DNA from: Branchiostoma lanceolatum
Taxonomy: Eukaryota > Chordata > Leptocardii > Amphioxiformes > Branchiostomatidae
Direction: 5' to 3'
Assembly: GCF_035083965.1 (NCBI RefSeq)
Contig: NC_089722.1
Coordinates: 32,205,958 to 32,269,957 of the forward strand
DNA length: 64,000 nucleotides
In this document: positions 1 to 64,000 of the stretch, piece by piece
Numbering within the stretch: the first letter of the stretch is position 1
How the letters are laid out: the number at the start of each line of letters is the position of its first letter
Position numbers and translations under genes: made by a program
Notes under the pieces: generated by a model
The model's input: the letters and a program-made list of their open reading frames with translations, nothing else
Told to the model about the DNA's origin: nothing
Databases searched by the model: none

Positions 1-228
1 AAAACTTATATAACCGGCCGTATATTTTCACAACTATTTCAAAAGCATGTCTTCCAACGTTTTCTCGGGGGTTTACATCTAAAGCTTAAGCCGGTTCTTG
101 TAGTCAGTTTCTCCGGCGGGAGACCTCGCAGGACCCTACTTAGCGTAATTCTAGACGGAGAAGGGGCGCTGATCACTCTCACGGGCTTCACCTCCCCGGA
201 GTATTGTTGGAGACCGGGCGGGCTAACT

Positions 229-663
229 ATTCTTAGCCCGCCGAAGACAAACGCTAGTGACCCGGTACTTGTCTGAATGCGTGTTTCGCAAACAGAACGA
301 GCCATCCCCGTGGAAGTCACGCGAATTTATGACTTTATCCCGATAATGTCTGGTTTTATGCCGTACTATTGATCTGATATATGTCAAAATACTTGCAATT
401 TATATAGGTTCTCGGCATGCTAAAATAGGAGGCGGTGGGTGGGATTCTTAGCCCGCCCGGAAGACAAACGCTAGCGACCCGGTACTTGTCTGAATGCGTG
501 GTTCGCAAACAGAACGAGCCATCCCCGTGGAAGTCACGCGAATTTATGACTTTATCCCGATAATGTCTGGTTTTATGCCGTACTATTGATCTGATGATTA
601 TGTCAAAATACTAGCAATTTATATAGGTTCTCGGCATGCTAAAATAGGAGGCGGCGGGTGGGT
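229..663. repeat. Tandem duplication, 217-bp unit, two copies
   Basis: ATTCTTAGCCCGCC through ATAGGAGGCGG is present twice head to tail (229-443 and 444-663, period 217). The copies differ at only a few positions, so the duplication is recent. No reading frame or RNA gene is recognisable inside. Confidence 0.9.
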
Positions 664-1360
664 TTATGACGAAGCTAAAGTCCCTTTCCATTTTTACCTA
701 AAAGTAACAACCATCCGTACTATGGCCAGAACAGGGCAGAAATCACGTTCAGACGTCATGTATCAAATATTTTTACCTCACTCTCGCGGCAACCTTGAGC
801 GACTGGCTTGTCCAGTCTATGTTCCGTTTACTGCAGCAGAGAACCACTGATTCCGTTCAAGCCTCTGTTCCGTTACCTGCAGCAAAGGACCACCAAGTAA
901 ACTTTAAGTACTAATTTAACCCCTAAACATCACCTAAGCTGCACACAAAATAAAGAACTTACATTCCACAAGCTACAACACATTATTCATGTCACACTTA
1001 CATGTGTACCAGTCCCGACTACCATATAGAAACAAATATTTAAAACTGATATAACTTAAATTCATAAAAGCCCGGAGTTTGTTCAGGCATATCAGTACAC
1101 CACAAATAACAAGTAAAGAAAGCAGGTTAAGTTCACATAGCAGGTTACCATTTCTGTAAGCACCTCTACATAATGTTAATAAAACGTAATCGGCACAAAC
1201 TTCTCTATACATTGGCTCTTACCGTGTCCTTCAGTGCTTTGTACGGACGTTCTTCGAGCAGTGCTCCGTAGATGAAAAAAACGATCTCAATACAAAAAGC
1301 TGTGCTCCGCAGATGAATAAGAACGATCTCAATTCGCGGTGCTCTGTAGAAATTCCTTTC

Positions 1361-1517
1361 TGTCCCAGGACACAAACATACCAACATACCTGTCCGCTAT
1401 AAATCACCAGTTGGCACTGACAAATCTGCACCATGTGTTCTGTCCCAGGACACAAACATACCAACATACCTGTCCGCTATAAATCACCTGTTGGCACTGG
1501 CAAATCTGCACCATGTG
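1361..1517. repeat. Tandem duplication, 80-bp unit, two copies
   Basis: TGTCCCAGGACACAAACATA begins both copies (1361 and 1441). The units end in AAATCTGCACCATGTG and differ by only a few substitutions. Just upstream (about 1250-1345) a shorter GTGCTCCGTAGATGAA / AACGATCTCAAT motif is also repeated. Confidence 0.9.
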
Positions 1518-2009
1518 CATACACCATTTCAGGCGACATACCGCATACCGCATAACCCCAAGACACTTACATTCCTGTACAATTTCTAGAATTCTTGCAA
1601 TCTGCACACAATACTATATCATTTGGCTCGTCCCTGAGGCGTCGCCAAAAAAAAGGGGTACACCTGATTGTGAAATAGCCGTTACTTCCACCTGCCGCCA
1701 TCTTGAACATTGGAACAGTTTATTCGACCATGGGGATAATTGTAAATTAAAGGAGGCGACAAACAAAGTTTCTTTAGCAAAATAAACAAATGTTTCTTTG
1801 TTTTTCTAGCATAAAGAAGTATTATACTTTTATCAATCATAAAATACTGAACTGCGTTGGTGGTCATGAACAAAATATAACCTGCTGTTGACACCTGCGA
1901 GGTTGAGAAAATGGACCGTTCCGTGAAAGGAACAACCTATGGGAAAGATTTTGGCGGCGCCTCCGGAGCGAGACCAATAGTGTAGTGTATGGTTGAAGTT
2001 GATTAGGGC

Positions 2010-2100
2010 TACTCTCGAAGCAGATGAGTGGTTCCGGCTGGTTTTTGACGTGTTTTAAGGCGTTTTTGTTGGGCTTTCTGCTTTGTCATGCTTTTTTTGT
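2010..2100. mobile_element. One-armed fragment of the TACTCTCC foldback family
   Basis: Carries the left arm (ACTCTCGAAGCAGA, GGTTTTTGACGTG, GGGCTTTCTGCTTTG) of the element seen complete at 28243-28386, without a matching right arm. Confidence 0.7.
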
Positions 2101-2216
2101 CTCTCTTAACCTTAGTTGACCTGTGAAACCTGTCACCCTCAAAATCTAATCTAATTGATGTAGATTTCCAGATGCCCAGTGTGTTTCCTAATATGCAATA
2201 ACCAGCATTGGCACAT

Positions 2217-2325
2217 CAACCAACCAACCACCAACCAACCAACCAACCAACCAACAAACCAATCAACCAACCAACCAACAAACCAACCAAACGACCAAAC
2301 AAACAAACAAACAAACAAACAACCA
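2217..2325. repeat. (CAAC)n / (CAAA)n microsatellite
   Basis: Tetranucleotide run of CCAA units passing into CAAA units. Confidence 0.95.
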
Positions 2326-2559
2326 GTCATTGCTTATTGTTTAAAAGATCTTAGTGACAGTATAAGACAGACAGGTTATGGAGAGTCGGTGTAGGGCTGG
2401 TCACATGTGATAAGGCAGATTTATGAAGGTAAATTGAGGGTATTTTTGTTAAAACTGTGAATGTGCAGTGCCAAGCTCAGCTGTCCTGTGATGGAAAAAG
2501 TTTTCGTAGATCCTCGTTGATTGCCTTCGGCGAGAAGGTTATGCAGAGGGTAGCGTTTG

Positions 2560-2790
2560 TGGGTGGGTTTATTTGTTTGTCTGTAGTGGACCAGCATAAC
2601 TAAAGAATGCCTGAATGGATTCTTTTGATATTTGGTATGGTGGGTAGGTCTTGATGAGATCTGGAAATGACTAGATTTTGGATCCCCCAGTGGCTTGTTA
2701 CGGTACTGCAGCGGAACTTCCTGTTTTGATATCTCGTGTTCTGGACATGCTATGGTCCTGATTTTTGAGTGGTAGATAGCTATTTGGACA
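2560..2790. repeat. Dispersed repeat shared with 15650-15860
   Basis: Shares an ordered series of blocks with the second copy: CCAGCATAACT, GAATGGATT/GATGGATTA, GATATTTGGT, CTGCAGC.GAACTTCC, and GCTATGGTC.TGATTTTT. Function unknown; probably an old interspersed repeat. Confidence 0.75.
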
Positions 2791-3568
2791 GAGAGTAAGT
2801 GTTGTTTTTTTGCAACTGCAGGAGCAGGTTTTGCTTCAGACTTTGAAAGGGAATAAGATACTTATTGTGCAAATCAGTATCTAATTTGCATAATTAATGA
2901 TGAAAGTTTATACAGCCGCCGCATTCCATGCTAGGACTCTCAAACATGTGACATATGTAACTGTGGAAGAAAGAAATATTAATAGATATCAACTATGCAA
3001 ATCATACTTTGGACAACTTCTGTTATTTGGGTGGAGAAGACGGTCAACTGGTATGATTTATAATTGATGAGAAACACTCCTCAGTCGTAAAGGTTAAAAT
3101 CATTTGGCGAATGTATGAGGTCGTGCATGGAACTCTAGTTCTGTATGAAATACATGAAAAGTAATATTCGCAAGGAGACATATCATGAGAAGATCTATTC
3201 CCACAGCGAATAGAAATAGGCTCCGCATTGTACTCATGGGCCTTCGTAGGTACCTGTACCGTACCTATATATGGTCACATACTACAGGTCTTTCCATTTT
3301 ACCCCGCGGAGTTTTCACCAGAACCACACCATTTCCGTAGTTTCTCAGCCATGCTATTATTTAATCCGTCATTACACAGCAATCTAATGAAAAATGTGAA
3401 CTGAAACCTATGCCCTCGAAACCCCTTCGTCACTTTTTTTTGCTGTTAACTACCATCCCAGGTCGCGGAAGAGCTGGGTCACTGGGTAAACGTTCACGCA
3501 CGACTTACCTTAACTCACTAATTCTATAACGAGGGGCCTATGGCGACCGTGTAAAGCTAGAAAATAAG

Positions 3569-6196
3569 ATGGCCCGTTTACTGAAAGTACGCTGTAGAGA
3601 AATATTCCTCGGTCGAGGAGAGCCGTCGAAATGGCTGGCTCGTTTGAGTGACTTCGTACCGGTACAACGTTCACAGATTGTTAACGAGGAGGTTTCTGTA
3701 CTGGATATGAACTTTGGCGACTCTGTACCTGATCCGGTCGAACTGCTCCAGAAAAATGGCGCACGGTTCACGGTGTACAGTTTTGACTCTGGCAAGCGAG
3801 TACTTGGGCTTATCAAAGTAAGGGAAGGAATCGACATAAGAACAGCACCATTTTTGTTCCAGGTAGGTAAACTAACACAATCCTTTATGACTAAGTAACG
3901 TTGCTAAGGTTACGTTTACTTAATAGCATGGTACCATATGTGTGATATTTTGCATGTTATATTCACATACACCGGCACAATGCACAGCCCACTGTTTTTC
4001 CCCACGATTATAACCTACAAACCTTCCGAACAAACGTACACCGCTATCTCCCACCTTAGTCACATTCCGTTTAAACCAATGAAGTCAACTCAGTGCGTAG
4101 ATGTGGCACCCTCATTCCCTTGCATTGCACGAGGTCGTTAAAAAGAATTCTGCTTTATATAAAACTGTTTTTTTTTTCATTTTAAGGCCCAGCGTGAAAA
4201 CGCAGAGGAACTGTTGATCATACCTTTTGATGTACTACCAGCAGTGGCCGATGCTCTGTCAGAAAAATCAACTCTAGCGACAGTTAAGAACATATTCCTG
4301 TACAATACTGGTAAGAGCCACACTGAAACGTGCATGACCTGATACATTGTTTAGCACATCCCATTTTTACAACAATGTACTAGCATTCAATCTATTGGTT
4401 TGGAATTGTCGTTATACGTGTGATTCCTGTATATGAAGATATCTTTTTAATACATAAAATAACGTTGTTTTTTATTCCGCTTTAAAAAGCACGAAAAGTA
4501 GATGATACATATATGCTATAATGAACTATCCCTCAGTTATTCCTGAAAGTAAACCGTACTTTTTGTACCCGGATGCCAAGTGTTACAGCCGGGCGTACCC
4601 TGAGGTAGTAAGGAAGTGCTCCTACTGTGACCTTCCCAGCAGTTTGAGGGATGAATTGGCCCCCATAACTACATAAACTCATAACAATCTCAAACAGGCT
4701 AGCTGGAAACAAAGGCAGGAGCAGATTAGCATAATACTGGCCAACGGGTTCAAATATTTGTAGTCTACTGGTTTTCAATTCAAGGAAATATCATTCAACC
4801 ATGCAGAATGACGATACTTTCATTGTTTAGGACGTTGTGGATCTACTCTTATGTGCAGAGTTTTGGATGTGTTCGATAACATACAGGCAGTCGCTGAGCC
4901 TTATATCTTCGCTCTCATGTTCAAGGTAAGAACTTGACCACTTATCTATTTATTTATCTATTAATATTTACCACATTTGAGGAAGGATTGACATAACAGG
5001 TGACTATCACCTTTTCAAGATGTCAAGTCCGGACCAGACTGTAACTTCTGATCCACTCAAACCGGGAAGGACCCCTAGTCTTTTCGATATGCGTGGTGGG
5101 TTCTTTAACTTGCTCGAGGTGTATCTCTCCTCAAACCTCAATTTAACGTCCTACCTTAGCTTCCACTCTGACATAATCATGTGCTAACACACTACATATT
5201 CCCCAAACAGAAAGTTGAAATTAATCGCGGGGCATAAGGACAATGTCTCGTTGTAATCTATCGCAACTTGAACTTAAACTTGTAGAAAAAAATCAGCAAA
5301 TGTTTGGTACATCCTCGCTTTATCATCTGTCGTGCAAATATGCTTAAAAAAAGGATGAAAATTTGAGAAAGGTTTTTGAGAGAGATGCAATTACATTCGT
5401 TTACGCTTGTCACCAGTATGCAACTAGAGACTTTCCCTTAACTTCGGTTGAAAGAGAAAACATCATCATGTTGCTGAGATGCAGTGTGGTACTGCTCAAC
5501 TTCCACTTTCAACAAAAGGATCCGTCGAAGACGGTCATCTGTTACAAGCTTCGAAGTGAGGCTGTCTTCGTTGCTGGTCTCATCCAGAAAGCTGTTCCAG
5601 CTTCAAAGACCATATTTATGTACAGAGACCTTCCCGGATTCTATGACTCTTATCTCGATATTCTATTCAGTGGTAGCTATTGGCGCTACTTTTCAGAGAC
5701 CACGCTGAGGTTGGATGTGTTATTTCGTGTCCCAGCAATGAAAAACGAATATCAATTTGTCAGCTACGCTGCTGAACATCCACGCATGATCACATGCCCT
5801 GTCACACACGGCGTTCCTTTTGTCTTTGTGTCACTTTGGATTTTACAGATGCAAAAAGCATTTGATCTGAACCGAGAAGATTCTGCAAACTTCTTCCATG
5901 CGTGTCTCACCTTCAAACAACTCTTAGAACACAAAGAACGTATCATCCTCAAGGTTCTCGAGAAACTTGATGTGGATGTTCCACCTGACCTTGACAGTTC
6001 TAGGATCAGAGATGTTTTTGCTATTGATAGTCAGAAAGGTAGCGCCATGCAGAGTACAAGAGGAAGGGGGAATAGGATACGAAATTCCTGGGTGGGTACT
6101 TGGGAGAGGAATCTGTTCTCTATTGTTCTTGGACATTTTAACGGGGATGTGGATAAACCAAATTTCAACATGCCAAACTCCATAACTATCGATTGA
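3569..6196 (+). CDS. Sulfotransferase-like P-loop protein, four exons
   Basis: Exons read as 3569-3862, 4187-4310, 4831-4925 and about 5354-6196, with phases 0, 1 and 0 joining cleanly and donors GTAGGT, GTAAGA and GTAAGA; the product is about 451 aa. The second and third exons join to form NTGRCGSTL (about residues 138-146), which fits the 5'-phosphosulfate-binding loop of sulfotransferases. It is followed by RVLDVFDNIQAVAEP, as in the Sulfotransfer_3-type families. In the last exon FMYRDLPGFYDSYLDIL resembles the 3'-phosphate-binding region (YRD followed by S). The expected reaction is transfer of sulfate from PAPS to a hydroxyl or amine; the acceptor cannot be told. I see no clear signal peptide or membrane segment at the chosen ATG, so a 5' exon could be missing. 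The final acceptor (AAAAAAAG/GATG) lacks a good pyrimidine tract and is the weakest junction. The family call is a motif inference. Confidence 0.72.
5020..5130. repeat. Dispersed repeat fragment, intron 3 of the sulfotransferase-like gene
   Basis: CTAGTCTTTTCGATA..GTGGTGGGTTCTTTAAC with a following CTCTCCTCAAA matches 58585-58690, and in reverse part of 8030-8060. It is an interspersed repeat, not an exon. Confidence 0.6.
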
Positions 6197-6252
6197 CAAA
6201 CATCAACATAAGCTGCCTTATCGCATTACAAGTTATATGTACGTGAACTAAC

Positions 6253-6400
<148 letters not shown>

Positions 6401-6505
6401 TTTACTTGCACGTTCATACCCACATGGGCTAAATGCAGTACAGTAGTTTCAACATCACATGAAACGTATTCAGTGTAGTGAATCGTTACATGAAGCGTTT
6501 TTAAC

Positions 6506-6747
6506 AACCCTTAAGCTGCCAGTCCCGAATTAATTAAGGATACAGAAATATGCATTGTGTGCTGGACCCGGTTATAACCGGGATAGGGTATTCCCCAGAA
6601 CAAAACAGCTTTGCGTGCGTGTAGCGCGCGAAGCCGGGAAGTTAGGGGAGGTAGCGCCGCCGGGTGTTTCGCGGGTTTCGTGAGGGAGGTCAGGGGTCAA
6701 ACATTTTTGATTCTTACTTGGCTAAAAAACCTGGCAGCTTAAGGGTT
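6506..6747. mobile_element. TIR element with TTAA-like flanks
   Basis: Ends AACCCTTAAGCTGCCAG and CTGGCAGCTTAAGGGTT are a 17-bp perfect inverted repeat about 240 bp apart. The right end abuts GGGTTAA and the left is preceded by TTAAC, suggesting a piggyBac-like TTAA target, though three extra bases on the left spoil a clean duplication. Confidence 0.6.
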
Positions 6748-6749
6748 AA

Positions 6750-7370
6750 ACAGTGAGATAAACAAAACAACTAAATCTATGCTATGCTATATCTATAGAT
6801 TACATAATAATCAGACACATTATACTATGCTATCATTGAATCTATTGTTTACATGTCTCTTCCCTCTTCTTAAAAGATAAAGAGTGTGATAAAAGTGTGT
6901 ACGAATTCAGAGCTTTTGTTGTATAATATTGTCAGAGGATGTTATTAAATATACAAATAGTTCATCTTTTACTAACTGTTTAAATCCTGTATCTGAATTC
7001 TGGGCACCAATAAAAGAATTACGTATGTCCATGTATAATGTAAACTCTAATACGAAATTAACTTCATTTTCTGTACAATGTTGTTGTCAGTTAGCCGGTG
7101 ACTTTATTGGCTGTAATTGAGTTACAGATATTGTGTTTAGGTCTAATATCTTACGTTTGGCGATTTCTATACACCAGCTTACAGCAGGTAAATTATATGG
7201 AGCAAAATGTTTAGCCACCAAATGAAGAGTAAGACAGGACGCTTTGCATAATTAAAGTGGTACGACATGTTAGTGACTTGTATCAATATCTTATGTTCTA
7301 TCCATCACATTACAGCTCGATTGTGTACTAACATGAGGGGATATTCGCCAAAAATGATTAAGATTTTGAA
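6750..7370. other. Intergenic, nothing recognised
   Basis: AT-rich sequence with no family-level reading frame or RNA gene that I can support. Confidence 0.5.
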
Positions 7371-7372
7371 AC

Positions 7373-7409
7373 AGTCAGACGTTTCGGATAGCATCTTTCG
7401 TCAGTGACT
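7373..7409 (-). ncRNA. Minimal type I hammerhead ribozyme
   Basis: On the minus strand AGTCA, CTGACGA, a 12-nt helix II segment, GAAAC, GTC and TGACT follow in order. CTGANGA and GAAAC are the invariant core and GTC the cleavage triplet; helix I (AGTCA with TGACT) is perfectly complementary. Helix II (AAGATGCTATCC) has a 3-bp stem GAT/ATC but an A-C mismatch where a closing G-C is usual, so activity may be reduced. Such minimal ribozymes with a very short helix III are known from Penelope-like elements. Confidence 0.7.
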
Positions 7410-8060
7410 AAAGAAGGATCTGGTAGAACTGGGTTTTATACCAAAACTCTGAATAGATATGTTAATGAAGGGACGACAATTTCAGATGGTTCAATAGGAT
7501 AGTAAGTTAAGACAGGGTCGCATGCTAATGAGTCAATTAGCTGCTGTTGTTTTAGGAGCTAAATGTTTGTCTTGGGGGGGGAGGGGGGAGCGGGTTGTCC
7601 CAAGTGCCTGAAAGTTCAACGCGGAGACGCCCTTTTCTGTTGAGGGCGGGGTTGTACATTCTGTCATATATTGCTTCTCTAACTCCCCGTTCAAACCAAC
7701 GGGGTTCGCAGTCTAGGATATCTGTGGTTTCTAGATTGAATGAGTGTCCCTGGTTGTGTTGTAGGTGGTGGTAAATGGCCGAGGAATATCTGTTTCCGCT
7801 CTTTCTGCAGTGTTCGTTGTACCTTTGTCTTAGTGGCCGACTAGTCTCCCCAATGTACATGTTATTGCAGCTGGGTTCCTCACATTTCAGTTTGTAGATG
7901 ACATTGGATTTGATACCTTTGTCAGGTCGGTCTTTTGGATGGACCAGTTTCTGCCTGAGGTTGAGTGAGGTTTGAAGTTAGTTGCTTTAACATTGCCACA
8001 CCTCGAGCACGTTTAAGAACCCACCGCACTTATCGAAAAGAGTAGGGGTCTTTTCCAGTT
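7373..8060 (-). mobile_element. Penelope-like retroelement remnant with GIY-YIG endonuclease
   Basis: The minus strand from about 7950 to 7552 encodes KSNVIYKLKCEEPSC, then MYIGETSRPLRQRYNEHC, HHLQHNQGHSFN and REAIYDRMYNPALNRKG. This is the GIY-YIG endonuclease domain found at the C-terminus of Penelope-like element polyproteins; the YIG triad, the R of the RxxxH region and the E/N near the end are visible. Further upstream LRQKLVHPKDRPDKG matches the usual lead-in. The reverse transcriptase is absent and frames break, so this is a 5'-truncated dead copy. A hammerhead ribozyme core lies about 150 bp downstream on the same strand, as expected for this class. Confidence 0.75.
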
Positions 8061-8820
8061 TGAGTGGTTCAAAACCTACAGTCCTATGACCGTACATGGG
8101 TTCGCCGTCAGGCTGGCTAATAATGATATTCTCTGGCTAGTTGGGCAACCCTGGCATGTGCATGCTGAACCAAGAAATAAATATGAAATATATTCTTTCC
8201 AATGAGAAGCAGTAACACTGTCTGCCCTTAAGAGTCGACACCACCTTTCGTTTTATAAGCTAATTGTTACACAGTAACAGACGACAGTAGACATGCTGGT
8301 CAGCAGCCATGTTCAGCTCATGTGCACGCGGTGGGTTTACCGTAGACACGGTGCCCTTTTCGTGGTGGCAAATGTCGCCTTGGGAGGCAACAAAAAAGCG
8401 CAGGGACTAAGGCTGATTCCTAGTATTTTTATATAAATAGAAGCAGAATTAAACAAGATTTTCAGCGTAAAAAGACGTTGCTCACTCGGTGAATTTATTC
8501 GATGGTTATAGCAAATGGCCAGGCCTTATGACACCATACACAATTAAGGGTCTTTAACCCTTAATTGGGACCTAGGCAACTTGTATCACTCTCAAGAAAA
8601 TTGTATCACTTTGCCGTATAACTCATACGGCAAGAAGAATAAAGAAGTTTTGTGTCAGCTCACAAAGATGTTTTTACTGCGTAGTTAAGTGTCTAAACGA
8701 GTATCGGGACATCATAGCACAATGCATACTAATAGATAAAGAGGAGAGTGTTGAATCGGCATCACTTGTCGTTTTACATCTTTATTATTACACAGTCACG
8801 AACAAACGGTAGCAGACACG

Positions 8821-11800
8821 TTAGTCAGCCATGTCCAGTTCCTCCAGGATCATCCTTGAGAAGGAGTTCCAGCCCGTAAAGGCGTTTCCGCCGTTGGTTC
8901 CATCTGCGCATGTGCCGACGTTTAAAGCCACGGTCAGAGGACCCGCTGGTAGGTTGTAACACAGGCCGTCAACTAAGAAAAAGGAAAACTTTCTATATAA
9001 TTTCTATTATGAGTCATTATTCCGTCTTGTTTCATAAATGGTCTGTTTTCTTTTATAAGAGTTTTTACGCTGGATAACAGAATAATTCTATGGAACACAA
9101 GCAGGCGTTTTATTCACAGCAGCGTTTCGCTGACTGTCTGTCCCCTTCCTTTGGGCAATTCTGACATTGTACTGCAGCTATAGGTGTCGCTGCTTGCAGA
9201 TGCGGTCCCAAGAGTAAAGTACTTAATGATAAAATACGAATTATATTACACAGCTTTCGCTTTACATGCAGAGCTTTCACGAATTGTTGTGTAAAAGTAG
9301 CCTCTACCAGGCTCCGCGGATCGCTGAGAAAATAATAGAAATTGTCCAAATAGAGTGAATTGTATGCCAGGGTAGTCCGCTATTGCTAGGGTCACATTTC
9401 CTAACCGGGGCCCGGCCGGGCTGTTTGCGGAAACGAAAAATCAAAATGTATGTCAATAAATTTGTACAAGCTATGCTCTTAAATAATTTGGGGTACGTTT
9501 TGTGTTTTTGTTGTCTTTTATGTCATACTTTTCGTTCCCAAAGACTGCCCGGCCGGGCCCCGGATTGTAAATGTGACCCAAGCATATGCAAGGAATGTCA
9601 ATAGGCAAACCACGGAGCCTGTGAGGAGTCCCTTTCTACAAAGGGTATCAAATTAATCCCCCGATCATTTGTACCAAGGAACTAGTTCAGCGCTGATGAT
9701 TATTTGGGTCGCCTATTGACCTTCCCTGAGCATGCGTAGAGGATTATTCACTCTATTTGGCCAATTTCTACTATTCACCCAGCGATCCGCGGAGCCTGGT
9801 AGAAGCTAGTGTAGAAGTATTTCTCGGTAGAACGCTTGGGCCCTTACTTGTGGACACACGGTGGATGTTGACGCCGGGAGTGTACACCACGCCGTCTATG
9901 GGGGCGGGATTGCCGCACTCCTCACCGTTAACGGTGAAGAACCAGCGCATGCAGCCGGCGGAGGACCCCGTCACAGTGTACCTGAGGTCGCCGTTCCACG
10001 TCAGACGCAGGGCGGTTGTGGATGACACCTTGTTGAACTGGCAGTCCTGTGGGTGGGATGGCAGAGTGTTTTTAAGTTGTCAAAGTTTGGTTTCTCGGCT
10101 AAGCACAAACCCGGTTTTCACAATAGACCCCTTTCCAAATACCGCGGCCATTTTGAATTTTTCTCGCGAGAGCACAATCTAGCGCGCGCAGGTGACTTCG
10201 TATAATCCCATGTAAACAAGCGGTAACTTGTCTTCGAGCCCACACGCACGATTAACATGGCGTCTTCAATGGGAAGCAGCGTCGAGCTATCTTCAGAGTT
10301 TTGGTGTGCTCTTCATTGATAAACCCGAACAAAAAATGCAATATTTACTATAGTAAACATTTTACGTGAGGCGCCGTAACATCGCACGCGCCCTAACATC
10401 GCACGGATTTTTTTACTGATCTTATTTTGCATAAGTACGCCGTGTTTGTGACCACTGACTATGCTGATGAGGAAGGTAGATTAACCAAGTTCATGCACAT
10501 AGATGTCACTTGCATTCAAAACATATGTATACATCTTCATTTCTTGTTTTGTCGAAAAAAAAATATTTAGACAATAATGACGGTAGCGCTGAGCAGAGGG
10601 TTACTGCGTAGCTAAACGACCCGGTGCCTAAATATACGACCTGTGCCAAGCAGATACACAAGTCACACAACTATCATACACATAAGAAATATAACTTCAT
10701 AAAATACTAAAAATCGGGGTCTGTAAGTGTTTGTTGCTAGGGTATCTCCCATTATATCAACTGTTTAAAAGCCTTTATCTGTTTAAATAGTGAAAAATGT
10801 ATGGAAATTTGAAAGACTTCCCAAAAGAAGTCTGTTTGGTTCATCAATCGAATGTCAGATCAAAAATCGTATATCCCTTGCTAGCGGCCGACCAAAAAAA
10901 GGGCTAGGCTAGAGTCATCAGGTTTTTGCTTGGGTCGGTCAGAAAAGCGGAACACACAACATTTTTCCTAGGCCATTGGGCTGACCCCAAAGTTGCGTTG
11001 CGCACTAGAGTGCAACCTTTTTAGTCCCTACTTAAAATCTTTAAAACCTTTCTTTTCCTTAATTTTTCTTTGCCCAATCTGGAGACTGTTTTGGTTAGAG
11101 GGAACAGGTAGGGTCTTAGCTTTCCCATTATGGTTGAAATTTGTTTAATTTGCCATTTTAGTTGGCGTAAGGATAGGTGTGAGTTGTTGGGTCATTCGGA
11201 GGGATACATCAGAAATCTGGGGTCAAAGGTAGGGTTTCCTTTAAACTGGCAACTTTCCTCGGAGTTTGAGCTGTACAACCCTCTGTTTTCTTTGCATGGT
11301 TATCAACTAAACCCTTGTGAATTACAGTGTAGATGAATTTTTAAGATTGAAGTTTGGGTTAGTACTTTTATAAAGCCTTGTTTTAGTGTACTATCTTAAC
11401 ATGCTTTCCTATAGGCAGCCATAACTTTGAGGTCAGCCCCTTACCACAATCTTCCCGGAGTCCGCGTCATTATTCAGGTTGTTCCAGACACACTGCTTCA
11501 CCTTCCATCTGGCTAGTGTGCCCGTCTCCCCCTTCTCCCCAGGTGGTCCCTGTACTCCTCGGTCTCCCTTCACGCCGTCACGACCGGGGAGGCCATTGTT
11601 GCCAGGGACGCCATTGTTGCCTGGGAGGCCAGGTGATGAAAATGAAAATACAACAAGATTGGCAATGATAAAAAGACATTGCCATGGGGACGTAGGTTGT
11701 TGTTTTAGAAAAGAACAATATTACTGTAGATCTGAGGTCTTAAATGGGTCATGTATAGATAAGCCTAGCCTGGAAACCATACCCTCGGTGGCTCCCCGAT

Positions 11801-12449
11801 ATTTCTACGGCACTGTGAGTGACCCCGCCCGCCCAGACAGCTTAGCTCAGCTTAGCTCGGGGTGTTGTTTACGGCCTTGGATTAATTAGTTCGCCATCTA
11901 GGGTCGGCGGCAAAGTAGGGTGGCAGCGGAAGTAGGGTGTAGCGGAAGTAGAGTGGCAGCCATAGGTAGAAAGGCCATCAGAAACTGAATGGGCCCGGTA
12001 AAACACCACTATTAAAGCCGACCCCTAGAGACTGGGACCAGGCTAAGATAAGCCTGACTCTGACATCTGGCTAACACATGTAGCTGCCTGTCTAGGTTCT
12101 CTGAGAGGAATGCCCCCAGGGGGCTGCATGACCCACTTTCTATCCTTTGTGCTGCTGACTAACATTCCAAACATTCTTCTGGGATTAAGATAGACAAGTG
12201 CCTGTGCAATTCCTATAATATTTGCAAACTGCACACAATACTATACCATTTGGCTCGCCACTGAGGTGTCGCCAAAAAGTGTCTCGAAATCCACGCAAAA
12301 AACAAAAGAATGAAGCAGAATACTAGTATTCCGCCGTGTGTGTACAGAAGTACTAGTGTTCTTGCCTGTCCGGTCTGGACGTCTTGACTGTGGCCTGTCT
12401 GCGTTAACATCGCCACAACAACCACCGCAAAACACGAGTGGAAAGCCAT
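8821..12449 (-). CDS. CTHRC1-like: CTHRC1-like secreted collagen triple-helix repeat protein
   Basis: Transcribed leftwards. Exon 2 (11620-11445) encodes a short Gly-X-Y stretch (PGNNGVPGNNGLPGRDG and on) and then KQCVWNNLN. Exon 3 (10046-9848) has CMRWFFTVNGEECGNPAPIDG and NIHR. Exon 4 (8972-8821) has the GLC motif, NVGTCADG, TGWNSFSRMILEEL and a TAA stop. These match, in order, the collagen segment and C1q-like cysteine-rich C-terminal domain of CTHRC1, an extracellular protein linked in vertebrates to Wnt/planar polarity signalling and matrix remodelling. Junction phases (0 after exon 2, 1 after exon 3) fit exactly. Candidate exon 1 (12449-12366) encodes a signal peptide MAFHSCFAVVVVAMLTQTGH with a GC-type donor (CAG/GCAAGA), but it ends in phase 0 whereas exon 2 needs phase 1. 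A small exon may be missing, a weak GTCAAG donor at 12389 could be used, or exon 1 may be wrong. Two foldback elements sit in its introns. Confidence 0.88.
9298..9808. mobile_element. Foldback element, TAGCCTCTACCAGGC family, 511 bp
   Basis: Ends TAGCCTCTACCAGGCTCCGC and its inverse enclose a region flanked by GTGTAAAAG / GTGTAGAAG (8 of 9 identical). Inside lies a second, unrelated palindrome (9391-9578) with arms GTCACATTT and CGGGGCCCGGCCGGGC. It ends 39 bp downstream of the exon 3 splice donor of the CTHRC1-like gene. Confidence 0.85.
10060..11440. other. Intron 2 of the CTHRC1-like gene
   Basis: No exon, RNA gene or clear-ended element seen in this 1.4-kb intron. Confidence 0.5.
11766..12045. 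mobile_element. TAGCCTGGAAA-family element, 280 bp, exact 9-bp duplication
   Basis: Begins TAGCCTGGAAACCATACC and ends CCAGGCTA, flanked on both sides by AGATAAGCC. Related to 53654-53899. It sits in intron 1 of the CTHRC1-like gene. Confidence 0.88.
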
Positions 12450-12701
12450 GACGACTTCTCTACGGCTGTACTTGGGTAAAGTGTAAGTTTTACAAAAATA
12501 GCTGCAAACCCTATGCATATACATGTGTATATGTAATATGGTTATTCTTTCCAACCAACAATAAAAACAAACAAACAGATGTAAACTGTAAGTATTGTTA
12601 TGTTATCGAGCAATAAAGTTAATATTCTGTTGTGTAGTAATGCCCAACTGTTCAAATAAAGAACACTAGTGTAGCTTTTTTTCACTAAAAGTAGTGTATT
12701 A

Positions 12702-12853
12702 TACTCTCCAAGCAGAGGAGCGGTTTAGGCTGATTTTTGGCGTTTTAAGGCGTGTCTGTCTGGCTTTGTCATCTTTTTTTTAGTAAAAAGTCCGACAAAA
12801 ACGCCTAAAAACACGTCAAAAACCAGCCGAAACCCCTCCTCTGCTGGAGAGTA
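12702..12853. mobile_element. TACTCTCC foldback element
   Basis: TACTCTCCAAGCAGAGGAG with inverse GAGGAG..CTGGAGAGTA; the inner arms contain GGCTGATTTTTGGCG and its inverse. Flanks AGTGTATTA / GGTGAATTA match at 7 of 9. Confidence 0.85.
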
Positions 12854-13134
12854 GGTGAATTACACAAAATGTGTTTTGTAAAGCAATATGATACTCACTA
12901 AACCTGTGCAGACCCTACTCATGCATTCCCTTTACGCATACACACTTCCTTCATCGTGAATATCTTTGGCATAAATGATCATGAGGGGCGATAAGTACAA
13001 TACATACATATACAGATACATATAAAAAGAACACATAACAAGATTTTTTATCACCCCTGAAATTCGTTTTGTAACCTAACATTTTTCAGGTCTATACACG
13101 CACATTGTATGCAGCCATAGATTGAGGTCGTTTA

Positions 13135-13983
13135 GGCCACACCATCTTAATTTTATGGATGACATCCTCTGGAGTCCCCAAAACTAATTCGAGAGGGCGA
13201 AAAAATAAAAATCTAGCAAAAAAAAAGATGATAAACCGGAGGACTACATAGCTGGTATTGCAAATTAAACCACAGAACACAGTGTAACAAACAAACTAGT
13301 CTTTATTTGTTGGAATTAGCTCATATCAAAGTGCTTTTAACATGGATGATGCCTAGTTTCTTTATACTCTTTATTAAAAATTGCAACAAGACAATACATA
13401 GAGGAGCGACAGGCAGCCAAGCTGATGTTGCGGACCACTTAACATTACAATTACATTGAAATACAACAATAAAATACTAGAGACAATGCAATATACAATT
13501 TAAAGTAATGCATTCTAAAGGTGTCTCAGCTGGAAGCAAATCTTTTCGTGGTTTAAAGACCCATATGTAACATTTGGCCTTTCAAAGAAAAAAAAATGTG
13601 TTCGGCTGTGTACACAACATCACGCCTTCAGTCAGAGCAAAACATCAAATTCTGTAGGCAACCCAGCCAGAGATAATATCATTCAGTTTAATACAGACAT
13701 GTACAATGATAAGTATTGTCATATCATTAACAAAATACTACTGGGCTCATGAGGGGCGGCGCCCTCTTCAAATCGCTCCTAGTCACATACATAACAGTTG
13801 TGTTGGATTATGTGAGTGTATATAGTGTATTACGACAAGCCGGCTCAATGCCGCCCCTTTGCGGCAGTATGAGTTTACCAGTTTCGGAGCCTCTTCGGAG
13901 GTGATTTTTTTCTTCTTTTTTTGAGAACAGGCGAAAATCAATGCGCGCGCGGATGTCATCCATAAAATTAAGATGGTGTGGCC
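13135..13983. mobile_element. PIF/Harbinger-like non-autonomous element, 849 bp
   Basis: A 33-bp inverted repeat (GGCCACACCATCTTAATTTT and its inverse) bounds the element and TTA directly flanks both ends, the usual Harbinger target duplication. No transposase frame is recognisable inside. Confidence 0.75.
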
Positions 13984-14491
13984 TTAAGGGTCACCTGGGG
14001 AACTTAGTAGAATGCTGAATGCTTTTTGATGCGCACGGGACTAGTGAGTACTTTATCGTATACTGTAAAAAGCATTCATTTTTACTGCGGAGTAAATCCT
14101 AAAATTATCATCTGTTGGAACCCCCACCCCCTCTGGACTTAAGGACTTCAAGAAAATTTCCCAACTGCACTTCTTCAATTTTTAAATATTTTCTTTCACC
14201 ATCAGATATGTGCATTCCATTCAATCAACCAGTGCGTTTTGTACTATGAAAAAAAAAGATTGATCTGAAGGGACACCAAGGCATTATTCTAACAGTTCTA
14301 CATGGATTATACCAGTCTAAAGTGATATGCAGAACTATATATTCCTTACCTCTTTGCAGATGTAGCTGAATGCCGTGTTGCGTGGCTCGTACCGAGCCCC
14401 CTGCTATTGGAACAAAGCCTCGTACATATATACTCATCCAAAGTGTAAAATATAAAAAGGAAATGTCACGAGAAATGGTTTGTATGCTGAT

Positions 14492-14745
14492 GTCGTTAAC
14501 CACAAGAATTTGCATATTTGTAAAGGTCTTGCATATTTCCTGTTCTAGCGCTGAGAAAATTAATAAACACTTTTCAGTTATTAATTTATGAAATTACATT
14601 GTGATGTTGTCCTTAACTGTCGTTAACCACAAGTACTTGCATATTTGTAAAGGTCTTGCATATTTCGTGTTCTAGCGCTGAGAAAATTAATAAACACTTT
14701 TCAGTTATTAATTTATGAAATGACATTGTGAAGTTGTCAACCGCA
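14492..14745. repeat. Tandem duplication, 127-bp unit, two copies
   Basis: GTCGTTAACCACAAG through ATTTATGAAAT.ACATTGTGA is present twice with few differences (starts 14492 and 14619). Confidence 0.9.
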
Positions 14746-15177
14746 AACTCTATTGTATAATGTGCGATTATTAACATTCCAACCATGAAGCAAAACGAAA
14801 TGTTTAAAACAATGTTCATGGTATGGAAATGAAATGCAGTTAAGTCATGGATATGACATAGCTATTGAGAATATTACATAGAATATCATTATATTCTATC
14901 TTGAATAGCGGTCGGTGCTTACTAAGCTACAGTAGAATGTGCAAGGATATGACAGAATCCGAGTTATAACAAAGCAAAACGTACAACAATGTTTAAGAAA
15001 GCGTATCTACGACCTGGGTATTGTATCGGGCCCTTGTCACTCTAGCTTTTGATAAAATTCACCCTTTGTACGATATTTACAAAGCTATTCTAGAACGTGT
15101 TACGATATGACAAGATGTTTGCAATCCTAAAGGTTACAGAATTTGAAATATTTTGCATATGTCCTGGACCTGGATGT

Positions 15178-15345
15178 CAAGTACGTGGGAACTGCGTTCA
15201 TGTTTGCCTTTGAATGGTGTTTAGTCAAGTACGCGGGAACTGCCTTTGAATTATGTTTGGTCAAGTACTGCGGGAAATGTTTGGTCAAGTACGCGGGAAC
15301 TGCCTTCATATTTGCCTTTGAATGCTGTTTAGAAACGTATTGTCA
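15178..15345. repeat. Short irregular tandem repeat
   Basis: GTCAAGTACGCGGGAACTGCC recurs four times with slight changes, interleaved with TTTGCCTTTGAAT. Confidence 0.8.
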
Positions 15346-15413
15346 CAGTGGATCGTGTAGCAATATGACAAGATTCAGATTATTATCTCCATGAAAAATT
15401 GAGATATAGTTTT

Positions 15414-15655
<242 letters not shown>

Positions 15656-15860
15656 TGTTTCCGGACTATTGTAGCCAGCATAACTCAAGAACCTCTTGAT
15701 GGATTATGATGATATTTGGTTAGTAGGCGGGTGTTGTGAATCCGAAATTCAAGGTCGATTTTGGGCCCCCTGGTATATGACCTTTGCACTGCAGCAGAAC
15801 TTCCGTTTTTGTATCTTTTGACCTGGACGTGCTATGGTCTTGATTTTTTGGTGGCTGTCC
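15656..15860. repeat. Dispersed repeat, second copy of 2560-2790
   Basis: Shares CCAGCATAACTCAAGAA, GATATTTGGT, CACTGCAGCAGAACTTCC and GTGCTATGGTCTTGATTTTT in the same order as the copy at 2560-2790. Both copies follow a GT-rich or T-rich stretch. Confidence 0.75.
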
Positions 15861-16111
15861 CAATAGAAATTGTTTCATATAATTTTACAAAACATCCACA
15901 TACTGTACGTCCTGGGTATTAATCATGCAGTCCCTGCCATCCACGAGCACAGAAAAATGTCTACTCCGAGCATAAAGATTGTAATAAGTAGTATTTGCAA
16001 ACTGCTAAGGAACAGTTAGTGATGTAAGAAGCCGCATCTGTTATCAGAAAAAATATGCTGTTTGCGAAAAAGATCATTTGACGCTTATGTCATATATGTT
16101 AGGGGCTAAAT

Positions 16112-16260
16112 TGTACGAGGAGCGTTAAAAAAGAAACGCCTTTTCTATCATAGTAGGTTCATTTTTGTAGACAATAAGTTGAAATTTGGCACAAATCCAA
16201 AGGAACATCTCTTCTTGAGAATGAGGTATCTCGATGATTTGTGCATATTTTTACCAGCGG
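16112..16260. mobile_element. Possible mariner-type TIR remnant
   Basis: TACGAGGAGCGTTAAAAAAG is close to the terminal repeat style of mariner elements, but no opposite end or transposase is visible. Confidence 0.25.
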
Positions 16261-17036
16261 CTGAGTTGATTTCAAAATGAACACGCCCTTGGAAGCTTGT
16301 CGGAGGCAAACAGCAGTAAAATGGAAGTTAAATTAGCAGTAAAGTATTACCCACTTAAAATTTTTGTAGGAGACTGAAACTGCACATGTATTAAAATGCA
16401 TATCTCTATAAGCCACATGCTTATTTTCATCTCTGAATTCTAATCAGTTTTCTTTTTTCGTTCCTAGGGTGGAGTGAGATATGAGTTGAATTCAGAGCGG
16501 ACATCGGGGTCCAAAATATAAACTTTGTTGATAAAGCGTTTTTGTAGGCTACTTTCACATAAAGTCAGAGAAATAAAACTAAGCACACTTTATAACCGTT
16601 AAACACATAATATCTGTGTCAAGTTTCGATTTTCTTAGTTAATGTGCTAAACAAAGTTATCAAATGTCACTGCCATAAAGGTTTCAGCATTTTCTTTATT
16701 TCCATTTTTGGGTCCTAATGTTGCTTTGATTGCCTTTAATGTCCTAAACCTAACCTTCAGTTTTATCGACAGGTAATCATGACAGGAAATACTTCGTAAA
16801 CATATTTTAGAATAATGTATATTGAAGTTGATAGTAATAGGTCAGATGAAAAAGGAAGCAACATAAAAGATGCTTACAATTGATATTTTGTTGTTGTCAT
16901 GTTCTCATCCATAATGTATATGTGCACTTTGCAGTTAAGTAGGTAGGGGGCGTTTCAACACTGACAACCCACAGTCGCACACTCCACCAACTCAATGTAC
17001 ACAAGCATGGACACACATATGATTATGCATGTGCAT

Positions 17037-17039
<3 letters not shown>

Positions 17040-17080
<41 letters not shown>

Positions 17081-17098
17081 GCACATAACCATGCAAGT

Positions 17099-17148
<50 letters not shown>

Positions 17149-17152
17149 ACAC
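17040..17152. repeat. (CA)n microsatellite, two blocks
   Basis: Two CA runs separated by about 25 bp of mixed sequence. Confidence 0.97.
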
Positions 17153-17803
17153 ACAGGCCTCTCTAAGATCTTGACAGTGTACTTTTTGCGTTCCTTTTTA
17201 AAGGCTTTAAAATTTGTAGTATCACAGATTGTTTCAATAACTGTATTCACCCTAGATTTATAATGGAACAAGCGCAAGAAAGGATACAAGATATTATCAC
17301 GATTCCACGAAAATGGTTGGTTAAATGCACACTGAATGCATACATGGACTGTTTTGTGTTTGTTCAAGGCAAAGGTAATCTCCAAGCAGATGTAAGGATC
17401 CGGCTCAGTCTCATTGTTTTGCGCGTGTTGTTGCAACGGTCAGTACGTCCTTTTATTCAGAAGATTGTACTACATTGCAATAGAAAAATGTATTAAATGT
17501 CGTAAACAAAAAAGCGTAAAACACTTATCCGGATCCTCGCATATGCTTGGGGATTAGGCAGGGGGACCAGGGTGTCTCTAAGCAATAACCAAGCCATTTG
17601 AAATTCTCTTTGTCATGTTTTGATTACAAACTAAACCTTTCGTTTCAGTTTTAAAAGTTGCCGCCAACTTTCCCTCTCTCTCTCACACTTGTGAACTATA
17701 CTCTCCAAGCAGAGGTTGGATGGGAAGATTGTGATCTTCTGATATACCCGTTTTCTGACAGCCGACGGTCCAAGTGCCTAACGGTCTGATATTAGGCTAG
17801 GGT

Positions 17804-17979
17804 TAGACTCTACCAGGCTGACTACGACAGCTATAGGGAGAATATTTGCCTGGAGAGTTTGGTCACTGTAGGTTTTTATTTGCAGGCGATGTCTGAGGGG
17901 GACTGACTCCCTGGTCACCTATTCCTTTTATTGCCGAATTCTACGATCTGCTCCCCGTAGGAAGGCCTGGTGGAGGCTA
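17804..17979. mobile_element. TAG(A/T)CT..GGAGGCTA element
   Basis: Reverse-oriented relative of 29007-29181: left end TAGACTCTACCAGGCTGACTA, right end GGCCTGGTGGAGGCTA, flanks GGCTAGGGT / GACTAGGGT (8 of 9). Confidence 0.8.
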
Positions 17980-19276
17980 GACTAGGGTCCAGTCCAAACA
18001 AAACTATCACCATGTATAGCACCGTCCATGATGCAAAAGTACGACGTTGTTGTGATTTGAGAACTCACTGATCATGAAAATCGTGGCCGGAGTTTTTGTA
18101 GGCTCAGCTAAGGCAAAACTAAGGGAATCATCGTACGGCACGATTTTGCGCGGTTTTAAAATGCTCAAAGTATGAGTTTTCTTTTTTATTACGCAAATGT
18201 GCTAAACAAAGTTATTAGATGCCACTACCAAAAAGATTTCAGAATTTTCTTATTATTTCCATTTTCGGGCCCTAATGTTGCTTTGATTGCCTTTAATGTC
18301 CGTCAGTATTTCGCCCCTGAATATCTGCTTGGAGATTATGACACAATGAATCCTTGGTGGGCCGCGCACGCGCCGCTTCACGGTGTATCCATCACTGTAG
18401 TCCCGAGGAGAAAGCCTCCTCACACAGGCCCGGCTGGACGCCTTTTGTCCCGCCGTTGCTCCATCATCCTTACGGTACGGTTGTATCGACGCAAATACTA
18501 CAGGCGGCCGGCTATTTTGGGTAGGTTCTCCATGCCATGGGGTCAACCAGCGTTCAGAGGGTCAACCAAGGTTTGTAGTGACCTCAACACTGAAGGTCAG
18601 GACAGGAGATACACACATCAAATTTTGACATACCAGGTTCAATATCTATTATTTCCCAATGTGTGTCATCAAGGATAACTTATGATTTTCGCTCTACTTA
18701 AAATTGAGGAACTTAAAGGGATTTGTTGAGATGTTATCGGAAATCCATTCTGATGAATTATTTGTTGTTGTTGTGAATTTAGATATCGAGTTTCCGTAAA
18801 GTATTGTTCATTGGATCAGCACAATTTTGTCTGCTTACGTTTTTTTATGATTTAGAAATTAGTGGTCAACAACTGGTTTTGAGAAAGGAATGACAGAACG
18901 GGTTTACAAAGAAACAAAGAAATAAACCATCTTAAAACAAAAAGTTGATTGAAATATAGTACAGTAGTATTGCTTTTTCAACATCTTTTGACACCATAAA
19001 TAGAGTGGTTCCAATTATTCATTTGGCTCAACGTCGTTCAAAGAGAGAAGAGTTTCTGTCATCAGTTAAGACCCTCTATCATTGAATCGGAAGGATAAGA
19101 TAAGACAATGAATGTTTTGGTCCTATCTTAACGAAACAAATTGAACTGAATTGAACCTATCACAATTTGTTTAGCAATATTAACAGACATCTGCAAACGA
19201 CGACGTTGTGTCATGGAAATATCATAATGTGTCATGGAAACATCATGTTGTCCGCAGTGCCATACTTCATCAACAC

Positions 19277-19417
19277 TACTCTCCAGGCCTTTTTGTCGGG
19301 CTTTCTACTTTGTTTTGTTTTTTTAAAGAGACAAAAACAAGACAAAGTAGAAAGCCCGACAAAAACGCCTAAAACACGTCAGAAACCAGCCGGAACCCCT
19401 CCTCTGCTTGAAGAGTA
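19277..19417. mobile_element. TACTCTCC foldback element
   Basis: Short copy with arms TTTTTGTCGGGCTTTCTACTT and its inverse. Flanks CATCAACAC / CCTCAACAC match at 8 of 9. Confidence 0.85.
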
Positions 19418-19574
19418 CCTCAACACATCATGTATTGGTCGTCTTTAGTTTAGGCCGCAGGTAAACACTAGAAATCTGATAGAATAAAAAGAATGTTTTA
19501 AGTTCAGAAGCTACGTCGGTAAGACATCCAGGTAATAAGATACACAAGCACTTGATAGATTTTGGAAACGGCTA

Positions 19575-19613
19575 GACGTTTCAGGTAGCATCCGCTGTCT
19601 TTTGTCAGTGAGC
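19575..19613 (-). ncRNA. Degenerate hammerhead ribozyme core
   Basis: Minus strand has CTGACAA, a 20-nt helix II region, GAAAC, GTC and then TAGCC. The core CTGANGA is mutated (GA to AA) and helix I is imperfect, so it is probably inactive. Surrounding TTTTGTCAGTGAGCTTCGTCAG is typical of Penelope-like terminal repeats. Confidence 0.5.
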
Positions 19614-19769
19614 TTCGTCAGTAAGTTTAGAAGTTATTATACACGGGAAAGAATGATGTAAATAAAAAAATGTAGTTCTTGAGAAGATTTCTAGTTCGGG
19701 TGCCAAAATCCTACAATATTCTATTTAACTAAGACTGCATACATTCACGTCAACGTTACGTTACAACGG

Positions 19770-19905
19770 CAGAGTGTTCGGCCAAAACCAAGCGGTCCCT
19801 GGTTCAAATCCCCCTGACGCCACCGATGTTGTGCCTTAAGGAAAGGCACTTAACATGACTTTCCTCACTCAACCCATAAAATGGGTATATATTGTTCTGT
19901 GTACG
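19770..19905 (+). mobile_element. tRNA-derived SINE
   Basis: GGTTCAAATCC is a B box; GTGCCTTAAGGAAAGGCACTT is a stem downstream that recurs inverted in the copy at 58735-58860. The A-box part is eroded. Confidence 0.65.
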
Positions 19906-21614
19906 TGGCACTGTCAAAATAAGTTAGGAAAAACTTGAGTGCAGTACCTCGTCGTCCTTGTCTGCCAAAAAGGGGAGTGGAAAAAAAGTCATGTTACTTT
20001 GTCATATTAGGCCATCGTACGATCTTCATGTATATACAATTATCAAAGGGCTGTGACAGAACCAACCGATAACAAAGACAGCATTTTCCCTATCAAGACA
20101 GCTGAAGTTTGCACGACACAAGCACGACTATCTCAAAAATGACGTCAGTTTGAGATCGTACGACGACCGTACGACGCATGTGACTGCGCCCTTAAGAGTC
20201 TTAAGAGCACCGAACCCTTGTACGACCTTGGTTGAATGACCTACAGGCGAACTCTTGACCACTGTTGACCCGGTCAAGAGGACACCAGCTTGACCGATTC
20301 ACCGTCTCTGACCACTAGACATCATCCGTCATGTTTTGTTCGGTGTCCACAGCACCGATTCACCCAACTGTTTTGGCTTGTATGATTACAAAAGCCGTAC
20401 AAGAGAAAAACAGAGGAACACAGGAAAGCGGGAAAATAACACTAGCCGCCCAATTGTACGTACAATTCTATGTACATCTTGCTTTTTATATTGATTAGCG
20501 AGGTATTTCTTCGCCACATGATTTCATACAGTCCAAAATACCTCCTTATTAATCTATCGATAGTATCTATATACTCCACAAAGACCTTACACAGCCGAAA
20601 AATACAGCCCAACATACTAGTATTGCAATTTGAAAAGGCAGAGAAAAAGAAATCTCGTCATCACAGGAGAGATTTTTCTCTCCGGCTTTGCACGGTTTTT
20701 GTTTCTCAAGCTGTGAGAAGGGTGCAAGCTATAAAAGGACGCATTCAGAAAACCACATTAAAGAGGGGAAAACGACGGTTAGAACAGCCCCGAATCTATT
20801 TTTAGTGCCTTGATGTGTTATGAAAATGAAAAAGTTGCAAAGGATTATTTCCCCAATAGCTATTCTAGCCTTTTCGCTTTTCATGTTCTGTATTTTTCAG
20901 ATGCTGCTAAAAAATCAGGACTCTCGCCAAACATAATCTTCCTAGGGCCTAGATCTGACCTTGCCTGTGACCCCTCTATGACCCTTCACCCCAGCCTGAC
21001 CTGTCGGGTCATCCCAAGGTCGCCATGACTGATCAGCATCTGACGTAACAAACAAAATTAACACAGAGGCAAATTTCACGCTTCCCTTCCGTCTGTGATC
21101 CGTCGGGCGTAACGTTCTTGTTTGGTTTGAAAAGCAGAAATATAGCCGGGAACTTTTATTCTTCAAGCTGAGAGTCTTGTTATTATATAGAGCAAGGAGG
21201 TTTGGAATCAATTATTCTAAACCTCCTTAATATATATGTATAGACCAAACACTGTGCATCAAAAGCCTTAACCCGTGGAAACCAAAGAACTTGACGCTTG
21301 ACACAAATTTCGGGCGTAAAAAAGCGTTGGAAGTACAATCTGGATCAAGAAAGTCCATAGAATAGTTCCATACGTTTAAAGGTCCCAACCACCTGTTGGA
21401 TTGTTTGAATGTTTTCACATCTACTGACCACACAGATCACAAAAGCAGGTACAAGAGGCCTACTGATTGAAACTGAAACATGCTTACGCATACAATAAAA
21501 ACCTTAAAGAAACAAATTATCACAAGAAATACTGGAGGAAGCTTAAGAGCTTCGAATTCGTTTTAGCTTCACCCCTGTAGAGTATGAAACTCTGTAAATA
21601 CATAGAAGTAAACT

Positions 21615-21698
21615 TAGCCTGGATGCCTGACCCCCAAACTCTGAAATATCTATCGTACGATACATGTCTTAGAGTTTGGCGGTCAGGCATCCAGGCTA
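21615..21698. mobile_element. Small TAGCC foldback element, 84 bp
   Basis: TAGCCTGGATGCCTGACC and its inverse, flanks AAGTAAACT / ACGTAAACT (8 of 9). Confidence 0.85.
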
Positions 21699-22939
21699 AC
21701 GTAAACTATGAATCGCAAGTCTTCATGAAGTATCACGATACATATGGTGACTAACATGATCACATCATCTCATTGACTTTACCAAAATCGCATTTTCATT
21801 TGCATGTTTTATGTATTGATATAGAATATGAGCATGGTAGACAACTCTAAAAAAGGCTGGTGAATATAGAAGGAAAGATGAGCTCAAGAAAATAGGAAAA
21901 AGTAAGAAAATCTAGTTTTTCCCAGCGGATGCAAACAGGACATGGTGTATTATTATTTTCAATGACCTAGGAGAAAGTATGAGATAGAGCTGACCAAATT
22001 CTTTAAGAATCATAGTCGGAAAAACTACTTTAGAAACAGTGCAGAAAATTCATCTTTGTGAAAGTTGAATTATAGTACTTATGAATGAATTGGCATTAAC
22101 ATCATCAAACGATACATGCTAAAGAATGCCTTCAAGTTGACTTGACAATTCCTTGTTCCGTTCACTCCGTGGTCAGTTGTGAACTTTATAAATGATTCTG
22201 ACCCGGGAAAAGACCCAGGCTGTCCTGAAATCTAACCGGTTCTTTGATGGGGTCCGTCTTTTCTTTTCATAGTCTGCTTCACGATAGTTATTAATCGTTC
22301 TGACCCGGTCAAGACCCCAGCATACACAGTATGACCGTACAGTCACCTTTTACTCCAAGCAGATGTTAAGAGCCGGCTTAGTTGTTTTTTTTTACTTTTA
22401 GACAATCTGTGACTTATCTTCTTTTTTCGTAAGACAAATTTTAGGTTTACCTAAGTATTTATACGAATTGTACGGAATTCAAACGAGGTTTACAGAATAC
22501 ATAGAAACTTTATAGAATTCATTGGATCCACGACTAAGGAACATACGAATTTTGCAGAATTCATACGAGTTTTACGTAAGGATCGTATTTATTCCGCAAA
22601 CTCGTATGAGTTCTGTAAAATTGGTATGTTTTTTGGTATTGGGTCGAATGGGTTCTGTAACATTTGAAAGTATTCCGTAAAAAAATCGTATGGATTCTGT
22701 AAAATTCGCATATTTCTTAGTAGTGGGTCGTATGGACTTAGGCACACCTGAATTTTGCGAACAACGAAGTACCGTGAAAACCTTTTGTTTCAGGCTGATG
22801 TTCATTATGGCATGTACAGTACGCATGCATTTATAAGATGGTACGTACGACGTTCTAGTATATTATCATTAGAAAAAAACGTATAACCCCAAATGAGTCA
22901 TCCCCTTGTCGATGAGTACAGGGAGCGTGTCGGCACAAT

Positions 22940-23098
22940 TAGTCTCCAAGCAGACCCAACGGTTGCAAAGACTGTATCCAACTGACAGAAGGAGTTTCTA
23001 TATTGGAACCGACGGTGCCTGACAACTTCTCTGGCTGACTGGAGCTTCTCTGGCTAGCTTGTACGATTTTGGCACCGTGGAGATCTGCTTGGAGATTA
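22940..23098. mobile_element. TAGTCTCCAAGCAGA foldback element
   Basis: Ends TAGTCTCCAAGCAGA and TCTGCTTGGAGATTA, both flanked by GGCACAAT (CGGCACAAT / AGGCACAAT counting nine). The interior holds TCTCTGGCTGACTGGAGCTT, as in 48223-48392. Confidence 0.85.
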
Positions 23099-23380
23099 GG
23101 CACAATGTCCACAGTAAGGGGTACTCTGTTCCATTCATGACTCACGCCGGACGGTAATTGATTTTCACTTTCTTCTCCACCTTTTGTGAGAGAAGGAATG
23201 TCGAGGGGCGGCGGCCATCCGTCTTGCGGTGTTTAAGACACGGAAGTGATCCATCAAGACTCTGACAGGTGACCTGAGGTGATTACAGTCATTTCCTCTC
23301 ACCGACCACTCTGGCCTAGGGCACGGGAAGCGTCGACTCCAAGCAGATGTAGGGATACGCGTCGTTCGTTCGTTCAGACA

Positions 23381-23795
23381 TAGTGGTGCGTACCTAAACC
23401 CCGGACCTGTTCCTAACCTTTAGGTTCAAGTCCAAAAAAACTAAACATCTGGAATCAAGTCCGGACTTGAAAAAAAAGCTCTCGCTTTTACACTCTTTTT
23501 TATTTAATCCATCTTAAAGCTTCTTTAGATCGTAAAATTTGCACTGGAAAAATATGAAAACATTGCTGCAACTTCTGCATTAATTACTGACTGTATATAA
23601 TTCCGCATATTAAAGTTTTCAAATTGCATGTAAAATATATCCCGATATGCAATTCAACATGAAACAGGGAGAAAATATTCGTAGCACACATATTCCATTG
23701 GTTCAAGTCCGGACTTTCAAGTCCGAACCTGAACCTTAACCTCTGGACTCAAGTCCAAACCTAAACCTAAACTCGGGTTTTGGTACGCACCACTA
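23381..23795. mobile_element. hAT-like non-autonomous element, 415 bp
   Basis: Ends TAGTGGTGCGTACC and GGTACGCACCACTA are inverted repeats, flanked by exact 8-bp duplications TTCAGACA, the hAT signature. The interior holds repeated AAGTCCGGACTT motifs. Confidence 0.8.
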
Positions 23796-23944
23796 TTCAG
23801 ACACGTGTAGTGCCTAGTGACACATAGGGCAGAAGGTTTCCTTGCTGTTTCAGTAGCAGGGTGTATTTCCGCAGGGGCGGGTTTTTAGTCCTTCTCTTTT
23901 AATGTGCTCGAGCACCTCCTCGAACACGGGACCAATCAAACTTT

Positions 23945-24078
23945 ACGTCCCTTCCGAAAGACGGGTGCAGCTCCAACCGAGATGTCCTGACTCAGTTTTG
24001 AACCGGGGTCTCTCAGGTAGTAACTAACCAGGAGCTCAACTGTGAAGCTGGTACTAGTTGAGCTACAGGGACATCCCT
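23945..24078 (-). mobile_element. tRNA-like SINE remnant
   Basis: On the minus strand CTGTAGCTCAACTAGT resembles an A box and CCGGTTCAAAACT a B box, spaced wider than in a true tRNA. A second copy-like tail continues to the left. Confidence 0.5.
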
Positions 24079-24299
24079 CAGGATCCGGCGTAATATTATT
24101 GTATCAGCCGTCTTTTTTCGACATCTTGTACGCCTTCCTACTAGTGTATATTTTAGCCCTTGAATTTTTCACCGTTTCTAATGGGTGATACGTTTAATAG
24201 CATAAAGAAGGGTAAACACAGACAGGTGTAGAGGATTTAAATGGTGCCATACTAGAAATCTGTACCAAATATAGCAAAAAACATGCGAAACCTACTGAA

Positions 24300-24475
24300 G
24301 CTAAGCCGTATCCTTACATCTGCTTGGAGTTTAGGAACTACAGTCTCCAAGCAGATGTTGGGTGAGTTTTCTTGTCTCTAAGCAGATGTAAGAGGAGAAG
24401 CCGGTAGTATTTTCTGGCTGCCCGTTTGTATATCAGAAAACGGGTCACAGGTACAACATCTGCTTGCATACTAGG
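24300..24475. mobile_element. Cluster of CTCCAAGCAGATG-type element fragments
   Basis: At least four copies of CTCCAAGCAGATG or its inverse occur within 175 bp, suggesting nested or broken elements. Confidence 0.6.
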
Positions 24476-25469
24476 AAAACAGTCTTGAGACATGTACAAT
24501 ACAAATTACATGTATCAACTTACAATGCACGGTTTAGTTGAATACTATTTAATACGATCATATTTCCGACTTACTGTAATTTTCTGCATTACGAAATATA
24601 GACGGTAGATGTCGCTTTTCCCAGAAATTCGTTCATAATAATTGATTTAGGAAAACCAAACAATCTTTCCCTCTAAAAAGTAATACTATGTACCCTCTAT
24701 ATTGTTATTAGCCTGAAATACAGACGGATTAGTTATAGCACTCATTACATACGTACATGTCTGTATATACAGAAGTAATGCATGATATGAACACACCTGT
24801 ACCATACAGCGCCGTGGATTGATAGAACTTCTGCAGTACTGTTATTTATCGCCAGAGGGTGTAAAGACCGTAAAGCAAATATACCCGACCTACCATATAT
24901 CAGACACTTGTCCGCTGTAAACTAAGATCTGGGTCCCAGCTCTTACATTCGTCTTACGTTAGGTTTTGCGACATCAAATTGATAGAATTTTTGTGTCAGA
25001 GTCCTGGAAGTGTCGCACAAACGGGTGTCTAGTGAGGGAAAATGTTGTCGTATGTAGATTCTTGCCGACGGTCATAGCAAGGAGGTTAGTCATAACCTGG
25101 TTTAAAATCCTACACCAGGATATGAAATTGTACTACGAATGTGACTTTTCCGAGTCGTTTTGGGCGTATTTTTGTGGCATTTTTACGCCACTCTAAAGTT
25201 TAGGCCAAAATGCGTGCGACTAGATAGAGAGGAAAAACAAAACGCCGTCAAAAGACTGTCAAAACATATCGGCGCCAAACATCTACTTGGAAAACAACAT
25301 TACACAAGTCAGAAGTTGTGGCACAGTTTTTGAATTATTCTTATCTTTATTACCGTTAACATGAATGACCCAAAATTGAAATGAACGATGATTTGTTGTA
25401 TAACGAAGTTAACATATATTCACGGCATTATAAAGCTAGGCGGAAAGAATAAACCACTGGGAGTACTAG

Positions 25470-25690
25470 TAAATGTATTTGAGTTCGCGCGGTTTTTATT
25501 TTGCGCTAAGAAGAATATGTAGTATTCGCGGTGGTTTTAAGTTTGCGGCAGTGCTATAGTCACATACTGCTACAGTATTGGACAAAAATGATCGTGCGGT
25601 GGCTTTTAAGGTCGCGGTGAAACGGTCGCCGCGAAAACCGCCAACATAAAAACCACCACGAACACTGATTTCTGCATTGAAATGATTTCT
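25470..25690. repeat. Dispersed inverted repeat, TTCGCGGTGGTTTTAAG type
   Basis: GCGGTGGTTTTAAGTTTGCGG and GAAACGGTCGC.GCGAAAAC with AACCACCACGAACA reappear at 59040-59195. Confidence 0.7.
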
Positions 25691-26139
25691 GCATTTACAG
25701 TAGTACTAGATTTGACCGAAATGTAGAAAAATCGAGCGAACGTCACAAGAAACCGAAGGAAAAAGTCTAATCTATAGGCTTGACACACGCAAACCCGGCA
25801 TTTTGTTCCCATCTCCCCTAATGTAGATGGCACATTTGGAGGATCGCGGACCGCCAATTTTACAAATTGAAACATGACAAATGAGTTTATTGGACCCAAT
25901 CCTCCTGTCCGAAATACCAACCCGCGCGGCACTCACACCAATAAATAGATTAGAAGGATTTTCCAGACCAATCTATGACAAAATGAGCGCGTGTTTTCCG
26001 TGGTGTAATATCCAGAAAGGGCCAACGGAGAGTAGTCTTGGATCCCTGGGCATGTTCAGGTCTTATTCAAAGCTCTTTGAAGCATACAGCACATGGTACC
26101 AAGTCCTTGATGACAGTACGCCTCTATGTATGATAATTT

Positions 26140-26316
26140 TACTCTCCAAGCAGAGGAGGGGTTCCGGGTAGGTTTTTGACGTGTTTTTAGGCGTTTTTGT
26201 CGGGCTTTCTACTTTGTCATTTTTTGTGTGTCGCCAATGACAAAGTAGAAAGCCCGACAAAAACGCCTCAAAATAGGTCAAAAACCAGCCGGAACCCATC
26301 CTCTGCTTGGAGAGTA
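26140..26316. mobile_element. TACTCTCC foldback element, 177 bp
   Basis: Nearly perfect palindrome with ends TACTCTCCAAGCAGAGGAGG and inverse; flanks TGATAATTT / TATTAATTT match at 7 of 9. Confidence 0.9.
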
Positions 26317-26849
26317 TATTAATTTGTGTGAGATGTGAAGTCGGAAGTGTATATCATATCAACCTCCTTGATCATATGCTACCCCTGCATTGCTAAAGAT
26401 TTCATGAATTGAAACGAAAGACTGAAAATTGTTTTGAAATATATTCCCCTTGGCTTTAGGTTTCCTTTCACCGTGTATGCTGTATCAAAACGTGTCCGGT
26501 ATATGCATCTACTTTAGTGCCCCCCTAGAAAAGACATCGGGAAAGACCAGTACACACATGTAGGCACTTGAAATCTGATTTTGGAAATAAATTATTGTAA
26601 AGTATGACGTTATGATGTTACGCTGTGTACATCTTAATTTAAGAAGTAGGCTTTCTTCTAAATGAATCTTCCTGATAATACACGTACACACTTTGTTCAG
26701 AATCGGAGTTGCTCAATAATTCTTGCACATTATAGAAAATTATAAATGGAAGTCCCATATAGCCTTTTTTGACGCCGTAGGGTTGTGATCTGCTGTATTG
26801 GTACACGGTATTTGAAAGCGGAGCCCATCCCTCTCCTTCCACTACCTTT

Positions 26850-27005
26850 TACCTCTCCAACTGAAGTCAGGTACCCATGCTTACACCTAGGTTGCCCTTT
26901 CAAAAGGACACACCGTCTAGGAGTGAATGCCAGGAATCGAACCCGTGACCTCTCAATCTCGTGTCGAATTTAATAACCTAACCATTAACCACCATTCGAC
27001 GCCAC
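26850..27005 (-). mobile_element. tRNA-derived SINE
   Basis: Minus strand shows GTGGTTAATGGTTAGG (A-box-like) and GGTTCGATTCC (a canonical B box), followed by GAGTGAATG-type sequence. The anticodon arm is not convincing, so it is a SINE rather than a tRNA gene. Confidence 0.65.
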
Positions 27006-27404
27006 CGGAGAAATGTATACTAAATACCAAAAATTGTATTGAATTATAAACTCCTAAAAAGAAAAGCAACAGGCGTATCCTACGACAATCAGATTGTCGG
27101 ACAATGGTTGAAATGCAAATTTTGAGGTTTCGTGTCTGTCAGTCATAAAATAACTGTAGAGGCTAGAATAAACTTACAAAACTTACAACAGGCAGACCAT
27201 GGGAATGCACTAGTATAGTATATAACTGTTGCAATACACTGCAAAACTTATCCCCTTTAGAAGGCTTCTTAGCTGGTCTACTTTTGGCATATAATGTGTA
27301 TGTTTCTGATTGAATATCATGTATCAGTTGTAACCAATTTCTGACAGTCATCTAGACAGGAAGACTGTTGCATAGACTACTAGAAGAAAATTGAATATAC
27401 TTGA

Positions 27405-27670
27405 TAATCTCCAAGCAGAGGTTGGTGGGGAAGATTGTGACCTTTTTATCCTATGTCCTGGTTGTGTTAGCCTCCGTTGCAGGCTCTGAAGCGGCTTTTA
27501 GGGGGGCTAAATAATACACTTTTTGCAGCCAGATGGTTACGGGCTGGCTGCATATTTAGCCCCCCAAAAAGCCGCTTCAGAGCCTGCAACGGAGGCTATG
27601 GTTGTGTCGGCTCTCGGGGCATACGATAAAAAGGGCACAAACTTCCCCACCAACCTCTGATTTGAGAGTA
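27405..27670. mobile_element. Foldback element interrupted by a second foldback
   Basis: Ends TAATCTCCAAGCAGAGGTTGG and CCAACCTCTGATTTGAGAGTA, flanked by exact TATACTTGA on both sides. A second element (27467-27598) is inserted at its centre with its own exact 9-bp duplication. Confidence 0.92.
27467..27598. mobile_element. TAGCCTCCGTTGCAG foldback element, 132 bp
   Basis: Ends TAGCCTCCGTTGCAGG and inverse, flanked by TGGTTGTGT on both sides. It is nested inside 27405-27670, so it is the younger insertion. Confidence 0.92.
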
Positions 27671-27688
27671 TATACTTGACATATTTCG

Positions 27689-27908
27689 TAGCCTCTACCA
27701 GGCTCCAGAGGCGGCTGGAAAGAGTAGAAATTAGCCAAATAGACAGAAAAAACATGCAAGAGGAGTTAGTCTGCTATAGGGGTACAGTTTGCCGCTCTGA
27801 ATGGCATATTGGACCATCTCTCCATAGCCGATTCCCTTAGCATACTATTCACTCTATTTGGCCAATTTCTACTATTTTTCCAGTCATCCGCGTGGCCTGG
27901 TAGAGGCT
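27689..27908. mobile_element. TAGCCTCTACCAGGC foldback element
   Basis: Ends TAGCCTCTACCAGGCTCC and CCTGGTAGAGGCTA with inner AATAGAGTGAAT-type arms; no clear target duplication. Confidence 0.8.
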
Positions 27909-28242
27909 AGTTAGTAGGGGGATCATCTCCGATAGTTTACCCACGCTCCCACATATTTGTTCACGCCACGGTTACTAACTTTAGTCAATGAGGGTTTTAT
28001 AGTGCATTCTCTTAGGTGAGAAAGCATGAAATAGACCTACAGCTGGTTTTATAGTCATCAGTTCTGTGTGTGATGTCAGTTTTGGTTTTGTGAAACCTGG
28101 TGAGAAAAAAAACACAAGGTGAGAAGTACCGTGCGTGGGGAATAATCGTTTGATAATGACGTCATCGGTGGTGGTGCGTAGTCGATTTATTTTATCGTCT
28201 GCGTAAAGTTTGCGTGAGAAAATGCACACGGTAGAGAAAATA

Positions 28243-28386
28243 TACTCTCCAAGCAGAGGAGGGGTTTCGGCTGGTTTTTGTATAGCCAACCCAACACAAA
28301 AGAAAGATGACAAAGTAGAAAGCCCGACAAAAACGCCTAGAAATACGTCAAAAACCAGCCGAAACCCCTCCTCTGCTTGGAGAGTA
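28243..28386. mobile_element. TACTCTCC foldback element, exact 9-bp duplication
   Basis: Ends TACTCTCCAAGCAGAGGAGG and inverse, flanked by GAGAAAATA on both sides. The left inner arm is shortened relative to the right. Confidence 0.92.
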
Positions 28387-29006
28387 GAGAAAATAGCGGC
28401 CAGTCAAGTCGGCAAACATGCAACAACATAAATAGATAAATAAACAACAACTGGTCTTGTGAATGAATGAATGAGCCAATGAAAAAAGAAAGAAATGAAC
28501 GGAGGGATAAATGTCTGAGCTTATGGTACTACAGTAGTAAATAAAAGATACGGACGACAAATAACAATATATTCCACATAAAAAAATAACCGAAATTAAA
28601 TGCAAATTTTAGCTTTTGAAATTAGATAGTGAATAATCAGCCAACAAATTGCAGAATATTTCTTTGGGTGTCGGACATCTTTTCTAATGCTTGTTTTTAA
28701 CCTGCCGTTCACATACAGCTGAAAAATGCTGTCTACAAAAACAAAACTCTCCTGATCAAAGATAACACTACAGAAGTCCTCAGTTTTACTGTGGCTTGGG
28801 AAGTGAGAAACATATTTGAGTTCTTGGAAAGTATAACATGTCTCCTGTCGAACAGAAAATCAATTTTACCGGAGTCGGTAACTCGTGCTCCAAACCTCAT
28901 GGGTTTTGGAACGGTTTTGAAGTCTGTCCGCTCGGACCAATTAGAGATTTGTACAGACACGCTTACTCAGAGTACTCTGTCTAAGTTGGATAAGGCTGAT
29001 GTTTTG

Positions 29007-29181
29007 TAGCCTCCACCAGGCCCTCCTACGGTCGTATTGATCGTAGAATTCGTCGTCAGAAAAGGGAATAATTAGCCAGTAGAGTCAGTCCATGGTGAAG
29101 ATCACATTTCGCCCGAGCCTGCAAATGAAACCCTGGCAAATACTCTCCTTATAGCCGGCATAGTTAGTCCGGTAGAGACTA
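29007..29181. mobile_element. TAGCCTCCACCAGGC..AGACTA element
   Basis: Left end TAGCCTCCACCAGGCCCTCC, right end GGTAGAGACTA, flanks GATGTTTTG / GTTGTTTTG (8 of 9). Interior blocks GTCAGTCCA and AATGAAACCCT recur in 29429-29625, 32025-32199 and 17804-17979. Confidence 0.85.
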
Positions 29182-29428
29182 GTTGTTTTGCGGGAGACAG
29201 TTTTATAACTAGCCGCGTAGTCTGGCTCAACTTATGCTGATGTCTTCTAAGAAACTGTAGCAGAAATTCTTCATTATGAAGGAGGGAGATAGCAAGTATT
29301 CAATAACTTATATCGTAAGGAAAGGGGGGGGGGGTCGCCACTCTAGACGTTATATTTTGATACGTGGATAAATTCCATTCAATTCACCTGCACACATCGA
29401 ATGAACTTCGTCATACTCGCTCATAGTA

Positions 29429-29625
29429 TAGCGTCCACCAGGCTTCCTACGGACGGATGGGTCGTAGAATTCGGCTGCAAAAATGAATAATTGGCCAGTA
29501 GAGTCAGTCCACTGTGAGAGTCAATATTTCGCCCGCGCTTGCAAATGAAACCCTCTACTCTAGTGGCGAAACTTCCCTGGAAAATATTCTCCCTATAGCT
29601 GGCGTGGTTAGTCTGGTAGAGACTA
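29429..29625. mobile_element. TAGCGTCCACCAGGC..AGACTA element
   Basis: Second copy of the family at 29007-29181; flanks CTCATAGTA / GTAATAGTA match at 7 of 9. Confidence 0.82.
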
Positions 29626-30157
29626 GTAATAGTACATGTAGAATGGTTTTCAAATAATGTCTTCTTTTCTTTTCTTTTTAGATGAAGGGATGCCGATGAA
29701 TGATGTAATAGAAGGTACAATAACGTTTTGGTGTAGCGTAAACTATCTGTACTTTGTATAGCACAACAACGACAACAACACATTCAAATGATAGCCTGAA
29801 AGCCAGGGTCTGCATTGGCCAACTCTTCGGCTCCAGTGTTGACATGCTCACGAGGAAACTTTGTCTGGCCTCCCGTAGGTTAGCCTTAACTACCGCCTGG
29901 CTTCCAGGCTACACGTGCAATGAAAATTCTTACGTAACAACATTGGTAGTCTGTATAACGCAAACTCCAGCTGTCCGGGGATTTCTGTCCCCTCCTCGCC
30001 GCTATGCGGTTACAAGGCGGCAAGCCGTTACAGGAGCTTGATTGAGTTCATGCTAACAACATTGGGAACGCTTGATTGACAAGATATCGATGAACACCTA
30101 TAAACAAGTGCGTGATTATGATTTTGAACAATGTAAACTGAAATAAAACTAGCCTCC

Positions 30158-30314
30158 GTTGCAGACTCCTTCCGGCTGTTTTCTTTTTCAAGTGACAGTT
30201 TTACTATTACCTTTTTTTCTTGTTCCTTCTCGGCCAGCAACATGAAAAAAATGTAATAGTTAAACTGTAACTTGAAAAAGAAAACAGCCGGAAGGAGTCT
30301 GCAAAGGAGGCTAG
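30158..30314. mobile_element. TAGCCTCCGTTGCAG foldback element, 157 bp
   Basis: TAGCCTCCGTTGCAGACTCC and its inverse with inner TTTCTTTTTCAAGT arms. No matching 9-bp flanks, so it may have been rearranged. Confidence 0.85.
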
Positions 30315-30343
30315 AACTGAGCTCTCTGGAAGTCTTCCCTACG

Positions 30344-30606
30344 TAGCCTCCGTTGCAGTCCTTTTCCCCGCGGCGTTTTTTTTTTCAATTTTTTTTGGGG
30401 GGGGGGGGGGGCGCCGCGTATCTGCTTGGGATCTCGTATCCGCTATAGACCCTGTAACTGCTTCCCTAGCGGCAGTTACAGGGTCTATAGCGGACACAGG
30501 GGGACGGCGGATACGAGATCCAAAGCAGATACGCGGCGCCCCCCCCCCCCCAAAAAAAATTGAAAAAAAAAAAACGCCGCGGGGAAAAGGACTGCAACGG
30601 AGGCTA
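30344..30606. mobile_element. 263-bp nearly perfect palindrome, TAGCCTCCGTTGCAG family
   Basis: Ends TAGCCTCCGTTGCAGTCC and inverse, flanked by exact TTCCCTACG. Arms of about 110 bp include a G15-17 run and its C-run complement and are nearly identical, so the insertion looks very young. Confidence 0.93.
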
Positions 30607-32024
30607 TTCCCTACGTGTGTTCTCACAGCCCCGTACAAATTGGCCTTTCACACTCCTCATTCAAGTCGGCAACACCGACAAGACGGCTCGCGGGGGCACC
30701 AATTGTCAAAATCAACGGACCCCTTGTCCTAGAACAAAGGCGGCGGGGATTAAGCGCTAAAATCCCAATTACTTACTGTGTGAAGACAAAAGGATCCACA
30801 AACAACAAGCAGCCAAGAATTCATGATACTGCGCGCGGCGCGACTTTGAAGACGTGGAGCCACGCGTTCCCACCGTCTTGTAGACGTTTGACGAATCTTC
30901 TCTATACTTGTCTGTCGTCTTACCTCGCCAGGTGTCTCGGAGAAGGTCTTAAACTGCGTGCAGCATCTTGTAAGAAAAAACACGCCCAAGCAATAACAAC
31001 AACACTGTAGAAGCCAACATGGTATTGAATATAAAAACGACAGATTTTTTTTTTAAAGATCACATTCAACTTCTTGGAGGGAATGCCAAACATTTTTGTT
31101 CGGTTTTTACTTTTTGAACACATGTACATGTTAGTGTATATACAAATAATGTATCTTGAATACTGCAACTACTATGTCTATGATATCATAGATTATTTGG
31201 ACATAATATACATTTCTTTTACAACGCACAAAAGCAGCTGTTTCAGTCGGACAATTAGATCTACTGGTAGTTGTTTTTGAACTTTGTTTATTCATGAAAA
31301 GTTTGAATAAGCTTGCAAGCCGCTTTTCATTGAGGTCATAACATAATATATAACAAACTTATAGATAACCTGGTTGAAATCCTGATAAAACAGTCATGCT
31401 AGATGTGAACGGTTTTATATGTCCTTGTTTTAATTGTGAATCGAGCAGAACAATTACTAAAAAATCGGCATGTGTGGCACACACACAAGCTTATGTTGCT
31501 ATGGTTTCTACTTCTGAATGATCAGTCCAAACAAACAAATAAATAAATAGATAAACAAATATGAACAAACACTCGCTGAAACAAAGGACCAAAAATAAGG
31601 AAGCCGAAGTGTATGATAATATATCAAACCTCCTGTTCATATTCATACAGTAAAATACTCACTACACTCGCCCACCCACTTCCTCTGAGTATTCTATCAT
31701 TTCATCACTTTATCTTCCACTCATTCACTCATTCATTCACTCATTCATACAGACAGCAGTTTGTTTCCACAAAGCCAGGTACGTACTCATAATGTAAGCT
31801 AAAAAACTTGTATTCAAGTTCAAGCACTGTAAGGATCCAGCTCATTCCAGTGTTTTTGGCGCCTGTTTTTGCGACATTTAGTACTCTGTTTTACTTTTAG
31901 GATCGTTTTTTCTTGACGGTTCACGAAATACTAGACAGGCGCACTAGATGTTGCAAAAGCGGGCGTTAAGAGTTAGAATAAGTCGGATCCTTACATCTTC
32001 TTGGAGATTTAACCAAAACCCTAC

Positions 32025-32199
32025 TAGTCTATACAAGACTAACTACGCCGGCTATTGGGAGAATATTTGCCAGCGTTTCATTTGCAGGCTCCGCGGCCGA
32101 AATGTGATCTTCACCATGGACTGACTCTACTGGCTAATTATTCATTTTTCTGTCGAATTCTACGATCCATACGTCCGTAGGAGGGCCTGGTGGAGGCTA
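32025..32199. mobile_element. Reverse-oriented AGACTA..TAGCC family element
   Basis: Left end TAGTCTATACAAGACTA, right end GGCCTGGTGGAGGCTA. AAACCCTAC occurs immediately left and again three bases beyond the right end. Confidence 0.78.
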
Positions 32200-33960
32200 C
32201 AGAAACCCTACGTTCAGCTGCCGACATCTCCTAACACGGAGTCGCTAACAACTTGAACGGATTTTAGTGGGAGTCACGACAACTCGGGACTCGAGCCGTT
32301 AATTTTTGCACATAAATAGCTCCCAACTTTCTCACGAGCATTCCAACGTTTCACACTTCTCTCCGAAGCCAAAAGAACAAAGGACAAAACACGCTCGTTC
32401 ACACAGCCGCAGACGACATGGCTGCGTAGTCGAGAGGATTTTTACACATGGCCTTATGGCTTTGGCGGCTTCACGAGCAGTGTCTACAACGTGGGGATTT
32501 TATTTTGCATATTCGCTTTCTCTTGTTGTCGGCCGTATCGTAGGATTTTTGACTCATGAAATATTCATCAGAAAAATCTCAAAAGTGTCGCTTATGTTTT
32601 CATTTATAACAATTTCTAAACATATTCTTTTTCACAATCTAATACATTTCAAGTCTACGTCCAATACACGCCCGCTACATTGTACACAGTATAGTCAAGG
32701 AGGTTATATAAACTTGGTACATGTATACTGTATATTGGTATACTGTATAGTCCGGTACTCCTTACAACAACAAAAAAACAAGCCGATTTGTAAACAAATT
32801 TATACATGTTATTTCGACACAAAGACGGTGTCTTTTTACTATGGGAGTATCGATAGGCAATGTGAAAAGAAGGAAAAAATCTCCTTCCTTTGATTATGAA
32901 AATAATTACCAAAATAGTTGACATCTTATATCTATATATTTCATATCCACCCTACAACAAAGGGGACACAGGAAATCTCAAATCTTCTTCTTCTCTTGTT
33001 GTGATCTTACAGACTTGAAGGACGACAGTTTTGTAACTTTCTGTTTCAAATTTGTCAGTATTTGGTAGAGCGCAGATCATAATATATTATCGGTGTTTTT
33101 TCCCTCCCAAACGAGGCCTCGTATTGTTTTCCCAATTAATTACAGAACAAAATCTTCCTTAGATAATTTGTTAAATCCGACACATCTTTAGTTAGCATCA
33201 TTACTTGAAAAAAGTCACATGGGAACAGTTGAGAAGATTCCTCTCTCCTAGGATGAAAGACAATTCCCGGTAAAGGTAAGGCTGTCATAAAACGATTTAG
33301 GTTTCTTCTGTGTAGTGTTGGCGCCGGGCTGTCTGGTGGGAGGAGTAGCACAGTATGGGGCTAGTAGTCCTAACACTGAGGCCCACCGTACCATCTCTAC
33401 ACACACACGATAAAAACACACCATCAAAAAACATAGTTTACAAAATCTCCACTTCTGGTAGGTTATTCCTTTCCCCAACGAGGATAAACTATCTAGAGTA
33501 AAGATTTAACTCTGGGATTGTTTGATTTATTCTAATTGTGGACATAACTCAAATTTGGCATGTAGTTAGGTTGTCTGATGGCTTCGTTTGGACACACAGG
33601 ACGCAGTTATAATTAAAACGATATATAAGTATACACCGCCTGAAGATACAATATACCCAAGAAATAAAACAGTAAGCGAGATATTGAATATATGTTTTGA
33701 GAATTCATGAAATGTAAGCAAAGTATAGCTTGTCCTGTACAAGGCAAAACAGACGCTTGTCGGAAGTACTGTTCCTCGCCCGAGGCAATATTGTTCTGAA
33801 AAGAGCATGTTTCCCTTTGATTATCCATTTGTCTTCGTCTAAAATATCGATTGTAAAACCCCGAAAACTGCGAAGTGAGAATCGCGCACAATGCATTAGT
33901 CATGTCCCCACCGCGAGCACGTTTTCTTACCTCTTGCGAAAAACGAGAAGTAAGTGCGCT
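32200..33960. other. Intergenic, nothing recognised
   Basis: Upstream of the T-box promoter. Open frames here, including one of 195 codons at 32306-32893, show no family motif or convincing codon bias. One unpaired CAAGGAGGTT motif lies at 32698. Confidence 0.45.
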
Positions 33961-33961
33961 C

Positions 33962-34201
33962 CGATTGGTTGAGGAGTCGTGCATGTGTGATCTGATTGGC
34001 GGAGACTTGTTGGGAGGATGACTCGAGAAGATCTACCCAATTGTCGTCGTCTGTTGACAGAGACGGAAGGCCGGGAGCGATCAAAGCAATTATTAGCATA
34101 ATAGATGTTTAATTGAGGCCTGTTCGCTGGAGAGAACGTTAGTAGTAGCCAGAGCTTCAGGACGAGAGAGCGGTCAGTCTATCAGACGAACAGCTCCGAA
34201 A
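33962..34201 (+). promoter_or_regulatory. Probable proximal promoter and 5' UTR of the T-box gene
   Basis: Two inverted CCAAT boxes (GATTGG at 33963-33968 and 33994-33999, 31 bp apart) lie 200-240 bp upstream of the T-box ATG. A TCAGTC at 34174 resembles an initiator. I see no TATA box at a suitable distance. The stretch is free of the repeats that crowd the sequence further left. The motif matches are direct; their promoter role is inferred from position. Confidence 0.35.
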
Positions 34202-37200
34202 ATGATGTACGAATCCGAGGACGTGTTGACACAGCGGGCCCGAGCCTTCTCCATCAACAACATGCTGACCCAGTCCCCGCACGCGTTCCCTTTCCCGGGG
34301 TTCCCCATGGCTCAGGCCGCGCCGGCCCCACCGCCCGACCCGTGCGCTTTCTCAGGTAAGAACCGTTCTCCTCGCATCCAAGTTTTCAACCCGTTTCGTC
34401 CATGTTTGCTCTCCGTAGAGTTTTCGTGTACGCAGTACGTTGTATTCGTGAATCTAACGTGCTGTCACATCGTTGTTACACACAGATCGTTTCGCGACGG
34501 ACTTCCACATGACAGCGGACCACAAGACACAACGCCTCGGGCTGGGGCACCTCCCCGCACCGCAGAACTTCCCACCACCCTCCGCTCTCAAAGACATGAA
34601 GGTCACCCTCGAGCAGAAAGACCTCTGGGACAGCTTCCACGACATCGGCACAGAAATGATCATCACAAAAGCCGGCAGGTATGTTACAGTCTTTCCCAAC
34701 CTAAGATTCCGTAATATAAACTTTGTTTAGAAGTTGTGTGCCGCAAAATGTAAACTCACGTTTGAAACCATAGCACTAAAAACAACAGGAAGCCTTGCTA
34801 ATGTTTATACCTTTATGCTTTGTAAACGCAGTCAAACCACAATTCAGCGTCTATATAAAACATGTTTATATTTTCAACGAGCTTACAGTATTTTCTTGTA
34901 AATATGTACATAGGCTGGTATAAAGAATGTTAGTAAGTGACCGCGTTATTTTCGTTCCAAAGTTAGTACGGCAGGGTTCTTGGTACGATAATTTGTGTCA
35001 AAGCGCGAAGTCGGTTTTCTCTCTGTGTTGGCCGGTTGATTCTCGCTCACTCACAAATTCGATTAGCACTCGCCCTCTGTCCACAAAGAAAGAAAATCGC
35101 CCTGTTTGTGCCAACATGTGTCTTCTTTTGACTACCGCCATGCGTGCCGCCCGCGTGCCGATTCAACAATCGGCCAAAGATCGGATCCTGATTCCGAACT
35201 CTTTAGCTTTCCAAAATTTGACGCAGAAGTATGCAAATTGATATGTCTTCTTTTTCTGAAGGAAAAATGTTGTTATAAAAAAGATACAGATCCTGAAAAG
35301 TACTCTAACTGACCGTGGCTGCTATCTTTTTCGTGAAAATTTTGTCCTATACAGTACATGAGGAAAATACAATGGCCACATACGCGAGGCAAGATTGAGC
35401 TAAGCCAGTATCCTGCTGCAGTGTTATTCTAAGCACATTCAAATTCATATTTTATAGGAGTATAAGTCTTCTCGTTAAAAACAAAGGTTGACAAAAATTC
35501 TGCGCTGCCTGGATATGATGTAGTTGAGATGTAGATGATACGTGTCGTACAGGTGGGAAACGCTGAGGATAAGAATTGTCTTATCTTTCGCGGTTTTGTC
35601 GGTTGTTTGTCGAAACCATCGGGCCGACAAAGGCGACGATGCGCACGGTAGATAACGCATGAATTCCGGAGTCCTTGTTCGCGAGTAATAAAAGATAAGG
35701 ACTCAAACAGATTGCCAGAAAATCACATAAACTTGATAAATTAATTTTGGCAATCCTTAATTTTTCCATGAGAAATAGGGTTTCTTTTAGTTCATTCAAA
35801 CGGCAATTTAATTTTAAGAGTTCTTGTTGAAAGTTTGATAAGAACACAAACAAAATCTTTCATAACAGGTACATTATCGTGTCAAACAGTCTTTGTTACG
35901 TTTGTATGTAACTTCTAAGTAAAAACAAAATTTTAAGTGTGACTTCGACACCTCGGCTTCTTTGAAAACACCCTAACAAGAAATATAAACCGTCTTCAGC
36001 GTCGCAAAGCTCCTAACAGTAATATATTTTCTGTGAAAAATTCCGGTATTAACTGTGGGAAAGTTAGCGAGTGTAGGAGGTTTTGGTAGCGGGGACACCT
36101 TGTATTGTCTCCCGCAAATGAACCAAACTCCCCCCCTCACTCCCCCGTGTTATAAAACCAGCGGAGACAAAACAACACCACTCTTTCTCACGGTTGTTTA
36201 TACTACAGCGTCTTGACAAAGTTTACGCTTTCCAACAGACCCTTTTAAACGAACCATAAACCGTTTACATGCCCACAACTGTTTTTGTTTCGTAAAGTTT
36301 ATATTAGGAAGCGGAGTAAGAAAGGCTGAAAGACTACATTGTCAGAAGAACTTGTGGAACAAAAGGACGAAGCTAGTTCTGCTATTCTGTTTGCTCGTTG
36401 TGCGGTCTAAAATAAAGGAGTCAAAGACTTACCGCACTTCACAGACATGTGTACGAATTCCATATTGCCATCTTAGTTAACACTTTTTAAAATTTAGCTA
36501 GAAAATTGTTCAATGTTGCTAGCGCACCCGTGTTGAACTCTCATTGTGCTCAAATTACGAAACGAAGAAACCAAGCGATCTTAATTCTCCGAAGAACGAG
36601 CAAATTTTCCGTGCGTTTTGCGAAGCTCAATCTAAACTACGAAGAAACAAAGCGATCAAAATACCCCAAAGAACGAGCACATTTTCAGTGCGTTTTGCGA
36701 ATCTCAATCTAAACTATGAAGAAACATAGCGATCTAAATTCCCCGAAGAACGACCAAACTCCCAATGCGTTCTGCGTAGTTCAATCTTAACTTGAGTTCT
36801 TTGTTTTCCCCTTTGGTAGACGGATGTTCCCAACCTACAAGTCGTCCATTTCCGGTCTGGACCCCAACGCCAAGTACATCCTTCTAATGGACATCGTTCC
36901 CATGGACGATAACCGCTACAAGTACCACAACTCCGAGTGGGTGGTGAGTACTGTAATCCACTTTATCTTCACGATAGCTAAATTTCACAGTGTAAGGAAA
37001 ATGGAGGATGCTTGCTGCCCGATGTGCCATTTGGCACGGGAGAATCTAAGTCAAAGTATGTAAAGAAAATGGCTTTTCACTGAACTTAAACTTCACAGTG
37101 GTGGCAAGCGATTTACAAAACGGACGTGTGAAGAAATCATAGATAATAACAACAGGTTTTTCACTGTGATGATAAATTAAAATTCATGGTGCAGAAGTGA

Positions 37201-40200
37201 ACATGAAGTTGCAGTGAAAGAAACAAGAATTACTGTACATGCGTCTATTTCTAGTCACGAAGGTCATACCACAGGTTTGAGGTATTCTCCAAGCAGAGGT
37301 TTCGATCGAGGAACTAGTAGTGGCCAGGATTTTTGCTCTCAGTGTTCATAATCCCGGCCACAAGTAGTCCCTATCGAAACCTCTGCTTGTGGAGGTGTCG
37401 TATCAGTTTTGGCTGTCTGTTGTGAGGTTATCGCAGGTCCATCCTGACGGTCAATTTTGTTGTCGTGCGACTTGCCGTAAAATCTTCGTTGCGATCACAA
37501 AATGCTCTATGTAGGAAACATGCATGTCACATTGTAAAAGCAAAAGACACAGGAACAAATTACAATCTTTAAACGTTGGAGAATGTGTCAGCACCTATGT
37601 GTGGGGTACATTTTATTTCTTTGTAGATTTAATATCTAATTTTGTGTTGCAACCAATGTAAATTATAGCCGCAAAGTGGTTGAATACTGATGCAAATGCA
37701 ATACTTCCGAGTAGATTCAAAGAGTTATTGAGAAAAACTCATTAGCAAACACGTCTGTTTGAAGGCTAAAACTCATATACACACGTTGTACGAACGATCT
37801 TTATGTTGAAACAGTGATTTAAAATGTTGAACTGTTTGTTTATTTAGGTCAGCGGGAAGGCGGAGCCGCTGATGCCGGGCAGACTGTACATCCACCCCGA
37901 CAGCCCGGCTACAGGAACGCAGTGGATGAAACAGAGCGTCACCTTCCACAAACTCAAGCTCACCAACAACGCCATGGACCAACAGGGACATGTAAGTCAA
38001 CTTGTTAATTTGTTTGTTTGTTTGTTTGTCATTACAGTGGGATGTATCGTTTTGTTTCTTCGGTCGTTTTATTACGAGATGGAAAATTGATTTTTAAGAG
38101 ACACGTACATAATTTTGCCTCCCTTTTTCGGCGTCAAATGTAACGTTAGACTCAAAGCGGATTTCCTTAAAAGTTGGTTGGTAAAGAAGAATTGTACGAA
38201 GTGGTATGGAGGAAAAAAGAGCATGGATGACTTTAAACCATGTAAAGTAATGTCGCGATTCTCACTTTATCTGTCTTTTGAATCGCGAGATTTTCATCCG
38301 TTAAACTGGCGATGTTCTCGCTCTTTATCAGTCTCGCTAATTATCGCGAGATTTTCCAGCTGATACGGAAACAGGTGGCAAACCTTGTACGGACGCTGCC
38401 AAATAACAATAGATACCCAAAATGGCCATATTGTTTTCGCCTCACGTTATTCGGCCACAAAAACAGTTTTCTATGTCGTTCTTTTCTTTTATCATAATTT
38501 ACTGCAACATATAACATTTTCGTATACAGAGAAATGCAGTCAAACAAACTGTCAAAGAAATGTAGTTTTCAAATGACCAAAATAGCAAAACCTTGAATCT
38601 AATTTTTAAAATGCGATTGTATCAGTCACCCGTATACTCATGATATTATAATATGGAACATAATCTATGCTAAACATGGGGCACCAGATTTTCCGTATTG
38701 CCGCTTTGGGACACTTCACTTCATTAGAATTTATAGGACGATAATCTCTGAACAAATCCATAAACCAAGTCATTAGGGATATCATGGGGCGGACACTGCG
38801 ACATGCTAGTACCAGCTTTTTTTTTAATTTTTCAGCTTTCTAGACCTATTCACTAGTGGTAGCTTCCAGTGCAGGCTTTTTTTGTAGTTCTTTTTGGCGT
38901 TATGTGTGTTGTGACTATTGCAGTTTTGATTGTACCCGGTGCCATACGTTCTAGTAATATTATTTCGACTTATCCTGGGTGCCATACTAGTTTTATGGGA
39001 AGGATGGCAACAAGGCTACTGTGGAAAACCCGGTACATTCGAAACAAAGGGCCCTTCCGAGAAGCCTACTTCTAGGCTTTTCCGCAGTTTTAATGTGGAA
39101 AAAAATTAATTGTGGGAAAGTTCGCGAGTGTAGGAGGTATTGGTAGCGGGGACCCGTCGTTTCGTCTCCCGCAAATGAACCCAACTCTCCCCCTCACTCC
39201 CCCGTGTTATAAAACCAGCGGGGCCAGTACAACACAGCTCTTTCTCACGGTTGCTTACGTTAGCGTCCCGTCACAAAGTTTACATTTGAAAACCAATGCT
39301 TGTAAATTGTAAGCTTTTTTTAATACATTTCTGACTAGAACATTGTTGTTTTGTAATCTAAGTTGTTTTGTAAGCTCCGGAAGTCCGGTACGAAAAGAAT
39401 TCACAAAAAAATATCTCTAATAAAAAAATCGCGTATATTTTGTCATGTGAGAATCCTTGCATTGTATACCTTTAACATTTTGAATTTGCATCCTAGAAGT
39501 GTTGTACAAGTTAACATACATTGTATCACATGCAATTTATAAGCTCCAATACAATTTTTATGTCTGAATGAATTTTACGTGCTCTATTCTCTCATACAAG
39601 CGATTGCCAAGTATGAATGTAAAATGTTTATCGTGTAATTAATACTACAGCTAATATTTTTTGTTACAACTCGCTAAAGCTAGTATAACTTCTTAATATA
39701 AACTTAACAAAACAAAAACAGTTGTGGGCATGTAAACGGTTTATGGTTTGTTGAAAGGGGTCTGTTGGAAAGCATACAGCTAGCCTAACGCCCTCCTTCT
39801 TTCCACTTCTAGATCATCCTGAACTCCATGCACAAGTACCAGCCCCGTCTGCACATCGTCCAGGCGAACGATGTCTACAGTCTGCGGTGGAACTCCTTCA
39901 GCACCTTCGCCTTCCCCGAGACAAGCTTCATCGCCGTCACAGCCTACCAGAACGAGAAGGTGAGGTCCAGAAAGGTTCTTCTGATAAAGAAAGTTTCAGA
40001 TTCCCATGATGGGACTCGAACCCGTGTGTATAAAAGCAACAGATTTTGAACACCTGTATTAAAGATTATTGTAACAAGAAAACATTTCGGTCCTTTTGTC
40101 GTATGCAAAGACTAGCCTCTACCGGTACCAGGTCCCGCGAATCGCTGGGAAAATAGTAGAACTGGTCAAATAGAGTGAATAGTATGCTTAGGTAGTCGGC

Positions 40201-43200
40201 TACGGAGAGAGGGTTCAATATGCCATAACACTAACAGCCTTCAAATGAAACCATGGCAAACATTGCTTAGTCAGTCAGGTAGAAACTATAAAAAGATGGC
40301 GAATACCAGTAAACAGTATTCATATCAAGATAATAGCCTTACAGAGCGATGTTTTTTTGTGGTGGTTTTCTAAAACTGACTTTAACTTTTTTTAGATAAT
40401 CTCCGTCTAGGAAAAACAAAACTGACTTAAGAGCGATATCAACACACGTGCAGTTAGTCCACAATCCTTACTCTAATCTGGCGTATTTCACACGTTTGCA
40501 ACACCTAAACGTAGAAATCTTTTGTTCGGATTTCTTCTCGTGAAGAACACCGCACCACACAAGACGATTGTTTTGGCCGCCAAACTCTCTCCATGCTTTA
40601 GCTCTGGGGCGAATCTAGGCTGTAAAAAGAGGGATTTCTTTTTTGTTGAATTGAAGAACTGCTAGCGGGGGTTTCTCGATCCGAACAGATGTAGCCTTTC
40701 TGTCAGGTTTAAAGTGCCGGGGGTAATGTACCGTACAGGGCCATAAAGTACTTAGTCTTTCAAAAGGGGGGACCGTCGTATTATCTTGTCCATTTTCGAC
40801 GGTGCGTTAATAGACTGAGGATTTGAAAAATAGCCATTTGTGTTCTATTTTCCGACAGAAGGCTTAATCCTTTGTATACAATAAAAATTGCAATTTATAC
40901 AAGAAATTAATAAATTTGATACAGGGAAGTGCGCTTAAGGACATCTCTTCACAACATTATTCTTAACAGAAACTTGTCCTGTTCTTGGGAATATGTTTAT
41001 ACAAGGAGGTTTTGTGGTTTATATAACCTCCATGATCTTGAGTTGACTTTTCTTAGTTAAGCTGCTAACTAATTGTTATTGTTAACTTGCAGATAACTCA
41101 ACTGAAGATAGACAACAACCCGTTCGCCAAGGGATTCCGTGACAACGGCGGCAACCGAAGGTAAGTTTATCTCAAAAGAAGATTGTTTTCTTTTGTTCCG
41201 AAATACATCAGAGGCTTTTGTAGAACCACCTCGTTTGTTTTTCCAACCCTTAAAACTCGGAAGGTTTTATTCCTCTGGTTTCTTGAGTGACTGTTAAAAT
41301 TTTTGTAGACCTTTGTCGACCGTCGATTTTGTCAAAGTCTTGTTCTTGAAAATCCCACCACAACTGTGACTTAGTGCGGATCTGAGGGGAAGAATGTCGT
41401 GAACACTGTTGTTGATGTGTCGTATAAGATTCGGCTGATTTTTGACCGTTAAGGTTATCGTATATCCTTGTCAAAGCCTCGTACGAAGAATATGACCTAG
41501 TCCTAATCTAATCACAAGATATCTGAAGACTAGTTTATGTAAATCGTACCACTAAACTTGTGTAATTCCTACAACACACTCGCCATGTATGATAGCCCCA
41601 ACTTCCGGTCATAAAGTCTACAATAGTAGCTTACCTGTGTTTATAAACACCACTAGCTAACCACACCGAGTCTAAAATTATGTTATAAAATCAAGGTGAA
41701 TATGCACAAAGATAGGAATGAGCCTAGACCTAAAATCTAGAATAGTGCAATGATCAATAATAGTATTTTTGTTGTGATAATCGCCTCTCGATGATAATGA
41801 ATACAATGTTACATTATCCGTGGAGTATCCAAAGTCACATATGGCCGTGCTGCGATTTTCAGTTAAATGGCCTTCAGAAGAAAGGGTTTTTCCTTCGCTC
41901 TATTGTGTCCCTTTCTCTTGAACGATCTCCTCTTCACTTGATTGACCCTTTTAGAGACGATAGAAACGCTCGCTGTAGTTGCAGCGCTCTTTAACAGTCT
42001 CCATTGTGTGCGTGCGTCTGTCTCTCTCGCCCTTTAATTGAATTTAAGCGTGAGATATTCTTTCTTCTTCTATAGCAGGGAGCGCGCCATCGTGAGTACG
42101 AAGCGGAGCGCGGACACAGCGGGAGACCCCGGTGACTCAGGTAAAACCCTTCCCTCACTAGGCTATCTCCTACATTGATTCGCTACGGAACCTCTATACT
42201 CCCCTATTTATCAAAGCTAGATAGATTCGCACTGAAAGGCGCCCTGTGTGGCGTTTCTCTCATTGAAAAAAAAAAAAAACGTTTCCGATGTTGAGTAGCG
42301 GAAGAAGGTGGTGGCTCGTGTGCCCCCGCAATGATATGGTTGTTTGTTAGGGGTGAGAAAGGGCAGTAAGGCGCTCGCCTCGGCGCACGCTTCCAACAAT
42401 ACGGACTAGATCGACCTTGATTGAGACGTTTACACCCACTGTACCTCGTTAGCCAGTTCTTTTTTAGTGGACGTGATTACGGCAGACAATTCTTAAGGGC
42501 TGTACAGTAGCCTGTTTTTATTAGACGAAAGAGGGTGTTTGAAATGGGACCTCCCATACTGAGTAACTACTTGGTGTAAATCTTACTCCTGACGTGTGTT
42601 TAGTCGTGGGTCCTCCCCTCCCCGTGCCTATTATGTGACTGGCGCTTGCATGTCTGATGACACATCTGTTGTATCTGTGCCCATCCTACAGTTAGCAACA
42701 AGCGGCTGTGTAACGGAGGGGAATCCGAGCGGAACAACAGACCACCGAGCTGTGACTGCAGCGGCGTCGGGGAGGAGAGCGACGTGCCCCGAGGACCGTC
42801 CCACTACAACCCGCCTGCCCAGACCGACGACCTCAACCCGTGCGGCAACCCCCTCACCATCGTGACCGACGACATCACGGCCGACTTCGCCAAGGAGAGA
42901 TCGCCGGGTGTGCCGCACGCTCTCGGCGGACAGGGAAGCGCTCAGCTCCCGACGAGGGACCAGACGGGCCTCGGTAGCTGTCAAGGCGAGGACATCAGAT
43001 GTCAGACGCGCACAGCCTGTGCACAAGACCCGCGTGACCTTCTCGCCTCTCCAGACGGCACCGACTACCAGCAGTACCATCCGGGCGGGTACAGCAGTCA
43101 GACCGCGGGAGACCCTACCGACAACACCGGCGTGCATCTCGGCTACGGCACGGGGCCGTCATTCCAAGAACTGTCCGTACAGACAGACCTGGGCAGCACG

Positions 43201-43593
43201 GACATGGCCGCTGTGTGCAAGAACGATACCGTCGGACTCAACCCTACCGGCACGGCCGTCCTGCCGTCTTACCCCGCCGTCAGCTCCTTCCACACCGGTC
43301 TGCCCGTGTCCAACGCGCCCCTGTACGCAAGCGGCGGCACCCCGCCCCAGAGATCGTACGACGTGTACCCGACAGGTCTGTTCGCAGCCCCGACTGCCTA
43401 CGAACCTCTGGACTATGCCACGTGCAAGATGGCAGGCTTCTCGCGTATGCAGATGAGCGTGGCCCCAGCACCGCACCTCAGTCACTTCCCCACGTCTTCT
43501 GCCGCCTCTATGCCCGTCAACTTCCACGGCATGTTCAACACTCACCCCATGCCTGCGGCCTACCCTGGACACGTGGGAAAGTTCGCGGCCTAG
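34202..43593 (+). CDS. Tbx6/16: T-box transcription factor, Tbx6/Tbx16/VegT class
   Basis: Eight coding exons: 34202-34355, 34486-34678, 36820-36943, 37848-37991, 39813-39959, 41093-41160, 42076-42140 and 42692-43593. All phases join and give 598 aa. The T-box spans about residues 89-276: [75 protein letters not shown] and [17 protein letters not shown] and the exon 5 context resemble zebrafish Tbx16 and frog VegT more than Tbx2/3 or Tbx4/5, although the box is also close to the Tbx2-5 group. The N-terminal 88 residues ([10 protein letters not shown] near the start) and the 320-residue Ser/Thr/Pro/Gly-rich tail are outside the conserved box. The protein should bind T-half-site DNA in the nucleus; this class controls paraxial mesoderm and tailbud development in chordates. 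Introns 2-4 are long. Subfamily assignment is from memory of family motifs; a tree would settle it. Confidence 0.9.
36056..36316 (+). repeat. Intronic module duplicated within the T-box gene, copy 1
   Basis: Begins TGTGGGAAAGTT and contains TGTCTCCCGCAAATGAACC, a TATAAAACCAGCGG segment and TCTTTCTCACGGTTG. It lies in intron 2. Copy 2 is in intron 4 (39109-39285), and the last part returns inverted at 39680-39780. Confidence 0.85.
36550..36795 (+). repeat. Minisatellite, 77-bp unit, about three copies, T-box intron 2
   Basis: GAAGAAAC.A.AGCGATC begins units at 36564, 36641 and 36718; each holds GAACGA.CA and TGCGTTTTGCG. It ends just before exon 3. Confidence 0.9.
37284..37395. mobile_element. 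TTCTCCAAGCAGAGGTTTCGA foldback in T-box intron 3
   Basis: Palindrome of TTCTCCAAGCAGAGGTTTCG with its inverse ending GGAG; inner arms TAGTGGCC.GGAT. A related single arm is at 59232-59290. Confidence 0.8.
39109..39285 (+). repeat. Intronic module duplicated within the T-box gene, copy 2
   Basis: Starts TGTGGGAAAGTTCGCGAGTG, keeps TCCCGCAAATGAACCCAACT and GTTATAAAACCAGCGGGG, and ends near ACAAAGTTTACA. It is about 90 percent alike to copy 1 over 175 bp by eye. Confidence 0.85.
39680..39782 (-). repeat. Inverted partial copy of the T-box intronic module
   Basis: AACAGTTGTGGGCATGTAAA and following GGTTTATGG, GTCTGTTGGAAAGC are the reverse complement of about 36230-36316. It lies just upstream of exon 5. 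Confidence 0.8.
40113..40295. mobile_element. Degraded TAGCCTCTACC element, T-box intron 5
   Basis: TAGCCTCTACCGGTACCAGG, AATAGTAGAA.TGGTCAAATAGAGTGAAT and GTCAGGTAGAAACTA are recognisable, but the arms have diverged. Confidence 0.7.
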
Positions 43594-44560
43594 AGACACT
43601 CTAACAAACAAATTATAGAAACTATTGGGTCCTGTTTAAAACCCAATCTCTAAACATGCTAAGATTTTCATTAGTATTTAAGCCGAAAAGTTTGTGAAAC
43701 AAGTAAGGTAATGTTGACGTTGTGCTTGTCAAACTTGAAAGTTGACAGTCCAAAAGAAATCCGTATGCCAAAAGACCTGTCAGAAATGTAAAATACTTTC
43801 TCAGATACTGTATCAACACCAACCGATTCCCGCTCAAAGATTGCTACGAAGTATTGTTTAACGACCTGACAAAGGGAGAAAGAAAAAATGTACATGTAAG
43901 TTATGGTGTTAATATTCAGGTCAAACGACAAGCGTTTTCAATCAATGTGTCAACGTGGATATTGTAAACCCGTTCCATCGTTTGTCAAACAAACTATATC
44001 GTCTTAGTAAAATTCTATCTAGTGTGTGGCTAAAATGACATTACTACGAGGTCTCAGAAACCAACTGTATTTAACGACTCTCTACTACATGTAGCTAAAA
44101 ACCTAAAGAGAGAACAAGACTGTACATATATGCTTCAAGAAGCCTGAAGGCTTGATGTGTTTTGACCACTTAGGCGAGGCTGACCCGCTAAAGAAAGCCA
44201 GTTGATGTGTGATAGTTGAAAAGCTACCTCGTAAATTATGTTGCCGTCTGAGTGGGTAGAACTACCTGTAAACAAAGTGTGTCTGTAACTGTAATATGAT
44301 GTGTGTCGTTCTGCAAAAACTTGTGTATATATTGAAGAAAAAGATATCGGAGTTACGTATTGTATGTGCGACTATGAACGCTTTCTTCAGCGCTTCTTAT
44401 GTTTGTTGATTTCTTTTTGTTCTTTTTGAGACTTTCTTTGCACTGAAAGAATTAGTCAGGTGAAGGATTATGCACAACAGAGATTAGAATAGTCTTTATT
44501 TATTGTTTTTTCTTTGTTGACTATTGTATACCTAAGAGAGGCATCGCATTGTATATGGAC
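43594..44560 (+). other. Probable 3' UTR of the T-box gene
   Basis: This AT-rich stretch directly follows the TAG stop and is free of the foldback repeats seen from about 44.97 kb onward. I found no canonical AATAAA in it, so the mRNA end cannot be placed; the right limit given is arbitrary. Confidence 0.35.
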
Positions 44561-44976
44561 TGTTGTGTTGTTTATTTTGACCATGTACCTTGCGATATTT
44601 ATATTTATTTTTGTACTAGTTTGTTGTATCTTTGCGTGGATGATGACAATACATGTTATTGTGGTGAGAAACACTTTGTGACTGTGTTTACTTTGTTACC
44701 ATACGTTATCCCCGAATCAGGGTGTATGTATAAGACTGGTACAACCTACAGCCAAGAAGAGAAATCTAGCTTGATGAAAAAAAGGAAATGAAAGATTTAG
44801 ATAGGAGGAAGAAATGTGAAATATTCGGAAGAAAAAAGGGTAGAGTTCAAACTAAATGCTAAATCAAACCTAGATCACACTGATAGACGACAGGTCTAAA
44901 GCAAAAGGTAGAATACATCTCAATCTGAACCAAAGACTCTGTGAATAGTTTCATCAGGTTGGTAAGTCACTGAATA

Positions 44977-45150
44977 AAAAAGACTCTTTTTACACAACCA
45001 AGAGATTTATTCCACCGACGTTTCGGTGACCATATCTGTCACTTCTTCATGGCAATTCTGACAGGTTCACCTGCATTGCTATGTGAACCAGTCAGAATTG
45101 CGGTGGACTAAATCTATTGGTTGTGTAAAAAGAGTCTTTTTTTTATTCAG
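44977..45150. mobile_element. Palindromic Penelope-like terminal remnant with hammerhead-like core
   Basis: AGACTCTTTTTACACAACCA and its inverse bound the segment. On the minus strand CCATGAAGAAGTGACAGATA, GGTCACC, GAAAC and GTC follow in order (about 45060-45016): helix II (GTGAC/GTCAC) is good, but the first core box CTGATGA is altered to GCCATGA. Probably inactive. Confidence 0.55.
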
Positions 45151-45447
45151 TTGAACCAAAGACTGTTAGATACAACTACATTTTAAAGGTCGGGGGTTTG
45201 TACCTGCGCACTTTCATGTAGGGTACCGGCCACCCCATGTTACCTAAAAACTAAATTCAGCATACACTCAGTAATAATTCTAGAATAGAATAGAAGGAAA
45301 TAGATACTTAGTTTATGAGATATTTAAATTGTAATAAAACTGGACTAAACAGTTGAGGCTGTTTGTAATATAAACGATGACGATCGGAAAGCTTCCAGCA
45401 TTCAGGGTCAAAGTTTAACTTCCAGTGTTATCCGACCATACCCAAGG

Positions 45448-45645
45448 TACTCTCCAAGCAGAGCTAGGGTTTCGGCTGGTTTTTAACGTGTTTTTAGGCG
45501 TTTTTGTCATGCCTTCTACTTTGTCATCGTTTTTGTTGTGTCGCCAACCCAAGACAAAAAAAAAGATGACAAAGTAGAAAGCACGACAATGACGCCTAAA
45601 AACACGTCAAAAACCAGCCGAAACCCATGCTCTGCTTGGAGAGTA
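45448..45645. mobile_element. TACTCTCC foldback element inserted into a micro-insertion
   Basis: Ends TACTCTCCAAGCAGAG and CTCTGCTTGGAGAGTA, flanked by ACCCAAGG on both sides. The duplicated bases belong to a CAAGGAGG micro-insertion whose 7-bp repeats CCATACC lie at 45436-45442 and 45667-45673. Confidence 0.9.
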
Positions 45646-45930
45646 ACCCAAGGAGGTTAAACCTTGCCATACCCAAGTTCGTGTATAGATTTCGTTCTTC
45701 CATGTCACTTTTTCAAGAGTGACTTTTATGAACATTAGATGTGGTCAGGGAAACTATATTACACGCGTTTTGAACGATGGTAACCATTGAAGATTCTAGT
45801 ATATCCAGACATAATGACATACGTTGTGAGATACGAGGGGTGAGCAATAAATAAAGCCTGAGCAATAAATAAAGCACACGACCCAAATTTCGGGGCATAA
45901 TCATAAGGCATAAAGCCTTTTATGAATGTG

Positions 45931-45963
45931 CAGAGGAGGGGTTCCGGCAGGTTTTTAACGTGT
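45931..45963. mobile_element. TACTCTCC foldback arm fragment
   Basis: CAGAGGAGGGGTTCCGGCAGGTTTTTAACG-type arm (first 16 bases CAGAGGAGGGGTTCCG) without a partner. Confidence 0.6.
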
Positions 45964-46002
45964 ACGTGTTTTCATGTCGGAATGACAACTTTCTGTACGT
46001 GA

Positions 46003-46078
46003 CATGTGAAACGTGTGACGAGGCGGCGGCGTACTTCTCAGTTCCGTCCGACTTCTCAAACTGTCGTCTGACCTAAAA
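46003..46078 (+). repeat. GC-rich clustered repeat, copy 1 (partial)
   Basis: GTGAAACGTGTGACGAGGCG, GGCGTACTTCTCAGTTCCG and CTGTCGTCTGACC. This is the outlying first member of the family described at 50995-56075. Confidence 0.75.
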
Positions 46079-46633
46079 TAACCTCCTTGCTTTACATAAC
46101 TTATGATATCAATGTGTAAAGTTGTGAATTATTACGCCAATTATACGCCGTATGGCGGGTTTCATACGAAGATTAGTCATGTTTCAGTAGGAACAAAAGT
46201 TTATGAAATCTTCTCTAAACTGACACCTAATTGTTGCAGGCAGCATAAAATGATTAAAGAGGTCGTGGGAAAAGTCGGTACACTTGGCCCACTGTTGTCG
46301 GTGAGACTTTGTCACTTAACACCTAGTGTCCAACTTGTGAAACATGTACCACAGTCCCTTTTGTCGTTCTGTCTCACTGAGACAAATTATGATATTTTAG
46401 CATATCAAACCTGGGTGAAAATTGAATAATTGCTAACATTTGTTAATATTCAAATTCTAGTCGGTTTATCGTTTGACATCGCGCGTGGGTTTCGCTGATG
46501 TGTGAATACTGTCGTCTGATTGTGACGTGCGCTAGACGGCTCGGCGTGAACTTGTCACAAGGTTTCGGAAACCATATTTAGCCTACACTGCAGACATTCC
46601 TACGGCTGTCGCTTTGATATTGCCATGTTTTCT

Positions 46634-46788
46634 TAGCCTCTACCAAGCTCCGCGGATGGCTGGAAAAATAGTAGAAGCCATATTGGACCCTCTCTCCGTA
46701 ACCGACTCCTTTAGCATACAATTCACTCTCATGTATTGGCCAATTTCTATCATTTTTCCAGCCATCCGCGCAGCCCTGGTAGAGGCTA
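46634..46788. mobile_element. TAGCCTCTACC foldback element, exact 9-bp duplication
   Basis: TAGCCTCTACCAAGCTCCGC and inverse, flanked by ATGTTTTCT on both sides; 155 bp. Confidence 0.92.
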
Positions 46789-46799
46789 ATGTTTTCTGA

Positions 46800-48140
46800 T
46801 CACGTTCTGTTCTCTGCTACTTTGTTGACTTCTTGCTAAACTATTTTATAGACATGAAGTAAAGGGATACCAAGGAGGTTAAAATTTAACCTCCTTGGGG
46901 ATACAAAGCTTGATCTCTATTTCGTCGTATACAAAATCTAATTCGTCTACGTCCTCCTGAAACAAAAAAACTTGCCCTACGAATTAAAATACAATAGTAT
47001 ACGTATACATGAAGGTTAGATATCTATATTTGAAAATATCAGACAAAAATCCTTTGACGTTTTTAGTATCATTGTCATAAGAATGTCAGCATGAATTACT
47101 CAATTCTCTTTAAGACCTGAATTTGGTGTATTTACAATCTTCCCTAATAGTTCACTCATTTAATTGGACCATTTGTGACTGCTGTCCTATGCCGTATATT
47201 TTCAATGTAGGTTTCCCCATTTCATACATCTTGGCAACGTGGAAAAATTCATATTTCTAATGGCTTTAGATAAACCCTTGATTATTAAACACACCTGTAC
47301 TTATATCTACACTATTACTAAGATGCGAGAAGACTGAAGAGGCCAAATTAACGTAATCAGCGCTAGCTTATCATTGTATATATATATGTATATATGTTTT
47401 TGCAAACTGTGATGTTTTCTGTTGTGACCTGTACTGAACCCAGTGGGTATGTGTGTGCAATAAAGGTCTTCATTCATTCATTCATTAAATGTGGAAGGAT
47501 TGCACTATTTTGCCGCCCCAGACAAAATATTAGCGTAACATGAAACAAAACAGTATTAGACATTATATGTACAATTCACTGTCTAATAATCCATGATGAC
47601 AAACAAATCGACAAAACGAGGACACTGCTAATAAAGTTTATTCTATTTACAACCGGGCAAGGTTGTAAATTAGAATTAATGAAGTCGGGCGACCTATAAT
47701 TCCCTGATTAACAAACACAGTACATCAAAACATGTGTTCAACTGTCACATTGACGGGTTAGCACATATGCTAGATATGGACATAATTCATTTTCTTCTAA
47801 GTGTAATACGAGAATTGAAGGAATGCACATATCTTGATTTTTAGGCACGTGTTTTCAATGATGTTCTTGGTCTTTTCTACCATTTTTTTGGCAAGATTCC
47901 TAACATCGACGATATTTATAAGCACAAAACTCCCCTTTGTTGTTTTTAGATCGAGAAATTGACGAAATGAACTGAATGACATTTACATGCGTACAGATGA
48001 TTTAATAAAGCAAGGACCTCTTTTAATCAAGGACATTGTTAAAATGTCACTCCCACCATTTGAAGCTCCTTGCTTACACCAATTTAACAAATACAGTGTG
48101 AAATGTCAAACGGCAGTTTTGAAGGTCGCAGGTCGTAAAC
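46800..48140. other. Intergenic, nothing further recognised
   Basis: AT-rich; contains the micro-insertion at 46871-46897 and a short (CATT)n run near 47472. No gene seen. Confidence 0.5.
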
Positions 48141-48222
48141 TTAAACGATGAATGCGGCCCGAGATTTGACTTTTGTTGTGACTCATAGAATTAATGTCTG
48201 GTTGTCTGTTGGCATGTCTGAT

Positions 48223-48392
48223 TTAATCTCCAAGCAGATCTACACGGTGCACCTAAAATCGTATATGCTAGCCAGAGAAGCTCCAGTCAGTCAGATAAGC
48301 TACGGTGCGGACTGGAGCTTATCTGGCTGACTGGAGCTTCTCTGGCTAGCATATACGATGTTCGGTGCACCGTGTAGATCTGCTTGGAGATT
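48223..48392. mobile_element. AATCTCCAAGCAGA foldback element, 9-bp duplication
   Basis: AATCTCCAAGCAGATCTACA with near-identical inverse arm and TCTCTGGCTGACTGGAGCTT core; ATGTCTGAT lies at 48214-48222 and 48393-48401. Confidence 0.9.
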
Positions 48393-48419
48393 ATGTCTGA
48401 TAAGGTACTAGTTAATTGC

Positions 48420-48431
48420 ACGCACACACAT

Positions 48432-48493
<62 letters not shown>

Positions 48494-48695
48494 ACACATA
48501 CACAGTTACAGGTACACACATACACACACACTCACTCACATACACACACACATGCACGCACTCATATGCATTCGTATATATACAATATACAAACACAAAC
48601 ATACACACACATACACACATACAAACACACACACATATACCTCCTTGCATATACATACACACATACACAGTTGCACACACACACGAGCGCACACA
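48420..48695. repeat. (CA)n-rich microsatellite region
   Basis: Pure CA run to about 48487, then CA/TACA mixed repeats. Overlapping Thr-His and Cys-Val frames are artefacts. Confidence 0.95.
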
Positions 48696-49225
48696 AGGGT
48701 GTTCTTGGAACAGTTGTGAAAGTGTCGTACAATCACTCAAACGGGAAAACTTGTCGTGAATCAGTCATTAAAATTCTGTAACAACTATAACACATGTTGA
48801 AAATGAGACGCATTTTATCTACAAAGTGTGTCTCCTTGTTTCCAAAACATCACGTTTAGCCCTGCGAGCATGAATATAAGGTAAACACTAGAGAACATTA
48901 TTATCATCACTAGCTGTACAAAACTTACAAAACGGCATCTAGTGAACCTTGAATAATAAGTTGATTACATCTGGGTGTGCCTAGTCATTCCCAGAACAGA
49001 CCCGGAATCCGTGACACCTCAATAGCAACTCAACTTACAACAAATAGTGTTAAAATTTACACATGGCAAGTTCCCATTTCTGATAATTGAAAATAAGGTG
49101 GAAAAATAATGTCCTTGCTTTAAGCTATGCACTTTCAATCGTAAGTATGATATTTGATATTTGCAAGAAAGACCAGAGGAAATTTATGAAATATTGGAAA
49201 AATATAACGCATGCGTACTATAATC

Positions 49226-49381
49226 TAGCCTCTACCAGGCCCCGCGGATGGCTGGAAAAATAGAGGGTCCAATATTCCAAACTGTAACTTCTATAGCGGA
49301 CTAGCTTCTCTGGCATGTTATCCGTCTATTTGGCCAATTTCTACGATATTTCCAGCGTCCTATAGAGCCTGGTAGAGGCTA
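49226..49381. mobile_element. TAGCCTCTACC foldback element, 156 bp
   Basis: TAGCCTCTACCAGGCCCCGC and inverse; flanks ACTATAATC / ACTATACTC (8 of 9). Confidence 0.88.
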
Positions 49382-50234
49382 ACTATACTCTATTTAGACA
49401 GCAGAAATAGGTAGCTAATTTTCTGCGATTAAAAAGCTAAGGTGACATCTAAATTATGTTTTAAACAATGAAGAATCAACAAGAGCTTGTCACAATGGAT
49501 CAAAGAAGGTACAAATCAGATATATTATCACATGAATGAAGATCCATGTCTCAAAGAAGCCGCCGTGTTTTAGAGATAAATCAGGAAAGGTGAGAAGTAA
49601 TTAATAGGCGCACACAGGTGGAGTGCGCGTCTCAAGGGTCGACTTCTTTTGTCTTTAAGTAGTTCTCACCTGGTCTCGAACTGCTCCCTTTGTTTTTGTG
49701 CAGACACGCTTGTTGAGAACGGCTCGTACGGTCACATCATTTTGTACCTTGGAGGTTTATTAGAAACCTGGTGCTTGTACCGAGAAACTGAAAGGAAAAG
49801 GGTTCGGGACAAAAATTGTCAGAATGACGAAAATTTAAGTATTGTACATAACGACGTCAACTCTAATATTTGCGCCGGGTATGTTCTGAGACCGCCACAT
49901 TCAGAAAAAAATATCAATACAGAATCAGTGATCTTCAACGCATGGGCACTTCAGATAACCAAGTGTTTGGTTCAAGTAAGGAGGTTTAAACCTCCTTGGT
50001 TCCAGACATTATTGAGAATGCCTTGATAATACTGTTTCTTTCAAATACATGCGTCGATTTAAGGGTATGATTAAGGGTATCAAAAGGAAGTATGAATGCT
50101 TACGTTATGAAATTATATTTGTGTCTCTATGTGAGTCTATCAATTGAAATGCTAATATAGCCGCATGCAGTAAATGTTAACATTTTGATATTCACAATTT
50201 TTTTACAAATATGTTGGATCGGACCTCCTGCACT

Positions 50235-50303
50235 TGCAAGTGAAACCCTGGCAAATGTTCTTCCTATAGCCGGCGTAGTTAGTCTGGTATAGACTATGCA
50301 CTT
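50235..50303. mobile_element. Fragment of the AGACTA-end element family
   Basis: AAGTGAAACCCTGGCAAATG, CCTATAGCCGGCGTAGTTAG and GTATAGACTA match the right half of 29007-29181. Confidence 0.65.
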
Positions 50304-51411
50304 CGCAAAAGGATAGAAATACTAGCAGAATTCAGTTGAATTTCTACTGTAAAACTAAACTGAATTGGAAAAAATTGTATCACAAACACATCCAATGGTG
50401 ACTTTTTTCTTATAGTTTTTCACATGACTGTCAAATTTTTTTTTTCCATAGCCAGGGGCTTGAACTAGTCAACAAAATGTGTTACTTTGTCTTAAAAAAG
50501 TGAGGAATCTATTGTTTCTTAGTATTTGGCGACTCTTTCCGAACTGCGCCGTAACAGACAAGTGTCGTGATTGGCGCGACATCAGACGAGATCGTATTCA
50601 TGAGAACAGAATCAATTAAACAAACACTTTGCTCTGGGAAAAAGTACTAGTAGTCTGCAGTAGTGTACTTAAATCCATGGATAGTTTAGCTTCTTTTTGT
50701 ATTTTTTTTTGTATGTGGGTATCATATAGATATGCTGAGTGCTACGGTAAATATATTTCTTGTAAGTCGCTTGCTACAAACCAAAGATTTTTTTTTCTGA
50801 AACCTCCTTGTACAAAGTAAACGTCGAGTAATATATTATCAATTTTAGAGGATAACTGTTCCTATTGCAACGTGACTCTTGTATGAAATAATTTGTTTGT
50901 GGGACTACAGAGGCAGACAGACATGTATGAAACGATCGCTCCTGTCTGTAACAAGACATACATAATTAATCATGAATAAATTCTAGCCTCTTCAAAGGAG
51001 TCTTATCCGAATGATGACGTATCGTGAAACGTGCGGCGGCGTACTTCTCAGTTCCGCCCGACTTCTCACACTGTCGTCTGACTCACGACTGACGTGTCTA
51101 CTCAACACACCTTTACAAATGTCTCCTCAGGAATCGTGTCAGAACTTAAAAACCTGGCGAAATCATGCCCTACAAAGATTATTAGTGTAAAAAAAAACTA
51201 TCAAACAAACACGGTGACCGAGCGAGCTAAGCGGATTAAAAACGCTGCACTGTTTGGTTAAAGGTATTGTCCTGTTTGTAAGTATATCTTCTGAGCTAGA
51301 ACAATCGAAACGTGAATCGCACTTTTAGCCTAATAGCATTGATACACAGCTATGCCTGATAAGAATAGCCCCCCTCCATTTTTGAGTTATTTTGCCACCC
51401 ATGTAATGTTA

Positions 51412-51647
51412 GGACCCTGTCACACTTGCGTATATTCAAAGGTACGTGAGTTGCGCATTAAAATTTCTTATGGTTTAAGTACTTAGTAAGGTTTGCGGGG
51501 AAAAAGTTGTTTTCTACTTTGACCCACCGTTGTGCAGCCTAGTGATCGAACCTAAGAAATCACTTATTCGGCTGCAAACTTAAGCCATAAACATGTTACT
51601 ACGCAACTCATGCGGACTTGTCTATACGCACAAGTGTGACAGGGCCT
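51412..51647. mobile_element. PIF/Harbinger-like MITE, 236 bp
   Basis: GGACCCTGTCACACTTGCGTATA and inverse TATACGCACAAGTGTGACAGGGCC, with TTA just outside both ends. Confidence 0.72.
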
Positions 51648-52689
51648 TTACACCCCCATTCCACGCGATGAAGTGATTTTAAAGAGCGCTCAAAAAATTA
51701 AAAAAATCTTTTTAATGCTTTGTTGTCTTTTTAGTCATACTTTTACATTTTGATTAATATAACAATTGTTAAATCAAGGATTACACGAAACCCAATTTAG
51801 GTCACAGCGTGATCGCCGTCTAGTGAAATGGGGGCCTTAACATCATTTATCACTCACTAACATGGTCTTTGTGTACATCTATCCCAAAATGAAATACAAA
51901 TGTCGACTTTTTTACGGACCAGGTTTATTGAACCCACTGTCTTTTTAAATTGCATTTCTACAACTCTGATAAGGACAATAAATAACTGCAATGTAAAATT
52001 AGAACGTGACATTGCTTGCAAAACTTACAGGACGACATAGATTGGTATCTTACACTGCAACTGTTAAAAAAAGACAGACACCTACACAGGTTATACATAA
52101 TTTATCATGAATTAATTACAGCCTCTTCAAAGGTTTCTTGTCGGAATGACAGAACTCCACATTTCTGTGAAACGTGTGGCGGGGCGGCGGCGCGCTTCTC
52201 GGTTCTGTAAGACTTCTCACACTGTCGTCTGAACCGCACGACTAGAACACTTCTCCACACCTTTACAAACGTCTGGTCAGAAGTGTGAAAACTTGCGAGT
52301 TCATGCCCCAAAAGGATCCGTGTCATAAACAGAGTGAACGCAGTGACATACTAGCAGCAAGAAGTTTGAATACCTAGGCTCTCTGGGTACAAATATAGCC
52401 AAGTAGTTGTAATGATAAATTCCTGAGCTACAACAGTCACACAAAAAAAGAAATTGTAGGCTAATAACCTTTTTCAATTTTGCTAATAAACACTAAAAAA
52501 GTGATGCCTGAGACTAGCTCCTCACTATTTGAGTACGCACTTTGGACATCGACGTAGCGCCTCTTACCCCTAGGCTCTACAAAGAGACGGGGTTTCTGTA
52601 TACATTATACATTTTTATTACTTATCATATGATGATAGGCAAATTATTATAGGCACGTCGGATGAATAGGGCGCTACCGTGATGTATTA

Positions 52690-52784
52690 CTAGTACTAAT
52701 CTCCAAGTAGATCTATCGGTGGTAAGACGGTATCAAAAGGGCCAAGGAGTATCCAAAAGCCACCGATAGATCTGCTTGGAGATT
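52690..52784. mobile_element. AATCTCCAAG foldback element
   Basis: AATCTCCAAGTAGATCTATCG and inverse; GATGTATTA is present at 52681-52689 and 52785-52793, with 8 unpaired bases on the left. Confidence 0.82.
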
Positions 52785-53653
52785 GATGTATTATATTGTC
52801 TTTTCTAATAAGTTCAGTTTCAAAGCCTTTGTGAAGATTATGAAGAGTGACCCGTCTAATATGGAAAACTTTTATTCACTTTGATACGAAACGATGAATT
52901 AGATTGGGATCTAAAAATCTTGCAAAGCTAGGTTGTAACTGTAAGACCAAATTGAAATCAATCCGCCATATTATAATAAGTTAATTGCAATTTCATGCCC
53001 GTAGGCTAATTACAAGTGTACAACAATTATTGACGGTGTACGAACATGACGAAAAACATAAACTTTGATAAAGCATACATGTAAAACAAATGACGAAGAT
53101 GAAACTACGTTGCTAGTCTACGATACGTTTCTAAGTGGTCATCCGCGGTTATTTTCAATGCAAGGTGGCCCATATGTGCGCTGTTTATGAGAAGAAGAAA
53201 AAAGGTAGACATACATGAATCGACCATTTATTGTGTCTGTCAGAAGCTTTACATAACTTATCATGAGCTAAATCCAGCCTCTTCCAAGGTTTCGTGTCGG
53301 AATGACAGTACTCCACAGTTCTGTGAAACGTGTGACACGGTAGCGGCGTACTTCTCAGTTCTGTAAGACTTCTCACACTGTCGTCTGAACCGACTAGGTG
53401 TGTTCACTAGAACATGTCTCCACACCTTAACAAAAGTCTCCTCAAGAAGCGTGTCAAAACTGTCCCGAGAAGAAGTATTGTGCGCCCATGTCCTAAAAAA
53501 GTATGTATCAAAAAGAAATTAAAATCTTTGGCTGAGCAAGGAGGTTGCATTGTCAAAGTAAAAATGTTATCTGTTAGAACAAGGAGGTTAAAATGATATT
53601 TTAACCTCCTTGGTTAGAATACGTTCCGACCTGCAAATTGACCCTTGTGTCAC

Positions 53654-53899
53654 TAGCCTGGAAAACATACCATCGGGGGCTCCCCGATATCTCTACGGCG
53701 CTGGGAGGGATGCCCACCCGCCCAGACAGCTTAGCCCGCTCGTGTGTGGGTTTGTGGCCTTGGATCTACGGTGGCGGCGAAACTACGGTGGCTGCGAAAC
53801 TCTATATGGCGGCCAAGAAGACAATCTGACAGTAACGGGTCAATTTAGCAGACTGGGCCCGGTAAAACACACCTAAGCCGACCCGTAGAAACTAGGCTG
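53654..53899. mobile_element. TAGCCTGGAAA-family element, exact 9-bp duplication
   Basis: Second copy of the 11766-12045 family (TAGCCTGGAAA.CATACC, GGCTCCCCGATAT.TCTACGG, CCGCCCAGACAGCTTAG), flanked by TTGTGTCAC on both sides. Confidence 0.88.
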
Positions 53900-55779
53900 T
53901 TGTGTCACTAGTTTGTGAGACGAAAATAATCGACCAAGTGGCATGTATGGTTGATATATTCATCATGAATAAAATTTGAGCCTTGTAATTAAAGGTTTCT
54001 TGTCCGAATGATGACGTATTGTGAAACGTGTGGCGGCGTTCTTCTCAGTTCCGCCCGACTTCTCACACTGCCGTCTGAACCGCACGACGCCTACTCAACA
54101 CACCTTTCCAAATGTCTCCTCAGGAATCGTGAAGACCTAAAAAAACATTTTGGGCCCACGACCTAAAAATCAGTTTTGTGCGTTCATGTTTTTGAATATT
54201 TCAATGAATTATCAAGTTGTTGTTTATTCTGTTCCCGACATGTATACTAGTACGTCATGTCCTTAAAATGTTGTATGAAAAAATTTAAACGATACATCTG
54301 AGCCATGAACTTTGTCATTGTCGAAATGTTGTCTATAAGTATAAGAATACGTGCCGACCAGCAATTTCAACTTTCCTTTCAATGAATGAATATAGTGAAG
54401 ACCATGTGGTCGCTGTTTTTCTGTTAGTGAGACGAAAAAGGCAGACATATATGAAACGATCGACACAGTTGTGTGCGTACATGATTGATATATTCATCAT
54501 GAATAAATTCGAGTCCCTTCAGAGGTTTCTTGTCTGAATGATGACGTATTGTGAAACGTGCGGCGGCGTACTTCTCAGTTCCGCCCGACTTCTCACACTG
54601 TCGTCTGAACCGCGACTGACGTGTCTACTCAACACACCTTTCCAAATGTCTCCTCAGGAATCGTGACCACATAAAAAACATTCCGGGCCCACGACCTAAG
54701 AATCAGTTTTGTGCGTTCATGTCTTTAAAATGGTGTAGTAAAAATTACAACGATATACCTGAGACATGAACTTTGTCATTGTAGAAATGTCGTCTATAAG
54801 AGTACGTCCCGACCAGCAATTCCGACTTTCAATGAATGAATGAAGACCAGGTGGTGCTTGTGTTTCAGTTTGTGAGACGAAAAAGCCAGACATATATGAA
54901 ACGATCGACCAGTTGTGTACATGATTGATATATTCATCATGAATAAATTTGAGTCTCTTCAGAGGTTTCTTGTCTGAATGATGACGTATTGTGAAACGTG
55001 CGGCGGCGTACTTCTCAGTTCCGCCCGACTTCTCACACTGCCCTCTGAACCGCACGACTCACGACTGACGTGTCTACTCAACACACCTTTCTAAATGTCT
55101 CCTCAGGAATCGTGTCAAAACGTACAAACCCCGTGAGCTCATGCCCAAAATCTGTATTTGATAGAGATAAAAGAATATAACGTTTGTAACTGAGCAATGA
55201 GTTTGCATACCTTGGACTGCCGGAATAATAAGAAGTTTATTGCAAGTTCATGCCCGTGGGCTAATTGCAAATACATGATAAAAACATAGGAAAAACATAT
55301 AAGCGTCAGTAAACTGTGTCTGACTTTGCTGTAACAATAGGTTACTGGTACTATATACAATTGTTGGCTATATCTAAATTAAAAAAAAAACGTCGCCATA
55401 GAATTAAAAGACAAACGCACTGTTACTAAACACAACATCCTTTCAATATTCTAATTCTAAAAACCTTATGAAAAGCTACCATTTTGTAATCGCTCACAAA
55501 ATGATGACTTCGGGCTTTAGATTTAAAAGCCGTCCATGTTAGGCTCGATCAAAACCAACCAACCGAGTGTCCAACTGACGGACAATTCACCAGCAGTATT
55601 TTTGGCTGCAAGATGGCGCTCATTTGAAAATCTCGTTTGTAGAGACACGTTTAATTATACGAAATGATCATCTGTGTCGTCATAAGTTATGCATAATTTA
55701 GAATAGATTATGTCCAGTCTCTTTAAAAGTTTCTTATCGAAATGACATTACTAACATAATGAAAGAAGCACGTGAAACG

Positions 55780-55918
55780 TAATCTCCAAGCAGATTTAAC
55801 GGTAGCGATGATAGTATCCAAAGAACAAAAGCAGTACATGTCGGTGGCTAGTTTGACTGCCTTCGCCCTTTGGATATATGCTGTCATTGCCACAGGTAAG
55901 TCTCGGTGCGTGGAGATG
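55780..55918. mobile_element. AATCTCCAAGCAGAT foldback inserted in a clustered repeat unit
   Basis: AATCTCCAAGCAGATTTAACG on the left and a diverged GTGGAGAT on the right, with inner ATCCAAAG/CTTTGGAT arms. It interrupts the last GC-rich repeat unit between GTGAAACGT and its continuation. Confidence 0.72.
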
Positions 55919-56881
55919 CCGTCAAACGTGTGGCGCGGCGGCGGCGTACTTCTCAGTTCCGCCCGACTTCTCACACTGTCGTCTGAACCGCGCGACTGAC
56001 GTGTCTACTCAACACACCTTTACAAATGTCTGGACAGGAATTGTGTCAGAACTTAAAAACCTGACGGGATCATGCCCAAAATTTGTGTTCTGTGATTTTT
56101 GGCGGCTGCTTATGAGCAAGAAAACTTACATCACAAGAAAACCTTGCATTTATAATAGAAACAACAATGACGTTTTACACACAAAAACAGCATGTTTTCA
56201 TCCATGAATTTTCAACCAGTTTTAACGGGGGTAAAAGAAAATAACTGTTTTAAGTTTCTTTACATAAAACTGAAGGTTATAGACTTTATACTCTTTATTA
56301 TTTTTTTTCCTTTTTAATAGGTTGGATTTTATGTTTTAATTCCTACATGCATGTTTTAGGTGTAAAGATTTCTACAAAAATGCTATGAATGCGAATGCAC
56401 TATCCTTATAAATGCATGGCCTACATAGCCTACATAATATCAGTAATAACTCAACTATTACAAATTTAATTTATTATCTAACAGGCTTTTTATTTTGTTA
56501 AATCATTTAGACACTGCTTCACTAACTTAAGTCCAAGAATAATTGACTTTTGGAGGTGTCCTTTGCGACTTGACCGGAAAAAGCTAGCTAGATGTCGACG
56601 CCATGCCTGCGCTATTCTGTTTCATTCAAGTTTAGACCAACAAAACAGAACAAAACCTTTTAAAATCTTCAAATGCGGTGAAGTACATATGGTAGACATT
56701 GCTTGGAGAGTAACTTACCAACCGAATGTCTTTCAGCGCTTGACAATTTGCGCACCGAATATATTTCACCACGTTACCACAGAAACTTGCACTGTGGATT
56801 TTTCAAAAACTGTCGTCGCCGCTTTCTACCACTGTCCCAAACTTGGTATCAAATTCTAAACGATCATCACGTTGTACGGTC

Positions 56882-57095
56882 AAGACATCCGTATCTTTAA
56901 AGAAAACAAAAACAAAAACAGCACATCGCACTTTCTAAGAAATTTGTCGACTCCTCAACACATTCGTATCTTTAAAGAGGACAAAAACAGCACATCGCAT
57001 TTTCTAAGAAATTTGTCGACTCCTCAACACATCCGTATCTTTAAAGAAGACAAAAACAGCACATCGCACTTTCTAAGAAATTTGTCGACCCCCCA
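56882..57095 (+). repeat. In-frame tandem repeat, 69-bp unit, three copies
   Basis: Each unit has CGTATCTTTAAAGA, ACAAAAACAGCACATCGCA, TTTCTAAGAAATTTGTCGAC (starts 56886, 56961, 57030); the first is 6 bp longer. In one frame it reads IRIFKEDKNSTSHFLRNLST repeated (23-residue period), but no gene context supports translation. Confidence 0.88.
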
Positions 57096-57119
57096 TTCAG
57101 GAAGAGAAATGTACCGGTG

Positions 57120-58240
57120 ACAAATTAGTCCAAAGGATTACCAACTGCCACGTAACTTATCCTTAGCTTTATCCAGGGGTCTTACGCCTGCACTTTAAGT
57201 GGCCCAAATGAAATATGTCTGCGTGGATTCTACAAGTCCCTAGTGGTCGCACCGACGTCTCGTAAGGATGAAAATAAGGGCTTTCTCTGTTTGATGTCTA
57301 TCCCAGGCGCCGGGCACGTGAGAATTTATTGATGCGAGTTGCCCCCCGGCTTCACACCTTACCGGGACGGAGAACTAATCCGGGAAGAAATATGAAGACG
57401 TGGAGAGATTGGGGAGGGGTGCATTAGTACGGGCGCGCACATTTGTGCTGAATGTCAAAGCCAGGGCGCGACTGTAAGGAGCCCTTCAAGTACTTTTTCA
57501 CACCTTCTGTTCGCTAGAAATGGTAATAAGGAGCGACAAGAGTATAGAGGGGTGCTACACTCAACCTTAATGGTTAGATAAAAGTGGACATAAATGTCTT
57601 CAAAGTACAAACTATACTTTACTTCTTTCTTAAGGTCTTTTATGTTCACATTCCTGACTATGAAAGTCAAGTTGGTACTTGAATGTAGAAGAAAGTTAAC
57701 TTTGCACTATAAGTACGCGTATATTCTCCTTAAAAGTTTCCTTCTGATCGTAAAAATGAGGTTTGTTGGTTTGGTTAAGGTTGAGTCAGTTCTAAGCTAG
57801 TACACACACCAAATGACTAAAAACTGACAAAATGACAAATGACAAAGAACTAAAAATAACTACCATGCAGTACCACTAAATGAGAAGCAAACCCTTCAAC
57901 CTCGTAAAACCGTGAAATAGTCGATAAAAAAGTTGTAAAAATTAACTGGGCACATGTAACATAATTCCACCAGGGTGCATAATTACGCCACCCTGAAAAG
58001 ATACCCCCAAACATATATCCAACCCAACGTCCCCAAGTATAATGCCCTCCTGTATGTCTAAACTGTGCATACTTGGAGGAGTGCTGCACTAGAGATCTCT
58101 CAAACCCACTGTTTTTTTGTTTTTTTTAAGTGGCGGATTTATGTAACCCGGTGGATTACAAGCGCAGTTAGTTACATTCGTTTTTTAGTTGTAGTACGAT
58201 GTTCAGCAAAGCTATATGTCATAAGAATAATCTACGACAA
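57120..58240. other. Intergenic, nothing recognised
   Basis: No gene, RNA or bounded element that I can support. Confidence 0.5.
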
Positions 58241-58248
58241 CATTTCCC

Positions 58249-58371
58249 TAGCCTGAGTGCTAGCCTCCGTAGTGACCGCTGGCTCAAAAAAAAATCGCTT
58301 GCTAACCACGGTGGTTAGCAAGCGATTTTTTTTTGAGCCAGCGGTCACTACGGAGGCTGGTACTCAGGCTA
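58249..58371. mobile_element. 123-bp TAGCC foldback element, exact 9-bp duplication
   Basis: Ends TAGCCTGAGTGCTAGCCTCC and GGAGGCTGGTACTCAGGCTA, flanked by ACATTTCCC on both sides; arms nearly perfect. Confidence 0.92.
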
Positions 58372-58574
58372 ACATTTCCCGTTTCCCGTCACACGACGAC
58401 ACATACACAACTCTCCTTAGAAGCTGCCATTTGTCGTAAAAAATATCGCATGGCTTGGTTTGTTTGTTTGCATTGCATACCCGGTAAACCACCCCATGGC
58501 GTAACACACCAGGTTTGTACTGAAGAGTACAAGCTGCATGTCCTGACAGATTTATTTGATCCACTCACATGTGC

Positions 58575-58860
58575 ACCGAGAAGTACCCCTACTCTTTTCG
58601 ATAATTGTGGTGGGTTCTTTAACATCCTGGAAGTGTGGCTCTCCTCAAAGTTTCAGACACTGAACTTCCATTTAACGTCATATCCAAGAGACGTCCCTAT
58701 CCGAAGCTGAAGTACTCATTTTCAGTGAATTCGAAGTGAGGAAAATCGTGTTAAGTGCCTTTCCCAAGGACTAAGCGTCAAAGGAGCATGCCAGGGGATT
58801 CGAACCTAGGGCCTCTGGACCAAACACCCTGCCATTACGCCACGAGGGCTTTGACTTTCG
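58575..58860 (-). mobile_element. tRNA-derived SINE with adjoining dispersed repeat
   Basis: Minus strand B box AGGTTCGAATCCC and AAGTGCCTTTCCCAAGG-type stem (inverse of 19770-19905). The left part matches 5020-5130. Confidence 0.62.
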
Positions 58861-59039
58861 GTCGATGTTCTGAACTTGAACATGATAAACAATGTTGCTT
58901 CTTAAATCACTTACTTGCAACTTATCATTGCTATGCTACGAACCTTCATGGATGCAAACAAAGGATGATTCGTGATTCAGTTCTGTTGACGTAATCTCTA
59001 AGCAGATGTGGGGATGTACGTCTTTCTAGGACGAAACTA

Positions 59040-59195
59040 GGCGGTGTGTTTGCAGTGGTTTTAAGTTTGTGGCAGTGCTATACTCCTACAGTATTGGAAA
59101 AAAATGTTCGCTGTGGTTTTAAGTTTGCAATGGAACGGTCGCTGCGAAAACTGCAAACATAAAACCACCACGAACATTTCTGCATTTACAGTATT
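59040..59195. repeat. Dispersed inverted repeat, second copy of 25470-25690
   Basis: GTGGTTTTAAGTTTG.GGCAGT, ACAGTATTGGA and AAAACCACCACGAACA in the same order. Confidence 0.7.
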
Positions 59196-60187
59196 CTTCA
59201 GAGGGCGGTCTAAGGGATGTGGGTTGACCTTAGTATTCTCCAAACAGAGGTTTCAGACGAGAGGGCTAAAACTAGGAGTGGCCACAATTTTTAACGTGAA
59301 GGGAGAGAAACGTTGTAAATAGAACACATGAAAGTTGACCGTGTTGAAACACTTTATTTCAAGCGTCAGTCTACTTAAGGTATGAATGGCTTGCTGGGAA
59401 AGTCATGAGTAGCCACATGCATATCTTCATTTGGCACCCTTCTCTTAACATAACTTCTGACACATCTTACATCCAAACTAACAAATACACCATACGGAAC
59501 AAAGAAACAACAGAAACACATCTAAATTTCCTACTAGTTTTGTCAAATCTACTCTATTGAACATCGAACCGATTCAAACACAAAACATCTAGAGGTAAAG
59601 AATTTGTACATCTAATCCAAACGCAACTTTTTTCCTCGTCATCGAATGCTCCTCTAGGTATGCTGCTTCTTATAATACTGCAATGGACAGAAAATAATCT
59701 TAAAAACGATAACGTAGTAGCAGCCCTGATACATTGCAACTCGAGTCTTTTAAGCAACTTCTATCCAGGTACACTGGTAGGCCTTACTTTACAGGTACTG
59801 GACAGTCTTCATATATATTTGTATAGAATCTCTTTGTTTTTAATTTACCCTGAGTTGTTGAGAGAACTCCTGTCACCCTGTTGAGGTGTCCAGCGAGGTA
59901 GCACCATTATTCAGTTCCTTTATGTTGTTAGTATATACAGGCAGGTTCGTAACAGGAAGTACTAAGACTACTAAATTGGAAGAGTTCCATTCTTCTAATC
60001 ATCACATGTTTGATACTTAAGCAACAGTTCTGTTTAGTTAATACTCTTCTTCAACTCAAGTATGGCTTTTTTTAACTATCAAATGTGGTGAGTTTTGATA
60101 AGGCCTAAACTCATCGAAATTCCGTTTTTCCCGTCCCCGATGACGGGGACAAGCTAGTTCCTTATACATGCAACAGGATGGAATTTC

Positions 60188-63100
60188 TTATAGTACCATT
60201 CCCGAGGGAAGAGGGAAGTATCCCATGTGCGTAGGGTAAGCCTTAAGCTGAGCCTTGGTGCGGACCGCGATGGGGTTGACGATCGCGTCGTTGCTGGTGG
60301 GAGTGAAGGCGGCGGACATGCCCTGGAAGTGTCTCATGTAGGCCAGCGCCGTGGGCTGGAGAGGCTGTGTAAGGGGGATGTCAGAGATCTGCTGCGTGTG
60401 GAGACTGGCGGAGGTGCACGCCATGGGAGCCTGCATGGTAGTGGACGCCCGTAGCTTCTCCACCTCGGCAGGGTTGTAGAGCTCTCCGAGCATCTCCTGC
60501 TGGATGCATCTGGGCTGGACACGGCTGACCAGCTGACCCAACGACTGGAGGTTCACGTTGACGAGAAGGTCCGACGACAGGTGGTTCATCCAGGCTTCTG
60601 GTTGGTGGAATGGGCCGGAGTGGGTGGTGGACGTTTGTTGTCTGGACACAGCTGGGTTTGCGGTCAGACAGGGCTGGGCGGCCATGTTGCTGGGAATGTT
60701 CAGTTGGTGGGCGACGTGCGCCATGGATGGCTGGACAGACGCGCTGCCGCGAGACAACACCCTTGTGTACGGGTGCTCGCGGACCTGGCTCTTGCTCCTC
60801 ATCACCAGCGGGTTGACGGTCGCGCTTGATCTGGTGGAGGCGGCGCTACTTGTGGTGGTGGCAGTGAACATCTCCGAGCTGGCTCTGACAGTACTAGCAG
60901 CAGTTGTGTTGACGTTCGTCAGCCGCGACTCAAGCATACAGCTGGGAACGCTGAAGGGTTCGAATCTCACGCCGTCGCTGCCTACGCTACACGTCGGCAA
61001 CACCAGGGTGCTAGGCAGGAGTACCGAGTCCTGAGAACTTTTCTTCCCGCGACGTGCAACACCCCTTTTAGCAGCAGTGGAATAGGTACTTCCAGGCATT
61101 GCAAAGTTCCTCTGTGTGCTGGTAGAGCTAGGGCAGGACGAACTACTGGCGGACGAGGAAGGGAACACGTCGTTGTGGACTCCTGAAGGGGTGGTGTGTT
61201 TACTGAACGCCAGGAGACCGTCGGGGTTGGGAGCGAAGGCCACCTGATGTTTATAGACGGCGTAGTGCGACTTGTTGCGGGTGTGCAGGCGGCGGTGAGG
61301 CACGGAGAAGCTGTTGAAGATTTTGACGGAGAGCGGGGGCTCCTGGGCGACCTTGGCGGCGTACGCGGAGAGCTGGTCGGCAGAGGGCACGCCAGGCTGC
61401 AGCGGTACAACACCTGAACGGGACAGAAAAAAAAAAGGTTTAGTTTGACAGCTAGATGATGATCCACTGTATTGAGCAGCTAAGGTAGTTGTAGAAACAA
61501 CCTCTGGCTGCATTCAGTCTTTCTAGAACAACTTCTAAAAAAAATACAGACCATGATGTCCCAACAATTTGTACACAAGAAATACATTAGGTAAAAAATT
61601 GAAGAAATGATCGTATTTGATGCTTAACTTTTTGTTGTTGTGAAATGTTATGCTATGGCAGAACCAACAACTGACAAGAACCTATGAAAATCTTTTTTTG
61701 TCTCAAGACGGCCTTTTTTTACAACAAATTTGGTTGATGTTGTAAAAAAACAGTCACACAACGATTGTCGCTGGCACTGTTAGAGTCATACAGTCATCTG
61801 TACAAGTGAGTACAAGTACAAGATTCTCCCTAAAGAATAGAACAGTGGCGCTCCTCCATCCTGTTCTAATCCCAGCTTCATCCTGTTGATTTTTAAAGTT
61901 AGGGTATTTTTTCCAATTTTTACCCAGCAAAGCCTGTAATTTTGCTCAAAACTAGAAATTTCATATGTAAAGCTGAAGTTGCAGGACATGACTTCCATTA
62001 TGTCTGAAAAAGGCAAAATGCAACAGCCGCTCTCCTTTTGAGAGGTGTGCGCCCCCCTCCAGACCTTCCCCCTCGCGACACGTAGCCAGTGCTTGGCACC
62101 CTCCCCCCATCCTGCTCTATATTTCTGGGGAGATCCCTGCAAGTAGTTCAAGGCAAGCCACTCTGTGAGGTGTTTAACCAACCACACACGACTATGTTAT
62201 CTCCGAAGCACCTCCACACCTTAAGTGACGACCAACTGATAACACACACTCCCTTATCACTGCCGGATCTACACCGCTATCTAGGAAAGGTGTACAGGAC
62301 CAGGTATTACAGTAATACAGCCTGCTGTACACCGCCACCATAGTTGTTAATACTAACAGATACAGGTCAGAGGGGGTGAAATATGTCACAACGCTCAAGT
62401 CTTGACAGACACTCTCTAGTTTAGGTTCTCTTTTTCTTCAACTCGACTGGTCATTCCCTTTTGTTGACGTCATCAGTTATAAACTGTTTCTATTCATCAA
62501 TTGTTAAAAGAATGCTTGTATGTATGATGGCAATTCCGAGAAAGGAAAACGGCCAGAAATACAATGAGAAGCTAAGAAAGATGAGTTCATAAGCATAAAT
62601 GGCTATCAATTGCCTAATCTATTAACTTGCCACCTAATGGCGTATACATCAACAGCAGGACGCCTTTCCTATCATTTATACTGTCTTAAAGCACAGTGAC
62701 TAGATTGATAAATGTTCACTTTTGAGAGTTTTTCTTATTTAAAATAGCCTTAAGCTATGCAATGCTACCAAAGTGTTCCAAAATGGCAGCAGCGACTTGT
62801 AAGGATCACTTCAAAGCTTTGATAGTACTTCTTCAGATTGATGTCATGATTGTCAAAAGGGGTTGGGTGACAGCAATGGTTCTATGAGTCACAATATCAC
62901 CCAATAGGTTACAACGTTAGGTTACAACGTGGGCACAATTCTTCTAAGTTTCAGATCTTTCCTCTTTCACGTGTGAGTGAGCTGTCAATAAAGTAGAGTG
63001 AGGTTTGGAGACATGATGTTTTCGACGCTCGGGCTGTTATGTTGGCAGACAGCTTGTCGTAAATCTCGGCAGAAATGTGGCAGCTAGGAGCAAGGTTTCT

Positions 63101-63811
63101 TTTGTTCTGGACGATAAATCGCGAAAACTGTTTTCAACCTATTTTTCAGGGGATTAGAAAGAATCAATTCTTCTACCCATGGGAAGTTAACTCGTTTTAA
63201 TCTAGTCTGCTGGGTAGTCACCATACTCTTTTTCAAGACTTTTTAAATGAAAGCTGAAAGCTTACCTGTACTAGAACTTAAGGTTTTATATTTTGATCAG
63301 TTCTTAAACTTACGTCTAATTTTTGATGAACACAGAAAACACAGTTGGAACACTGCAGAATTCACAAATTTGGAAACTTTTCTGCCTTTCTACATAACGT
63401 GTCCATGAGAACATAACGTTACTGGACAGGCAGCTTGCCCTAGATGTTAACCCTGTAATTAACGACAGCGCTACTTGCGTGGTGCGACAGAGACACCCAG
63501 TCTCTTCTAATGATATACAATTGATGTGGACGGCTCAGGCAGGAATTATGTGCTGCGGACGTCGATGGCAGGTCGTATATCACCCGGGGTGACTCTGGCG
63601 GGTGTTAATTGCGCCGGATGGGGGACGAATAAACCTCCGTAATGTACGTACCCTGCTTGGGGGAGACGTGGGTGACGGCGGCGGGCGAAGCTGTTTGTAC
63701 GCTGTTTCCACAGGTGGTTTGGGGAAGTACGCAGGTAATGGGAGGAGGGGACTTCTGCGCCGGTGGTCGCACCATCCGCGGGACTGCCGGCACCTGCCCC
63801 TGGCTACACAT
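60188..63811 (-). CDS. FAM222: FAM222-family protein (3' two exons; 5' end uncertain)
   Basis: The large terminal exon is 61413-60188 (stop TAA at 60190-60188). It is preceded by a strong acceptor, with a long pyrimidine run before CAG. The upstream exon ends at 63652 with donor G/GTACGT; its phase 1 end joins exactly to give KQGVVPLQPG. The conserved family start region is clear: GVPSADQLSAYAAKVAQEP, LSVKIFNSFSVPHRR and GLLAFSK. So is the C-terminal family block LQSLGQLVSRVQPRCIQQEM followed by LGELYNPAEVEKL. The middle is Ser/Thr/Ala-rich and probably disordered. FAM222A/B have no established biochemical function; FAM222A is reported as a brain aggregation-prone protein. An ATG at 63811 would give 462 aa, but TTTTTTATGTGTAG just there also looks like an acceptor (exon from 63803), so the true start may lie beyond the window. 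An internal repeated motif is described among the findings. Confidence 0.85.
61414..63651 (-). other. Intron of the FAM222-like gene
   Basis: A 2.2-kb intron bounded by GTACGT and a pyrimidine-rich CAG. I see no repeats of the families found elsewhere, no convincing exon and no RNA gene in it; the short reading frames inside look like noise. Confidence 0.6.
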
Positions 63812-64000
63812 AAAAAACGGACAAAAGAACCGGAATTAAAGCCAAACAGACGGAATAAAGAGCTACAAGCAACCCGACAAAACCCCTCACAACTACTAAA
63901 AGCAATCGCAGTTAAACATAATAGATATAATCATTTAATACGAGCAAACAATAATAAGAGTCATGAAAGACAAAACTTGGTGGACTTTTTTGTATTCCAT

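What the first reader, a model, noticed from the sequence alone, without database searches (positions are those of the whole stretch)
26353..53619. Micro-insertions of 7-33 bp built on CAAGGAGGTT, flanked by exact 7-bp direct repeats
Seen directly: 26353 ATCATAT / CAACCTCCTTG / ATCATAT; 40995 GTTTATA / CAAGGAGGTTTTGTG / GTTTATA; 46864 GGGATAC / 27-bp palindrome / GGGATAC; 48634 CATATAC / CTCCTTG / CATATAC; 53573 GTTAGAA / 33-bp palindrome / GTTAGAA. With one mismatch: 25071 GTCATAG / CAAGGAGGTTA / GTCATAA and 49970 GTTCAAG / 22-bp palindrome / GTTCCAG. The inserted sequence always comes from CAAGGAGGTT and/or its complement, while the length and the flanks vary. This looks like target-site duplication by something inserting or leaving almost nothing but terminal repeats. 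The pieces may be excision footprints of a transposon with CAAGGAGGTT ends and 7-bp duplications, or a self-sufficient micro-palindrome that is copied around. I know of no described element this small. 48634 lies in low-complexity sequence and could be chance.
Basis: partly seen in the sequence, partly recalled or inferred. Interest (0 to 1): 0.88.

Follow-up and report, generated by a model that had tools for sequence, protein, structure and literature searches.

The report
Transposon excision scars in a lancelet
Short scraps of sequence scattered near a lancelet gene look like scars left where a jumping gene cut itself out, and their shape matches the scars that the fruit-fly P element is known to leave.

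Summary
CAAGGAGG occurs 15 times (13 loci) in the window; same-composition 8-mers average 1.5. Exact 7-bp direct repeats sit at its boundary at five loci and vanish when the boundary is shifted; 8-bp repeats: 0 of 15. The DNA is Branchiostoma lanceolatum.

Two new results. (1) For 53580, two old local paralogues align across the junction without the insert; one lacks exactly the 33-bp insert plus one 7-mer. (2) Locus 45649 looked unflanked because an 8-bp-TSD MITE landed inside it; without it the site reads CCATACC/18 bp/CCATACC, though there the repeat runs on to 11 bp.

The inserts all differ and several hold one end only, so they are not autonomous micro-elements. They match joints left by Drosophila P excision: target duplication, up to 17 nt of each terminal repeat, microhomology or filler. 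Their 7-mers fit the target of Galileo, a P-superfamily element (GTATTAC; p=7e-4 for five loci, 2e-5 for eleven).

Best reading: end-joining scars of a P-superfamily transposon. "Scar" is near certain; "P superfamily" is likely, but no intact element or lancelet transposase was found. Of 13 loci: five clean, two exact but ambiguous, four with one mismatch, one chance, one unresolved.

The parts
21186..21245 (.). Possible scar: TATAGAG / 46 bp / TATAGAC. A 37-bp near-palindrome CAAGGAGGTTTGGAAT..ATTCTAAACCTCCTT, then an AT stretch, then G
   Evidence: 1-mismatch 7-bp repeat; weak
25071..25095 (+). Scar: GTCATAG / CAAGGAGGTTA / GTCATAA; left-end remnant only
   Evidence: one mismatch in the duplication
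26353..26377 (-). Scar: ATCATAT / CAACCTCCTTG / ATCATAT
   Evidence: exact repeat of exactly 7 bp
32689..32751 (+). Possible scar with filler: GTATAGT / 49 bp / GTATAGT; the first 21 bp look like a 25-bp palindrome lacking CCTC
   Evidence: exact repeat that runs on to 8 bp, with several near-copies; ambiguous
40995..41023 (+). Scar: GTTTATA / CAAGGAGGTTTTGTG / GTTTATA, between the T-box exon at 39813 and the long ORF at 42661
   Evidence: exact repeat of exactly 7 bp; T-box by Pfam
45436..45673 (+). Scar split by a MITE: CCATACC / CAAGG [MITE 45448-45645] ACCCAAGG AGGTTAAACCTTG / CCATACC; without the MITE and its duplicate the insert is 18 bp
   Evidence: exact outer 7-mer pair inside an 11-bp repeat CCATACCCAAG; MITE with exact 8-bp TSD ACCCAAGG
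46864..46904 (.). Scar: GGGATAC / 27-bp palindrome / GGGATAC
   Evidence: exact repeat of exactly 7 bp; one of two such 7-bp-flanked inserts in the window with terminal inverted repeats of 5 bp or more
48634..48654 (-). Scar: CATATAC / CTCCTTG / CATATAC, in an AC/AT-rich microsatellite
   Evidence: exact repeat of exactly 7 bp, low-complexity flank
49970..50005 (.). Scar: GTTCAAG / TAAGGAGGTTTAAACCTCCTTG / GTTCCAG
   Evidence: 1-mismatch repeat
50775..50817 (-). Probable scar: TACAAAC / CAAAGATTTTTTTTTCTGAAACCTCCTTG / TACAAAG
   Evidence: 1-mismatch repeat; both insert ends resemble the terminal repeat
53573..53619 (.). Scar: GTTAGAA / 33-bp palindrome / GTTAGAA; the largest clean insert (could be 17+16 nt)
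   Evidence: exact repeat of exactly 7 bp; paralogous empty sites
54730..54830 (+). Paralogous empty site for 53580; ATAAGAG stands where GTTAGAA[33 bp]GTTAGAA stands in the filled copy
   Evidence: (64% identity over the aligned stretch)
54264..54375 (+). Second paralogue without the 53580 insert (6 extra bases near the site)
   Evidence: (66% identity)
46080..46089 (-). Unresolved AACCTCCTTG; three 1-mismatch copies of its flank 1.1-2 kb upstream, none next to a CAAGG end
53537..53546 (+). Chance match, not a scar: paralogues have the same stretch as CAATGAGTTTGC or shorter forms

Best explanation
The micro-insertions are repair scars. A cut-and-paste DNA transposon (most likely its non-autonomous copies) with ends CAAGGAGGTT...AACCTCCTTG inserted and duplicated 7 bp of target. 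It was later excised by a P-superfamily transposase, which cuts the transferred strand at the element boundary but the other strand about 17 nt inside the terminal repeat. Each chromosome end therefore kept the 7-bp target copy plus a 3' tail of up to 17 nt of terminal repeat. The two tails were joined by microhomology-mediated end joining, sometimes trimmed and sometimes with filler. Shown: exact 7-bp duplications at the motif boundary at five loci, absence of the insert in paralogues of one site, insert interiors made of one or both terminal repeats, and a GT..AC target motif. Inferred: the parent element, its transposase class, the 17-nt cut and the repair pathway.
For: Boundary and length statistics. 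Paralogous empty site lacking exactly 33+7 bp. A nested MITE that splits a scar and hides its exact 7-mer pair. Table 1 of PMC2895639 (section 7 read whole) gives Drosophila P excision junctions: target copy + up to 17 nt of left tail + microhomology or filler + up to 17 nt of right tail + target copy; the 44 of 66 isolates that keep both duplications have inserts of 7-44 bp, median 30, against 7-33 bp in nine loci here and 46 and 49 bp in the two ambiguous ones. The 17-nt staggered cut is stated in PMC7776569 (passages). Galileo, P superfamily, makes mostly 7-bp duplications with consensus GTAGTAC, GTATTAC or GTANTAC (passages of PMC2775673 and PMC4168063).
Against: No intact element with both ends and a 7-bp duplication within 12 kb in the window. 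The GTAGTAC form of the Galileo target fits much less well: 3,402 of 16,384 words fit better, against 250 for GTATTAC, and for the five clean loci p=0.04; the consensus words were tried after the duplications had been seen. The repeat at 45649 runs to 11 bp and at 32696 to 8 bp, so their boundaries are not fixed by the repeat. Positions 11-17 of the terminal repeat vary between scars, so one parent sequence cannot be read off. 46080 is unresolved; 21193, 32696 and 50782 are weak.
Confidence: 0.75

Rival explanations
1. Excision scars of a transposon of another superfamily (hAT, Mutator-like, Dada or an undescribed one) with 7-bp duplications, repaired so that pieces of its ends remain.
For: 7-bp duplications are not exclusive to the P superfamily (general knowledge); no transposase is identified here; the scars and the empty site say only 'excised insertion'.
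Against: Retention of up to about 16-17 nt of both ends is the P pattern; from general knowledge hAT excision leaves few or no element bases, and Tc1/mariner and piggyBac leave 2-3 or none. The target motif matches Galileo.
Confidence: 0.2
2. Tiny mobile palindromes that are themselves copied into new sites by a transposase acting in trans.
For: Two palindromes share the same 13-bp arms at unrelated sites; no parent element in the window.
Against: No two inserts are the same and two of eleven carry essentially one end only, so they offer no pair of ends to a transposase. From general knowledge P-type elements need internal binding sites well inside the ends.
Confidence: 0.03
3. Chance or low-complexity coincidence.
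For: 53537 is such a case; 48634 and 32696 lie in repetitive patches.
Against: Controls by random anchors, shifted boundaries, permuted motifs and permuted 8-mers and the paralogous empty site.
Confidence: 0.01

Closest known systems
Drosophila P element excision junctions (P{wa}, end joining of 17-nt tails; PMC2895639 Table 1)
   Same: Target copies kept (44 of 66 isolates), up to 17 nt of each inverted repeat, palindrome-like joints by short microhomology, occasional filler, insert lengths 7-44 bp
   Different: 8-bp duplication and CATGATGAAATAACATA tails; made in an assay with an identified transposase
Galileo (P superfamily, Drosophila; PMC2775673, PMC4168063)
   Same: Mostly 7-bp duplications; GTATTAC-like AT-rich palindromic target
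   Different: Long terminal repeats and many element copies are known; the word footprint is absent from the main text of both papers; host is a fly
Zebrafish Pdre2 / THAP9 (PMC10983969, passages)
   Same: Chordate P-type element; end starts with CA
   Different: 8-bp duplications; end CATACCTGTCAAC; active transposase shown

Membership tests
P superfamily of DNA transposons (as the parent of the scars) | 7- or 8-bp target-site duplication | tested here: met
   7 of 15 anchors (five loci) at k=7, 0 of 15 at k=8; exactly 7 bp at these five. Not fixed at 45649 (11 bp) and 32696 (8 bp)
P superfamily of DNA transposons (as the parent of the scars) | Terminal inverted repeats starting CA (the fuller form CANRG is recalled, from no call) | tested here: met
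   CAAGG...CCTTG outermost in the two-ended scars 46871, 53580 and 45649
P superfamily of DNA transposons (as the parent of the scars) | Cut 17 nt inside the terminal repeat, so scars keep at most 17 nt per end | tested here: inconclusive
   Nine inserts (all but 21193 and 32696) are 7-33 bp, 9 of 9 at most 34; the two left out (46 and 49 bp) would need filler, as do 14 of 44 fly junctions above 34 bp
P superfamily of DNA transposons (as the parent of the scars) | Galileo-like target motif GTANTAC / GTATTAC | tested here: met
   GTATTAC p=2e-5 (11 loci), 7e-4 (five clean); GTANTAC 4e-4 and 0.004; GTAGTAC only 0.015 and 0.04
P superfamily of DNA transposons (as the parent of the scars) | Transposase with THAP domain, RNase H fold and GTP-binding insertion, encoded by the autonomous element | tested here: inconclusive
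   Not in the 15 ORF scans made against Pfam (13 distinct stretches, while one search lists 162 ORFs of 75 aa or more); no protein named Branchiostoma among the hits shown; the genome is not held
hAT superfamily (as the parent of the scars) | Excision that leaves few or no element bases, 5-8-bp duplications (general knowledge, from no call) | tested here: not met
   10 bases of at least one end remain at 10 of 11 loci

The most novel reading that the evidence does not exclude
A Galileo-like P-superfamily lineage with 7-bp target duplications has been highly active in a basal chordate and is now recorded mainly as scars: up to 11 in 64 kb with no intact copy seen, gathered in 32 kb as if one or a few elements hopped locally around a T-box gene. 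Such scars would form a genome-wide natural record of P-type excision and of microhomology end joining in the lancelet germline.
Probability: 0.3. Interest if true: 0.68.

Novelty: new member of a known kind. Interest (0 to 1): 0.5.

Why it matters
P-type excision scars are known from fly genetics; here they seem to be a common sequence class in a chordate genome. If the density holds elsewhere, each scar marks a jump, gives its exact target and records one end-joining event. That would let one count P-type jumps, test local hopping and read germline end-joining habits in a lancelet without an experiment. It also suggests that very short palindromes with direct repeats can be transposon scars, which repeat annotation would tend to miss (inference).

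Tried and rejected
Literal motif search in papers: CAAGGAGGTT is in 93 papers; 20 titles and abstract starts were seen and none concerns transposons; the other 73 were not looked at. Viral-contig scan for CAAGGAGGTT..AACCTCCTTG: 3 stretches, none with a 7-bp repeat at the boundary, taken as unrelated. Full-length element in the window: 36 left-end and 31 right-end matches at up to 2 mismatches, pairs 20-12,000 bp apart with a duplication at 1 mismatch or less: only the three small palindromes. Other scar-like families: among maximal direct repeats of 5-11 bp (low-complexity repeats dropped) around inserts with terminal inverted repeats of 5 bp or more, k=7 gives only 46864 and 53573; k=6 gives one 36-bp palindrome at 30443, not followed; k=5 gives two that were not printed; k=8-11 none. 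46080: three 1-mismatch copies of its right 7-mer lie 1.1-2 kb upstream, about what chance gives by my arithmetic. 50782: its right 7-mer also occurs 1,984 and 3,902 bp upstream. Paralogue search around all 13 loci: only 53580 gave an alignment across the junction; a third copy at 55165 does not align well there. Rfam: no match at gathering scores. Own genome: not held.

P transposase in lancelet: two protein searches without a protein named Branchiostoma in the rows shown (120 of 242; 14 of 14); neither is sensitive enough to count as absence. Literature on lancelet P elements or their scars: searches (20 of 374 papers listed; 20 of 25; 3 of 3; 8 of 8) showed no title or abstract start that describes them; most subscription papers are outside that library. 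Other listings: 7 of 7; 20 of 28; 12 of 92; 12 of 19; 15 of 161. PMC5802833 and PMC10027918 were seen as passages only; the latter mentions THAP genes in Branchiostoma.

In one search, 22 of 66 isolates of the Drosophila table (those that lose part of a target copy) were left out before the length count. The target-motif test was run on sets of 11, 10, 8, 7, 6, 5 and 4 loci and on several consensus words, without correction for the number of tries; a truncated word of the recalled P target gave p=0.04 (11 loci) to 0.31 (six). In one search the loosest threshold (6 end bases) had a shuffled-motif control reaching the observed 6; at thresholds 7 and 8 (5 observed) the control maxima of 300 shuffles were 4 and 3.
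Full report
What was checked. The window is 64 kb of 41.5% G+C. An ORF at 5348-6193 is 100% identical over 92% of its length to a Branchiostoma lanceolatum protein on a 44.5-Mb contig, and all 18 hits bear Branchiostoma names, so this is taken to be the European lancelet. No genome of it is held here. Two T-box exons lie at 36791 and 39813.

The observation. All seven listed cases are present as written. The 8-mer CAAGGAGG is the commonest of the 280 arrangements of its letters: 15 occurrences against a mean of 1.54. Exact 7-bp repeats flank 7 of 15 anchors (five loci); 400 sets of random anchors average 0.25 and never exceed 3; moving the boundary by 1-8 bases gives 0 or 1; requiring 8 bp gives 0 of 15. 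At these five loci the repeat is exactly 7 bp when extended both ways. The 29 other arrangements of CAAGG give 0-3 flanked anchors, CAAGG itself 8 of 101. The repeat is therefore real, starts at the motif, and is 7 bp long.

(a) The region 53.4-55.3 kb holds old local repeats. Copies at 54730-54830 and 54264-54375 (64-66% identity) align across the 53580 scar without its insert; in the first, ATAAGAG stands where the filled copy has GTTAGAA, 33 bp and GTTAGAA; the second has six extra bases nearby. A third copy at 55165 does not align well there. The same alignments show that 53537 CAAGGAGGTTGC is a chance match. (b) At 45649 the motif seemed to lack a repeat. A MITE (45448-45645, ends TACTCTCC...GGAGAGTA) sits inside the scar between two exact copies of ACCCAAGG; without it the site reads CCATACC-CAAGGAGGTTAAACCTTG-CCATACC. 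A sister copy of the MITE at 22940-23098 also has an exact 8-bp duplication, GGCACAAT. So this scar is older than the MITE. The right flank happens to go on with CAAG, so the repeat is 11 bp here and does not fix the boundary by itself. (c) 50782 and 21193 have 1-mismatch repeats; 32696 has an exact one that runs to 8 bp in a repetitive patch. Tally of 13 loci: five clean (26353, 40995, 46864, 48634, 53573; 48634 in low-complexity sequence), two exact but ambiguous (45649, 32696), four with one mismatch (25071, 49970, 50782, 21193), one chance (53537), one unresolved (46080).

What the inserts are made of. All but 21193 and 32696 are 7, 11, 11, 15, 18, 22, 27, 29 and 33 bp; those two are 46 and 49 bp. 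No two are the same. 46871 and 53580 keep all ten core bases of both ends; 45649 keeps 10 and 5; 41002 keeps 10 and 2; 25078 keeps the left end alone; 48641 keeps the last seven bases of the right end. A mobile unit would be constant in length and keep both ends. A scar after excision would look like this.

Mechanism. The P transposase cuts the 5' strand 17 bp inside the inverted repeat and leaves 17-nt single-stranded tails (PMC7776569, passages; PMC2895639, passages). Table 1 of PMC2895639 (section 7 read whole) lists repaired fly sites: target copy, part of the left tail, microhomology or filler, part of the right tail, target copy. In the 44 of 66 isolates that keep both target copies the insert is 7-44 bp, median 30; 30 of 44 are at most 34 bp. 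The lancelet scars have the same architecture; the largest clean one, 33 bp, can be divided as 17+16. Galileo, also of the P superfamily, makes mostly 7-bp duplications with consensus GTAGTAC in D. buzzatii, GTATTAC in D. willistoni and GTANTAC in six genomes (PMC2775673, PMC4168063, passages). These words were taken from the literature after the duplications were seen, and several words and subsets were tried, so the p-values are optimistic.

What is not shown. No intact element was found in the window and no protein named Branchiostoma appeared in two limited P-transposase searches. The parent, its class and the 17-nt cut are inferences. Terminal-repeat positions 11-17 differ between scars, so more than one subfamily may be involved.

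Distribution. P elements hop locally (PMC7776569), so a local trail is possible but unproven. An extrapolation to the whole genome from one window would not be sound.

Verdict. A real and well-supported observation with a known kind of explanation: P-type excision scars, here in a chordate and at a striking local density. The idea of a self-mobile micro-palindrome is not supported.

Noticed in passing
45448-45645 and 22940-23098: MITE family with ends TA(C/A/G)TCTCCAAGCAG..CTGCTTGGAGA(G/T)TA and exact 8-bp duplications ACCCAAGG and GGCACAAT; many further end matches across the window. Superfamily not determined.
   Followed up: partly
50965-56089: Cluster of diverged local repeats (families D3, D4, D5 and D13), with copies near 50996, 52147, 53241, 53993, 54523, 54963 and 55901, also near 45986.
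   Followed up: partly
30443-30490: 36-bp palindrome ACCCTGTAACTGC...GGCAGTTACAGGGT flanked by the exact 6-bp repeat CTATAG; perhaps another small element or part of a larger inverted repeat.
   Followed up: no
7552-7974 (-): ORF with a marginal GIY-YIG match (22.2 bits, cut-off 22.6), perhaps a Penelope-like retroelement remnant (recalled).
   Followed up: no
21193-53612: The scars are gathered in the middle of the window (span p=0.007 for 11 loci, 0.05 for six, 0.11 for the five clean ones); possible local hopping.
   Followed up: partly
L001:5260-5296 and L003:12222-12258: Two IMG/VR contigs share an identical 37-bp palindrome with CAAGGAGGTT ends and the same 12-bp flanks, without 7-bp direct repeats.
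   Followed up: no
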